Shown: in pieces, positions 1-64,000 of the stretch
How positions within the stretch are numbered: position 1 is the first letter of the stretch
How the letters are laid out: every line of letters begins with the position of its first letter
Translations under genes and position numbers: made by a program
The notes under the pieces: model-generated
Database searches by the model: none
What the model saw: only the letters and a program-made list of their open reading frames with translations
Told to the model about the DNA's origin: nothing
Source of the DNA: Vitis vinifera
Lineage: Eukaryota; Streptophyta; Magnoliopsida; Vitales; Vitaceae
DNA: 64,000 nt
Direction of reading: 5' to 3'
NCBI RefSeq assembly: GCF_030704535.1
Contig: NC_081810.1
Location: 806,501 to 870,500 of the forward strand

Positions 1-1189
1 TTGTTGTAACAGTCTTGAACAAATTTTCCTCTGCATCATTATGTTGGATAAGATTTTGGATTTGTTTGTCCCATCTTTATATTACAGCAACTGTGGGGTA
101 CATGTTCACTTTCAACACTTTCAATGGTGGTTAAGAGGCAATGATGAATGCCTTCAACCATCATCTTATCAATCATGAAAACTACTAATTTTGTCACGAA
201 AATTCCGGATTAACATAATTATCAAGACGAATGCTTTTCACATTCTTGTCTCCTACCATATTAGAAAATAATGTAACTTGTTGCAGAAAACAGGGTTGCA
301 CTCAGAACACAATTGTGCAAGGTGATTTCATTTTATGAAGATATGCAATAAGTTTTTATAATCATCCTATAAATATCGTCTACTTTGAGTTTAAAGGGTT
401 TTCTTATGATTTTAAAATATGTTTAACATGGGAATTAATAATTGTTTGGTGGCGGTTCCTTGGTGGACCCATCTTTCATGCACACTTCAACCCTCCTTCT
501 CTCTCTCTTTTTTTTTTGGCCTACAACCTTATTATTTTGTTTCACAAATAATCTTCTTTGGATTAATACCTGTAATCTCAATTAATGGGAGAAATAAATA
601 ATCCTAATTTAAAAAAAAAAAAAAAACTTCAAATCTTCAAATTATTTTACCTTTTTCTTTTCAACGGAAGTTCTATAAATATATCTTATTCAAACTTTAT
701 TGGAGCTCGCAAAATCTCTTCTGTTTTGATTATGTCCTTCCCCTTTAAAAGCATGGGAGGAAAAATAGTCAAAATATTTTCCTAAAAGGAGAAAGTATAA
801 AAATAGAAAATATTTAATTGAATTCAGTCGCCACCTCAATGGGTGTGCCAAGGGACAGTATGATAGCAACCCCCCAAAAAATTAAAGAAAAATAAGAAAA
901 AAAAAAAAATCAGTGATACAAAACAAACCACCAAATTAGGGTTTTGAATTTAAATAGCAATGAGGAGATGAATCTCCCCCTACCCTCCAAAAAAAAATGA
1001 ACAGTTGTTCACATCTGGACCCACCAAACAAATTGGATATAAAAAAACAAAAGATCGAAAATAAAGTGAGAATCTCCTTTGACTCAAGTACCAACATTAT
1101 CATTCATGATGGAAAATCAATCAATCTTCTCATTTTTTTTCTCTCTTCTTTTAAATGCTTCTTTAACCACAGAACACAAAACACAACAC
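1..1189. other. Intergenic DNA upstream of the LOG gene
   Basis: AT-rich DNA with several A and T runs and no open frame that resembles a known protein. It includes the distal promoter of the cytokinin gene that follows. No repeat element was recognised in it. Confidence 0.5.
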
Positions 1190-1274
1190 ATGGTATATAT
1201 ACTCTCCTAAAAACCCCAAGAATACTCTCTCAAATTCTAAAGAATCCCAATACAACTTGTCTACCTCACATGCC

Positions 1275-1305
<31 letters not shown>
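1190..1305 (+). promoter_or_regulatory. Putative core promoter and AT microsatellite of the LOG gene
   Basis: A TATATATA stretch at 1194-1201 is the best TATA-box candidate, about 190 bases before the start codon. This would place transcription start near 1225-1235. An (AT)n run at 1282-1305 would then lie inside the 5' leader. The placement is inferred from spacing only. Confidence 0.35.
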
Positions 1306-1389
1306 GGAGGGTGGGGACTGATGAGAAGACTTGGCTCCTAAAAAAGAAATGTGGAGTGGTTTTGGAGGAGGTGAAGAGGCAAAATAGTA

Positions 1390-2478
1390 ATGGGAAAGTT
1401 CAAAAGGGTGTGTGTGTACTGTGGAAGCAATTCAGGGAACAGAAAGATATTCAGTGATGCAGCTCTTGATCTTGGAAGAGAAATGGTATTATCATTATTA
1501 TTGTGTTTTTTATCTTCTTTGATTATCGTCCATACAAAAGTTCAACAATGGTTTTTTGAGATTGGGAATTGCAGGTTGAGAGGAGGATGGATCTCATCTA
1601 TGGAGGAGGGAGTGTTGGGCTAATGGGTTTGGTTTCTCAGAAGGTCTATGATGGTGGCTGCCATGTTCTTGGGTAAGTGGATCATCAACCAAAATTGATT
1701 AAAAAAGAAAAGAAAAAGAAACTAACTTTTATTTATTTATTTATTTTGTGGGTTTTGATTTTATTTGTATTATCTTTCGTTAAAAAAGAGTGATTCCAAG
1801 GGCTCTGGTTCCAATAGAGATATCAGGGCATGCGGTTGGGCAAGTGGTGATTGTTTCTGACATGCATGAAAGAAAGGCAGAAATGGCTTCTAGGGCTGAT
1901 GCCTTCATTGCACTTCCTGGTATGTCTCTCTCTCATTTCTATATATAAACCAAAATCATCTTACTTTTACTTCACAAAAGAGTGGAGTTGGGAATTCTTC
2001 CAGAAGAAGATCAGAGTGTTCTTCCTTGGAGAGACTTTTTACCATCATCAGAGTTGTAGTATTGAAATAAAAGAGAAAAACTAATTGCTACTTTTGATTA
2101 AACTAATAATAATAATTATCATATGAAGTTATTGGACTACTAAGATCCTGAGGTTTCATTAAATTTATTAATCAATCAAACTATGATTTATCTCTTCTAC
2201 CTTTTTTACATATTCATATATATTCTCTTATCATGTAACTTTATGCAAAATTAAGAATATTTTTTAATTATTGTTGATGGGGGTGGTTTTTTGTATTTAA
2301 TATTTTTTATGGGTTATTGGTGGAAGGTGGGTATGGAACAATGGAGGAACTCCTTGAGGTGATAGCATGGGCTCAGCTTGGGATCCATGATAAGCCAGTA
2401 AGTCAATTTTATTAGTTTATTTATTTTTAAATATTGTTTTATTTTATTCAAAAAAGTAGTAGGGGTTTGGTTAAGTTG

Positions 2479-2516
<38 letters not shown>

Positions 2517-5163
2517 TTATTTTTGTAAGTTCCCCTCCACACCAAAACAAAGCATATAAGATGCTGCCATTGAGTCATTGACCTTAGCCTAATATTTTAA
2601 AATAATTTCCACAAGCTTATCAATGAAGCTCCTTCAACTTTTTATTTATTATATCTTTTTGAAGCAAGTGTTTTGGATCCTTAAGAAACATCTATGACTT
2701 TGATTTTTTGTTTTATTTAAAGCACTCATGAGTCATGACACTCAATCCATATGGGATTTTTTGATCCCACCTCATTAGATTTCTTGGTCAACATCAAATC
2801 AACTTTTAAATTCTTTACTATTTAAATCTACTTTGATATGGAAACTTTTGTTTCACATCTCATAAAACCTACAATAATTTGGATGGTTTACAAATTCTTC
2901 TAGAATGTAGTTTTTTATTCTTTACAACCAAAAATGATTTTTTTCACTTACAACATTTTTTTACTAAAATAAAATTTTGATATATTTGTAAAATTTTTAT
3001 AACAACAAAATTTTGGCATATTTGCAAAAACCTATAAGTGTTTTTTTTTTCCTAATAAATATTCATTATATTTTCAAAAAAAATTTATTAGATGTTTTCA
3101 TTATATTTCCATAAGCATAGAAATAAGATGTTATTTTTATTTCCTATATTTTTAATTAGTTATCAAAACTGAAAATAAAGTTTTGATTCTCACAAAAATA
3201 AAAAATCAAAATCAAAATCAAAAAATCAAAATCTACTTTCCGTCAATAGATTTTGATTTCTCATTTTCTTGCAATGAGATTTATCTCAATTCTCATTGTA
3301 CACTCCTTAGTCCTTACACACTGACTTACAAAATCTTTGACCTTTATTTTTCATCCTCTTCATGTTAATCCTAGATTTTTTTCCATTGATTTTCCCTTGT
3401 CACATCAATCCTACGCAAAGGGATAAACAAAAAATCAAAACAAAACCCACCCTAGAACCCCAAATTCAATACTGAAAAAGAAAGAAAATTGAGAACCCCA
3501 ATTAAATAAAGAAATTTGAAAAAACTTCAAATCATAACAGTTGGAATTCTTAAAGCAAGAATGAAATTCATAGCTGTATGGCAATATAGTTCAATTATCT
3601 AGCTAGTAGAATTTGACAGCCATCCAAATTGAAAGGGACAGGCATGAGATTCGAGATAGACTTGAGTCCTTGACACCCATTTTCTTTTTTAATAAATAAA
3701 AACCCTAAATTGTTTTCTCAGTTGTACTTTCCATCATGAGACCAAAATTGAAAAGAGAATTGTGAGTACACTTTTCATTCCAAGTTAAGACAAAAAATCA
3801 AATTATCATTGGCCTGAAGACGAGTTCAATGTTCTTAGACAACTCTCAAAGATAATCCATCACTTGCTTCAATGCTTGGACTTTGTCACAGACAGGTTAC
3901 TGCAGCAATAATTGCAATGCATTTTTTTATTTATTAAAATATGTTAACGGTGAGCAATATATTGTACAATATTATATAAAATTAAAGATATTTATTCTTC
4001 ATATTTTATGAATTATTTTAATTTCATCATTTTAAAAGTTAAATTCAACATAAAATACTTTTTATGCATGAAAGCAAACCTTTGATGATATAAGCCACAT
4101 CTGTGTTAGGGAGGCCCAAAAAATGAGCATTTGGTTGTTACTTTAAACAAACCAATCACAACAAAATCTTAATGACTTAGGACTAGGACCAGGGTATGGA
4201 TGATCAAGTTGTCGCCCACACCAATGAATGACTCCTCTATAAGGGTTTCTTGTATTCTATTTGTCTAAATATCAAGTTTTAACAACAGTTTTTAAGAATA
4301 GTTATTTATCAAGTTGAAGAGTAAAATTCTATCCAAGAGCTCGAGTTTTGAGAACAGTTCTTAGGAACAGTTCTTTATTGATTTGAAGAGTAAAATCCCA
4401 TCCAGGAACTCAATTCTAAACAGTAGTTTTCTTTATGCTTTCTTTGCGAAGGCACTCTGATTTTATAGATAATGCAATGCTTTAGACCTATTCTCTGTGT
4501 TTCGAATTGCCCCTGAGAATACTCTATAAAAGAACACTTGAAAATACCTCAAATTTGTTATAAAAAATACTATTTTATAACAAATTCTCAAAAAACTGTT
4601 TTCAATCTACAATTTGTTGGACATGCTTTTTGACTTGCAAAACTCCTTTCTGCTATGAAAAAACAAAAAAAAACTATTTTACAAACATATGCCTAGCTGG
4701 CCCTAAAGGTTCATTTTGGATCCAGAAGTTCATTTTTTTTACTGGAAATGGGCTCAAGGGAAGCCTGCTTATCTATCCCATAAACAAAATCTATGTATAG
4801 TTACTTTACTGTTAAGAGCCTATATGATAATTAATGTCAAATGTATAAACACAAACAGGTGGGTCTCCTAAATGTAGATGGCTACTATGATTGCTTGCTT
4901 GGGTTATTTGACAAAGGTGTAGAAGAGGGATTCATTAAGCCATCAGCTAGAAGCATTGTAGTCTCTGCAAAAACTGCTAGAGAGCTGATACAGAAGATGG
5001 AGGTATCTCTAATCTAAAGCTTCATTCCTCAACAAAGATAACATAATTGACATCGATGAGATGAAACTTAAATTTGTTTGTGCAGGATTACATACCTTTT
5101 CATGATCAAGTGGCACCAACTCAAAGCTGGAATGCAGGAGAACCCAACGCCACGAACTCATAG
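1390..5163 (+). CDS. LOG: Cytokinin riboside 5'-monophosphate phosphoribohydrolase (LOG family)
   Basis: LOG enzymes release active free-base cytokinins by removing ribose 5'-phosphate from cytokinin nucleotides in the cytosol and nucleus. Six coding exons read through: 1390-1485, 1575-1672, 1789-1919, 2327-2397, 4859-5002 and 5086-5163. All junctions are GT-AG and in frame, giving 205 residues, near the usual 210-220. Visible motifs are the N-terminal VCVYCGS, a GGGSVGLMG loop at about 42-50, the family signature PGGYGTMEE at 108-116, and the Arg93/Glu116 pair where LOG enzymes keep their catalytic residues. [11 protein letters not shown] at 88-98 is also typical. The start is the first ATG in frame with the conserved N-terminus. 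Intron 4 is long (2461 bases). The sequence resembles the LOG8-type subgroup, but the paralogue assignment is inference. The gene looks intact. Confidence 0.95.
2398..4858 (+). other. Long intron 4 of the LOG gene
   Basis: AT-rich intron with a (TTA)n microsatellite at about 2481-2516. At about 4265-4420 there is a short imperfect internal duplication of a segment containing GAAGAGTAAAAT. No coding sequence or recognisable transposon was seen, so its length appears to come from simple AT-rich growth. Confidence 0.6.
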
Positions 5164-6925
5164 CTACTGCTTTTCTTTGATCCTGAGAGGAAGAGGAAAT
5201 TTCTTGTCGTAATATAACATTTATAAATCATTTGTGACATGGGTCATGCGATTGAACAAATTTTATACAAGAAAATGATGCATTTTAGAGAAGGGGCTTG
5301 TGTCCTGTTTATGTTGATCAAACCCTTTGGTGGATACAGAAAGCATGGTATGCAGTAGCTCTGTTCAATTTCTCTGCTACTGATAGAGTTAATCCAGAAT
5401 ATAAAAATACAAAACGGTGGATAAACAAAAGAAGGATGGTGACAATGCATATAAGAAAGCACATTACAGTATTCTACTAACATGAGTTACATTGGAAAGG
5501 TAAATATCAATGGAAGGCCTTCAGCCATAGCCAAATCCAAGTGTTGCACATATTTGATGATGGTGTTCATTGCCCGAAATCCAGTCGTAGTTTCCATATA
5601 GAGAGAAATCTTAAAGATGCCAACGCCTCCCATCATATGCTTAGCTCCTCCTGGTAAGTGGTGAGTTCCCTTGAGTATGGGGACAACATTAGTCATGGGT
5701 ATTTCCCTCCTCTAAGGAGGAATCAGGTGAAAGAGGTAGCAAGAAGATCAGCATTTTCCTTATCCCTGAAAGAATTCACTTGCTAGGTCGCCTAGATTGA
5801 AGGGATGGCCAAAGGAAATCTTAGCAAAGGTCGATTATGATGAACATGATGGGCCAAAGAAAAATACAAACAGATTTTGTTCTATTCTAAACAACTTTTA
5901 AATTGTAACAAGGGCATCTGCTTGGGCAATATCTCAGAATTACAAACACCTCCAAAGAGAAAAAAAGAAGGGCTGGAGATACAGGTACCTGCATATATCT
6001 AACGAGAAGAAGGCACATCTAAAATTCTATGCAGGAAAAAGCACATCTATTTTGTAGATTCTCTGCACTTAACCGTAAGTCTACATGTGCAAACCATTTG
6101 GAATAAGAAATTTTGTTACAGGTCTTCATTTTTTTTTATGCTGGAAAAGGTGAAACATACAGGTAAAAGACAACAGTAAAAAAATAAAGAAAAGAATGGC
6201 TTACCCCTCCTAGCTTATATATCAGTATCAGAAGCATCAATAGTTTGGCCAGATCAGCATAAACAGGTTATATTGAGTTGAAGAAGCAGTCAGCAAAAAG
6301 ACTGATTGAGACCATTCAACCACATAATCCTAATGCAATGATACCAAGTAGAGTTCACAGGATCGAAATTCATTGAAGATCAAATAAAGAGAACACTCAT
6401 CATCTTCATATGAAATTACATATCAGGGCAGCCTTTGTAAAGCACAGATCAGAAGCCAAACAGCGACCGTAAGGAAGCAAGCAACATCTGGTGCAAGTGC
6501 CCATACATTTGTGGGTCTTTCCCAGGTATTAACATGGAAGTGTGTTGGTTTGCAACCGATACAAAAAGTTTGATAGGATCCATACAAGCTAGATGTTTAT
6601 ATTAGCATTTAGCCATTTGGGCTCTCTAGTTCCTGTCGTTTTTTGTAATTGAAGTACAGTGCATGTAGTGAATACACATCTGGGAAGAAACAAAACGAAA
6701 GAACTCATTTACTTCAGGAAATTTCAACAAAAGACAACAGAATGAAGTGATAGACATAATATTTTGAATCTACAGTACAAATTCAGGCTTCTCATGGGCA
6801 CTGGAAATTGCCAATCAACATATAAAAGAACAAAGTGCTATTACAAGAAGACTGAAATGAACCCAGCAATATCATCCCAAAACTGAATGAAGAACTAAAA
6901 GCAATAAATGGCATCCCCAACCTGG
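5164..6925. other. Convergent 3' flanks of LOG and the SUB1-like gene
   Basis: The LOG gene ends at 5163 and the next gene ends at 6926 on the other strand, so this holds both 3' untranslated regions and spacer. A 69-codon open frame at 5487-5696 (-) matches no family I know and is probably chance. Confidence 0.5.
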
Positions 6926-8602
6926 TCAGCACGTATTAATACCATCCTTGCAATCCTTGGTCAAGTTATAGAATGTTTCCACCCGTGTTTTTGCTCTGTA
7001 AAGAACCTCAGTATCCACTGCCACTTTCATGTATCCATCAAATTCAACAGGACGGCCCCGATTTAGAAGCCTCGTTTCATTGTACCAGTCACTTGTATTT
7101 CCCCACAACTCCTTGTAATCATCAAGCAAATGAACCTTGTATTGAGACCTCAGTTTATCAAAATAATTATAAAATGGCTCGTTGGTTGCAATATACAGGT
7201 TCCTCCATGGATGAACCATCTCCTTCAGCTTAGCAAGGAGGGCGTCAGGTGAAGTATCAGAATCCAAATGGGGCCATAGCTCTTTATTCTGTGCTTTCTC
7301 ACCTCGAACCACATGGACTGCATCAAAATCCCAGTCCATTCGCCCACTGATCTCTGTAACAATATTCATCAACCGTTTTGATTTCCACAGTGCATGCCAT
7401 GGCCTCTGAATATACTTTGCAGCTTGCCCTTCACATACTCTATACCAATAATTTTCTGGCTCCGGTGCATCAAACTGCCTATAGATAATTGTGCTCCTAT
7501 CCTTACTTAGTTGCATTGGTGTAACCTTATAGGTCGCAACCTTTCTAACTGGAACTTTCCTTTTCCGCGAATGATCCCACTTTTTCCAATCTCTCAAAAA
7601 CTCTCCCTCCTCAACGATTGATGCCACCTCCTTAAGATGCTCGAAATCAAAATAATACCGAAAATCCTTTCCTTCCTCATCCTTATTACTTGGATTATAC
7701 GTTGCTGCCAAACAGATACTCAAATCCATCACAAATGTCCTGTTCAAATACTGAGCCTCCCCAAGGCCACACAAGAAACTCCAAAGAAAATGATTCATCC
7801 CTTTACAATAATCCCCTCCACGTGAATAATACAAGTACTTCCCCTTCCGAAAAGTCATCTCTGATCCCAAAACTGGGATCGTATCATTGATCTCTTCATC
7901 ACGGACTGGTGGGGCAATTCTACCAATGCCCCCACCACTCCTCGTGGCATTAACTCTACTCCTTTGCCGCCGAGCATTGACACCGGAATGCCAACCATTT
8001 GCACCAGTCACACGATACGTGCAATTCTCACCTACACCAATCCTAAACCTCCTAAAATCCCTATACTTCCGCCATGATTTCTCCTTCTTGTTCCGAAACC
8101 TCCACGACACATCACACTCATTTGGAGCCGATCCGCTCACCGGTGTCTGATACTCCAAAAACACAATTGCCTTAAAAAACCTCAAGTTGAACCTCTCGAT
8201 AGCAATCAAAACACGAGGGTCCGAACAATTCACCGGCCCTGTCAGATCACAATCCGATTTCAATGACATATTGGTCACCCTCTCCTCCTTCTCCTCAATC
8301 ACCGCCTCGGTGATCGGCATGACGGCCGGAGCAACCGCGGGGGTCTCAGCGACCCCGAAATCAGGCAAATCCTCGCCGGTTTTAAGGACGGAATTGTCGT
8401 TCTGGAAGGTGGCGTTGTGGAATTGGGTGAAGAGTTTGGTGAGGGCCGGTGAGGATTCCAGCCATGGATCTGGAGGCTGGTAGGTGATTGCAATTACAGT
8501 GAAGATGAGAACAGCGAAGACGAAGACTGAGAAGCAGACATTGCTAATCACTTTGATTAGGTTTTGCCCAATGGGCTCAGTCAAATTGGAGTCTTCTTTC
8601 AT
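6926..8602 (-). CDS. SUB1-like / O-fucosyltransferase-like type II membrane protein
   Basis: A 558-residue intronless coding sequence. Residues about 18-41 form one hydrophobic segment after a short N-terminus, as in type II Golgi proteins. The C-terminal half has features of plant O-fucosyltransferase-like folds: YYSRGGDYCKGMNHFLWSF, then HVVRGEKA (an arginine-containing motif) and NLYIATNEP. Several N-x-S/T sites fit a lumenal domain. Arabidopsis relatives are annotated as calcium-ion-binding proteins, and SHORT UNDER BLUE LIGHT 1 (light signalling) belongs here as far as I recall. Enzyme activity is unproven. I chose the ATG at 8602. The frame is open 15 codons further upstream but has no ATG there, and that stretch crosses a probable leader intron. 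The assignment to the family is firmer than any function. Confidence 0.85.
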   Translation of the reverse strand: MKEDSNLTEPIGQNLIKVISNVCFSVFVFAVLIFTVIAITYQPPDPWLESSPALTKLFTQFHNATFQNDNSVLKTGEDLPDFGVAETPAVAPAVMPITEAVIEEKEERVTNMSLKSDCDLTGPVNCSDPRVLIAIERFNLRFFKAIVFLEYQTPVSGSAPNECDVSWRFRNKKEKSWRKYRDFRRFRIGVGENCTYRVTGANGWHSGVNARRQRSRVNATRSGGGIGRIAPPVRDEEINDTIPVLGSEMTFRKGKYLYYSRGGDYCKGMNHFLWSFLCGLGEAQYLNRTFVMDLSICLAATYNPSNKDEEGKDFRYYFDFEHLKEVASIVEEGEFLRDWKKWDHSRKRKVPVRKVATYKVTPMQLSKDRSTIIYRQFDAPEPENYWYRVCEGQAAKYIQRPWHALWKSKRLMNIVTEISGRMDWDFDAVHVVRGEKAQNKELWPHLDSDTSPDALLAKLKEMVHPWRNLYIATNEPFYNYFDKLRSQYKVHLLDDYKELWGNTSDWYNETRLLNRGRPVEFDGYMKVAVDTEVLYRAKTRVETFYNLTKDCKDGINTC

Positions 8603-8781
8603 GGGGGTTTTCGCTCGGAGAAACCCTAGGATATGAGATTCTATCAAAGAATGAATCTTAGAGCAGAAAGAGAGAGCTAGGGTAAGGGTTTGCTTACCTC
8701 AGATGCGTAGATGAATTGGAGTTGAAGCCATGGGAGTGATTGGAGATGGATGGTTTTTGCTTCACTGTTACTCTCTTTTCT
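8603..8781 (-). promoter_or_regulatory. 5' leader with short uORF and 72-nt intron
   Basis: Reading the minus strand, a short uORF runs from an ATG at 8731 to a TGA at 8699 (peptide MASTPIHLRI). The next bases form a good donor (CTGAG|GTAAG, intron start 8697). A CCTAG acceptor at 8626 gives a 72-nt intron ending 24 bases before the main ATG. The uORF stop overlaps the exon end, so it is kept in the spliced message and could lower translation of the main frame. The intron is short for a plant but possible. cDNA was not available. Confidence 0.5.
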
Positions 8782-10446
8782 ACTCTCACTCTCTACATTT
8801 TGAAGTTTCCACGTAAAATTACATATTTGCCCCTCTTCCACAGTCTCATTTTGTATGAACAGAGAGCATTTTTGTTTCTTTGCGTTTTATTGCAAATTTA
8901 TTAAACTTATTATTTTTTAGGTTGGAAATCTTTTTGTACCTAAAAAAATATTTTAAGAAGACTTTTCGAAAAGACACTTAAAAAGGCTTATTTTAATAAC
9001 TTTTATGAAAATACCTTTTAAAAACAATCATTTGATAAACTAAAATTTATTTTAGAATTTTAATAAAAAAATAATTTTATTTGCTTATTATCTATGAAGT
9101 GTTACAAACTTATATACCATACAAAATCTTCAAAACATCCTTCATATTTTCAAATGATTGCTCATAATGCTTTATAAAAACAACTTAAAATATCTTATAT
9201 TTGTTTCTTAAAACAACTTGTTTTCAAAATAAATTTTATAAATTCCTTTTTACTGTCAAAATTTTATAAATGCATTAAGTTTTGTTCTAACAAATAAAAA
9301 ACTTATTTTTAAGTATTTTTAGATTTTAAAGTTAGGTTAAAGATTTGGTAAGATGGGTAGAAAATGTTGTTTGCGTGTGACTTTCAGGGTTGTTGCAATG
9401 ACAAAGACCACAAACTTGTTTGAAAAATTTGAAAACCAACCAAACCCTTAAACCATGAAAATGACATTGAACCCTAAAAAGAGGAGTTTTGTGGGAAAGT
9501 AGGGTTTTTTTTCCTAACTTTTTAATTTTGATTTAAAATTGCAATGACAATGATGGTTTCGCCATTGTCATTGCACTTTTAAAATATTAATATAGAGTTG
9601 ATTTTACTCATAAATTTATTTCATTTATAAAATTAATTTTTTAAAGAGATTTTACATAAATATCTTTAACAATATTTTAACACTAATGAAAATATTTATT
9701 ACAAGGGTGCTAATTTATGAGATTTAAAATCTAAGGCTGTCAATGAAATTAATCATATAATTTATTTATTTTTTATTTTTTATAATTAAGTAAGGTATCT
9801 TTGTATACACTGCTATTGTTGTTTTACACTTCTAGAAATTTGCATTTGATTTAGAAAACATTTATTAAAAATGCATTTGATTAAAAATAATAAAAATTGC
9901 TTTCAAAAAATAAAATATGGATGTTTAATTTTTGCTCATGTTAAAAATGTAAAATATAAATATAATCAACTAAAATAAATTGGTTTGTAATATTTAAATA
10001 TATCCACCTATAATTCATAATATAATAAATAAACAAATATTTTATTTTACTTTGACTTTTTAAAAGATTTTTCAAAGATTTTTACTAAAAGTTTGGACTT
10101 TAAGATATTATTAGTGACTGATTGGAACCTAAGATCATGTGTCACTTCTGACCTGACCAATTGGGCTACCTATTTTCGCGGTGCGGTCTTTGAACATAAT
10201 TTTTAAAAACGGCTATCAATTGTTTTGATGAACAAAATTTTGTTTAAGAATTTCAACATGATTTCTTATTATTTTCTACATGGGGTTTACATATCTCATA
10301 GAAGAACCATTGAAAACTTAGCAACTTGTTCATTCTTACTCTGCTGGCTGAATATAGCTATCCTGTACATGTATATGGAAAGAAGCCCTATCTATGCAAA
10401 CCCAGAACTTGGGGGTTCAAAAGCTACACAATAGAAAATACCGGTT
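8782..10446. other. AT-rich spacer between the SUB1-like gene and PTC52 A
   Basis: Promoter of the SUB1-like gene on the left and the PTC52 A 3' flank on the right. It is mostly low-complexity AT-rich DNA. The only recognisable item is a SINE-like piece near 10090-10185. Confidence 0.5.
10090..10185 (-). mobile_element. Truncated tRNA-derived SINE-like fragment
   Basis: On the minus strand an A-box-like TAGCCCAATTGG (10157-10168) is followed after about 27 bases by a B-box-like GGTTCCAATC (10120-10129). Shared words such as TTGGTCAGG and CACATG, in the same order, link it to the clearer SINE at 43549-43761, with an internal deletion. Ends and target duplications are not clear. Confidence 0.4.
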
Positions 10447-13400
10447 TCATCTAAGAGCATGGTTGTAGTCATGGAAGTGGAAGATTTTGTAGATGAAGTG
10501 AGACAACCACCTTGAAGCAGCAAAGCATATGACTGCCATGGAGACCAGTGCAGTTCTAGCAGCAACCGACATCAGGCTTTGCTTAGTTGCAGCAACGATC
10601 CCAATTGAAGCAACTGAGATGACTTGTAAGACAACCTCGAGCGCATTCAGACCTTTGATTGCCACTCTGCAACTGCTGCAGTTCACCACATGAGACCAGT
10701 ACCTGAAAGAATGAAGTTTCAATGTTATTTCTGTATGCTGCTCGTTCGCTCTTGTTTGAAAATTTTATATGCAAAAGCCAGGAGAACATGGGTATTCATC
10801 AATATGACAGAACGGTCATGCTATTTAGCTATGTGAAGGGATAGGAAAAGAGATAGAAACATGGAGATGGTAACAAGTTGTCCTGAAAATTTTCAAGATC
10901 AGGTAGTGCGTTATATGAATTGAAGTCTGGGTTTTTGATGGTTAATGTGATACCTGTCCATTAGCTGCTCTCTAGGAGGAGTTGGGGGAAGAGCTCCACT
11001 GAACTTGGTTCCCCAGTCAACTTGACCCCCTGCATACTTGTTTAACCACTTTCTGAAGCCAACCACACAGGCATCTGACTTTGTTGGCACAAAACAAGCT
11101 TTTTGCCAGTTGGAAGGGCCAATATCCATTATCTTGCGCTCCTACAGAGGAAAAAAACTCGGGAATATTAACTAAATGAGCTAGAAGGTCTTTCCTGAGA
11201 CTCCATACACTTCACAGGAAAATATGATGCAGACAGCAGCCATAGTAGTTGATGGATAGATGGTATCAAACAGATTTCTTCGTGTTAATGGACAAATATA
11301 TCTGAGTAATGGACAATTGAACACGGTATGGAAAACATTGCAGCTGTGTGGTTATTGTGTTGAGAGCTCATCCTGCAGATGGAGTAATGATTTCTGTAGC
11401 GGCAGATGGAAACAAGGGAATTCTAACAAACTCGACTGAATTTTCCATAGCCAAAGTGAGTGACTCATACAAACAAATGGAGCCTAAATTTGATCAATTC
11501 AAACTCGTGATAATATCATTGGTTATGATGTCTAGCAACATAAGGGGCATCACAAAACAAGAATCCCAAGTAAACCCTTAAAACTCTTAAGGAGCATTTG
11601 TCAAAATGATTGTTCTAATAAAAATCTTGATCAGTAAATTTATAAACCAATAAAATTATCCATATTGAAAACAGAGGAAAAACGAAAAAGGAAACAGGAC
11701 GAATAATATGATCATCTTCTCTTCTATGGGCCAGCTTCCAACAACAATGGCTAATTTGTCAGTGTATGTTCTGAATCCGGAACCTATTATTAGGGTTGAT
11801 GTGTATCATAGGTCATTCTACCCAAATAGCAAAGATATCTAATAATAGTCACCTACTTAGGACACAGAAAATAAACTTCAGACCAAGAGATGAGAGTTAC
11901 CTCCACATGAAGAAGATACAAGTCGGAATCTAGAATGAGGTTCTGTCCCACATGAAACATCCATCGGGGAACCACTCGGTCAACCCAAACTCCAAAATTT
12001 CTTGGAAAGGTCCATATCAGTCTGCTATTACCCGGACTAACTGGAATGCAAATAAAAATCAGAAGCATCCTTCGTTGCACCTCCTGAAACAGTCATGACA
12101 GACATGAATTGAAGTGCTAAAATCACAAAGGGAAAAACTAAACTACTATTGATAAATTTGATGTGGATTAGAACAGACTGATAAGCAACCTTTTTGGTTT
12201 CCACTGATGATGCAGAGCCATTAGTTTTATCTATGAAAAGATCGCTAGAAACATAAAACACACAAGGTGGTATAAATTTGCTAGTACCCCCCTCTTGCTT
12301 TCCAATGAAACCACTGCGATCTAATTTCTGTATTTTCATTTCCAACGGTCTGCCCCCTTCTCTGTCAGCCTTAACTGTGAAAGAAACTGAGTCTCAGTCA
12401 TATGTACTTCAATACCAACCAGACAAGAAAATCATAACTACAAATAAGCTCTATATAGAAGTGCTTATCTTTTTTTCTGGGATGGCACTGTCATTATTCC
12501 ATAATGTGCATAGGGAACATGAGCAGGGTCCATTAGATTTTCAATCAGAACCTCGTACCTGAAAACACCAATTTAATTTCCCTAGCATAACTGATCAGTG
12601 AGAAACCAAAAACAACAATTCTACATGCTTGTTTCTGTAATCAAGGTGTTTTATAGAAACTTCAATTGAAGATGATGAAGACGAAGACTGTCACAAGGAT
12701 TCAAAAATCATAGCTTCTCTTCTTTCCTTTTATCTTTATTTTTATTAGATTTATGCAATCATTTTGATGGTAGAAACATGAAGGTAGTAGAAAAAAGTGC
12801 CCAGCTATATCATTGCATACCCGTATGGAATCTCTCTGTTACCCATTAACCTAGTATACGAGGGGTCATCCAATTCTGGGATGTAGGGAGGCTTGTTCTT
12901 CATAAGAATGTCTTTGTATTGAGGATCCGTATTTGGCCAAAACCAGACAATGTCATTCTGCACAGTACTTGGATAAACAGATACACATGCTTTCTTGAAT
13001 GTGTGAACCTGCATATTTTGTTGGAAAATGGAAAGTTCAATCAGATGACATTGGCCTGAAACTAGAATAACATACAGAAACTGAAGTAGACCGCAATTCT
13101 TCACATCTACTGGCTACTCCAATGAAGGGTTATCTTAAGCTAATAGTACCATAGCAGTATGCTTCTGTTCCAAAGTCCCCAATCTTTGGTGCCATAAAAT
13201 TTCAAAAGGTGAATATCATAATCAATTGGGTCTGAATAGAATAGAGCATCTTGAGAAGGGAAAAGAGAAAGGGGCTGTACTCTGCAACCATGGAAAAGAG
13301 GAAGGGCAAGAATCTACTACCATGGTGCACAATTGGGAAGCAAAAAAAAGGTCTATTATTGGCAAGTGATTACCGGAGGACCATCTGGTGGGGCCTGTGG

Positions 13401-13880
13401 AATGAATTTGCAGTCACCTGAGCCATTGAAACACCAACCATGGTAGACACACTGCAACCTGCCCCACTGATCAATCCTCCCTTCAGACAGTGGAGCCAGC
13501 CTATGAGGACACATGTCATCAAACACCTTCCAAGCATTTTCATTCCTGTCCCACCACACCACCACATCAAGACCGATCACCTTCTTGGCATGTGGAATCC
13601 TCTTGTCAAGGTCACACACAGGCATAACAGGATACCACTGCAACAGCCAATTGAACTTCTCTTCCTGGCTGTGACTCTGGACCTCTGGCTCAACTGGGTT
13701 CACGGGTTCAGTCGAAACAGTGGATGAAACAGCCGTGACAACCCTGGATCTTGCAGTACATTGACGAATCGGTGGGAAAATCGAAGTGGGTACCGATCTA
13801 AATGGAAGATGCAACATGGGTTTCTCATATGAGGCTGTAGGAAGCCTTGCTGGGACAATACAAGGCCTCAGAGCTTCCAT
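10447..13880 (-). CDS. PTC52: PTC52/ACD1-like chloroplast Rieske oxygenase, copy A
   Basis: Related to the protochlorophyllide-dependent translocon component of 52 kDa, a plastid inner-envelope Rieske protein of the PAO/TIC55 group. Exons: 13374-13880, 12821-13008, about 12489-12558, 12190-12369, 11901-12083, 10954-11141 and 10447-10702. They join in frame to about 523 residues (Arabidopsis about 536). The N-terminus looks like a transit peptide. Rieske ligands are C124, H126, C144 and H147. The mononuclear-iron motif DPAHVPYAH sits at D242, H245 and H250. A CSSC redox pair near 447-450 precedes two C-terminal membrane helices. The start is the ATG before EALRPC. The exon 3 donor is unclear: the frame allows ACA|GTGCCA at 12489 or an end at 12477, neither a strong GT site. 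Otherwise the gene looks intact. It is the most diverged of the four copies and is probably the ancestral one. Confidence 0.88.
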
Positions 13881-14089
13881 GGCTGCCTCCCTCAAAGTTC
13901 AAAATTCCAACACAGAGAAAATAAATAGATAATCAGTTGCAGACAATCACAGTAGTGTGGATGAACGGCGGTGCATGTGGCTTGAAATTAAAGAAACTGA
14001 TGTATGTGTGAGGAATTTGGCCAGTGAATTGTTGCTTCATGGGTTGTAATTGTTTTCTGTGGCTCCAAAGTTTCCTTAACAAAATCCTC

Positions 14090-14095
14090 CACGTG
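14090..14095. promoter_or_regulatory. G-box (CACGTG) upstream of PTC52 A
   Basis: A palindromic CACGTG lies about 210 bases before the PTC52 A start codon. G-boxes bind bZIP and bHLH/PIF factors and are common in light-regulated plastid genes. Function here is inferred from motif and position only. Confidence 0.4.
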
Positions 14096-15984
14096 GGTGG
14101 TTGAAAAGTTAAGTGCCTTGTCCCAGGACATTGACATCCGGGCATCTCATCATTTAGGCTTCTGTTAGGCTAACATTCATGCGAGCCAAACATCTTATCA
14201 CTTTCCAGGAAGGAAAATGAAAAATCCATGCCCAAGTTTTTCCTTTTTAATTAAAATTTCCTTCCCAATGGCAAGAATCAAGATAACATAAATAAAACTT
14301 CTTTCCTTCACAACAGCCTACTAATTTTCCGCATGATCGGGAGAGGTCAATAAGATTGAGGGCAAGGATTGAGCTTAGAGATAAATTCGGAGCCTGGTCC
14401 AAACACTTACCATACAAATTCAGAATTTACTATTTAGAAAATCAATAAAAGCCTAGTTAATGTATGTTGTATAAGAATATGACTGATTTTGCTGTATACT
14501 ATACTTTCAAACACTTATAAGTTATAAGGGGGTCCAAACTATATTTTTGAACATGCTTAAGAATATCAAGAACTATACTTTTGGACATGCTTAAAACCAT
14601 GAAATTGATTTTTTTTTTGTTCATTTTGCATTTATTTATTTTTTTAAATTTATCATTTTTAAAATACTTCTAAATTATTCATAAATGTCTTTTTAATTAT
14701 CTTTAAAGCAAATATTTGTCAAAATCTATATAGATCACAAACCCTAAAATATATTCATATGATACAAACATAATATTAACGTGGATTTAAAAAAATGTTT
14801 CAAAAGATGAAAATTAGCTTTAAACTTACTTTTGGCTAACAAACAAGCTTCAAGAATCGTTAAGAAGAAAAAATTTGAGGGAAGGGAGAAAAATATACAT
14901 GTGGAAGAAATAATGAAGATAATATTTTAGGTATATTGAAAATTTGTAAATATATGTATTATTAGGATTAAAGTTTTAAAGTAGACCGCTAATTAATATG
15001 AATGTGCAAAGAGATTAGGTGATGTAAATATAAATTTCTTAATTCTTAAAATTAGCTTTTGAAAATAATTTCCAAGGGAAATAAAAATTGTTTTAAAACT
15101 TAAATTCCATGCTCCTGTTTCTAATCATCTCTTCAAATTTACATAAAACATTTTGAAACATCTTAAATACCGTTTTTAGTACAAAAAATTTGAAGTTGGA
15201 TTTTTATTTTTATTTTTTATTTCATAAATTTTCTTTTCTATAACATGACCATAAATCAGAGCTCAAAAAAACGTTTGGTTTGGTTAATAGCATACTACTT
15301 AAGGGGACCTTTTTTTTTTTTTTTTATCATAAAGATGACTAGATTTGGTTGGGTTTTTTTTTTCAAAATTTTCCTAGATTGAATGAGACTATTGAGAGGA
15401 CAGTTTTTGTGATGTTGCATAGATTTGAATATTCTATTTAATGCGAAACATATTTTAATATTATACAATTCTTGATATTCGGGAAATTACCGACATTTTT
15501 AGTACATAATGACTAATTGTGCTTTAATGTTATGTTTAGTTTTCAGAAAGAATTACCATGTTTTGTGTATTATAGAAATAAGAAAAGAAAATCAAATATA
15601 ATTAAAATTAGTTAAAAGTACTTAAATTATATAGAAAATTTTTGAAAATGGTTTTTTAGAAACAATTTTTGTTTACTATTCTTAAAAATCCTTTTATTTT
15701 TATTTTTATGTTATTTTCCTTGTATTTTCCCTCAATTTTCCCAAAAACAAAAGGGTAAGTGTTCACTTCAAAAAAGTAAGAAACTCAATATTAGTGAAGA
15801 ATATATTAGCATATAAAATTGCTTCAATGGTATTCTTCTATGTGAATTGTGAGTTTTGGTGATTTTATGTGTTGAAGATTTACTTGTGTAAATGATCTCA
15901 AATAACTACAGTTCTCCATAAAACCAATGCTTTAGTCTGATGAGGTCAGTTTAAAGGTGAAATGTGAAAAAAAAAAAAAAAAGA

Positions 15985-16345
15985 CAAAAGAAGGGGATCA
16001 AGCACCTTTAGCATATAATATAAGTAAGAAAGAATATCCATAAGAAGATTTGTTGATGTTAATTCTTATGTCTTTTCTTTTGGATGTTTGAATATTATTA
16101 GTTCTTTTCTAAATTTTCTTTTTCTTTTTTGTGTTAGTTGTAATTTTCATTGTCTTAAACAAAATCAAAAGTTTTATTGTGTTTTTATTTTCATGATTTA
16201 GATTGGTTGATTATAGATAGAAGTTTAATGGCATGAGTAAGAGTTAGAAAAAGTTTTTAATTTATGTATTTAATTATGATTAGAAAATTCACTTATTCTT
16301 TTGTTTGACACAATTATGAAAATGTTAATGACATATATTAATTTG
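15985..16345 (+). repeat. Direct repeat, left copy (partner 19315-19665)
   Basis: The two segments share long near-identical words, for example AAGATTTGTTGATGTTAATT and AGAAGTTTAATGGCATGAG, in the same order over about 360 bases. The right copy lies in the intron of the broken TMP gene. This copy is therefore probably a remnant of an additional TMP-type locus whose exons are lost. Confidence 0.7.
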
Positions 16346-18589
16346 AATATAGAAGAGACACGTGTTGTTGACTATATGTTTGATGAGTCGAGAAATCCTA
16401 GGTGAGTCCCAAATTACAAGTTTGACAACTATCGCTCATACGATACAATAATAATGAATTTGTCCTCCTAAATTTTTTATCTCCATCCCTTATGTTTGAT
16501 GTAATTAATAAGGAGGTGTTTTGCGCATATATGGTGGCTATGGTGTGACACATGAACAATTGTAGTGTTTGGTTGGGGAGGGTTCATTAATATTAGGGTA
16601 AACTCTTATCATAAAAAAAACCTTAATTTTGCATGCATTCTTCTAATGAAGTAAGACACATTTTTTAGATGATTTCCATGCTATGTCGGTACATGAATGT
16701 AAATGAAGGGAATCTTTATCGTGGGCACTTTTCCCCCCCATACTTTGGGGTGAGGTTCCTTTTACTATTACACCAAATGTTGTTCATAGCATAGGATAAA
16801 ACTTATAAGAATTATATTTAAATATTGTGTGTTGGTTGTAATTATAGACTATATATAAATATTGAGAAACTCCATTTCTTTCACAATAATCTATATTTTG
16901 GTGTTCAACAAAATGAAAAAGAGATTATGAAGTTAAAAATTAGTCATTTTATTAAGTGATACACCATAAGCTTAGTTAGTGTTGTAGAATTACTGTGGAA
17001 AAAATTTGTTCAATTGAATCATTTTTTAGGCCATAACATTTTAGTTCCATTCCTTTTCATGTTTTTCATTCTATACCGTCCCTCTAGTTTTGTTATCATT
17101 CAAAGGAAATATAATGGTTTATTTGATCCATATTAGACATTTTCATTCATAATCTATTACGTATTAATGACATATATTTCCATAAATATGTAATCAAACA
17201 AAAGTTATAATAAGACTATATAAAACTCAATATGGTCTATATCTCTTAACTTTTACGACATACATTGGATTGGTGACGAAAATTAGTAATTTCAAAATTA
17301 AAACTATCTTTATATCATTGTTCTTGCTTATAATGATTGCAAGTTGTTGTAATTTTACATCTCCATATTCTAATTCAATGAATGGGTGACCATCGTCATC
17401 AATTTGAAAGCTAAAAGGGTCGATATTCTTTCATCAAATCAAAGTATTCAATGGGTTCACTTTCTTAATGACGCCTCCAAAGTTGTTGGTTTTACATTGT
17501 AACTACTAAAAAATCCTTTTAAACGGAATGATTTACATATCAAGAACGTAATCCATAGGTTGTAGATATGGTAGGATATCATAAATTGTAAGTGATAATT
17601 GTATCTTCATTTACATATTTATTTTTAACCCTAATAAGGTCCTATGTTAATAATGTTATAATTCACATTCATTATTGCAGTTGTTATACGGGGATGTATG
17701 TTATTTTTTACATGCAAAATTGGAATGAAAGTGATCTTAATAGAGTCATTAATTTCGTAAGTCCTTAAATATGATATTATGCCCTTATTTTCAAATCCAT
17801 AACTAGAACATATTGAACTTGAAATGCTTAAATCTACAATTTAGATAATTCTTGATAATGAAAGAGAAGTTTGTGAAATCGTTTCCAATAACATTTGGCC
17901 TACCAATGATGCATTACATCCATGGGTTACCTTCATAATTCATTTATTATGATATACTTGATTAAAATATTTAATTGTACATTCTAATTGACACTCTTAC
18001 CCCACCATAACTTTTAAACATTCTCAACTATATTGCCCACTTCATACATATTTTTTAGAATTATGTTAGATTGTGAGGAGCTAATAGCCGATAGTTTTTG
18101 TCTTCTATGATTTCATAATGAACTTTACATACATTGCTTAACAATTTTTGGATTGAAATTATAAACTTTTATATGAATGTTTTGATTCCTCGAGCATGCA
18201 TTTCTATTAAGTAATATTATTTGCTTTTTATTTATATAATTTTTATAATTTTAAAATACGTTTATATAATAATGAAGAATTTATATATATATAACAATAA
18301 AGCTAAACAAAGGCCCGTTAGACATCCGACAGACTGAGCAAAGTCCGTGTCATCCGATCTGACATTATTTGTACGACTCGTTTAAACCCACTATTGTGAG
18401 TGGATGGTGACGCATATACAAATTATCAAATTACTTTTTGTACCGTCTTCATGATGTGGAGGGTTTTCCTATTGAAGCCCTAGCCGCTCCTCTGTTGCCT
18501 GCTCTGTTTCTCACTTCGATTGACCGCTTACTTTCTCTGTTTCTCGCTTCTCAGTCTCGCCTCTCCATTCCGACTCAACAATTACTTCA

Positions 18590-21010
18590 ATGGCACCGTC
18601 ACCTGGTCTGATTTTATTTTATTTTAATTTTTTCCTATTTTCTTTGCTCATTGTTTGCTTTCAGATTTGGATCTAATGTTTTAGGGTTGGTAGATCTGAA
18701 GTAAAGCTTGCTGGAATCTGTGTTTAATACCAAAAGAATCAGTAAATAATTACAAATAATCCTCAAGATTTTAGGGTTAGAGGTTGTCAAGTGAAATTTT
18801 CGTATCTTTAAATTTAGGCTGTGATCCAATCGGCGTCCAGATCACATAACAGAGATTTCTGAAGGTTACATGATTTTTTTCTGTTCCTTTTTCTTTTCTT
18901 ACATTTTCTCGGAAACCAAACGGACAACGCGAATTTCATGAATTCTCTTTTCTGTACCATGACCATGAATCTGAGCTCAAATAACATACGTTTGATGTTT
19001 GGGAAATGGAAGCTGTGGGGAATTTTTTTTGTAAAACTTAATTGAGTTTGATAGAAACAGAGGTGAGGAGGATAAAATGGTTTGGAAAGCTTACAAGAGT
19101 GGGTGGTTCTCTGTGATGCGTTGGTAGCGGAGGGTGAAGCGACTTTCCTCTCAAAGATAATTTGGGGTTCGTGGGCTCCTACCCATAAAATTCCCTTGAG
19201 CCTCCCTTAGATAAAATAATTTACAATGATAACTCTCTTAGGGTTTAAATGATTTATTTTCTTATAATTGTCTCAGTGGAAATTTGGCCAAACCAAAAAA
19301 AACAAAAACAAAATAGAAAAAAAGAATCAAATACCTTTAATATATGATTAGTAAGAATACTGATGAGAAGATTTGTTGATGTTAATTCTTATGCCTTTTC
19401 TTTTGGATGTTTAAATATTATTTGTTTTGTTGTAAATTTTGTTTTTTGTTTTATGTGTAAATTTGCAATTGTCCTAATCAAATCAAATGTTTTATTTTGT
19501 TTTTATTTTCATGATTTAGGTTGGGTGATTATGGATAGAAGTTTAATGGCATGAGTGGAGTTGGAAAAGGTTTGTTATTTACCTATTTAATTCTGATAAG
19601 AAAATTTACTTATTTTTTTGTTTAATTTTGGAAAAATTAATGATACATATTGGTTTGATTAATTTGTTTAATAAATATTGTAAAAAAAAATAAAAAATTA
19701 TGAGTAGGTTAGGCTTGGTTTAGATATGCATTATGTTTTTTATTTTTAAAAATGGAAAATTTTATATAAAAAATAAAATAAAAAATAGAAATTTGTAAAC
19801 AAAAGTATAGACTTATACTTTTGCCTGGTAATAAATTTTTTTTAATACTTTAATTTTTTTTTAATTAGGTTTTAGAGAACATAAGATTTTCAAGTAAGTG
19901 TCTAAAAGTGTATCTAAATATAAATTTTCTAGTTTTAAAAGACCATTTAAATATTTTTATATACTACTTCAAACTTCTTTTACTTATTTAACTCTTTTAT
20001 ATAAATGTTAGATAATTTAAATATATACAAATTTTTTAATAATTTTAATTATATTAGACTTTCTTTCGTATTTTTCATTATAAAATCAAATATGAGAAAA
20101 TTATTTTTCTTAATATTTTTGTTTCCTTTCGTAGTACTTTTTGAAAACGAAACATAACTTAAACATGGGTGTTATTGCTATCCATTTTATTCAAATAACA
20201 CTTTTCTTTGTCACCCTTTATTTGAATTTTCGATTACCTTCGTAGATATAATCTTATATTAAGATGTGGACTCAAATAGACATATAGCAAAAAAAAAAAA
20301 AAAAAAAAAACAAAAAACAAAAAAACCACTGAGCATATAAATATAAAGAATAAGAATCTTGATAGCTTATTAATATATTTTCAATTATACTTAAAACATT
20401 TTGTTATTAATATATTTTAATTTGTTATCATATTGTTCATAAATTTCAAATATGTTTTTTATATTCTAATTATTCCATGCATTACATATTTTATCTTAAA
20501 TATGATTAATTCTAATAATGGATGAAATGATATTATATGATCTTATCCAAACTTGCTTGAAGAATTGATCTAATCAAACTTTTATAAATGATATAGACGA
20601 GCTCATATTGTTTAATTTCCAAAAAAGATTGTATAATTTCTTTTTCTTTTAAATATTGTTACACATTTTTTTGTGATAAATCTGAGTGAATTTCATGTTT
20701 TATTGTCATGACAGTGTCGCGGCAGCTTTTTTATTTTTTACCTACATTTATGGGTGCTGCTGACGAGAATGTTTCCCCATTTGCACGAGATCATATTGCA
20801 ATGCGAATCAAATCCTTGCAGTATTTGTATATTGTATCGTGCAGTACTAGTTGTAATTCACACTCAAAATTGTAGTTATTTTATCAGACAATATTAGGTT
20901 CCATGTAATTCACACTCAAAATTGTAGTTATCTCATTAGACGATATTAGGTTCTTGAGTTGGAACCTATGGAACCCTTTCTTTGACTTCAATATTCTTGA
21001 TTTTGGTGAT
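18590..21010 (+). pseudogene. TMP-family membrane protein gene, copy a (broken)
   Basis: A leader-like CT-rich stretch (about 18480-18589) precedes ATGGCACCGTCACCTG at 18590-18605, followed by GT. An exon after a CAG at about 20713 resembles exon 2 of the intact TMP gene at 34504: it shares ACATTTATGGGTGCTGCTG and CATTTGCACGAGATCAT-like words. Joining them gives MAPSP followed by a membrane-helix-like start, which then runs into a stop after several small deletions. The region near 20870-21000 keeps nucleotide similarity to the rest of the exon. The first exon is inferred by analogy with the 33551 gene. The copy cannot encode the full protein. Confidence 0.5.
19315..19665 (+). repeat. Direct repeat, right copy (partner 15985-16345)
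   Basis: About 360 bases matching 15985-16345 at moderate divergence, located in the intron of TMP copy a. No open frame is conserved between the two, which fits duplicated noncoding DNA. Confidence 0.7.
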
Positions 21011-21607
21011 GTCCTTAGTAAGGTGAAACTCAACTTACTTGATCTCATTGTGAATTTGACATGCTCATAAATTAAATCAACATTAACAATACAAATTTGA
21101 ATGGTTGCAGCAATATGAAGAGGAGGTCCATTTAGCTGATTATATGGTTATAATAATATGAAGAGGAAGTCCATTTAACTTATTGAATGGTTGTAACAAT
21201 GTAAATAGAGAGTCCAGTTAACTCATTGAAGATCACCTACAAAGTAAGCAAAATAAATGCAAAGGATTATTTTGGTTATCTATGGTGTTATTTTTTTTTT
21301 CTTTTTTTCATAAGCATTGTAATTTTGTCACTTGACTTTAAAAATTCAATGTTTGTGTAATAGAATTATCATTATCATTAGTTTATATATATATATTCAG
21401 AATTTGACACTCTATCCAGAGCACTTAGATAACTCAATTAATTTGGAATTTTTGATGGAAAAAAAATGAAAAACACACAAACCAACTCAACAGCTTATAA
21501 GCCATGCATACAATCTTTTAGGCAAATGTTGAATGTTGTGTATCATACATAATATATAGAGGGCACTGGGATGTTCAAATTTCTGAATACCAAGTGAAAC
21601 ACTGGTC

Positions 21608-24469
21608 TCAGCAGAAGGCATGTGTGTAGTCATGGAAATGGAAGGTTTTGTAGATGAAGTAAGACAACCACCTTGAAGCTGCAAAACATAGAATCGCCAT
21701 GGATACCGCTGTAATCCTTGCAGCCACTGACATCACACCATGGTTGATCACAGGAATCCCGATTAGAGCAATTGAGAAGATCTGCAACACCACCTCAAGC
21801 ACCTGGAGACCTTTATATGCAACACTACAGCTGCTGCAGTTCACCACATGAGACCAGTACCTGAAACAATATAATCCATGAAAAGCATTAGTTATATGAA
21901 GTGATAGTTCTGGTAGTTGACAATTTTGATACCTTTCCGTAGTCTAAAAAGATTCATCCCAAGCAAGAAAATTTCTTGCTTGTGTATGGAGTTTTTTGGA
22001 AATTTATGCTTCTTCTTCAAGTGGTTATGGATCTGTGAATCGAGGCTTTATCCTTTGTAATGACAATATTACACCCCATAAAAACATATAGAGAAACTTT
22101 CTTGATTCTCAAAGCATTGAAGAAGCTGACTTGAACCTGAAATTCAAGTCTTACCTGTCCATTAACTGCTCTTTAGGAGGAGTTGGGGGCAGGGCACTGC
22201 TGAAATTGGTTCCCCAATCAAGTTGGCCACCTGAGTACTTCCTCAACCATGCTCTGAAGGCAACGATGTGGGCATCCGACTTTGTTGGCACAAAACAAGC
22301 CTTGTGCCAGTTGGAAGGGCCAGCCTTCATAATCTTACGCTCCTACAGGAAACATACGAGATTCAGTAAAAACAAACTGGATGCAGTAAGCTTTCCAATT
22401 CTATGCTGATTGCCAAGAAGACTGTGTGAAGGCAAATAAAACTAGGGATATTAATTATAATGGGTGTTTCTGAAGAAGGTCGTGCGTGATTCTAAGTTTT
22501 CCTTTCCTCTCAACTTCCCAGCAACCAAACAAGGCATCAGGCTCCATTTGTTTTCTAGGAAGCTATGATGCCATAAAGCTTATCATGTTATATAGGCAGA
22601 AAATAACAATACGAACAGACAGGGGTTACCTCTAAATGGAGAAGATATAAATCTGAATCTAGAATAAGGTTTTGACTCATATGAAGCATCCATCGCGGAA
22701 TGATATGATCAGTCCACAATCCAAAGTTTCTTGGAAAAGTCCATATCAATCTGCTATTTCCTGGACTTACTGGAACACAGATAAGAATCAGAAGTGCTCT
22801 TTTTGGAGACATGTGAGACGATGGTTCCTGAACCAAACAAGTTAAAAGCAAATATGATTCAAATAAAGGGCAATTAAAGGAAAACAGCATAATTATTAAT
22901 TAATTAATAAGATCAACCTAATGGTTACCTCTTTGGTAAGGCCTGATGACACAGATTCATTACTTTGATATGCCGGAAAATCCAAACAGGTATAGTACAA
23001 ACAGGGTGGAATAAATTTGCTCCTGGCAAGCTCCCTCTCTGCATCAAAACCATCTATGGCTGATCTCTTCACACTGATCTCAATTGGTGTCCCCCCTTCT
23101 CTATCTGCCTTGGGTGTGAAAGAAAATCATGTGTGAGACAAATGAATTTCTCAGCTCTAAGCATCATAGTACAATAACAAAAACTGGACCTAGTTAGATC
23201 TGCTTATCTGTCTTTTGCCTGTGGAATTTGCACTATCCCGTAATGTGCATATGCAACATGAGCAGGGTCCATGACATTTTCCATCAGAATCTCATACCTG
23301 AATGACACCAATTTAGTTTACTCAGAAGAGTTTAAGATAATTAGTTCATGAAGTATAGGAGTGTTCGGCTAGATAACTGAGTCACTTATGCTTAATAAAG
23401 ATTCTTTCACATTTCATGACTTCTGCAGGCATCAGAAGGCTTTCTACACCCCCCAACTCTTTTCTCCTCACGCTGAAATATTTCTGTTTGGAAAAAGAGG
23501 ATTATAGAACTTGTGGATAGCAGTATCTCTACATACCCGAATGGAAAATCTCTAGCTCCCATCGACTTGGTATATGATAGGTCATCCAATTCTGGGATGT
23601 AAGGAGGCCTTTTCTTCGTAAAAATATCTTTGAATTGAGGATCGGTGTTTGGCCAAAACCAGACAATTCCATGCTGTACAGCACTTGGATAAACAGCTGC
23701 ACGTGCTTTCTTGAATGTGTGAACCTGCATACTTTGTCAAAAGCTACAATAAGAACTACATGCTGTTAATGTTTTACAAATTCAAGAGAAAATTCCAATT
23801 CATTACATTCATTGAAACACACTCAAGCATATAGATTCAGTTTTTTTGAGAGACTGGATTTGAATCCAGATCAGTATTTTGGAATTGTGAGAGATACTGG
23901 ATGTATGCCAGAATTATAACTCCTACAGATGCCAAATTTATTTTTACCGGAGGACCATCTGGGGGTGCCTGAGGAATGAATTTGCAGTCACCAGAGCCAT
24001 TAAAACACCAGCCATGGTACACACACTGCAACCGGCCCCACTGATCAATCCTCCCTTCAGACAATGGAGCCAACCTATGAGCACAAGCATCATCAAACAC
24101 TTTCCATTCACTTTCATTTCTATCCCACCACACAACTACATCAAGACCAATCACCCTCTTGGAATGCGGCTTTCTCTTGTCAAGATCACAGACTGGGGCA
24201 ACTGGATACCACTGTGAAAGCCAGTCAAACTTCTCTTCTCCATGGTGAGATGGTCTAGGCAAGTCCATGGCTTCACTTGAACTAGCGGAAGATCTGGCTG
24301 TGCAAGGCTTTGATTTTGAAAAGTTTCCACAAATTGATGAAAAAGAAGGATTGAGTAATGGATTAAAGGGAAGATGCAACAAGGGTTTGTCATATGACCT
24401 GGTATGAAATCTAGTTGGGAGCACTGACAAATGAAATGAAGGAAACGAGGGAGCTCTGAGAGCTTCCAT
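21608..24469 (-). CDS. PTC52: PTC52/ACD1-like chloroplast Rieske oxygenase, copy B
   Basis: Same family and exon plan as copy A. Exons: 23948-24469, 23537-23724, 23219-23297, 22929-23108, 22630-22827, 22155-22342 and 21608-21860. They total 535 residues, matching the length of the Arabidopsis protein. Rieske ligands C129, H131, C149 and H152 are present, but the second position reads CAHRL instead of CPHRL. The DPAHVAYAH iron motif (D247, H250, H255), the CSSC pair and two C-terminal helices remain. Exon 3 keeps frame only if it ends at CAG|GCAAAA, a GC-AG intron; a GT at ATA|GTGCAA is an alternative. Exon 5 is five codons longer than in copy A. The start is the ATG before EALRAPS. It is flanked by TMP copy a and a kinase remnant, the repeating unit of the array. 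Probably functional. Confidence 0.82.
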
Positions 24470-25465
24470 GGCTAACTCCTTTACCACTGTTTCTGCAATC
24501 ACACTCAAAATTCCAAATGATCATCTTACCACATAGTGGGGTTACAATAACAACATTTTCTAGACCACAGTATTTGAAAATTAATCCTGATCATTAAAAA
24601 TCAATAATTGGGATTTTGAGGATTAAGATTTTGAATGCATAATACAGGGGACAACAGTAATTTTCAATCTCTTCCGCAAAGTTGAGATGTTAAGATCTCC
24701 TCGACTGCCTCCACAAGACAGAAGAACATGGGCCACCCTTCCCAAAAAAGTATATCAACAGTGCAAATATAAAAGTGGGTCACAAATTCTGACATTGATT
24801 GGTGTCAAGTGGAGGCTAATAATTAGAAATTTCTAGCTAGTTGAAGTCCTTGAGGATGAATCATGACATTTGCCTGCTGGGGGTTCAGGATCTTTGCAAT
24901 GGTTTTTAGTAAGGTTTTGGTAAGTATTTGCATTCCACCATCAGAATAGCACCCACACTTGAAGGAGGTCCCAGTGAGAGTGAGAGTCATCTCCAAGTGT
25001 CACCTCAGCCCTGGCTGAACACCCAAGACACATAATGGACCTTGCCATCCTTTCTTGTCCGCATGTATACTGTGGCTCAAGGCTCTACATGTTGAATGAG
25101 TTCATTGTTTTCATCTAACACAGATTTTTTTTAGACTCAGCTCAAATTATTGGCCTCATCAATCTACCTGGAAAATTAAGCTAGTTGAGTATGCGAGCAA
25201 TAAAAACATTGACATGCTATAAGATTTCAGAAATGAAAATCTTATTGACAGTGAAAAGAAAAGATACAGACAGGCTCATCATCAGCATCCAAGGTAAAAG
25301 TCATAAAACATTTTCATTCAAATGTCAAAGTTGCTTGCACAATTTATATGATTCACACATTGCTGGAGTTAACCCCCAGTCATTCCCCTGCATTGCAGTT
25401 AAATGACGGGGCATGGGGCTGGTACAATAAGGATTCATGCTTCCAAATCAAATTTGGCATTCTTC
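24470..25465. other. Array spacer between PTC52 B and the kinase remnant
   Basis: PTC52 B promoter side plus the sequence that lies 3' of the kinase. It is closely similar to 39755-41149 and 46019-47071, showing that PTC52, spacer and kinase were copied together. No known coding sequence. Confidence 0.7.
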
Positions 25466-26190
25466 TAGGAAACTTCCTCAATCTCAGTTAAGACTCTTTC
25501 ATCCATCTGGCTCTCCTGTCTGAAAGGAAAAGCTGATGGAGGCCTATCTACTGAAAGTGTCCCTTCTATTACCTTAACTGCCTCCCCAATGGAAGGTCGT
25601 AAGAACGGTTGATTTTGCATACACTGCAAAGCTATCTTCACCACTGTTTCGACTCCTTCCCTCTCCTTGCTGCCCTTCAGTTTTTGTTCTTGATTCACCT
25701 TGTCAATTAAGTGGTGCAGATTGTCCCCATGATCTCTCGGGCATGTTACAGATTGCAGCAGCGTTACTCCAAACATGTAAATATCTCTCTCTGAGGGAGA
25801 CTCTGAAGAAGAAGCTGACTGCTCCTGGAGTAAGCTCTGAAGTCGAAAATCCATCAACTTAGGGACTAACTTCTCATCAAGCAATCATTCTTCAATTCAT
25901 CTTGTAGCTTCCCAAATCCACCATTTTCTTGAACCCGAAACTCCCTGAATCCATCCCATGTGAGCCAGTTCCCCAATTCAAAGAAGCTCATACAGACAAC
26001 CACAAACAGGTCCTGTAGAGCTGTACCCACATAAGCTTCACAAACCACAAGAACCAAACACACTGCACTGGTTCTCAACTGCCTGCCACCCTACTCACCA
26101 TGCCTGCATCATCCCATGAGAAAATTCTCAAGTTCCCATCTGAATAAATCCTAATATGCCTCCAAACCAGAGAAGGGTCTTCAAAATCGT
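25466..26190 (-). pseudogene. SD3-1-like receptor kinase remnant K1
   Basis: Two blocks of the receptor kinase at 47072-49504 are joined. The C-terminal kinase part (LLDEKLVPKLMDF through VLTEIEEVS, 25466-25880) follows directly after the EGF/early-PAN part (TGSHGMDSGSFG to DLGSYKMN, up to about 26190). The PAN remainder, transmembrane segment and N-terminal kinase lobe are missing. The same deletion point occurs in K3 at 41150-41890. DFG has become DFR and several shifts interrupt the rest, so no receptor can be made. The upstream edge at about 26190 is fused to PTC52 intron sequence. Confidence 0.85.
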
Positions 26191-27062
26191 TACTTGACTG
26201 TCGCAAGGATTCAACGAGCATAGTTTCTCTTCTTTACTTCTCCTTCCTTTTATCTTTATTTTCAGTGTTATGCAATCATTTTGATGGTAGAAACCTGAAG
26301 ATACTAGATATGAGTTCAGCCACATCGTTGCATACCCGCATGGAATATATCTGTTACCCTTTAACCTGATATATGATGGGCCATCCAATTATGGGATGCG
26401 GGGAGGCTTGTTCTTCAAAAGAATGTCTTTTTATTAAGGATCGGTTTTAGGCCAAAACCACACAATGTCATTCTGCACGGTACTTGGATAGACATCTACA
26501 CATGCTTCTTAAATGTGTGAATCTGCATATTATAATCAATTGGGTCTGAAAAGAATAGAGAATCTTGAAAGGGGAAAAGAGAAAAGGGCCATACTCTGCA
26601 ACCATAGACAAAAAGGGCGGGCAAGAATCTATGACCATAGTGCACAATGACTAAACAAAAAAGGGTCCATTTTTGGCTAGTGATTACCTGACGACCATCT
26701 AGTGGCGCGTGTGGAATGAATTTGCAGTCATCTGAGCCATTGAAATTCAAACCATGGTACACATACTGCAACTTGGCCCACTGATCAATCCTCCCTTGAG
26801 ACAGTGGAACCAACCAATGAGGACGCATATCATCAAACACCTTCCACGCATTTTCATTCCTGTCCCACCACTCCACCACATCCAGACCGCTCACCTTCTT
26901 AACATACGGAAACCTCTTGGTCAAGGATACCACTGCAACAGCCAATTGAATTTCACTTCCTGGCTGTGACTCTGGACCTCTGGCTCAACTGGGCTCATGG
27001 GTTCAGTCGAAACAGTGAATGAAATAGCGGTGAAAGGCCTGTATCTTGTAGTAATTTGCCGA
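26191..27062 (-). pseudogene. PTC52 5' fragment fused to kinase remnant K1
   Basis: It carries much of PTC52 exon 1 (about 26690-27062, including the Rieske region), intron 1, exon 2 (about 26340-26526) and part of intron 2. It is closer to copy A than to copy B, for example [17 protein letters not shown] and [12 protein letters not shown]. The first Rieske Cys is replaced by Arg (MRPH), exon 2 has stops and frameshifts, and exon 1 lacks the transit peptide. Intron 2 runs straight into kinase sequence, making an inactive chimera. Similarity ends abruptly at about 27062. Confidence 0.8.
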
Positions 27063-30000
27063 TCACATCGAATGTTTGAACGACAAATTTAATGGTGTCT
27101 TGTACGGACATGTGTTACATATTGTGGGCTTGGGTTTGATTAAACTCGTGGCCCATGGATATAATTAAAAATAATTTTAAGGCTGATTGGAGTTTTGACT
27201 CTGGGCCCAAGTTTGAAAGGTTTTTATTTATTTTAGATTAGTTTGGCCTGAAATGTCGTTGATTTTTTGTCAAAAATTCGTAGCAAAATATTTCATTTCT
27301 GCGGTACACTATTCTGGGTGATGATTATCGCCGATTATCGGGGGGCCTCGACGATGCCTCGCTTGCGGACACTGGAAATGAGATGTTATAATCAAGATAA
27401 AAATAGTGGTTGTAAGGATTTATATAAAAATATTAAAGTTGTTTTAAAAGTGATATATTTATACTACCAGTTGTGATATTTAACAATAATATTCATACAA
27501 CATATTTTATGTATGTTAATCTGTTTTATGCATGTACATGTTCCTCTAATTTGGATGTATTTAATTATAACGAAGAAATTATGATAATTTGTATAAATAT
27601 TTTTTATTTTTAAATTTTAATAATTTTATTCATAAATTTATATTAATTTTATATTTAGTTGTTATATAAAAGCAAGATAATCAAAATTAATTAATTTATA
27701 ATTAATATAATATAATTTACATAGTTTACTTTCTATTGTGGGATGTTGAGTTAATTTCAAATTTTGATTTTAAAGGAACTAGTACTCCTATGAGTCCTAG
27801 TGGTTCTTGCTCTGAATTCATATTCCTTGATGCCACAGTTTATTAAGATTAGATGAGTTTTTAGTTCACTTTTGTGCATCAAAGCATTTTGATAATTAGA
27901 TAAGGTTGTACAAGGATAAGTGAGTGTGGTATGTATAAACTGAGCTAATTGATTAATTGGGGTATTGTATGATTAATTAATCAATTAGCAACCTTTTTGA
28001 GTTAGATTAAGTGACCCAAACCCATAGTGAGCTCAAGTTACTGAAACCCAATGGAAAGCTTATAAATACCAAGTCAGGGTTTCGATGTCTTACCATTCTC
28101 AACTTCAATCTAGAGTGAAAACCCTAACCTCTACCCTTGAGATCTCTAGCATCTTGATGCCTAGACATAAGGAAGAGTCATCAAACGGAAGATCATGATG
28201 TTTATGAGATCTATTATGACTTTGGAGTTATCTACATCGATTGGAATCGACCCGAAAACATTCGGATTGAAGGTATGTGACTTTATTCTCTAGATCTATA
28301 TTTTATATGATGTTCTTATTATTTTTTTTAATACCTATTTATCCACTATGATAGATTTAGAAAGTCTAGGATAGATTTATATGCGCCCTACTCGATCCAG
28401 GGCATAGGAACGGAGCAATTTAAGGTTCCCAACAATTAAATCAAAATACTAAGCTCGAATATGTGACCTAGTAATAAACTACATACATGTATGCTCCTCA
28501 TGAACTGGTGTTTGTAATCCAACAGTATAAACGTTATCAACCTCTCAAAATTACTTCTCCAATCCTTGAATCTTAGAGCATATGTTAAATTCCATTTAAG
28601 GAATTACTATAGTTATAATTTTTATGATCATAAGACTTTAGGATCACCTAATGAGACACATTATCTTAAACCCATGAAATATTACGATACCTATCTTGAG
28701 AATACTCATTATCACTTACCTTAATCAGTAGTGATCTAATCTATAGGGAATATTTGACCACTTTAAGGTCTCACTTATGAGTCAAAGTGACTGAAGTCTC
28801 TAACACTAACTCAATAGTCTCTCAAAGTTGAGAGCTCATACAACATACCATCATGGTGAAGTCATGAATACCTAATAGCCAATGTCATGATTCATCATAG
28901 ATCCTATCCAATATATAACCATAGACACTAGTGTACTATCATGAGAATCTTATCTTGATGATCAAGATAAGTTATCATTCTAATTAGGAAATAGCTAGTA
29001 CACTACAACCTCAAATAGATTGTCTAAGTCTATGAATCAACTATAAATAAATCATCTACTTGCAATGAACTCATGCCTTGAATCTTCCATACAATTCCTA
29101 ATACCCTTAAATCATGTATAATGCAAGTTTATGCTACGCTTGAATGCTCAACATATATAATACATTATTACGATATAGAAATGAGAAAGTAGAATAAAAT
29201 TATAAATAACAATGAAAATAACTTATTATTACATCATGTCATGCTTTTAAGAGTTTTATTGTGATAGAAATATCATTGTGATGGTCAAGACAAGTCATCT
29301 TACCAATTAGGAGATAGTGTATTACAACTTCTAACAAATCATCTAAGTCTATAAACTAACCATGAACAAACTCATCGACTTAGAAGGAACTCATAACTTA
29401 AATCTTATATATGACTCCTAATATATTCAATATACAATACAAATAATCAAGTTAGAATACTCATAAAATAAATATCATATATAATGAAATCAAAATGTTA
29501 TATCATATCACTACTTTTAAGGGCTCTATTCCAATAGAGTTGAATTCCAACATGTGCCATCAACTTATCAAAATGTTGATGTTTCTCAAGCGCTTATCCA
29601 ATGCTCAAGTGTTTGAGGTGCTAAAGTGGTGGGTAAGTGCGCTTGGGTGATTGTCCTGAATCTTCCATAATATGGGAGATTATTTTTTGGAAATTCATGA
29701 TTATTCTTTTTGTAAAATTCTAAACATCGATTTGCTAGGCCTATAGGCTTACATAATCCATCTTTTAACCATTTAGGGTTGCACACTCATAAAGAGGTTT
29801 AGTCTAATTTGGCCTACCATTCCCAATTCTCTAAAAAAAGATTCAACATTTGAATATTTGATGGTTAAAAGACCTGCATTTTTTCAGTGAGGCTAATTCA
29901 CTTGAGTAATTGGAGATTGGTATATCGCGAACGCGAATCATGTTGTACGTTTTAGAAAGTAGGTCTTAAAGGTAAGTTGTCAGTTAATTTTATGTGACTT

Positions 30001-30439
30001 GATCTCAAATAGTGGATTTTAGATTAAAGGTCATAGACTCTACGATTTTTTTATTTCTACAATTGATATGGGGTTTTTCCATGTAAAATTTTTTGTGTCT
30101 CTTGCTTGATTGCTTTATTACTTTGATATTTGATTACTTTGGTCATCCCTGTTATCTTTTGATATTAAATTGGATTAATATTATTCAACTCTTATATTAT
30201 AATCTTTAAAAATCACCTATTATCCTCTCTAGGTGTAACCCTATTGGACAAACAGTTTTTTTTTTTTTTAAATGAAAACTGACCCAACCAAATTTCATAT
30301 TAAATAATTTAGATAAGTTCATATTATTTGAAAGAAAATGGTAGAACTTTTCTTTTTGTTTCAAATATTATTACATGTATCCTTTTGTGATAAATATAAT
30401 CAAATTTCTTATTTATTTTATTCTTACAACATTTTTTGC
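27063..30439. other. AT-rich region with decayed repeat sequence
   Basis: No credible gene. About 27780-28440 has an LTR-like layout with a TATAAATA at about 28055, and 28900-29480 contains a partly duplicated segment. The rest is low-complexity AT-rich DNA. Confidence 0.45.
27780..29560. mobile_element. Possible decayed LTR-type retroelement remnant (fossil)
   Basis: A promoter-like block with TATAAATACC near 28055 is followed by a CT-rich leader and then long non-coding sequence with no gag or pol similarity. A segment at about 28910-29120 recurs in a diverged form at about 29270-29430. This fits an old non-autonomous LTR element or piled-up LTR pieces, but clear termini were not found. 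It is broken and looks old. Confidence 0.25.
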
Positions 30440-30800
30440 GTAAGGTTAAGGTTTCATATTTTTGCTCTTTCCTTGCAAAATGTGATTGAAAGAATAATCT
30501 CCATTTTTAGGGGATAATATTTTATAATGTGGATCACATTCTTTGCAATATTTGCATGTTGTAGTATAGTTATGACTCATGAAAAGTTCAATACTCAAAT
30601 TATTAGTCATAATGATATTTTGGACGATATTAAATTCTTAAGTGGAACATTTGCTCCAACTTCTTATATTTGGGTAATGCATACTTGCATGAATCATTTT
30701 ATGACTTTGATGACATGCTCATAAATTAAAACAACTCTTAGATGGACACGAAGTTCATTTAACCCATTGAAGACCATATGTAGAATAAATTTAAAAGTTC
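30440..30800 (+). pseudogene. TMP-family fragment, copy b
   Basis: The plus strand at about 30540-30780 resembles exon 2 of the intact TMP gene. A diverged version of ILAVFVYCMVVIIHERFSPQIS (here as FAIFACCSIVMTHEKFNTQI) is followed by KFLSGTFAPTS, then the same 3' flank (TTTAACCCATTGAAGACCATA). The first helix and the last helices are missing or altered and no start is usable, so this is a relic. Confidence 0.7.
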
Positions 30801-32336
30801 TATGTTTATACAGTAGAATTATCTAAAATTTATATAAAAATAAAAAATTCCACACTTTCATTAGATGGTATGCAATTAAATAAACTAGTATGATAAGGTC
30901 ATATGAGAGGCCCACTAATTGATTCTCTACATGGACTAAAAAATTTAATGGAAATCAACACTCTGTTCTTTTTGATGTCTAATAATCGTTGACGGGTCTA
31001 TTGCCTATTGGGAGATGCAATTTGATATCCACTATTAGGGCCATGGCCTTTCTCCACGTTAGGGGTCCCATCATAGGGCACACTACACTTCCATGGGTTG
31101 CATCTCATGGACTTATTTTTTAGCTCACATTACCTCTCTCTCCACTATTAGGGCTTTTATCATAGGGCATGCTACACTTCTATGGGTTGCATCCCGTGGA
31201 ATTTTTTTAGGTCAACATGTGTTATATATCCCATGGAAGTATAGAGTACCCCGACATGAGATACAATCTCATGTACCATTTCAGTAGGATAATTTCAGGC
31301 ATCTCTTTTGAAAAAAGGCAGAACCCCATGGCAGGAGTGGAGGAATGCAGGAAAGTACACCTCCATGGCCTGAGTGCATGCCAATGTGGATCACATGACA
31401 GGGGTGCACTACACTTATATGGTGGTCCATCTCAGGGAATCTTTTGCAATCACGTGCACCGCCGGCTGCATGCAATACAACCTTGCAGATGTAATCGCAT
31501 TACTACTACAAATCAATATACCTACCAGGAAAGGCCATGGCAAACTCGCCGCTAGTATGAAGAAAAATAATCAACAGCATCACAATATGAAATGGGTGGG
31601 TGGTATAATTATGTTCGTTTCTCATAAAAATGAAAGGAAAATACGAGAAAATAAAAATAATTATATATATATATATATTTTAAATTTTAAGTAATTTAAA
31701 ATATATAATTTCTTAATTAAAGTTAATTATAATTTTTTTTAATAAATCAAATATAAAAAAAATTATTTTTATTAATATTTTTTTCAAAACCAAACATAAA
31801 AATTGTGATATAATTATATTATTTAGTAAAATTAAAAATATGAATCCTTTGTAATAGGGAAGGATTCGATTATACCCACTTCATATATGGATTTCGAAGT
31901 GATTCGATCAAAACTATTTTTCCAAGAATATTTGTGGCAAAGGCCAAAATACTTCCCACTGGGAGAGTAGTAATCTTTTTATATTTGATAAATTATAGAT
32001 ATATCCTCAAAGGGGCAAAATCGACCTTTATTTTGCAATAAATTTTGATTAATTTGATTTTAGCTAAAAAAATTTATTTTGTAAAATAAGTGACTCTACC
32101 CGCAGAGTTTGCTTACAGTTGAAGGTAGAAAAGTGGCATCTGGAAACTTCCTATCATTGAACTTTGTTTTACAAAGCAATATCTAAGCAGGGAGTGCCAA
32201 CCAAGGAACCCACGCGCTTACTCCAAGTTGTTCTCCTCCCTTTTTTTTCCACAAGCGGAATCTCAAAGAATTTTTGTGTTTTGGATCTAAAAAAAGATAT
32301 TATTATTTTTTCTTTTATTTTTGACTAAAAAAATAG
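30801..32336. other. Intergenic region with local repeats
   Basis: Contains a tandem-like repeat at 31030-31460 and AT-rich DNA. No gene recognised. Open frames at 31093-31694 follow the repeats and match nothing known. Confidence 0.45.
31030..31460 (+). repeat. Degenerate ~105-bp repeats
   Basis: Words such as CCACTATTAGGGC, CATAGGGCA, CTACACTTC and ATGGGTTGCATC occur in the same order at 31035-31110 and 31142-31200. A weaker third version lies near 31400-31455 (CACTACACTTATATGG). They are old and diverged. Origin unknown. Confidence 0.6.
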
Positions 32337-32950
32337 AAAAACATTAATTTAAATTTTATTTATTTTATAAATTTCAATAAAATTTAATATAATTTAGTAA
32401 TTTGAAAAAAAAAACACAATTTTCTAAAAAATAAAAATAAATTATTATTATTATTATTATTATTTAAAAATTAAACATTTTGAAAAATATATATATTCAA
32501 AATTATGTATAAAAATATGTCAAATTTATTTTTTAAAGCAACACAGTCCAATGGGCCCGCGCCCCCCACCCCCCCCGAACCCCCACCCAGAATGACACAT
32601 CAGAACGGAATGGAGACAAGAAATAGGGCCTCGGCGTCCCCCCCCCCCCCCCCCCCCCTCCCCCCCAACCCCCCCAACCCAAATGATACATCAGAATGGA
32701 GACAATAAATAGTTTTGAAAAACATTAATTTAAATTTTATTCATTTTATAAATTTTAATAATTTAGTAATTTGAAAAAAAAAACACAATTTTCTAAAAAA
32801 ATAAAAATAAATTGTTATTATTATTATTATTTAAAAATTAAACATTTTGAAATATATATATATTTAAAATCCACCAATGACACATCAAAACGGAATGGAG
32901 ACAAGAAATAGCACTCCGCACACAGTCCTATGGGCCCGCCCCATCCCCCC
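32337..32950 (+). repeat. Tandem duplication of an AT-rich plus C-rich segment
   Basis: The AT-rich block at 32337-32515 recurs at about 32715-32875, with a (TTA)n run in each. Both copies are followed by ACACATCA(G/A)AACGGAATGG and the words GGGCCCGC. It is a recent imperfect duplication of about 380 bases. No coding content. Confidence 0.75.
32638..32680 (+). repeat. Poly-C tract with G-quadruplex potential on the minus strand
   Basis: A run of 21 C (32638-32658) continues as C blocks broken by single T or AA. The complement has many runs of at least four G. Such tracts also cause assembly errors, so the exact length is uncertain. Confidence 0.8.
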
Positions 32951-32968
32951 CCAATCATACATGAGAAC

Positions 32969-33477
32969 CGCCATCCCCAGTCCTGTCCAAACCTTAACTT
33001 CTTCGTCATCCTTACTGTCCACTGTAAAAGATCAACCGGTGTGGAATCCGTCGTCTGCTTGCTCGTCCTGATCATCATCAGCCTCTGAAACCGCACTCCG
33101 CCATCCCCAGTCCTGTCCAAACCTTAACTTCTTCGTCATCCTTACTGTCCACTGTAAAAGATCAATCGGTGTGGAATCCGTCGTCTGCTTGCTCGTCCTG
33201 ATCATCATCAGCCTCTGAAACCGCACTCCGCCATCCCCAGTCCTGTCCAAACCTTAACTTCTTCGTCATCCTTACTGTCCACTGTAAAAGATCAATCGGT
33301 GTGGAATCCGTCGTCTGCTTGCTCGTCCTGATCATCATCAGCCTCTGAAACCGCACTCCGCCATCCCCAGTCCTGTCCAAACCTTAACTTCTTCGTCATC
33401 CTTACTGTCCACTGTAAAAGATCAATCGGTGTGGAATCCGTCGTCTGCTTGCTCGTCCTGATCATCATCAGCCTCTG
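32969..33477 (+). repeat. Minisatellite, four ~130-bp units
   Basis: CCATCCCCAGTCCTGTCC recurs at 32971, 33101, 33231 and 33361, an exact 130-base period. The first unit differs by a base (CAACCGGT against CAATCGGT) and the last ends at 33477. Near-identity between units indicates recent expansion. It ends 73 bases before the proposed TMP start codon. Minus-strand open frames through it arise from the repeat itself. Confidence 0.95.
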
Positions 33478-33550
33478 TAAAAAAGTAGTCTGACCAAAAA
33501 ATACGGTAAAAGATCCTTTCCAAACAGGTACCAGAGCTCACCAAGGCAGT

Positions 33551-34906
33551 ATGGCGGAAAGCCCAAGGTGATCATTTCCCCTCCCTCTCTCTTCTCTTTC
33601 ATATGTGATTGTAAGCTCAAAAACACTTGACAGTTTGACACTACTTTTTGTTTATTAATTGTCTTACCAAAATATTCATTCCCCATATACATAGGAGTGT
33701 TACTGATCCCTGATCACTGATCATCACCGATCACTGATCACTGATCACGTACCTTCTCTTTTATTCATTCTCCATGTTAAGAGCTACTCATGGCCATCTC
33801 TTGTCAGTGATCACTGATCACTGATCACGTACCTTCTCTTTTATTCATTCTCCATGTTAAGTGCTACCCATGGCCATCTCTTGTCAGTGATCACTGATCA
33901 CTGATCACGTACCTTCTCTTTTATTCATTCTCCATGTTAAGTGCTACTCATGGCTATCTCTTGTCATTAAATCTAGTTATATTTATTGATTTGACTCTTG
34001 ATAAAAGAAAATATATGAATGTAATAAATATAAGATAGTGTATTTTATGGTTTTTTTTAAAAATAATAAATATAATCTCATATGAACAAAAACACACCTT
34101 TTGTTTTTAAAAGTATTTTGACATGATATGAATATTGAAAATTTGAAGGGATAAAAAAACAATTCCCGTGAGGATTGGTTTTCTAGTTTAAGGATTATTT
34201 TATCCCCTTTAATTAATATTTTCACGCTGTTTGATTAATTAAATTTATGAGAGTATTTTTTATTATATTAAATCTAATTATATTTCTTATATAGGTTAGC
34301 CTGACCTATCTTAAACTAAGGTGACATCTTATATAGGTTATACAAAGAATTGACCTAATCAAATTTTCATAAATGATTTGGACAAGTTCATATTATTTAA
34401 ATTTGGAAAAGATTGCATGACCTTTTTTCTTTCACATATTCTTATGCATGTCTTTTTGTAATAATTCTAAATGAATTTCATGTTTGCTTTATTGTCATGA
34501 CAGCGCCTCACCGGTTTTTTTGTTTCTACTAACATTTATGGGTGCTGCTGTCCTTGTCAAGCATAATGACTGGAATACTCTTTCTCCATTTGCACTAGAT
34601 CGTATGGCAATGCGAACCACAATCCTTGCAGTCTTTGTTTACTGTATGGTAGTTATAATTCATGAAAGGTTCAGCCCTCAAATCAGTAGTTATATCACTA
34701 TTTCAAACAACATTAGGTTCTTGAGTGGAACTCTTGCTCTGACTTCAATGTTCTTGATCCTGGTTCCATCTTTTGGTTGGCTACTTCTTGTTATCTGGCT
34801 GGCGTTGTTAGTAAAGGTGGCACACAACTTGCACGAACCATTTCATGACTGCGACAAGCTCAAGCAATCGGTAGCAACAATATGGAGAGGACGTCCATTT
34901 AACTAA
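33551..34906 (+). CDS. TMP: small multi-pass membrane protein, copy c (intact)
   Basis: Proposed two-exon gene. Exon 1 is 33551-33567 (MAESP plus two bases), followed by GT. Exon 2 is 34504-34906, after CATGACAG. The join is in frame and gives 139 residues. Hydrophobic stretches at about 9-25, 45-60, 79-95 and 98-112 suggest four membrane segments, with a basic C-terminus. I do not recognise the family. Three relatives in this window (18590, 30440, 42548) show conserved words such as GAAV, SPFA, FLSGT and TSMFLILVPFGWL. Those are broken, while this copy is open throughout exon 2. The intron carries an 80-bp minisatellite and a 130-bp minisatellite lies just upstream. Exon 1 is the uncertain part; exon 2 is well supported as former or present coding sequence. 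Confidence 0.5.
33718..33966 (+). repeat. Minisatellite, three 80-bp units rich in TGATCA
   Basis: Units start at about 33727, 33807 and 33887. Each has a cluster of overlapping CTGATCA palindromes followed by CGTACCTTCTCTTTTATTC and a conserved tail. An extra partial cluster lies at 33709-33726. Units differ by only a few bases. It lies in the proposed TMP intron. Confidence 0.93.
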
Positions 34907-35040
34907 GGAAGTCCATTTAGCTTGTTGAAGACCATATGCAGAATATGTAGAATAACTTCAAGGGGTTATTTTTGCTAATTATGGTTTTTTTTTTATAGGC
35001 ATTGTAATTTCGTTACTTTTGCTTTAACAGTTCAATATGA

Positions 35041-35500
35041 CGTTGAGAGGGATTATCGCAGGCACATCTTGAGAGTGAGACATACCTCAAAGTGGCGAGA
35101 CCTTGTCATCCTTTGTTGTCCGCATGTATACTGTGACTCAAAAGGCTCACATGTTGAATGAGTTATTAATCATTATTATTGGCCTCATCAAATCTACCGG
35201 GAAACATAAGCTAGTTGAGTAAGCCAGTGATAAAAATACTGAGATGCTATAAAATCTCAGAAATCAAAAGCTTATTGACAGTGAAAAGAAATAATACAGC
35301 CGGCTCATCAATCTGTTTCCAAGGTAAAAGTCACCCATTCACTTCATTTTCTTTCACCCCAAACAGCCTGAACCCATTCAATGAGAACCAGTTCTGCAAT
35401 TCGAAGAACCTCATACAGACAATCACAAACAGGTCCAATAGCACTGTACCCACATGCATAAGCTTTACGGTCCATAAGAATTAGGTGAAAATGATGGCCA
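35041..35500 (-). pseudogene. SD3-1-like receptor kinase remnant K2
   Basis: About 35041-35340 matches the 3' flank of the kinase gene (compare 46560-46900). It is followed directly by a piece of the EGF-like/PAN boundary at about 35345-35490 (compare 48460-48570). The whole kinase domain, transmembrane segment and lectin region are missing. Its deletion differs from that of K1 and K3, so it is a separate derivative. It lies just downstream of TMP copy c. Confidence 0.7.
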
Positions 35501-36956
35501 ACTGAAGGCCGAAAAGATTAGCGGGAACCGCACACTTTTCAGTACATAGGCCTCCGTTATTCCTTTTCAGTCGACAACCTCACTGTCCTTTTTCAGTGGA
35601 AGAAGCAATCGTTTCAGCGGGAGGACAGAGAAAAGGTCATAGCTGCTGCATATTGGGTGTCGGCATTGTGGTTCGTTATAGAGAGAGTATATTGTCTCTG
35701 AAAGGGATTCTAAAAAAGGAAGCGAGACTGGGCGAGAGGAAGGAAAATTAGGAGTCTTTTAATAATTGTCAATTTAAGATGGTACGTACGGGGATTGTTT
35801 TTTTCTATATTTATATCCAAATTTAAATAAATTAAATAAAATTTTAAAAATTCTAACGTTTTATGCAATGCAATTATAATTGAATAATTGACAATTTCGT
35901 GGGTCCCATGTTGCAGATTAAGTGTGGAGTGGTTGTGCTGTTTTTCCTCCGTGTTTGAGAATGTGGGTCCCAATGGAGAAATCTAAGCAAAATGTGTCAT
36001 AGAGAATCTTGGTGGGTTTAATATTTTTATAAACTTTAAAAATGTGACGTGGCTATTCTTTTTTCTGAATTTAATTTTCTAATTTCAAAAGTTGGGTGAG
36101 AAGTTTTTATTTGTATGAATCATCTAACGTATGTAATTTGATATTTATTGAATACTACTATGAATCATCTAAATAATCAACATAACAAATTTAAAATAAG
36201 GAAATAAAATTAAATATTATGATTTTTTTCATCTAAAATATGTCTTTATACCTAAATATTATACATGCTCTATTCAATAAAATTTAAAATATTAATATTT
36301 TTATTTTTATAATTTAATTTAATATATCCAATAGAGAAATGAAATATTAAAAATTTTAATTATATATATTTTTAAAATTTCTTATAATTATTTTTAATTT
36401 TATATAATATATAAATTATATAATTATGACACCAATAATTCAACCGCAATTTAACCATCGATCAAACCTATGAATTATGAATCAATAACTTTTTTTATTC
36501 AATTACCAATATGATTCTAAATTTGTAAATTTGTGAGAGAAATTTGAGGGGTTTTTTTTATACCTAATTGAATTTGTAAATTTGTAATAATTGTGTTAAT
36601 AAAGTTGTAATATTTATAAATAAAAAAAAATCCAAAATATATGATGCATTCATCATAAAAATAAAAAGGCTATCAAAATAATCAAAGAGTTTATTTTTTT
36701 TTTTATCATTAAATCTAATCATACTTCTTGAATAGCTTAGTGTGACCTATCTTTAAACTAAGAATTAAACTCACAGCCCAACTCAGTGATCCGCTGGGTC
36801 TATTATAGAGCTGTCATAAACTAAATCAAGAGGCACAAGGCCAGTCCATTTACATGTATAATATAATAAAGTGGCATGAGAAACCACTTCATTCAATGCA
36901 TACCGTAGAGGGCAATGTGATGTTCAAATTTCTGAATAGCAAGTGAGACACTGGTG
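35501..36956. other. AT-rich spacer before PTC52 C
   Basis: No coding sequence recognised. The stretch near 36715-36770 (TCATTAAATCTAATCATACT and following bases) is similar to about 34260-34330 upstream of TMP exon 2, so it is part of the array. The rest is low-complexity AT-rich DNA. Confidence 0.5.
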
Positions 36957-39754
36957 TCAACAGAAGGCATGTACAGATGAAGAAAGACAAGCACCTTGAA
37001 GCTGCAAAGCATATGGCTGCCATGGATACCAGTGTAGTCCTTGCAGCCACTGACATCATGCCATGGTTGACCGCAGGAATCCCAATTAGAGCAACTGAGA
37101 AGATCTGCAACACCATCTCAAGCACATGGAGACCTTTGTATGAACACTGCATCTGCTGCACTTCACCACATGAGACCAGTACCTGAAACAATAAAATCCA
37201 TGAAAAGCATCAGTTATATGAACTTACACTTACTGTTAGTCGAAGATTTTGATATGTTTGTCTCATCTAAAATGATTCATCACAAGCACAAAAAGCCTGT
37301 GTATGGAGTTTTTTGACATTTTCTTTACCACTTCAAGTGGTTATGGATCTGTGAATCAAAGCTTTATCCATTGTAATGGAAATATTTCACCCGAACAGGG
37401 TATATGGAGAAACTTTCTTGATTCTCAAAGCATTGAAGAAGCTAACTCGAACCTGAAATTCAAGTCGTACCTGTCCATTAACTGCTCTCTGGGAGGAGTT
37501 GGAAGCAGGGCCATGCTGAACTCGGTTCCCCTATCAAGTTGGCCACCGGAGTACTTCCTCAACCATGCTCTGAAGGCAACGGTGTGGGCATCTGACTTTG
37601 TTGGCAAAAAATAAGGCTTGTGCCAATTTGAAGGGCCTAATCTTAAGCTCCTACAGGAAACACACGAGATTCAGGAAAAACAAACTAGATGTAGTATGCT
37701 TTCCAAGTCTACACTGATTTCCAAGAAGACGTGTTAAAGGCAAATAAAACTAGGGATATTGATTACAATTCTGGAAAAGGGGTTACATGATTCCAAGTTT
37801 TCCTTCCCTCTAACTTCTCAGCAATCAAACAAGGCATCAGGCTCCATTTGTTTTCTAGGAAGCTACGATGCCATAAAGCTTATCATGTTACCTAGGCAGA
37901 AAATAACAATACAAACAGACAGGAGTTACCTCTACATGGGGAAGATATAAATCTGAATCTAGAATAAGGTTTTGCCTCATATGAAGCATTCATCGTGGAA
38001 CAATACGATCAGTCCACAATCCAAAGTTTCTTGGAGAAGTCCATATCAATCTGCTATTTCCTGGACTTACTGGAACACAGATGAGAAACAAAAGTGCACT
38101 TTTTGGAGACACATGAGACGACGGTTCTTGAACCAAACAAGTAAAAAGCAAATATTATTCAAATAAAGGACAATTAAAGACAAACCGCGTAATTACTAAC
38201 TAACTAATATGATCAACCTAATGGTTACCTCTTTGGTAAGGCCTGATGACACACATTCATTACTTTAATATGCCAGAAAATCCAAACAAGTATAGTACAC
38301 ACAGGGTGGAATAAATTTGCTCCTGGCAAGCTACCACTCTGCATCAAAACCATCTATGGCTAGTCTCTTCATCTGATCTCAACTGGTGTCCCCCCTTCTC
38401 TATCTGCCTTGGGTGTGAAAGAAAATCATGTGTGAGATAAATGAATCTCTCAATCCCAAGCATCATAGTACAATAACTAAACCTAGGCCTAGTTAGATCT
38501 GCTTATGTCTTTTGCTTGTGGAATTTGCATTATCCCGTAATGTGCATTTGCAACATGAACAGGGTCCATGACATTTTCCATCAGAACTCATACCTGAATG
38601 ACACCGATTTAGTTTACTCAGAAGAATTTAAGATAATTAGTTCATGAAGTATAGGAGTGTTCGGCTAGATAACTGAGTCACTTATGCTTAATAAACATTC
38701 TTTCACATTTCATGACTTCTGCAGGCATTAGAAGGCTTTCTACACCCCCCTACTCTTTTCTCCCCTTGCTGAATAAGTTAAAAACTATATTTCTGTTTGG
38801 AAAAAAGAGGACTATAGAACTTGTGGATAGCTGTATCTCTACATACCCGAATGGAAAATCTCTAGCTCCCTTCGACTTGGTATATGATAGGTCATCCAAT
38901 TCTGGGATGTAAGGAGGCCTTTTATTCATAAGAATATCTTTGAATTGAGGATCGGTGTTTGGCCAAAACCAGACAATTCCATTCTGCACAGCACTTGGAT
39001 AAACAGCTGCACGTGCTTTCTTGAATGTGTGAACCTGCATACTTTGTCAAAAGCTACAATAAGAACTACATGCTGTTAATGTTTTACAAATTCAAAAGAA
39101 AAATCCAATTCATTCCATTCATTGAAACACACTCAAGCATATAGATTCAGATTTTTTGAGGGATTGGATTTGAATCCAGATCAGTATTTTGGAATTGGGA
39201 GAACTACTGGATGTATGCCAGAATTATAACTACTGCAGATGCCAGATTTATTTTTACCGGAGGACCAGATAGGGGTGCCTGCTATTAAAACACCAGCCAT
39301 GGTAGACACACTGCAACCGGCCCCACTGATCAATCCTCCCTTCAGACAATGGAGCCAACCTATGAGCACAAGCATCATCAAACACCTTCCATTCACTTTC
39401 ATTTCTATCCCACCACACAACCACATCAAGACCCATTACCCTCTAGGCATGCGGCTTTCTCTTGTCAAGATCACAGACTGGGCCAACTGGATACCACTGT
39501 GAAAACTAGTCAAATTTCTCTTCTCCATGGTGAGATGGTCTAGGCGACTCCATGGCTTTGCTTGAACTAGCGGAAAATCTGGCCGTGCAAGGCTTTGTTT
39601 TTGAAAATTTTCCACAAATTGATGCAAAAGAAGAATTGCGTAATGGATTAAAGGGAAGATGCAACAAGGGTTTGTCATATGACCTCGAAGGAAATCTAGT
39701 GGTGAGCACTGACAAATGAAATGAAGGAAAAGAGGGAGCTCTAAGAGCTTCCAT
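36957..39754 (-). pseudogene. PTC52-like Rieske oxygenase, copy C (pseudogene)
   Basis: All seven exons can be aligned to copy B at high nucleotide identity, so decay is recent. Exon 1 (about 39254-39754) has in-frame stops at 39506-39508 and 39443-39445, and lacks the segment after GWCFN. Exon 2 (38847-39034) is open. Exon 3 has a one-base deletion near 38587, exon 4 lacks two bases near 38375, and exon 5 has a Trp-to-stop change near 37990. Exons 6 and 7 also carry small indels. The Rieske C/H residues survive as sequence, but no full protein is possible. It forms one array unit with TMP copy c and K3. Confidence 0.92.
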
Positions 39755-41149
39755 GGCCAACTCCTTTACCACTGTTTCTGCAATCACACTCAAAATTCCA
39801 AATGATCATATTACCACATAGTGGGGGTACAATAACAACATTTTCTAGACCACAGAGTATTTGAAAATTAATCTTGGTCATTATAAACAAAAAATTGAGA
39901 TTTTGAGGATTAAGATTTTGAATGCATAATACAGGGGACAACAGTAATTTTCAATCTCTTCCACAAAGTTGAGATGTTAAGATCTACTCAACTGCCTCCA
40001 CAAGACAGAAAAACATAGGGCACCCTTCCAAAAAATGTAAACCAGCAGTGCAAACATAAAAGTGAGTCACAAATTCTGACCTTTGTATTGTCTATTTTTG
40101 AACATCAGACACATTGATTGGTGTCAAGTGGAGGCTAATATGTCACAAAGTAGATATGTTGCTTCATTTTGCTTCTCCTTGATGTCTTCTAAAATTCTTC
40201 TCAACCATATGGCTTGAGAAGTTGCCAATGAAGCTGAAATGTACTCTGCTTCAGCAGAGGATTGAGCCACTGAACCTTGCCTTTTTGAGACCCAAGATAT
40301 AACACCTGAACCAAGGGAAAATAACAAGCATAAAAAATGTTTTCATCAGTCTCTTTCTCCTTAGCACAGCTTGCTTGTTGATTGTTCTTAAATCTGCAAT
40401 CTTTTTGAACATGCCCAAATTTTTTACAATTGAAGCATTGAGGCTTCCCTTAGTTATTTTTACATATATAACCTAAACACAGCATAGACACATTATGTTA
40501 CATAATAATTAGAAATTTCTAGCTAGTTGAAGTCTTTGAGGATGAATCATGGCATTTGCCTGCTGGGGGTTCAGGATCTTTGCAATGGTTTTAGTAAGGT
40601 TTTGGTAAGTATTTGCATTCCACCATCAGAACAGCACCCAAATTTGAAGGAGGTCCCAGTGAGAGTGAGACTCACCTCAAAGTGTCAGCTCAGCCCTGGC
40701 TGAACACCAAAGACACATAATATACCTTGCCATCCTTTCTTGTCTGCATGTATACTGTGACTCAAGGCTCTTCATGTTGAATGAGTTCATTGTTGCCATC
40801 TAACACAAAGACAATTTTTTTAGACTCAGCTCAAATTATTGGCCTCATCAATCTACCTGAAAACTTAAGCTTGTTGAGTATGCGAGTAATAAAACATTGA
40901 CATTCTATAAGATTTCAGAAATCAAAGTCTTATTGACAGTGAAAAGAAAAGATACAGACAGGCTCATCACCAGTATCCAAGGTAAAAGTGATAAAACATT
41001 TTCATTTAAATGTCAAGGTTGCTTACACCTTTGATAAGATTCACACATTGCTGGGGTTAACCCCCAGTCATTCCCCTGCATTGCAGTTAAATGACGGGGC
41101 ATGGAGCTGATACAATAAAAACTCATGCTTCCAAATCAAATTTGGCATT
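39755..41149. other. Array spacer between PTC52 C and kinase remnant K3
   Basis: Counterpart of 24470-25465 and 46019-47071, interrupted by a retroelement fragment at about 40142-40500. No host coding sequence recognised. Confidence 0.7.
40142..40500 (-). mobile_element. Broken Ty1/copia retrotransposon fragment (fossil)
   Basis: The minus strand carries a copia-type RNase H block ([20 protein letters not shown]) and, just upstream of it, a CCHC zinc-knuckle block of the gag type (CFNCKKFGHVQKDC). These parts are normally far apart, so most of the element is absent. The empty site is visible in the paralogous spacers at 24820 and 46405, where GAGGCTAAT continues directly into AATT. The element is clearly broken, and it inserted after the array units were duplicated. 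Confidence 0.85.
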
Positions 41150-41890
41150 CTTCTAGGAAACTTCCACAATCTCAGTTAAGACTCTTTCATCCATCTGGCT
41201 CTCCTGTCTGAAAGGAAAAGCTGATGGAGGCCTATCTACTGAAAGTCTCCCTTCTAATACCTTAACTGCCTCCCCAATGGAAGGTCGTAAGAACGGTTGA
41301 TTTTGCATACACTGCAGAGCTATCCTTGCCACTGTTTTCACTCCTTCCCTCTCCTCGCTGCCCTTCAGTTTTTGTTCTTGATTCATCTTGTCAATTAAGT
41401 GGCGCAGATTGTCCCCACGAACATCTCTCTGGCACGTTACAGTTTGCAGCAGCTTTACTCCAAAAATGTAAATATCTCTCTCTGAGGGAGACTCTGAAGA
41501 AGAAGCTGGCTCCTCCTAGAGTAAGTTCTGACGTCCAAAATCTTTCAACTTAGGGACTAACTTCTCATCAAGTATTCATTCTTGTATTCATCTTGCAGTT
41601 TCCCAAATCCACCATTTTCTTGCACCCAAAACAGCCTGAATCCATCCCATGAGAGCCAGTTCCCCAATTCAAAGAAGCTCATACAGACAACCACAAACAG
41701 GTCCACTAGAGCTGTACCCACATAAGCTTTACAAACCACAAGAACCAAACACACTGCACTGGTTCTCGACTGCCTGCCACCCCACTCACAATGCCTGCAT
41801 CATCCCATGAGAAAATTCTCAAGTTCCCATCAGAATAAATCCTAAGATGCCTCCAAACCAGAGAAGGGTCTTCAAAATCCTTACTTGACT
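41150..41890 (-). pseudogene. SD3-1-like receptor kinase remnant K3
   Basis: Same structure as K1: the C-terminal kinase lobe (KLVPKL through VLTEIVEVS, 41153-41570) is joined to the EGF/PAN start (about 41575-41890) at the same deletion point. Internal stops and frameshifts prevent translation as a receptor. Identity of junctions with K1 shows common descent from one deleted copy. Confidence 0.87.
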
Positions 41891-42360
41891 GTCACAAGGA
41901 TTCAAAGAGCATAGTTTCTCTTCTTTACTTCTCCTTCCTTTTATCTTTATTTTCAGTGTTATGCAATCATTTTGATTGTAGAAACATGAAGATACTAGAA
42001 ATGAGTTCCGCCATATTGTTGCATACCCGCATGGAATATATCTGTTACCCTTTAACCTGGTATATGCTGGGCCATCCAATTCTGGGATGTAGGGAGGCTT
42101 GTTCTTCAAAAGAATGTCTTTGTATTAAAGATTAGTTTTAGGTCAAAACCACACAATGTCATTCTGCACAGTACTTGGATAAACAGCTACACATGCTTCT
42201 TAAATGTGTGAATATGCATATTATAATCAAGTCTGAAAAGAATAGAGAATCTTGAAAGGGGAAAAGAGAAAAGGGCCATACTCAGCAACCATGGAAAAGA
42301 CGAAGGGCAAGAATCTATGACCAACAAAAAAAAAAGGTCGATTTTTGGCGAGTGATTAAA
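41891..42360 (-). pseudogene. PTC52 intron/exon 2 fragment fused to kinase remnant K3
   Basis: It contains part of PTC52 intron 2, exon 2 (about 42025-42215, with lost frame) and intron 1. It stops where exon 1 would begin (about 42360), so it is shorter than its sister at 26191-27062. The kinase-PTC52 junction (ACTTGACTGTCACAAGGA) is the same in both. Confidence 0.82.
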
Positions 42361-42547
42361 GATGCCATCAGACCACTCCATTTATAGGCTTAATGTTTTA
42401 TGTTGTCTAACATATAGAGAATTTGTTGTCATGATCTCGGTAGATGAAATGAGATTGTATAATATTGTCCAAATTTATAAAGAGAATTAATCTAATCTAC
42501 TTTCATAAATGATCTGAATAAGTTCGTATCATTTAACTTCCGAGAAG

Positions 42548-42973
42548 ATGGTAGAACTTGGCAGTCTTTCACAGGCTTTCGTATTTTTACTTGCATTTGT
42601 GGGTGCAGCTGTCATTGCAAAATAGGATTAGGAAAACGAATCTCCATTCACACGATATTATATTGCAATGCGAAGAACATACTTATGTTCTTCGCAGCAT
42701 TTATATATGGTATAGTGACTTCAATTCACCAAAACCTTTAGCATTCGAATCTGGAATCATCTCACTATTTCAGGCAACAGCTTCTTGAGTGGAACTATTA
42801 TTCTGACTTCAATGTTCTTGATCCTAGTTCCACCTTTTGGCTGGCTACCTTTTATCGTTTGGGTGATATTCTTAGTAAAGGTGGCATTCTATCTGCGGAA
42901 TCCATTTTATCACGTTGAGATGCTTATGAATCAAGATGGTGACTGCAACAATATGAAGAGGAAGTCCATTTGA
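42548..42973 (+). pseudogene. TMP-family membrane protein fragment, copy d
   Basis: From an ATG at 42548 the frame reads MVELGSLSQAFVFLLAFVGAAVIAK and then stops. A later frame gives FLSGTIILTSMFLILVPPFGWLPF and ends at 42973, both similar to the intact copy at 34504-34906. Small indels in between break the frame. It lies between the K3 chimera and PTC52 D. Confidence 0.8.
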
Positions 42974-43079
42974 CCCGTTGAAGATCATGTATTATGTAGA
43001 ATAAATTCAAGGAGTTATTTTAGCTCATTATTATGTTTTTCTTTTATTTTCGAAAGCATTGTAACTTCATTGCACTAAA

Positions 43080-46018
43080 AGTTTGAAGCTGAAAAGCATA
43101 GGACTGCCATGAATACCAGTGTAGTCCCTGCAGCCACCGACATGACACCATGGTTTATGGCAGGAATCCTGATTAGAGCAATTGAGAAGATCTGCAACAC
43201 CACCTCAAGCACATGAAGACCTTTGTATGCAACAGCTGCTGCAGTTCACCACATGAGACCACTACCTGAAACAATATAATCCATTTAAAGCATTAGTTAT
43301 ATGACCTGATACTTACTGGTAGTGGACGGTTTTGATACCACTGTCTCGTCTAAAAAGATTCATCCCAAGCAAGAAAAGCTTGTGTATGGAGTTTTTTTGA
43401 AATTTTCTTTATTTCTTCAATTGGTTATGGATTAGTGAATCAAAGCTTTATCCATTGTGATGGAAATATTTTACCCAAAAAAGGTATATAGAGAAACTTT
43501 CTTGATTCTCAGGGCATTGAAGCTAACTCGAACCTAAAATTCAGGTCTACTCCATCAGGTAGCTTAGTTGGTCAGGGCTAACACTGGGACTTATAGTCCC
43601 AATAAGTGGCACATGGTCCTGGATTCGAAACCTATCACTTATGATACCCATAATTTACCCAGTGCTGATTGTTGCGGGACGGTCAGCACCCCAAGGTTTG
43701 GATCCCTATGGAAAGAGTCCTAGAGGCTTGGCCATGGAATCCTTGGTTATCAAAGAAAAAAAAAATTCAAGTCTTGCCTGTCCATTAGCTGCTCTCTGGG
43801 AGGAGTTGGGGGCAGGGCCCTGCTGAGTGCTTCCTCAACCATGCTCTAAAGGCAATGATGTGGGCATCTGACTTTGTTGGCATAAAACAAGCCTTCTGCC
43901 AATTGGAAAGGCCGGCCTTCATAAGCTTATACTCCTACAGGAAACACACGAGAAAACTAGGGATAATAATTCTAGCGAGATTGTTTAGAATAGGTGTCGC
44001 ATGATTCCAAGTGTTCCTTTCCTCTTAACTACTCAGCAATCAAACGAGGCAAGGCATCGGGCTCCATTTGTTTCCTTGGAAGCTATGATGTCATAAAGCT
44101 TATCATGTTACCTAGACAGAAAATAACAATACAAATAGATGGGAGTTACCTCTACATGGGGAAGATATATAGCTGAATCTAGAATAAGGTTTTGCCTCAT
44201 ATGAAGCATCCATCATGGAACCATACAATCAGTCCACGGTCCAAAGTTTCTTGGAGAAGTCCATATCAATCTGCTATTTCCTGGACTTACTGGAACACAG
44301 ATAAGAATCAAAAGTGCTCTGTTTGGAGACACATGAGGCAATGGTTCCTGAACCAAACAAGTTAAAAGCAAATATGATTCAACTAAAGGGCAATTAAAGA
44401 AAAACAGCATAACTTCTAACTAATAAGATCAACCTAATGGTTACCTCTTTGGTAAGGTCTGATGATACAGATCCATTACTTTGATATGCCGGAAAACCCA
44501 AACAAGTATAGCACAAACAGGGAGGAATAAATTTGCTCCTGGCAAGCTCCCGCTCTGCAACAAAACCATCTATGGCTATTCTCATCACACTGATCTCAAT
44601 TGGTGTCCCCCCCTTCTCTATCTGCCTTGGGTGTGAAAGAAAATGTGTGAGATAAATGAATCTCATTCATACTAGGCAACATAGCAAAATAACTAAAACT
44701 AGGCCTAGTTAGATCTGGCTCATCTGTTTGCCTGTGGAATTTGCATTATCCTGTAATGTGCATATGCAAGGTCCATGATATTTTCCATCAGAACCTCGTA
44801 CCTGAATGACACCGTTTTAGTTTACACGAGAGAATTTAAGATAAGTAGTACATGAAGTACAGGAGTGTTCAGGTAGAAAACTTATTTGTCACATTAAAAC
44901 TTATTAGTCACATATGATTAATAATGATTCTTTCATATTTCATGACTTCCACATGCATTAGAAGACTTTCTACACCCCCAACTCCTTTTCTCCCCTTTCT
45001 GGATGAGTTAAAACATGCATTTTCCAGTTTGGAAAAAGAGGACTAGAGAACTTGTAGATAGCTGTATCTCTACATACCTGAATGGAAAATATCTAGCTCC
45101 CATGGACTTGGTATATGAGGGGTCATCCAATTCTGGGATGTAAGGAGGCTTTTTCTTTGTAAGAATATCTTTGAATTGAGAATCAGTGTTTGGCCAAAAC
45201 CAGACAATTCCATTCTGCACAGCACTTGGATAAACAGCTGCACGTGCTTTCTTGAATGTGTGAACCTGCATACTTTGTCAAAAACTACAATAAGAAGTAC
45301 ATGCCATTAATGTTTTACAAATTCCAAAGAAAAATCCAATTCGTTCCATTCATTCAAACACACTCAAGCATATAGATTCAGATTTTTTGAGGGATTGGAT
45401 TTGAATCCAAATCAGTGTTTTGGATTTGGGAGAGCTACTGGATGGATGTATGTCAGAATTATAACTACAACAGATGCCAAATTTATTTTTACCGGAGGAC
45501 CATCTGGGGGAGCCTGAGGAATGAATTTGCAGTCACCAGAGCCATTGAAACACTGCCCATGGTACACACACACTGCAACTGGCCCCACTGATCAATCATC
45601 CCTTCAGACAATGGAGCCAACCCATGAGCACAAGAATCATCAAACACCTTCCATTCACTTTCATTTCTATCCCACCACACAGCTACATCAAAACCCATCA
45701 CTCTCTTGGCATGCGGCTTCCTCTTGTCAAGATCACAGACTGATGCAACTGGATACCACTGAGAAAACCAGTCAAACTTCTCGTCTCCTCCATGAGATGG
45801 TCAAGGTGAGTCCATGGCTTTGCTTGAACTACTGGAAGATATGACTGTGCAAGGCTTTAATTTTGAAAAGTTTAAACAAATTGATGAAAAAGAAGAATTG
45901 GGTTATGGATAAAAGGAAGATGCAACATGGGTTTGTCATATGGCCTCGTAGGAAATCTGGTTGGGAGTATTGACAAATGAAGTGAAGGAAGAGAGGGAGC
46001 TCTAAGAGCTTCCATGTC
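43080..46018 (-). pseudogene. PTC52-like Rieske oxygenase, copy D (pseudogene)
   Basis: Exon order matches copy B. Exon 1 (45492-46018) has frameshifts in the transit-peptide part and a two-base insertion in the CVYHGW region near 45571. Exon 2 (45078-45265) is open. Exon 3 (about 44730-44800) has lost nine bases that include the first histidine of the iron motif. Exon 4 has an extra C near 44608, and exon 6 lacks about a dozen codons near 43825. A SINE sits between exons 6 and 7. Exon 7 (about 43080-43265) lacks its end. It cannot make an active enzyme. Confidence 0.9.
43549..43761 (+). mobile_element. tRNA-derived SINE with poly-A tail
   Basis: It starts with an RNA polymerase III A-box (TAGCTTAGTTGG at about 43560), then a B-box (GGATTCGAAACC at about 43621-43632), and ends in an A-run near 43755. 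Flanking copies of AAAATTCAGGTCT (43536-43548) and AAAATTCAAGTCT (43762-43774) form a 13-base target duplication with one mismatch. It inserted into pseudogene PTC52 D. A related truncated copy lies at 10090-10185. Confidence 0.85.
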
Positions 46019-47071
46019 TAACTCCTGAAACACTGTTTCTGCAATTGCACTCAAAATTCCAAATGATCATCCTACCACATGGTGGGTGTACAGTAACAAC
46101 ATTTTCTAGACCACAGAGTGTTTGAAAATTAATCCCGGTCATTAAAAATCAACAATTGAGATTTTGAGGATTAAGATTTTGAATGCATAATACAGGGGAC
46201 AACAGTAATTTTCAGTCTCTTCCACAAAGTTGAGATGTCAAGATCCACTCAACTGTCTTGTGGAAAGAAAAACACAGAGTCCCCTTCCTAGAAAGTAAAT
46301 CAACAGTGCCAATATAAAAGTGGGTCACAAATCCTGTGGATTTCTATTTCATATTGGTCTGTTTTTGAACATCAGACACATTCATTGGTGTCAAATGAAG
46401 GCTAATAATTTGAAATTTCTAGCTAGTTAAGTCTTCAAGGATGAATCATGGCATTTGCCTGCTGGGGCCTCAGGATCTTTGCAATGGTTTTAGTAAAGTT
46501 CGGCAAGTATTTGCATTCCACCATCAGAATAGCACCCACATTTGAAAGAGGTCCCAGTGAGAGTGAGACTTACCTCAAGTGTCACCTCAGCCCTGGCTGA
46601 ACACCCGAGACACATAATAGACCTTATCATCCTTTCTTGTCTGCATATATACTGTGACTCAAGGCTCAAAATGTTGAATGAGTTCATCATTGCCATCTTA
46701 ACACAATGACATTTTTCTTACACTCAGCTCAAATTATTGGCCTCATCAATCTACCTGGAAACTTAAGCTAGTTGAGCATGCGAGTAATAAAAACATCGAC
46801 AAGCTATAAGATCTCAGAAATCAAAAGTTTATTGACACTGAAAAGGAAAGATACAGACAGGCTCATCAATCAGTTTCCAAGGTAAAAATCATAAAACATT
46901 TTCATTCAAATGTCAAGGTTGCTTACACATTTGATAAGATTCACACATTGCCGGGGTTCAGTCTTGCAAAAATTTTGAACCACCAGTCATTCCCCTGCAT
47001 TGCAGTTAAATGAAGGGGCATGGAGCTGATACAATAAGAACTCGTGCTCCCAAATCAAATTTGGCATTCTT
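46019..47071. other. Array spacer and 3' flank of the receptor kinase
   Basis: Counterpart of the spacers at 24470-25465 and 39755-41149. The part near 47071 is probably the 3' untranslated region of the kinase. A minus-strand open frame at 46490-46696 (with CLGCSAR and FKCGCYSDGG) is interrupted in the paralogous spacers, so I do not call it a gene. Confidence 0.6.
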
Positions 47072-49504
47072 CTAGGGAACTTCCTCAATCTCAGTTAAGA
47101 CTCTTTCATCCATCCGGCTCTCCCGTCTGAAAGGAAAAGCAGACGGAGGCTTATCTACTGAAAGTGTGCCTTCTAATACCTTAACTACCTCCCCAATGGA
47201 AGGCCGTAAGAATGGTTGATTTTGCATACACCACAAAGCTATCCTCACCACTCTTTCTACTCCTTCCCACTCCTCGCTGCCCTTCAGTTTTTGTTCTTGA
47301 TTCATCTTGTCAATTAAGTGGTGCAGATTGTCCCCATGAACATCCCTCTGGCATGTTAAAGTTTGCAGCAACATTACTCCAAACATGTAAATATCTCTCT
47401 CTGAGGGAGACTCTGAAGAAGAAGCTGGCTCCTCCTGGAGTAAGCTCTGTAGTCCAAAATCCATCAACTTAGGGACTAACTTCTCATCAAGCAAGACATT
47501 CTCCAGCTTCATATTTCCATGAGCAATGCATGTTTGGCACTCTGTGTGTAAATAAGCAAGGGCTCGTGCTACTCCAAGGGCAATATCAAGCCTCTGCTGC
47601 CAATCCACTTCATTTTGGTTCCACTTTGTGCTAAAAAGCAACTCATCCAGAGATCCATTTGGGATGTACTCGTAAAGCAAAAACTTGTGTTCTGGCTCAA
47701 AACAAAACCCCTTTAGTGATACAAGGTTTCTATGGTGGGTGCCACCCAAGGTTGAAACTGCCACCCGGAAATCCTTCTCAGATGCAACTACATTATTTAG
47801 CACCTTGGCAACTACTGGTGTCTTGTTTGGGAGTACACCTTTAAAAACAGAGGGCCCAAGCTGAGTTGCAAAGTTAGCAGTCAGCTCTTTTATCTCTTCA
47901 AAGGATAATCTAATAAGAACACTGTAATGAGAATTCATCTGAGCATCCTTCCCAAAGGGAATTCTCGTCTGAGCCTCAATTTTCCGTCTCCGATGGATAA
48001 ACCAAAACACAAACATCTCCATGGTCAGAAAGCCCACGAGCGTTACCAGAACTATTAAAGCAATAGCTTCCACAAATTTCTTACTATTAGCTCCATAAGC
48101 AAAGTATCTTTTGGACAACATTTGAATTTGCCCTGAATTACCATGGGGGTTAGCACTGTGAGCTAAAACTGCCTGAGGGACCAAACACACCTTCAAGAAT
48201 GAAGTAGCAGGGACAGAAGGATTCCTATACCCGCTGATAAAGCTTGTTCTTTTGATTGTGCAAAGACCCGAGCCATCATTCTTTGAAGTTACGGCAATGC
48301 AAGTAGTATCATTGGAGCAGTACTCTCTGCAAGCTTCCTCACTTAACATGATATCAACATCTTGAGGGGGATAGAGACCGTAAAGGACCGTTCGTTTCAG
48401 AACCATCATGCTTGTATTCATTTTACAGTTTCCCAAATCCACCATTTTCTTGCACCCAAAACTACCTGAATCCATCCCATAAGAGCCAGTTCCCAAATTC
48501 AAAGAATCCTCATACAGACAATCACAAACAGGTCCAGTAGAATTGTACCCACATAAGCTATACAAACCACAAGAACCAAACACATTGCATTGGTCCTCAA
48601 CTGCCTGCCAACCTACTCTCCATGCCTGAATCACATTATCCCACGAGTAAATTCTCAAGTTCCCATCAGAATCAATCCTAAGATGCCTCCAAACCAGAGA
48701 AGGGTCTTCAAAATCCTTACTCGACTTGGACCAGACAGTTCTATTAGCACTATCAAATAGTCCTAAAACCCCATTAGAGTCAAATCGGGCTTCTTTAACA
48801 ATGACAGAGGAACTCAACTGAGCATGACTCCTCCAATAGGTCACATTGTTCTCCCACACTAGGGCAAGCTCACCGGATCCGCGAATCACAAAACTATAGT
48901 AGCTTGAAATTGTTTTTGTTGAAGGGGCCCTAAGGGTTTGAGGGAAATGGAGTGACTGACCAGGAAGAAGAGTGCTTGTGGGGCTATTAAAGCTCTCCCA
49001 AAGCACTTTATCTGCATTGCCCAAGAGCACCAGGTTCCCATTGTCCAAAAGGCTAGCTTTTTGAACACCCAAACCAGAGGTGTTACTACTCCAGACAACC
49101 AACCCGTTAGGGTTTTCAACCAAGACTAGCCTCCCATCCATGGAAAGCCTAAGTGTGGAGTTTTCAGAAACTCTGAGTCCCCCACCAATAGTCCAAACTG
49201 GCTTATTTGCAGCCCTGGTACCTAAGTTATACCCAATACCAACCACAAACCCATCAACACCATCAACTTTCTCACAACCCTCCAAGAACCCAAATGCAAA
49301 AACCCCATTGTGAGACACCCAAATCCTACTGCTATCAAACCCAGAAATCTCAAATCCAAGAGGCACAGAAACCATTGGAACCACATCACAAGACCCAGAA
49401 AATGCAAAACCCAGTAGTAAAATCACAGCCAAAACAAAGCTCTTACCTCCAAAATGCCTGATGGGTGTCTCAGGACACAGCTGACTAACCCCAACCACAC
49501 ACAT
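47072..49504 (-). CDS. SD3-1: G-type lectin S-receptor-like kinase, SD3-1 type (probable pseudokinase)
   Basis: An 810-residue intronless plasma-membrane receptor. It has a signal peptide (about 20-40), a B-lectin domain (about 40-160), an EGF-like Cys cluster (about 305-330), a PAN domain (about 345-440), a transmembrane helix (about 473-500) and a kinase-like domain from about 535. The ATP-binding Lys is present (VVAKVL, about 566), as is DFG (about 683). The glycine loop reads LGPSVFKG and the catalytic loop reads HGNMKLEN (about 662), so the catalytic Asp is replaced by Asn. No APE motif is visible. It probably signals as a pseudokinase. The start is the first ATG in the frame, at 49504. 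It is the only complete member among four kinase-derived segments here. Family assignment is firm; ligand unknown. Confidence 0.9.
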   Translation of the reverse strand: MCVVGVSQLCPETPIRHFGGKSFVLAVILLLGFAFSGSCDVVPMVSVPLGFEISGFDSSRIWVSHNGVFAFGFLEGCEKVDGVDGFVVGIGYNLGTRAANKPVWTIGGGLRVSENSTLRLSMDGRLVLVENPNGLVVWSSNTSGLGVQKASLLDNGNLVLLGNADKVLWESFNSPTSTLLPGQSLHFPQTLRAPSTKTISSYYSFVIRGSGELALVWENNVTYWRSHAQLSSSVIVKEARFDSNGVLGLFDSANRTVWSKSSKDFEDPSLVWRHLRIDSDGNLRIYSWDNVIQAWRVGWQAVEDQCNVFGSCGLYSLCGYNSTGPVCDCLYEDSLNLGTGSYGMDSGSFGCKKMVDLGNCKMNTSMMVLKRTVLYGLYPPQDVDIMLSEEACREYCSNDTTCIAVTSKNDGSGLCTIKRTSFISGYRNPSVPATSFLKVCLVPQAVLAHSANPHGNSGQIQMLSKRYFAYGANSKKFVEAIALIVLVTLVGFLTMEMFVFWFIHRRRKIEAQTRIPFGKDAQMNSHYSVLIRLSFEEIKELTANFATQLGPSVFKGVLPNKTPVVAKVLNNVVASEKDFRVAVSTLGGTHHRNLVSLKGFCFEPEHKFLLYEYIPNGSLDELLFSTKWNQNEVDWQQRLDIALGVARALAYLHTECQTCIAHGNMKLENVLLDEKLVPKLMDFGLQSLLQEEPASSSESPSERDIYMFGVMLLQTLTCQRDVHGDNLHHLIDKMNQEQKLKGSEEWEGVERVVRIALWCMQNQPFLRPSIGEVVKVLEGTLSVDKPPSAFPFRRESRMDERVLTEIEEVP

Positions 49505-52500
49505 TTCAGCTGCAAAACTGGCTAAATTTGGGCAAGAACCAGTGGCGCCACAGTGTGGCACAGTGGAAGTATACCAGTAGGGGTAGTAGAGGAGATGAGT
49601 TTAGGTTTAAACTTTGAAGCTCAGAGGTGTGGATAGAAAGTCATGAAAGAGAGGTGGAAAGTAGGATAAAGGAGTGTAGTTTTGTTGGTACAACTTTTCA
49701 TAAGAGAGCAGTGACTGAATTTGAATCTTGGAAACTGGATTTGGTGCAAGGGGAAGCAACAAAATTCACGACTTTTTGTGGGCATCGAGGTATGCCTTGG
49801 CTTTCTTCCACTAACAACAGTTTATACTCAGAATTTTTGCTATACTTTTGACACCAGTTCCCCTTTCTAAAGCATATAATAGGATTTGGTATGTGTCATC
49901 ACTAATGGGTCATCTTTTTTCCAAGGAAATATATTGACAAATGATACCATCCTACGCTAATCAGTCAGACAGAAAGACTTCACGGGACGTGCCCTACTTC
50001 TCAAACCACACACATGAAATCAAGGAAAATCAATTCTATTATCAGACAAAATATTAAATTCTATACATTTTGATTAATCAAAATTCACTAATTTAAAATA
50101 AATGATATTGTACCCATTTAGCTTTTTTTTATTATTTATATCATTCAAATTATAGGACAAATATAAACAAAACAAAGCAAACAAAATAAGGTCACATTAA
50201 GATATAAAAATCTTTCATTGATGATATATTTTTCATATAATATCAAAAAGATAACTTTGAATTCAGGGCAATTATCCAAAAACTTTAGGTAAAACAAAAA
50301 AAAAATCACAATGGATGGTATCCTAGAAGTTTGACCAACAAAGAGTATAGTCAATTATCCAAAGGTATTATAGTGGTGTTTGTCAAACAAAAAGGTTAGA
50401 CTGATGAATATATTGCGAGATTTAGATTGTTAAATAATTATATTAATAAATGAGATCAAGATACAATGATGTAAGTAAAATAGGATTAAAATATAAATAA
50501 TAGAACATATATATTATATCACTAAAATTATAATCGAACCTACTTCAAGAGAAATAAGTGGGTTAATTCTTGACAATTTGACACCCAGATTTCAATATCC
50601 TTGACTTTGCCAGCCAATGGGGTTGTATCTCAGTGCCTTCTGTTGACAAGATAAGGTGATTTTTAGCCAAAAAAAGAAAGGGGGCAAATCAACTGGGCAG
50701 ATATCCAACCATAAATTGCATTACTCCAACAGTTTTGGATTTGGTCCAAACAGCCCAAAAAATATCTGCATTTAAAACCATGGAAAAACACTTGGGAGGT
50801 GGCATTAGCCCATATAATGGAGTTGAGAAAGGGTGGTGGGGAAGAGATTTTTTTGGGGTTGAGATCTGGAGGATTCGTGGACAAATTGCAGGGTTCTGCA
50901 TTTGGGGTGTGGGAATTGGGAAAAAGACACAGGCATCCCAACAGTGGGTGTTGTTGAGTTACGTGACACTGAGCTTCATTGTTGAAACCCACTGAGAGGT
51001 GTGTTTGCATGTCCTTCATGTGGACGTCCTCTTGATCTCCATCAAACTCATATCTAAAATATTATATATCGAATTCAAAGTTTTATAAGTAATATAATAA
51101 ATGATTATGATGTAAATTTTTCGAAAAATATTTTAAAATTTATGAAAATTTTCTAGATTTATTAAAAATTATTCCTAAATAGAAAATATTTTTTTAATAT
51201 TGAAAACAATTTTTAAAAATTTGTTCGGAAAACAAATTAATTTTTATGAATAAATTTAAAATATTTTCTTATTTTTTTAAAGTGTTTTGAGAAATAATTT
51301 AAAATATAAAAAGTACTTTAAATTTTTTTTTATTATACGTAAATACACGGTACCCTAGAAAAAAAATAAGTTAAAAAAAACTAATTTTCATATTCAAGTT
51401 TTAAAATAGAATTTGAATTCCCAAAAAAATTAACAACTAATTTTAAAATTGTTTTTAAAAATTATTTTCCGATAATTATATTTAAAAATTGAAAACATTT
51501 TAAGAAAACGTTGGTAACTTATTTGATAACTGTTTTTTAAAATAATTTTTTTCTTCAAAACAAATAAATAAAAAAATACGATTAATAATTAAAAAAACAA
51601 AAAATAATTTTTTATTCTTAAAATCGAACATATTTTAGTTATTTCCTTTTTTTGAAATGATTATCTTAAAAATAATTAAAAGTATAAAATTATATATAAA
51701 AATTATTTTTAATATATGTTTAAAAATATAGAAAATAAATCAAAACAATTCATAGAAACATACTTATGTTCCACCAAATATCAAATATCATACAATAGTT
51801 TTACAAAATTATTCTTAGAAATAATTTTTATTAAGTTTTTTTTTTAAAGCAAATAAATTTTTTATCAAAAACTAATTTTTATATTAAAGGATTTGACCAT
51901 TTTCTCAAAATGCAACACAAGACTCACATGGTTTGTAGTATAAAACAAGAAAAAATAATTTAAGTGAATTATGAATTTTCTTTTCCATGCCATTGGGCCC
52001 ACGAAATATGAAAGCATATCAAAATGATTACATGTCATCATTCCTTAGTTACTTCGTTCTTCATAGCTTATAATTAAGATTCCTTTTTCACCTTTAACGG
52101 TACAAACACTTTTCCCATTTTCCCATTGTTAAAAGTGTTTTACTACTTTTACATCCCACTCCGAATTACCTTTTCATCTTTTGAATTTATTATTAAATAA
52201 AAATAAAAAAAAGTGAACTCACTTGGAACTCACTATGCAAACGAATCCATAGGTTAAAAAGTACATCATATCATAGTATCATTTTTGTCGTTTTATTATT
52301 TTGAATTTTATTCGTATTCTTATCGTTTTGTATTTTGATCACATCGATTTTTTATCTTATTATTTTGTATCTGGTCTTTTTCTTTTATTTTACTATATTA
52401 TCTTATATTTGCACCATCATTCAATGATTTAAAGTTTACGACATAATTAAACAACTCGAATTTAAAGTTTGATATTATATCAAATTGATAAGATAGATTT

Positions 52501-52826
52501 TTCCTGCTTACCTATTAGTTGTAGAACTTGTTTTTTCAATGAAATTAGAGTTGTGATGATTTCATAAAATAGTTTATATTCTTGTCTAATTTCATTTAGA
52601 TATGTGTTAAGTAAATGTAGGTATAATTAAAAAAATATATGTTTTTTAGGGTGCATACAACGTGAGTATGAGTATAAAGAATATGATCACGAGCATTGCA
52701 AGTTAAAGCTTTTTTAGGTTCAGAAAAGCTTGTTTATGCTTGCTTAATAACCTAGGCTATTGGGTTCATTTGGGTGTAATAGTACTATTTTTAAATTTGA
52801 AATATAGATGATTAAATTATGAATTT
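49505..52826. other. AT-rich intergenic region after the receptor kinase
   Basis: The kinase promoter lies at the left end. Most of 51050-52650 is very AT-rich and low-complexity. Open frames near 50660-51020 on both strands match nothing known. No repeat element recognised apart from the MITE that follows. Confidence 0.5.
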
Positions 52827-53365
52827 AGGAATGACAATGGGACAAGTTTGAGAGAGGTTATCCTCATCTCAATTCTATCCTATTTATTCAAAATAATTTT
52901 CATTATCATTGCATTAAAAAAAATTAAATGGGACAAACGGGTAGGTATACGAATTTCCTATACCCACACCACCTCACCCTAACCCGTTTAATATTTTCTT
53001 GAAAAAATTTTATTTTTAAATATTTTTTAATTACATTAAAATAAATACATTTTATAAATAATTAAAATATTATGATGTAACTTATTTTATTCCAAAGTAT
53101 TATTATTATATATTAAAATAGGAAAATAAATTTTAATTTTATATATAATCGGGTAACCCATCCCATTAAAATAAGAAAATAAAAATTAAATTAAATTAAT
53201 TTTATATATAATTGGATTGAGGGGACATGACAATACTTGAACTCGTCTCAATTTTTAAAAAAAATCACAAACTCGCCCTAACTCATTTATTTAAATTTTA
53301 AACTCATCTCATTAGGAAATGGATGAAGTGAGTACTTGAAAAAACTCAACCCATTGCCATTCTTA
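52827..53365. mobile_element. MITE-like DNA transposon
   Basis: The left end GGAATGACAATGGG and the inverted right end CCCATTGCCATTC form imperfect terminal inverted repeats about 540 bases apart. TTA directly abuts both ends and could be the target duplication. Inside there is no coding sequence, only AT-rich DNA and short CCCA/GGGT words. The superfamily is uncertain. Confidence 0.6.
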
Positions 53366-53879
53366 AATGATGATTATCATAAAAGCCAATGAGACATGTT
53401 TTCGAATGTCAAAATGTTTAGTTTACTTTTATTAACTATCTATTAGTTTTCAAATAAAATTATCATTACTTGACATAAAAAATGTGTTATTTGATTAAAA
53501 TGATTATTAAAAACCCAAATTTTAACTCTCCATCTTTTTTAGTTTCATTTGGACAAAAAATATCTTCATTATTTTCTTATAAAAATAATCATTTATTTTA
53601 AAACTTACATCTAAATACTTGAAATGGTAAAAACATTTAATTCAAAATTAGGTTACTTTTCAAGTAAAAACACGAGAGAAGTGTTGGATTCACAAATTTA
53701 AGGATTATTTTATTCATTTTAACCAACTAATTTTATATAAATTATTATTAAAGCCAAGGTGATGGGTTTATTAGCCTGTAATGTTCCGAGGATAAAATAT
53801 CGGGTCAAGTTGGAAAAAATAGACTCAAGGCTCAACTCCGACTTGGGCTGGCCCAACTATGTGAATGTGCAAGCTAGCC

Positions 53880-55145
53880 CGAACCCGAGCACAAGCCCAA
53901 TCCCTGTCAATGAACGGCATAAGAAGAAGAGACTGAGAGTAGAAGTGTCGAACCAGCTCCGTCGCCGCAAAGATCTTTCTAGACACGCGTCGTTGCCCCA
54001 GTCTCCGCCTCTGTCTCAGCTGAAGATTCCAGGTAGTTCTAGCCCTCTCGATTTATTATTCCAATTTTTCTTTGGTTTTCCCACCTTTTCACGGCAACCA
54101 AACAGCCTGTGTGGTTATTTCTTTTCTGTGAATGGCGATTTCTGAAATGTGTTGAATAAGCATTTATTTTTTATTTTTTTATTTTTTTTGGGTTTTCAAT
54201 TGTAGCGGCTAGGTTTAAATCATGAATACGATGGTTAATTACTTTATTTCACTATATTTTTCCGTAATTGACTGTATCAAACCCTAAGACTACAGAAGGT
54301 TCATTTCATACTGAATAGAATTTACATGCAATAGAAAATGGATAAATTTTAAGCAATCCAATTATCAAATCGGAATGCATCACGAAATCAAAATTATTTC
54401 AGGAAAAAGCTAGAAGGACTTTCAAAACATGATTTTAGTAGCTTTCTATAAATGCATAAGAAGGAAGTGTATGATGCATAATAGATGAATGATGTGCAAG
54501 AAGTAAGTGAACTTAAGTGGATGGCTTATTTTTTTAGATTGGAAAAACCTAGGAAGTTGTGAGTTTTAGTTTAGCTGATCTTGGGTTGTGTCGGGGGATG
54601 CCTAGAGCTTTGAAGTTTTTGGGTGGTGATTGGGAACTTAGGTGTCAAAGCATCAATTTTTCTAGTTGTATTGGTGCAATCTTTTGGTGTATTTGGGAAG
54701 AGAGGAAGGGGTTTTGAAGGTAAGAAGATGCCCTTTTTGAATTGGAAGATGGTAGCTTTGAAGTTCATTTTTTTGGCAGAGTCGGTGGCTTTTCCTTGGA
54801 TTGTTTCTCCATTTAACTTTGCAGTTTGGCTTTTCCATGTGTGCATGTAACATTGGTACATTTGTAATCTCCATTTTCCCTTTAATAAGCTGTTTTTAGT
54901 GAATAAGAACTGTGCTAGTAGGATGACTATATTTAATAAATCATGATGGGTCGTCTTTTTGTAATTCACCTTGTCACTGATCCATTTTCCCTTTTTAGTA
55001 GTGTTGTTGTGGTTCTCATGGATCATTCTTTTTCATTAAGAATTAACTCTGCCTGTCTCTGGGCCAGATTTGGTTGCGTTTGGAATTAAAAGGTGACTAG
55101 TTTGATGTATAAGCTCTGTTCAATAAGCTTCTTTTTGAATTGCAG
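53880..55145 (+). promoter_or_regulatory. 5' leader exon and intron of the L31 gene
   Basis: A GC-richer CT-rich stretch (about 53900-54032) ends in ATTCCAG|GTAGTT. An intron of about 1113 bases (54033-55145) then ends at TTGCAG, 11 bases before the L31 start codon. The transcription start was not determined. Leader introns are common in plant ribosomal protein genes. Confidence 0.55.
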
Positions 55146-55156
55146 ATTAGTGGAAA

Positions 55157-55363
55157 ATGAAGAAAGGGTTGCATCCTCAGATGCAATGGATATCCTATGT
55201 TACTCAGAGCGGCAGGCTGATGCATGTTATGATGACTAGAATACACTCTGTTGGTAAAGTTTACCACTTGAGGGCAAGACGCCAGATGGCTCAGAGTGTG
55301 GGACAGATAGCCAAGTTTAAGCGTCGCTATGAGCAGAAGAATGAGGAGAATGAAGAGAAGTGA
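55157..55363 (+). CDS. Ribosomal protein L31 family (bL31-type, probably mitochondrial)
   Basis: A 68-residue basic protein starting MKKGLHPQMQWISYV and carrying RLMHVMMTRIHSVGKVYHL and GQIAKFKRRYEQ. The MKKxxHP start and the G-x-x-x-K-F-x-x-R-Y C-terminal block match bL31, as in small plant L31 proteins of about this length. It lacks the Cys zinc ligands of some bacterial L31 proteins. The single coding exon begins just after the leader intron acceptor. Organelle location is inferred from plant family members, since no separate transit peptide is evident. A highly conserved ordinary housekeeping gene. Confidence 0.85.
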   Translation: MKKGLHPQMQWISYVTQSGRLMHVMMTRIHSVGKVYHLRARRQMAQSVGQIAKFKRRYEQKNEENEEK

Positions 55364-57783
55364 TTTTTGAGATGCAAAGAGAAGGTGAGGGCTTTGAAGC
55401 ATATTTGTTTTCCTGTTCTATGGCTGTTTAAGCTCTGAGAAGCATTTTTGTTTTGATGACAATTGAATACTGACTACAAGTAGGCTTTGTTAAATTAAGA
55501 AGTTTGCAGAACAAAAGTGTTCAGTTCTTGCTTGGTTTAAATTTTAAAACAACTCTTGCTGTCTTATAAAACAAAATAAATATTCAGAAATGTTTGAATA
55601 TTGCATTTAAATTACCAATTTCGATTTGTCCTTCCAACACTGGAAATGAGTCATTTTTTCATCATAACTTTCAGTTGTGGCCATTTCCTATCACTTCGAG
55701 GATCATTTTCCTATTTTTGGTATGGGATTTCATTAGCAACCTAGTTTCAGTTCATTAATGTCATGGTGAACGGCTATGGTTTGCAGTCTCTGAGCTTTCC
55801 TATTGTCATTGTTAGCCAAATCCTTTTCTGGTCATAAGGCAGAATTGGACCCACTATATCCTGTTATGATTCTTTTTAGCAAAGGATTCATGAACTCATT
55901 TTGTTACTAAGGGAAGGCAGAAGTGCAAGCCAGGCAATTAGCACTTGTCAGTTTTGCATGATTATGTGCTTCAATGGGCCTGTGAATAATGGGCCCTTCC
56001 ATAGATCTTGACCTGTTAATAGATTGATTGTTTTGATCATGTCCTATATATTCGATTGAAATGTAAACACCCCATTTTTATGGTTCAACCATGTAATGGA
56101 GTCATGATTAATATTAGGTAGATAATGTTCCATAGTATTTGATTAAATTTTACGTATTGTCCTATTAATACACATAGGTTGGCGGATAGGTTGAGTATGT
56201 AATAGCTTGCCCATTGATCATCTAACCATCCATCCACCAAGAAAAGGATAGCATAATGGTTGCCATTTATAATCCACCAGTAAATGTCATGTTGTGTCCA
56301 TCACAAAGTTGGGTTGGGGTTCAGGGTGAGAATGTGTTTCTTGTATCATTTGGGAAAGAAGAGAGTAATAAAAGTTAACTTTAAACCATGTCATATGGAA
56401 CTTGAGCATTGCTAAACTTGGCTCAGTTTGTTCATGAACAGGCTGAAATTTTTTGCAGCTCAATGCATCTGAAATCTCCTTATCAGTTTGGTGTCATTTC
56501 ATAATTTATATTGGGATTTGGGAGGAAGATTCTAAAATATGGTGCAAGCTGCTCAACCTTCTATAGATTCAGCAGCTATGACCCTTTAGGCTGGAGCTAC
56601 CTGTAGACAGTTGGAACAATTGGATGTTTCATCTCCAGATTTTTGTGAAAGTCTCTGAAGTTGTTTGAAATTATGCGGAATATTCCATGAAGCAGATGTA
56701 GGGAAGTTATGGAGAGTCATCAGAACCCCTAGGGTTCTAGGTCATTGTTTGCCTGCCTAGATTTGCCAGATACTCTTTTGGACAAGGGACCAAACCTTGT
56801 AAGCATTCATGTTTAGGAATTGTCACATGGTTGTTTAGAAAAACATAAGTCCATGACATATAGCTGCAATAAAAACCATTAATAAGCCTTTGAGGAGGGT
56901 TTGTGGAAGGTTCAAGTCCCAATGGGGACAAAAATTTACCTATTAAAAAAATAAAAAATAAAAACCAATAAATTAAATTCTTACTCTTTGTTGATAGCAT
57001 CATTCAAAATGATTTTGCAGTCAATTTTCATGGAACAAGTTAAATGTGAGTATTTAATACTTCTTTCATCCCCTTTTTTTAGCTTGCACAGTTTTCTTGA
57101 AGTTCAACTGTTGGTTGTTGCAGCAAGGTTTCATATGGAGTACACAACTTAATAAAGGTTTGTTTCACATCCAATGAGGAGCGGACTCTCTCCAACAAAT
57201 TTTGAAGTCAAGCCTGATATGAGGAGAAAAACCTACTTTCAAGCTGTAGTCTCGTATTCTAGAACATTGTTCTTAACTGAAGATGTGTTTTTGATAAATT
57301 ATGTTATTTGGTTTAAAGTCATTTTAGCTAGCAAATTTGAATGGTATGGTTTGTGCAAGTACATGACTTCAAATACAAAAGAGCTAAAAGCTTATGAAGA
57401 TTAACTGTTCACCCAAAGCTGATTCTCCCTGGCCTACACACACAAAGTAAACATATGATTGTTTTGCCTATACTGCAGAATGTGCCTATACATGGGGGAC
57501 GCTCAGGAAGAAGTTTTGGAATGTACTGTGCTTAGCAGCCATGTTTGACATGTACATTTCCTTATTGAGTTGTCTTTTCTTGTGTGTTTTAAGTCTAAAT
57601 GAAAATTGCTAGTTCTTTCAGCGGACTACACTAGATTCACAAGTAAGGCTTGGTAGGTTTCTTGATAGTTTACAGCTTAGTCACCAACTTAGGCACTGTC
57701 TTGAACAAGCAAAATGACCGTTGAATATCAGCCATTAAATCAGTAGAAAATGTGAGCCGTTTTCTTAACTAATCTTCTTGTTG
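55364..57783. other. Intergenic region downstream of the L31 gene
   Basis: L31 3' untranslated region and spacer, of more mixed base composition than the regions further left. The only element recognised is the SINE remnant at 56879-56957. No coding sequence. Confidence 0.5.
56879..56957 (+). mobile_element. 5'-truncated SINE
   Basis: A B-box-like GGTTCAAGTCC (56909-56919) is followed by CCAATGGGGACAAAAATTTA and an A-rich tail. AATAAAAACCA before (about 56868-56878) and after (about 56957-56967) would be the target duplication. No A-box remains. It differs in sequence from the SINE at 43549. Confidence 0.6.
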
Positions 57784-57930
57784 CAGTTGTGGCTTCTCCA
57801 GCCAAGAAACTAGGGTTTAGAAATGTGCCCGTCTTATTCTTGCCATTGTAAAATGTCTTAAATGCTAAGGACAGATACCTACTTGGGATCTTTTGGTTGG
57901 CAAATCAATTAGAACAAGAGCTGGCTTTCT
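57784..57930 (-). pseudogene. IQM-family exon fragment
   Basis: The minus strand gives words like GTFLNPSFLAGEATTA, matching [18 protein letters not shown] of the intact IQM gene (exon 6, 61164-61403). KDPK lies just upstream, where the next Trp codon has become TAG, and there is a frame change near ...SI/KTFYNG. It is an isolated relic of a second IQM copy in the same orientation about 2 kb downstream of the intact gene. Confidence 0.75.
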
Positions 57931-58564
57931 TCAAGGTGAGTTGGATCTCACAATGCCAGCTTCTCTTTTAGCCACTTTCTTCCATAAATCTATTTGGGTC
58001 CTTCTCAGCTTGGAAGCATTTTGCTATTATGAAATGCTGCTACATAACCAACAATTCTGGTCCCAGGATTGTTGAAGCCCTTGTCTTATTCCCTATAGTC
58101 CAACCCCTCAAGTTTCAGTTTGTAGGAACACAGCAAGCTTTTCTACCATACTCAATTATTCCTGTCCTCTCTTTCAAGGCACCATGAGCCCATTCCATCT
58201 GCAGCGCATGCCTTTCATGCTTATCATAAGTATTGATTATGTTAAAACCAAGTTCAAAATCACGAGTCTTAAGATGCTTGATTTGAGAATGTCAATTTCC
58301 TTGTAGTCATTGTTTGGATATTCAATTTTCATTAGCATTTTCTAGAAGTGCCATTTTGACAACAATCTTTACCTGGAAAATGTAATGGAGTGCGAAATGG
58401 TGCAATGACTTCTACCAAAGGATTTCCCCTGGACTTGGTCTTGGAAATCTTAGGTCTTTCTTTATTCGAGCTTTGGTGACTTGAATGAATAAATACAGCT
58501 GCAAGAAAACCGAGTCAACTATGGGTCATTTTTTTTAAACCATCTTACTGCTCGTGTAAAATGT

Positions 58565-58915
58565 AGTTGCTAAATATTGTCCATTTTGGGCTGAGGTCCT
58601 CATAAACATTGTCATCATATCCCATGAGATTGTAAAGAGTAACCTACATAGGAGTCCATTACATGTATTAGGGTTACAAAACTTTTCCTCCATGGCTGAT
58701 TTGAAATATGGAATTATGGAGCTAGAGAGGATTCACTTCGATATCATTTGTAATGACCTATATTCCCTTTCATGTAGATATTTTCCATTTTGGACTGAGC
58801 CCTTCATGTAAAACACTTTATAAACTAAGGAGGAATCCACTATACATAGTATCAGTCCCTCTACCTGATGTGAGATATGAGATATCACAGCTAGTGCTTG
58901 ATCTGATACCCCATT
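58565..58915 (+). repeat. Two diverged copies of a plant dispersed repeat
   Basis: ATATTGTCCATTTTGGGCTG (about 58574) and ATATTTTCCATTTTGGACTG (about 58782) begin two similar stretches, each running through AACxxxACATAG/GGAATCC-like words. They resemble a common dispersed dicot sequence built around GTCC-TTTTGGGC-TG, which I know only by appearance. No coding potential. Confidence 0.45.
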
Positions 58916-59488
58916 CTGCAATACATTGAAGCTTGGATTCTGATTATTATATTGTCTGTACTTCTGTGGATCAAACACAACTGTTATACAGAGATGCTAT
59001 AATGTGCATATTATATTAATATGCTGTTAGTGCATGATCTGACACCACAACAATATGCTGCATTTTATCTGCCATGCCTTGTAACTTGGTTTCTGATATC
59101 TTGTCTGTACTTCTGTTGATCATATGTCTTGGATCTTCAAAACAGGACAGTTTCATCAATCAGTAGTAACAGAGTATTCTACTTGGTAGGTCCCAAAACT
59201 TTGAACTAACTTGGGTATACAGAGCTTAGAGTCTTAGTTGAAAACTACTTGAATATGATCTTAAAAGTGGTAACTTCAGCCTTGAGGATTAGAAGAAGAC
59301 CTAGTCCAATTTATTATTGGATTAGGTGATGCCTGGGTTTTATCCATCCATATAAACTTGGATCTTACATTAGTAAATCAGGAAACAAATTAAGAAAGAC
59401 TAACCCCTAAACCATGACGTGTCTTACAAGTATCATAACTTCTTTGGATTAACTACGCGTCTTCAATATGGATTACTCGGTTTAAGCT

Positions 59489-59715
59489 TTGCCCATCACT
59501 TTCAGAGGATTGTACCTAGAAACAAAACTCGTGGTAGCAGTTGACGCCGAGGTGGCAGTCAACACTATCAACCAACAGACTTGAACGATGGTGGTTAGGA
59601 AGATGAATCGGACACGAGCTCCCCCCCTATCACTTTCAGAGGATTCAACCAAGAAAAATCAAACTGATCTTGTACCAGTTGACGCCAGAGGAATCTGTTA
59701 GGAAGATGAATCAGC
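59489..59715 (+). repeat. Imperfect ~110-bp duplication
   Basis: ATCACTTTCAGAGGATT occurs at 59494 and 59630. Each is followed by AGTTGACGCC and then GTTAGGAAGATGAATC. The first copy has an extra insertion in the middle. Origin unknown. Confidence 0.8.
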
Positions 59716-60042
59716 AGGTTATTCCCAGATTAGGTAAGTTCACCCAGATGCCCAGTTGGTAGGTTCAGAGTCAACTTCAATACCTAACAGTCAAGATTTA
59801 CCATTCCAACGAGGGGAAGAGCATCTGGAAAACACAGCAAATAATTCCAGGAAAATGGAGGTAGTCTGAATGGAGATCTTCTTTTGTATTGTAAGGGTGT
59901 TAAAACCCAAGAAATTTTACAAGTTTTTCATCTCATATTGTACAAGATGAACGAAACAGAAACTGTGTACATGATTCAAATACAAAAGAATGGTAAAAGA
60001 ATTCCTATCTTGTCTTTCCTATTCACAAAAGAATAGATGAAA

Positions 60043-62712
60043 TCAGGAATATATCTGCCTACAGGGGAAAATGGTAGATCTATCACTACCTCGTGACAAT
60101 GGAGAAAACGGTGTTTTAGAATGATGAATGCTTCTGTGAGGCAAAACCCCTTTTTCAAAAACAGGGGAACTTGCAGGGGGCGGTGTCCCACTGCTGTAAC
60201 TGATGGGTGTTGACACCTTTGGGGGGTTCAGCTCAATTGAGCTTCTGGGGGAGAACTCTGATCTACAATGGCCGGCACTTCTTGGAGACAAGTTGACATG
60301 CTCCAGAGCCCGGACCTGGAGCTTTGAGGGATGGTCCCTCACACAGCTTATTCGGGGTCCAGCTCCTGTTGTCCATTTGCAAGACAACTGCCTCCCCAAT
60401 TGATACAATTCCATTCCCTTCTGTGAATTGATCCTCCGGAGAATTGATTCCTTTGGAGTGGCTTTGATATCATGTTCCTCTTCTTCTTCAACAAGGCTCC
60501 TCTTTGGGGGCATGTAGTCCTGTTCTACAGTGGTCTCCTCTTCCTCTGACTCGTAACCACCCAGAGGAGACTCTGCAGAGTCATTGCCACAACCTGGTCC
60601 AGCAGCCAGATTTCCATTCTCTGATCTCTGAAACAATTCACCCCTTTTTGGTATCTTAATATTAGTCAAACTTTTACCAAGACTGGATGATCGCCATGAC
60701 TTTGGCATTTCTGACACAGCAGCAGGCTCTGCTTCTGCTAATCCAATCTTCTCTTGATTCAAGTTCTCTTCAGTGCCCTTCGCCTTGTCAGTCAAGTCTT
60801 CTTCGGAAGACAGGCTTCTAAGGCAAACACTGCTTTGTTTTACAAGCTCCTCATCTTCTCCATCCGCAGGACTCATCTGAATATAAAAAACAATGAGTTC
60901 CATCAGTATCTTCTCTTGTGAAGAGATTCTACAGAATTAGAAATGGATATAAGTCTGATTCTTTTACCTTAACATCTGTGAGATCCACATTGTTCTCTTT
61001 GAGGAAAGAAACAAAATCTTGAAAATTTTCTTCTGTTGGCCGGTAATGTCCACTGTGAGGCCAAACTGCCTGGCAAAGAACAGCAAAAAAGACAAAGTTA
61101 AGAATATGACGATTTCTGAAGACGAGCAAGTAAGTAAATTGGAATTGTGGTTGGCGGTTATACCTTTAGAATGCCGTTTTCAACTACTAATCTCCCAGCA
61201 GCCGATGTGGCTCCTCCAGCCAAGAAGCTGGAGTGCTGAAATGTGCCTTTCTTCTTCTTCCCAACATACAAGGTCTTAGATGTGCTGAGCACAAAAATCC
61301 ACTTAGCATCCTTGGATTCTCCGGTGGTGTCCAGGAGCTCCCCGGTTTGTTTGTAGAAGAGCTTCCCGCCCTCTACTACAACTTCATAAGTTTTCCTTTC
61401 CATCTGCAGGAAAAACCAAAATCATCAGTTAGAAACAACATTCTCATTGAACAGAAAACCTAATCTAATGGTTGATATAAGAGGGGGCAAAATGAGGCTC
61501 ACCGGTCCAAGATACTTGATGCACTGCTGCTGGAGTTTAGATCGCGGGCATTTTTCTATGTTCACCTCTCTCCCTTCTCCTATATCCAGCCTGCATTTCC
61601 AAACCCGGCATGATTAATTATCAGAATCTGAATCATTAATCTTAAGCATCAAAAGTTTTAGTAGAAAAGTAACAGGTTTCTTTCTTAGAACATTACCAGT
61701 AGAAGAAGGGTTCTCTGCTTTGACAATGAAGCCATTGAACATAGTAGAAATGAAGATTGTGTCCATACCGATGTCTCGGATCAATCTGTTCCACAAAAAA
61801 TAGAGAAACAGAATCAACAACAGCCCAAAAAAATCTGAAGAAAAGGAAAAATTTATTGAAATACAATATGCTTACCGCCTCAAGCCAGTGCTGCAACGCA
61901 AGTTTCTGAGCTCGATCACTCTTAGATAAACCCTTTCCAACCTGCAACATCAGAGAAATACTTAAATTCTAGACTTGAATGGGAAAAAAAATTGCAGAAC
62001 AATCCATCAAGCTGTTAGAAGTTTACCTTGGCTGCTCTTGTTCTTGCTCTTGACCACCGAGAAATGGCAGACTCATGCTTCTCAATTTCAAAGAATGAGA
62101 TAGAACTATGCTTGAGCTCGGCGAAATCTAAGAGTTGCCACCTGTAATGAGTTCAAGTTTTAACTTAGAACACGATAAAAACTCATCAAAGGTATGAAGA
62201 CAATAGAAGAACAAGATTTACATAAAAACTAACCAGTTCTGCACAATGAGAACTGCACAATCTGCCAGCTTTCTTCTAGTCCGAAAGCTTTTATAAACTT
62301 TCTGCAACTTTAGGGCGGCCTCATGTTTGGGGTGGCTGGAATCTGAAAGAGGTGATCGAGGGATCATCTCTGTAGTAATATCCGATCTCGATGAATAATT
62401 ATCAACTTGATTTTGCTCAGTACTGGCTGATCTGGTGATCATACTCTTCTCCTTGTCTAATGAAGGAGCCTTGATTAAGACCTTTGTCTCCAATTCTCCC
62501 CTTTCAAAGCTCACGGACCCTTCTAATATCATCTTTCCAGACCCCAGGGATCTCATTATCGTCGGTTCGGAGTTTCGACCATTGAAACTGACGGATCTTT
62601 TTGCTGTTTTCACTTCATTGTCTCCAAAACTGATGGATTTCACTACAACTGATTCCAGGCCAGTTTCCAAGTCGTTGGATTCAGAGAATGGGCAGGAAAA
62701 AGAGATTCCCAT
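60043..62712 (-). CDS. IQM: IQ-motif calmodulin-binding protein, IQM family
   Basis: IQM proteins bind calmodulin calcium-independently and act in plant stress, stomatal and reproductive processes. Eight coding exons: 62234-62712, 62027-62141, 61876-61941, 61697-61785, 61503-61590, 61164-61403, 60968-61069 and 60043-60876. They join in frame with GT-AG sites to 670 residues. The IQ motif ([18 protein letters not shown]) is at about 132-149, followed by [12 protein letters not shown]. The conserved core includes [35 protein letters not shown] and [14 protein letters not shown]. The acidic, serine-rich C-terminal region (last about 277 residues, one exon) is low complexity. It is longer than the shorter Arabidopsis members. 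The start is the first ATG after the leader intron. Looks intact. Confidence 0.92.
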
Positions 62713-62738
62713 TCAAACAAATAACAGAGTCCCAATTC

Positions 62739-63449
62739 CTGTTGACAGAAACCAATACATTGAATTAGTCTATATGATCAATGCCATCGAAACCATTGAA
62801 GCAAGCCAAGAACCATAAGGAGTTTCAGATAATGAGGGGTTGGATCAATTAGTGGAAACAAACCCATTAAAGAAAGAGCATGGATCTAAATTTTTCTAAC
62901 ATAAACTTTCATGAATGAAGAAAAGAAAGAACACCCATTTCATCAAACTAGCATTACAGAAATGATTCCAGATCAAACTGTTGCATAAAAACCCATGAGA
63001 GAGAAAGCATGGATATGAAAACCAATTTGCAGAGACCTAATATGGATCAAAAATCCAAAAAAAAAATAAAAAACGAAAATTCATTTCCAGTTGATGAGGA
63101 TAAACACAGAAATCCAAGAACACCTTGTTCAACGCAAACAGCATTTTATATGTATTATAATAAGAAACACCCAAGAACCTATATTCAAGGAAAAAGATCA
63201 GACCAAATGTTGCAGACAAACCCATCAAGCAAAAAGCAGGAATCTCCAAAACCCATTTGCAGAAAACCAAAATTTCCATGAAAAACTGACCAAACCATCT
63301 TCATTTCCATCTGATCAAAACCAGCCCAGAAACACAAAAACACCCATTCCAACCAATATATACTAACAAAACCGCAAAAGAGCAATTACCATTTGCACAG
63401 AAGCAGACATAGACCCAAAAAAAAGGACATCAAAATTTGTGCTGTTTAC
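62739..63449 (-). promoter_or_regulatory. Leader intron of the IQM gene
   Basis: On the minus strand a donor TTGAG|GTAAAC at 63449 and an acceptor GTCAACAG at 62739 bound a 711-base intron. The intron lies in the 5' leader, 26 bases before the ATG. Such introns often raise expression in plants. Open frames inside it are noise. Confidence 0.65.
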
Positions 63450-63579
63450 CTCAATGAACAGAGAATTTTCCAATCAACCAAACAAAATGATAAGACACGA
63501 ATCGTAGGGTTTGTTAATGGATAATGGCGAATAGCATCTCCCTTTCTATCACACCTTTCTTACACTTTTCATACCAAAA

Positions 63580-63730
63580 AACTTTATATAATGAGACATC
63601 TGTAGCCTCTCCTAGGACTGATATATATATACATAGAGGAGAGAGAGAAAGTGGTTTGAGGAGGAAGAGAAAGCGAGTTCTGGAGAGAGACACTAGAGAG
63701 AGAAAGAGTAGAAGTCCAACCACGTGGGGT
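63580..63730 (-). promoter_or_regulatory. Putative IQM promoter: TATA box, GA-rich leader, G-box
   Basis: A TATATATATAT at about 63621-63632 would set transcription start near 63595 on the minus strand. A purine-rich (GA)n-like stretch lies at 63638-63715, and a G-box CACGTG at 63721-63726 lies about 90 bases upstream of the TATA box. G-boxes respond to light or ABA-type signals. All are inferred from motif and position. Confidence 0.4.
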
Positions 63731-64000
63731 GGACTATGGAGAAAGGTATTCGTTTTACACGCACTGTAACTTGGGGAAAGCCATCACGACTCATGACCAT
63801 GCATTAATTCATCACCTTCAAGCACTCACCCACACGCCTTTCTTCCATTTTCACTTTGTGGTGGGGTTGTCAATTGTACCCAAAATGGTAACACCATCGC
63901 TATGATGGCATGCATTGACACAAAGGTGAATCGCGCTCAAAGGTGAATATGATGCTACAAAAACTCGAGCATGTTATAGGATAATTCAGAGAATTAATAA
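63731..64000. other. Upstream flank of the IQM gene
   Basis: Short end of the window, presumably distal promoter. Nothing else recognised. Confidence 0.4.

Follow-up and report, generated by a model that had tools for sequence, protein, structure and literature searches.

Tandem duplication with breakpoints inside genes, and with short matches at the join, is a known process. The genes that it may have rearranged in the present case have described relatives. One is the chloroplast PTC52/ACD1-like Rieske oxygenase (At4g25650); an excerpt of PMC6530659 gives the motif forms used for such oxygenases and mentions four tandem PTC52 repeats in rice. The other is the lectin receptor kinase SD3-1, or AtG-LecRK-I.3 (At2g41890), which carries HGN at the HRD position according to an excerpt of PMC5889549. 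No literature was found that links the protochlorophyllide-dependent translocon (PTC52) with SD3-1, or that deals with SD3-1 as a lectin receptor in grapevine.

How, then, did several copies of both genes, together with copies of the small membrane-protein gene TMP, come to stand in a row on a grapevine chromosome? They lie in a stretch of 64,000 nucleotides of Vitis vinifera (NC_081810.1, positions 806,501 to 870,500), the whole of which is called the window here. The original prediction was that a block of TMP, PTC52 and kinase had been duplicated and had then undergone complementary loss. In our judgment, the locus is probably a nested tandem-duplication array instead, in which intragenic breakpoints gave copies that were dead on arrival, TMP is older and separate, and a younger exchange joins units 1 and 2.

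Composition of the array

The order of TMP on the forward strand and PTC52 and kinase on the reverse strand was found at all the places where it had been claimed. Self-BLAST of the whole window gave long colinear diagonals, each with E = 0.0 (21557-24796 versus 36906-40083, 89% identity; 24817-26686 versus 40503-42358, 92%; 22438-25903 versus 43953-47515, 86%), so the repeats of the PTC52-kinase block are real. While the order recurs three times, the pieces exceed three units: there are four kinase copies (K1 to K4), six PTC52 pieces (A to D and the 5′ relics R1 and R2) and four TMP copies (a to d), one of which, TMP b, is the lone relic expected near 30.4 kb (Table 1). It is also true that one working-looking copy of each gene stands within the array, namely the open TMP c in unit 2, the intact PTC52 B in unit 1 and the intact K4 in unit 3. 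PTC52 A, which lies outside that interval, is intact too and part of the same history.

Table 1. Features of the TMP, PTC52 and kinase locus (positions in the window)
Feature	Position	Strand	Description
PTC52 A	10447..13880	-	intact, 532 aa in seven exons; the R relics derive from it
TMP a	20521..21350	+	relic
PTC52 B	21608..24469	-	intact, seven exons, 541 aa
B-C divergence step	22494		PTC52 intron 5; 6.5% to right, 13.5% to left
K1	24817..26199	-	truncated SD3-1 copy, ~890-bp internal deletion
R1	26196..27062	-	5′ half of A-type PTC52, fused to K1
TMP b	30265..30794	+	relic
TMP c with flanks	34338..35036	+	open frame, ATG 34538 to stop 34906
K2	35090..35500	-	kinase scrap; one stop and 1-bp deletion common to K1 and K3
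PTC52 C	36906..39754	-	broken: 5 stops, frameshifts, lost acceptor
K3	40503..41890	-	truncated SD3-1 copy; junction and deletion as in K1
R2	41887..42358	-	5′ part of A-type PTC52, fused to K3
TMP d	42443..43073	+	relic
PTC52 D	43083..46015	-	broken: lacks its 3′ end; 4 stops, frameshifts, altered donors
K4	47072..49504	-	intact SD3-1 gene, one open frame, 810 codons, HGN replaces HRD

The intact frames of A and B, as gene models, contain the Rieske motif CxH...CxxH (CPH/CAH...CVYH) and the mononuclear-iron motif NxxDxxHxxxxH. The PaO domain PF08417 was found with E 6.1e-29 in a scan of P0121, a protein 99% identical to B. From these motifs and domains, A and B are predicted to be PTC52/ACD1-like Rieske oxygenases. 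The two are 67% identical to each other. A tree built from these two and 51 further proteins, chosen by hand among the 120 matches listed (53 rows in all), does not group them, but its backbone is poorly supported and the AU test leaves an A+B clade unrejected (p 0.23). A PTC52 relative in Salvia carries the annotation name flavonoid 8-hydroxylase. No stop is common to C and D, and omega in the lineage of B is about 0.49; purifying selection kept B while C and D decayed.

The B_lectin, S_locus_glycop and kinase domains of K4 score above cut-off, and its PAN-like domain falls below (PAN_3, 19.3 against a cut-off of 21.1). K4 is devoid of the catalytic Asp of HRD, and in this it follows most of its relatives: among 120 listed of 286 homologues, the pattern at this position is HGN in 102, HGS in 4, HRN in 4, HGC in 1 and HGD in 1, and it was not found in 8. 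K4 is a member of a pseudokinase family known from earlier work in Arabidopsis.

Truncated kinases and the exchange between units

K1 and K3 are cut at one identical point, at which they are joined to the 5′ half of A-type PTC52 by a 4-bp match present in both parents. This kinase-PTC52 junction is the same in units 1 and 2 (the bases common to K1 and R1 are AGTC at 26196-26199), and the same ~890 bp are missing from both kinases. One junction and one deletion common to both rule out that K1 and K3 died independently; they are chimeric truncations broken from birth, not two separately lost genes. The relics R1 and R2 are 86.5-87.1% identical to A, and 63-68% to B-D. A single tandem duplication with one breakpoint within PTC52-A and the other within the kinase predicts such a junction with an intact A to its left and an intact K4 to its right, and indeed the junctions are flanked in this way.

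Non-coding distances of A-R, B-D and C-D agree with each other (0.139-0.163), and lower ones are seen between units 1 and 2 (B-C 0.104, R1-R2 0.081, K1-K3 0.067). The step in B-C divergence (Table 1) was reached in 0 of 2000 shuffles, while no significant step was found in B-D or C-D, which are both nearly uniform along the gene. Informative sites, at 48 : 25 : 23, favour B+C. Units 1 and 2 seem to owe their likeness to a more recent exchange, the edge of which lies in PTC52 intron 5.

The ancestral order that we infer would have comprised one PTC52 gene of the A type, one of the B type and the SD3-1 pseudokinase gene, and TMP copies of greater age would have lain close by. As for the number and type of exchanges, two steps may be supposed. 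A tandem duplication from PTC52-A intron 2 to the middle of SD3-1, joined via AGTC, would have produced a kinase without its 5′ part fused to a PTC52 5′ half, between intact A and intact K4. Later, PTC52 copies would have undergone gene conversion or unequal exchange with a left edge in intron 5. This would have copied the part to the right of the edge (the PTC52 5′ part, the truncated kinase and R), so that it is now found in both unit 1 and unit 2, and it is because of this second exchange that the fused piece would be present twice. Neither step would have copied TMP a-d. Afterwards, C and D would have decayed, B would have remained under purifying selection, and A and K4 would have remained intact.

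Several observations count against this history. The kinase flanks of K1/K3 and K4 differ by 0.085-0.099, below the values for B/C-D and A-R, which speaks against one single event. K2 has the lesions that it shares with K1 and K3, yet is about 20% distant from each of K1, K3 and K4. The 25 sites that unite C and D against B and A also run counter to it, and among them are residues where B of V. rotundifolia too has the A state. Between the breakpoints, B-type PTC52 and the kinase are repeated, but for the A-B spacer, of which tandem duplication would leave a second copy, only one 38-bp match was found apart from TMP, in the part from A to TMP a.

TMP and the alternative histories

TMP pairs differ by 0.31-0.62 substitutions per site (JC), several-fold more than the 0.067-0.163 of non-coding DNA in the PTC52-kinase blocks, and TMP has 31 further matches in the genome outside the window. 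Therefore, TMP was not copied with the PTC52-kinase blocks. In 18 of these outside loci that were examined, there is no PTC52 or kinase DNA nearby. The DNA from 20700 to 22700, which covers TMP a together with the 3′ half of PTC52 B, gave outside the window only one match of 76 bases (C6:986 kb), and this is TMP flank. TMP a-d predate the blocks and belong to a dispersed family of their own.

It might still be imagined that old three-gene units existed and that later gene conversion homogenised their PTC52-kinase parts while their TMP parts stayed divergent. TMP does adjoin PTC52 in each unit, the B-C step at 22494 means that exchange between units did occur, and the mixed position of K2 suggests conversion. 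However, the near uniformity of B-D and C-D and the absence of PTC52 and kinase beside TMP in the 18 outside loci examined argue against it, and the kinase-PTC52 junction and the A-like relics require duplication or exchange with A anyway; we regard this history as unlikely. Far less probable is that a whole TMP-PTC52-kinase block was copied twice and each unit then lost different members. The threefold order and the survivors in units 2, 1 and 3 invited this idea, but one random survivor per gene would fall in three different units with a probability of 3!/27 = 0.22. Reciprocal loss supposes each copy to be functional at duplication; K1 and K3, with their common truncation and deletion, were not, and at no time did unit 1 or unit 2 hold a functional kinase that could have stood in for K4. 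PTC52, moreover, also survives as A outside the array. Whole-unit duplication with complementary loss is thus rejected on the ages of TMP and the common kinase truncation: of the original prediction, block duplication holds for PTC52 plus kinase, and the inclusion of TMP and the complementary loss do not. That the array arose in assembly, by the stacking of a single locus or of its haplotypes, is hardly credible, and is rejected; nothing was found in its favour. The copies are 6-14% apart and carry private lesions, which sets them apart from haplotypes of a single locus. At 11 of 16 covered sites that distinguish B from C=D, B of V. rotundifolia shows the B-type residue, and the genome comprises 21 contigs, of which the ones listed are as large as chromosomes.

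Comparison with known systems

The nested duplication and exchange favoured here involve processes that are already known, and the history of the locus is ordinary though instructive. This one resolved locus shows that duplication-truncated copies can mimic complementary loss, and claims of reciprocal loss call for a prior look at divergence and at common breakpoints. The analysis also led to a corrected grape gene model, a PTC52 with an AT-AC intron, predicted to be intron 3 in A and B. Linkage of SD3-1 and PTC52 looks widespread in angiosperms, and the old neighbourhood so pointed to is open to functional tests. It is a tentative and rather doubtful idea that PTC52 B is a putative Rieske oxygenase with a new substrate, retained from a decaying array in a neighbourhood common to much of the angiosperms.

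Compared with the At4g25650 system, the Rieske and PaO domains are alike and the motifs are intact in grape A and B, but grape keeps two intact copies of such different sequence next to broken ones. K4 resembles At2g41890 in its B-lectin, S-locus and kinase domains and in HGN for HRD, while in grape there are also truncated SD3-1 copies that run into PTC52 sequence. As in tandem duplication with intragenic breakpoints in general, a short match marks the join and the chimera lies between two intact parents; unlike there, the grape chimera occurs twice, probably through the second exchange, and a second copy of the spacer, if one was made, can no longer be recognised.

The array and the probable order of its duplications

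The array, which lies in the window C6:806501-870500 of a genome of 495.6 Mb and 21 contigs, is genuine, and a good part of its history is readable. As the original prediction of a repeated array implied, aligning the whole 64-kb window with itself gives colinear diagonals: stretches within 21557-26686 align to 36906-42358 at 89-92% identity, and stretches within 21673-26199 align to 43083-48726 at 78-88%.

Features in and around the array (window coordinates)
Feature	Position	Strand	Description
LOG-like gene	1.4-5.2 kb		presumed, by eye; left of array
DUF7074/DUF7075/O-FucT gene	6926-8647		matches all three; left of array
PTC52 A	10447-13880	-	complete gene, 532 aa
intron 3 of A	12377-12468	-	92 nt, ATAAGC...CAC
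TMP a	20521-21350	+	membrane-protein gene copy
PTC52 B	21608-24469	-	complete gene, 541 aa
intron 3 of B	23116-23207	-	92 nt, ATAAGC...CAC
K1	24817-26199	-	kinase copy
R1	26196-27062	-	5' piece of A-type PTC52, fused to K1
TMP b	30265-30794	+	membrane-protein gene copy
tandem repeat	32968-33477		130 bp, 3.9 copies, 99%
tandem repeat	33729-33966		80 bp, 3.0 copies, 97%
TMP c	34338-35036	+	membrane-protein gene copy
K2	35090-35500	-	kinase copy
PTC52 C	36906-39754	-	decayed
insertion	40140-40503		between PTC52 C and K3, no counterpart in unit 1; gag-zinc-knuckle-like and RNase-H-like retrotransposon scraps, by eye
K3	40503-41890	-	kinase copy
R2	41887-42358	-	5' piece of A-type PTC52, fused to K3
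TMP d	42443-43073	+	membrane-protein gene copy
PTC52 D	43083-46015	-	decayed
K4	47072-49504	-	uninterrupted kinase gene, 810 codons
exons	59979-62712	-	like N-terminal part of Nyssa model P0007, by eye

How did the truncated kinases arise? K1 and K3 have an identical start point, ...CTTG(C/T)GAC-AGTC-AAGTAA(C/G)GATTTTG, in which the left part comes from intron 2 of an A-type PTC52 and the right part from the middle of SD3-1; both parent sequences have AGTC at the join. Identity to A is 86.5% for R1 and 87.1% for R2, and their identity to B, C and D is 63-68%. An identical stretch of ~890 bp of K4 (about 48405 to 47495) is missing from K1 and K3, and K1, K2 and K3 have in common a Tyr codon changed to a stop and a deletion of 1 bp. 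A tandem duplication from inside PTC52 A to inside the kinase would leave a chimeric junction in the middle, an intact A on the left and an intact kinase on the right, and this prediction agrees with the arrangement seen. Weak points of this step are that the second copy of the spacer expected from it is missing, that the kinase flanks diverged less than the PTC52 and A-R sequences assigned to the same step, and that K2 differs by about 20% from K1, K3 and K4 despite the lesions in common with K1 and K3. The mixed position of K2 may be explained by conversion between copies.

Divergence between B and C is 6.5% (149/2277) right of position 22494 and 13.5% (120/888) left of it, a split equalled in none of 2000 shuffles; those of B-D and C-D were equalled in 336 and 339 of 2000, respectively. 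The young part extends into K1/K3 (6.4%) and R1/R2 (8.1%), and the sites informative against A unite B+C 48 times, C+D 25 times and B+D 23 times. A second, younger event, either unequal crossover or conversion with an edge in PTC52 intron 5, fits the B-C pattern. The B protein of V. rotundifolia (P0127) covers 16 of the sites at which C and D agree and B differs from them; it is B-type at 11, C/D-type at four and other at one, and at those 11 sites A has the C/D residue in four, the B residue in four and neither in three. Therefore, the separation of B from C and D probably predates the divergence of the two grape species, and some changes are common to C and D alone.

TMP as a separate family

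The single TMP-PTC52-kinase unit of the original prediction is contradicted by TMP distances and by TMP loci elsewhere that lack the other two genes. Non-coding JC distances are 0.104 (B-C), 0.156 (B-D) and 0.139 (C-D); they range from 0.067 to 0.099 for the 3' flanks of the kinases and from 0.081 to 0.163 for the introns of A, R1 and R2. For the six TMP pairs, the ORF region gives 0.377-0.624 and the flanking DNA 0.312-0.518. A genome search gave 34 TMP matches, three in the window (b, c and d; a is unlisted) and 31 outside (C15 22, C12 five, and one each on C5, C6 at 986 kb, C8 and C9), and no PTC52 or kinase DNA was found at the 18 of these 31 examined. TMP is thus not a member of the duplicated blocks. 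A DNA tree was built from 19 copies (four from the window and 15 of the 18 outside loci); in it, the nearest rows of every window copy are other window copies, with end branches of 0.14-0.34; the tree carries a long-branch warning and a single clade of a-d is not proven. Since TMP d is nearer to protein P0244 (35/49) and TMP c to P0242 (35/47) and P0243 (36/47) than they are to each other (28/47), their lineages seem, by sequence, to have separated early. The large protein search gave six relatives of TMP, a dispersed family for which no Pfam match was found. Among loci L018-L036, the C8 and C9 copies have 2.8 kb in common at 94%, and three C12 copies 3.5 kb at 94-96%, as if copied recently within larger segments.

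Surviving PTC52 and kinase genes

PTC52 A and B proteins are 67% identical. Projected on B's frame, C has five stops, indels that shift the frame and one acceptor lost, and D has four stops, frameshifting indels, changed exon 3 and 6 donors and no 3' end, with no stop in common. Omega is about 0.49 in the B lineage (17 synonymous, 26 non-synonymous changes; one-sided binomial p 0.02), 0.99 in C (13, 35 and 5 stop) and 0.78 in D (27, 59 and 6 stop, a count that takes in the stem). Intron 3 of A and B is of the AT-AC type and its donor is U2-like; its AT/AC ends are retained in C and the donor is lost in D. UniProt F6GUK6 (Vitis vinifera, 463 aa) is the predicted B protein, but with a later start and 11 residues skipped, a match that points to grapevine as the host; it omits the residues at the intron 3 join, and these are retained in P0121 (552 aa), whose contigs of at most 1871 nt mark it as intron-free.

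K4 is a member of the SD3-1 family; its lectin, S-locus and kinase domains pass the cut-off, and a PAN-like match falls short of it. The genome search with K4 had 71 matches, with 56 of 1805 candidates scored, and gave no intact close copy other than K4 itself; the next full-length relative has 40% identity, the kinase domain by itself is as high as 47% in some others, and K1 and K3 were retrieved at 83-84%, interrupted by stops. Complementary loss among the units, as originally proposed, is not supported, as K1 and K3 were never alternatives to K4 and PTC52 is also kept by A outside the array. Three independent random survivors would lie in three different units with a probability of 6/27 = 0.22, and so the pattern needs no special cause.

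The neighbourhood in other plants and known cases

Two homologue tables were compared by eye, with 120 listed of 286 for SD3-1 and 120 listed of 1514 for PTC52, where rows lacking the partner gene carry no weight. Among these, the two genes lie on equal-sized contigs in at least 14 species, which at chromosome scale is evidence of the same chromosome only; the contig is 95 kb in Hevea, and the two genes carry consecutive locus tags in Jatropha, Paulownia and Reevesia, and tags that are two apart in Turnera. Tetracentron model P0006 also continues from SD3-1 into a decayed PTC52. SD3-1 and PTC52 look linked in many angiosperms, and their adjacency therefore looks like an old arrangement. In P0007, the N-terminal part resembling the exons at the right of the window is fused to SD3-1; the neighbour on that other side may therefore also be conserved.

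At the HRD position, the 120 listed of 286 K4 homologues have HGN in 102, HGS in four, HRN in four, HGC in one, HGD in one and no pattern in eight. Loss of catalytic residues in this family is not new, since PMC5889549 already reports it for At2g41890. PMC6530659 refers to four PTC52 repeats in tandem in rice. The history of the grape array is a case of known processes.
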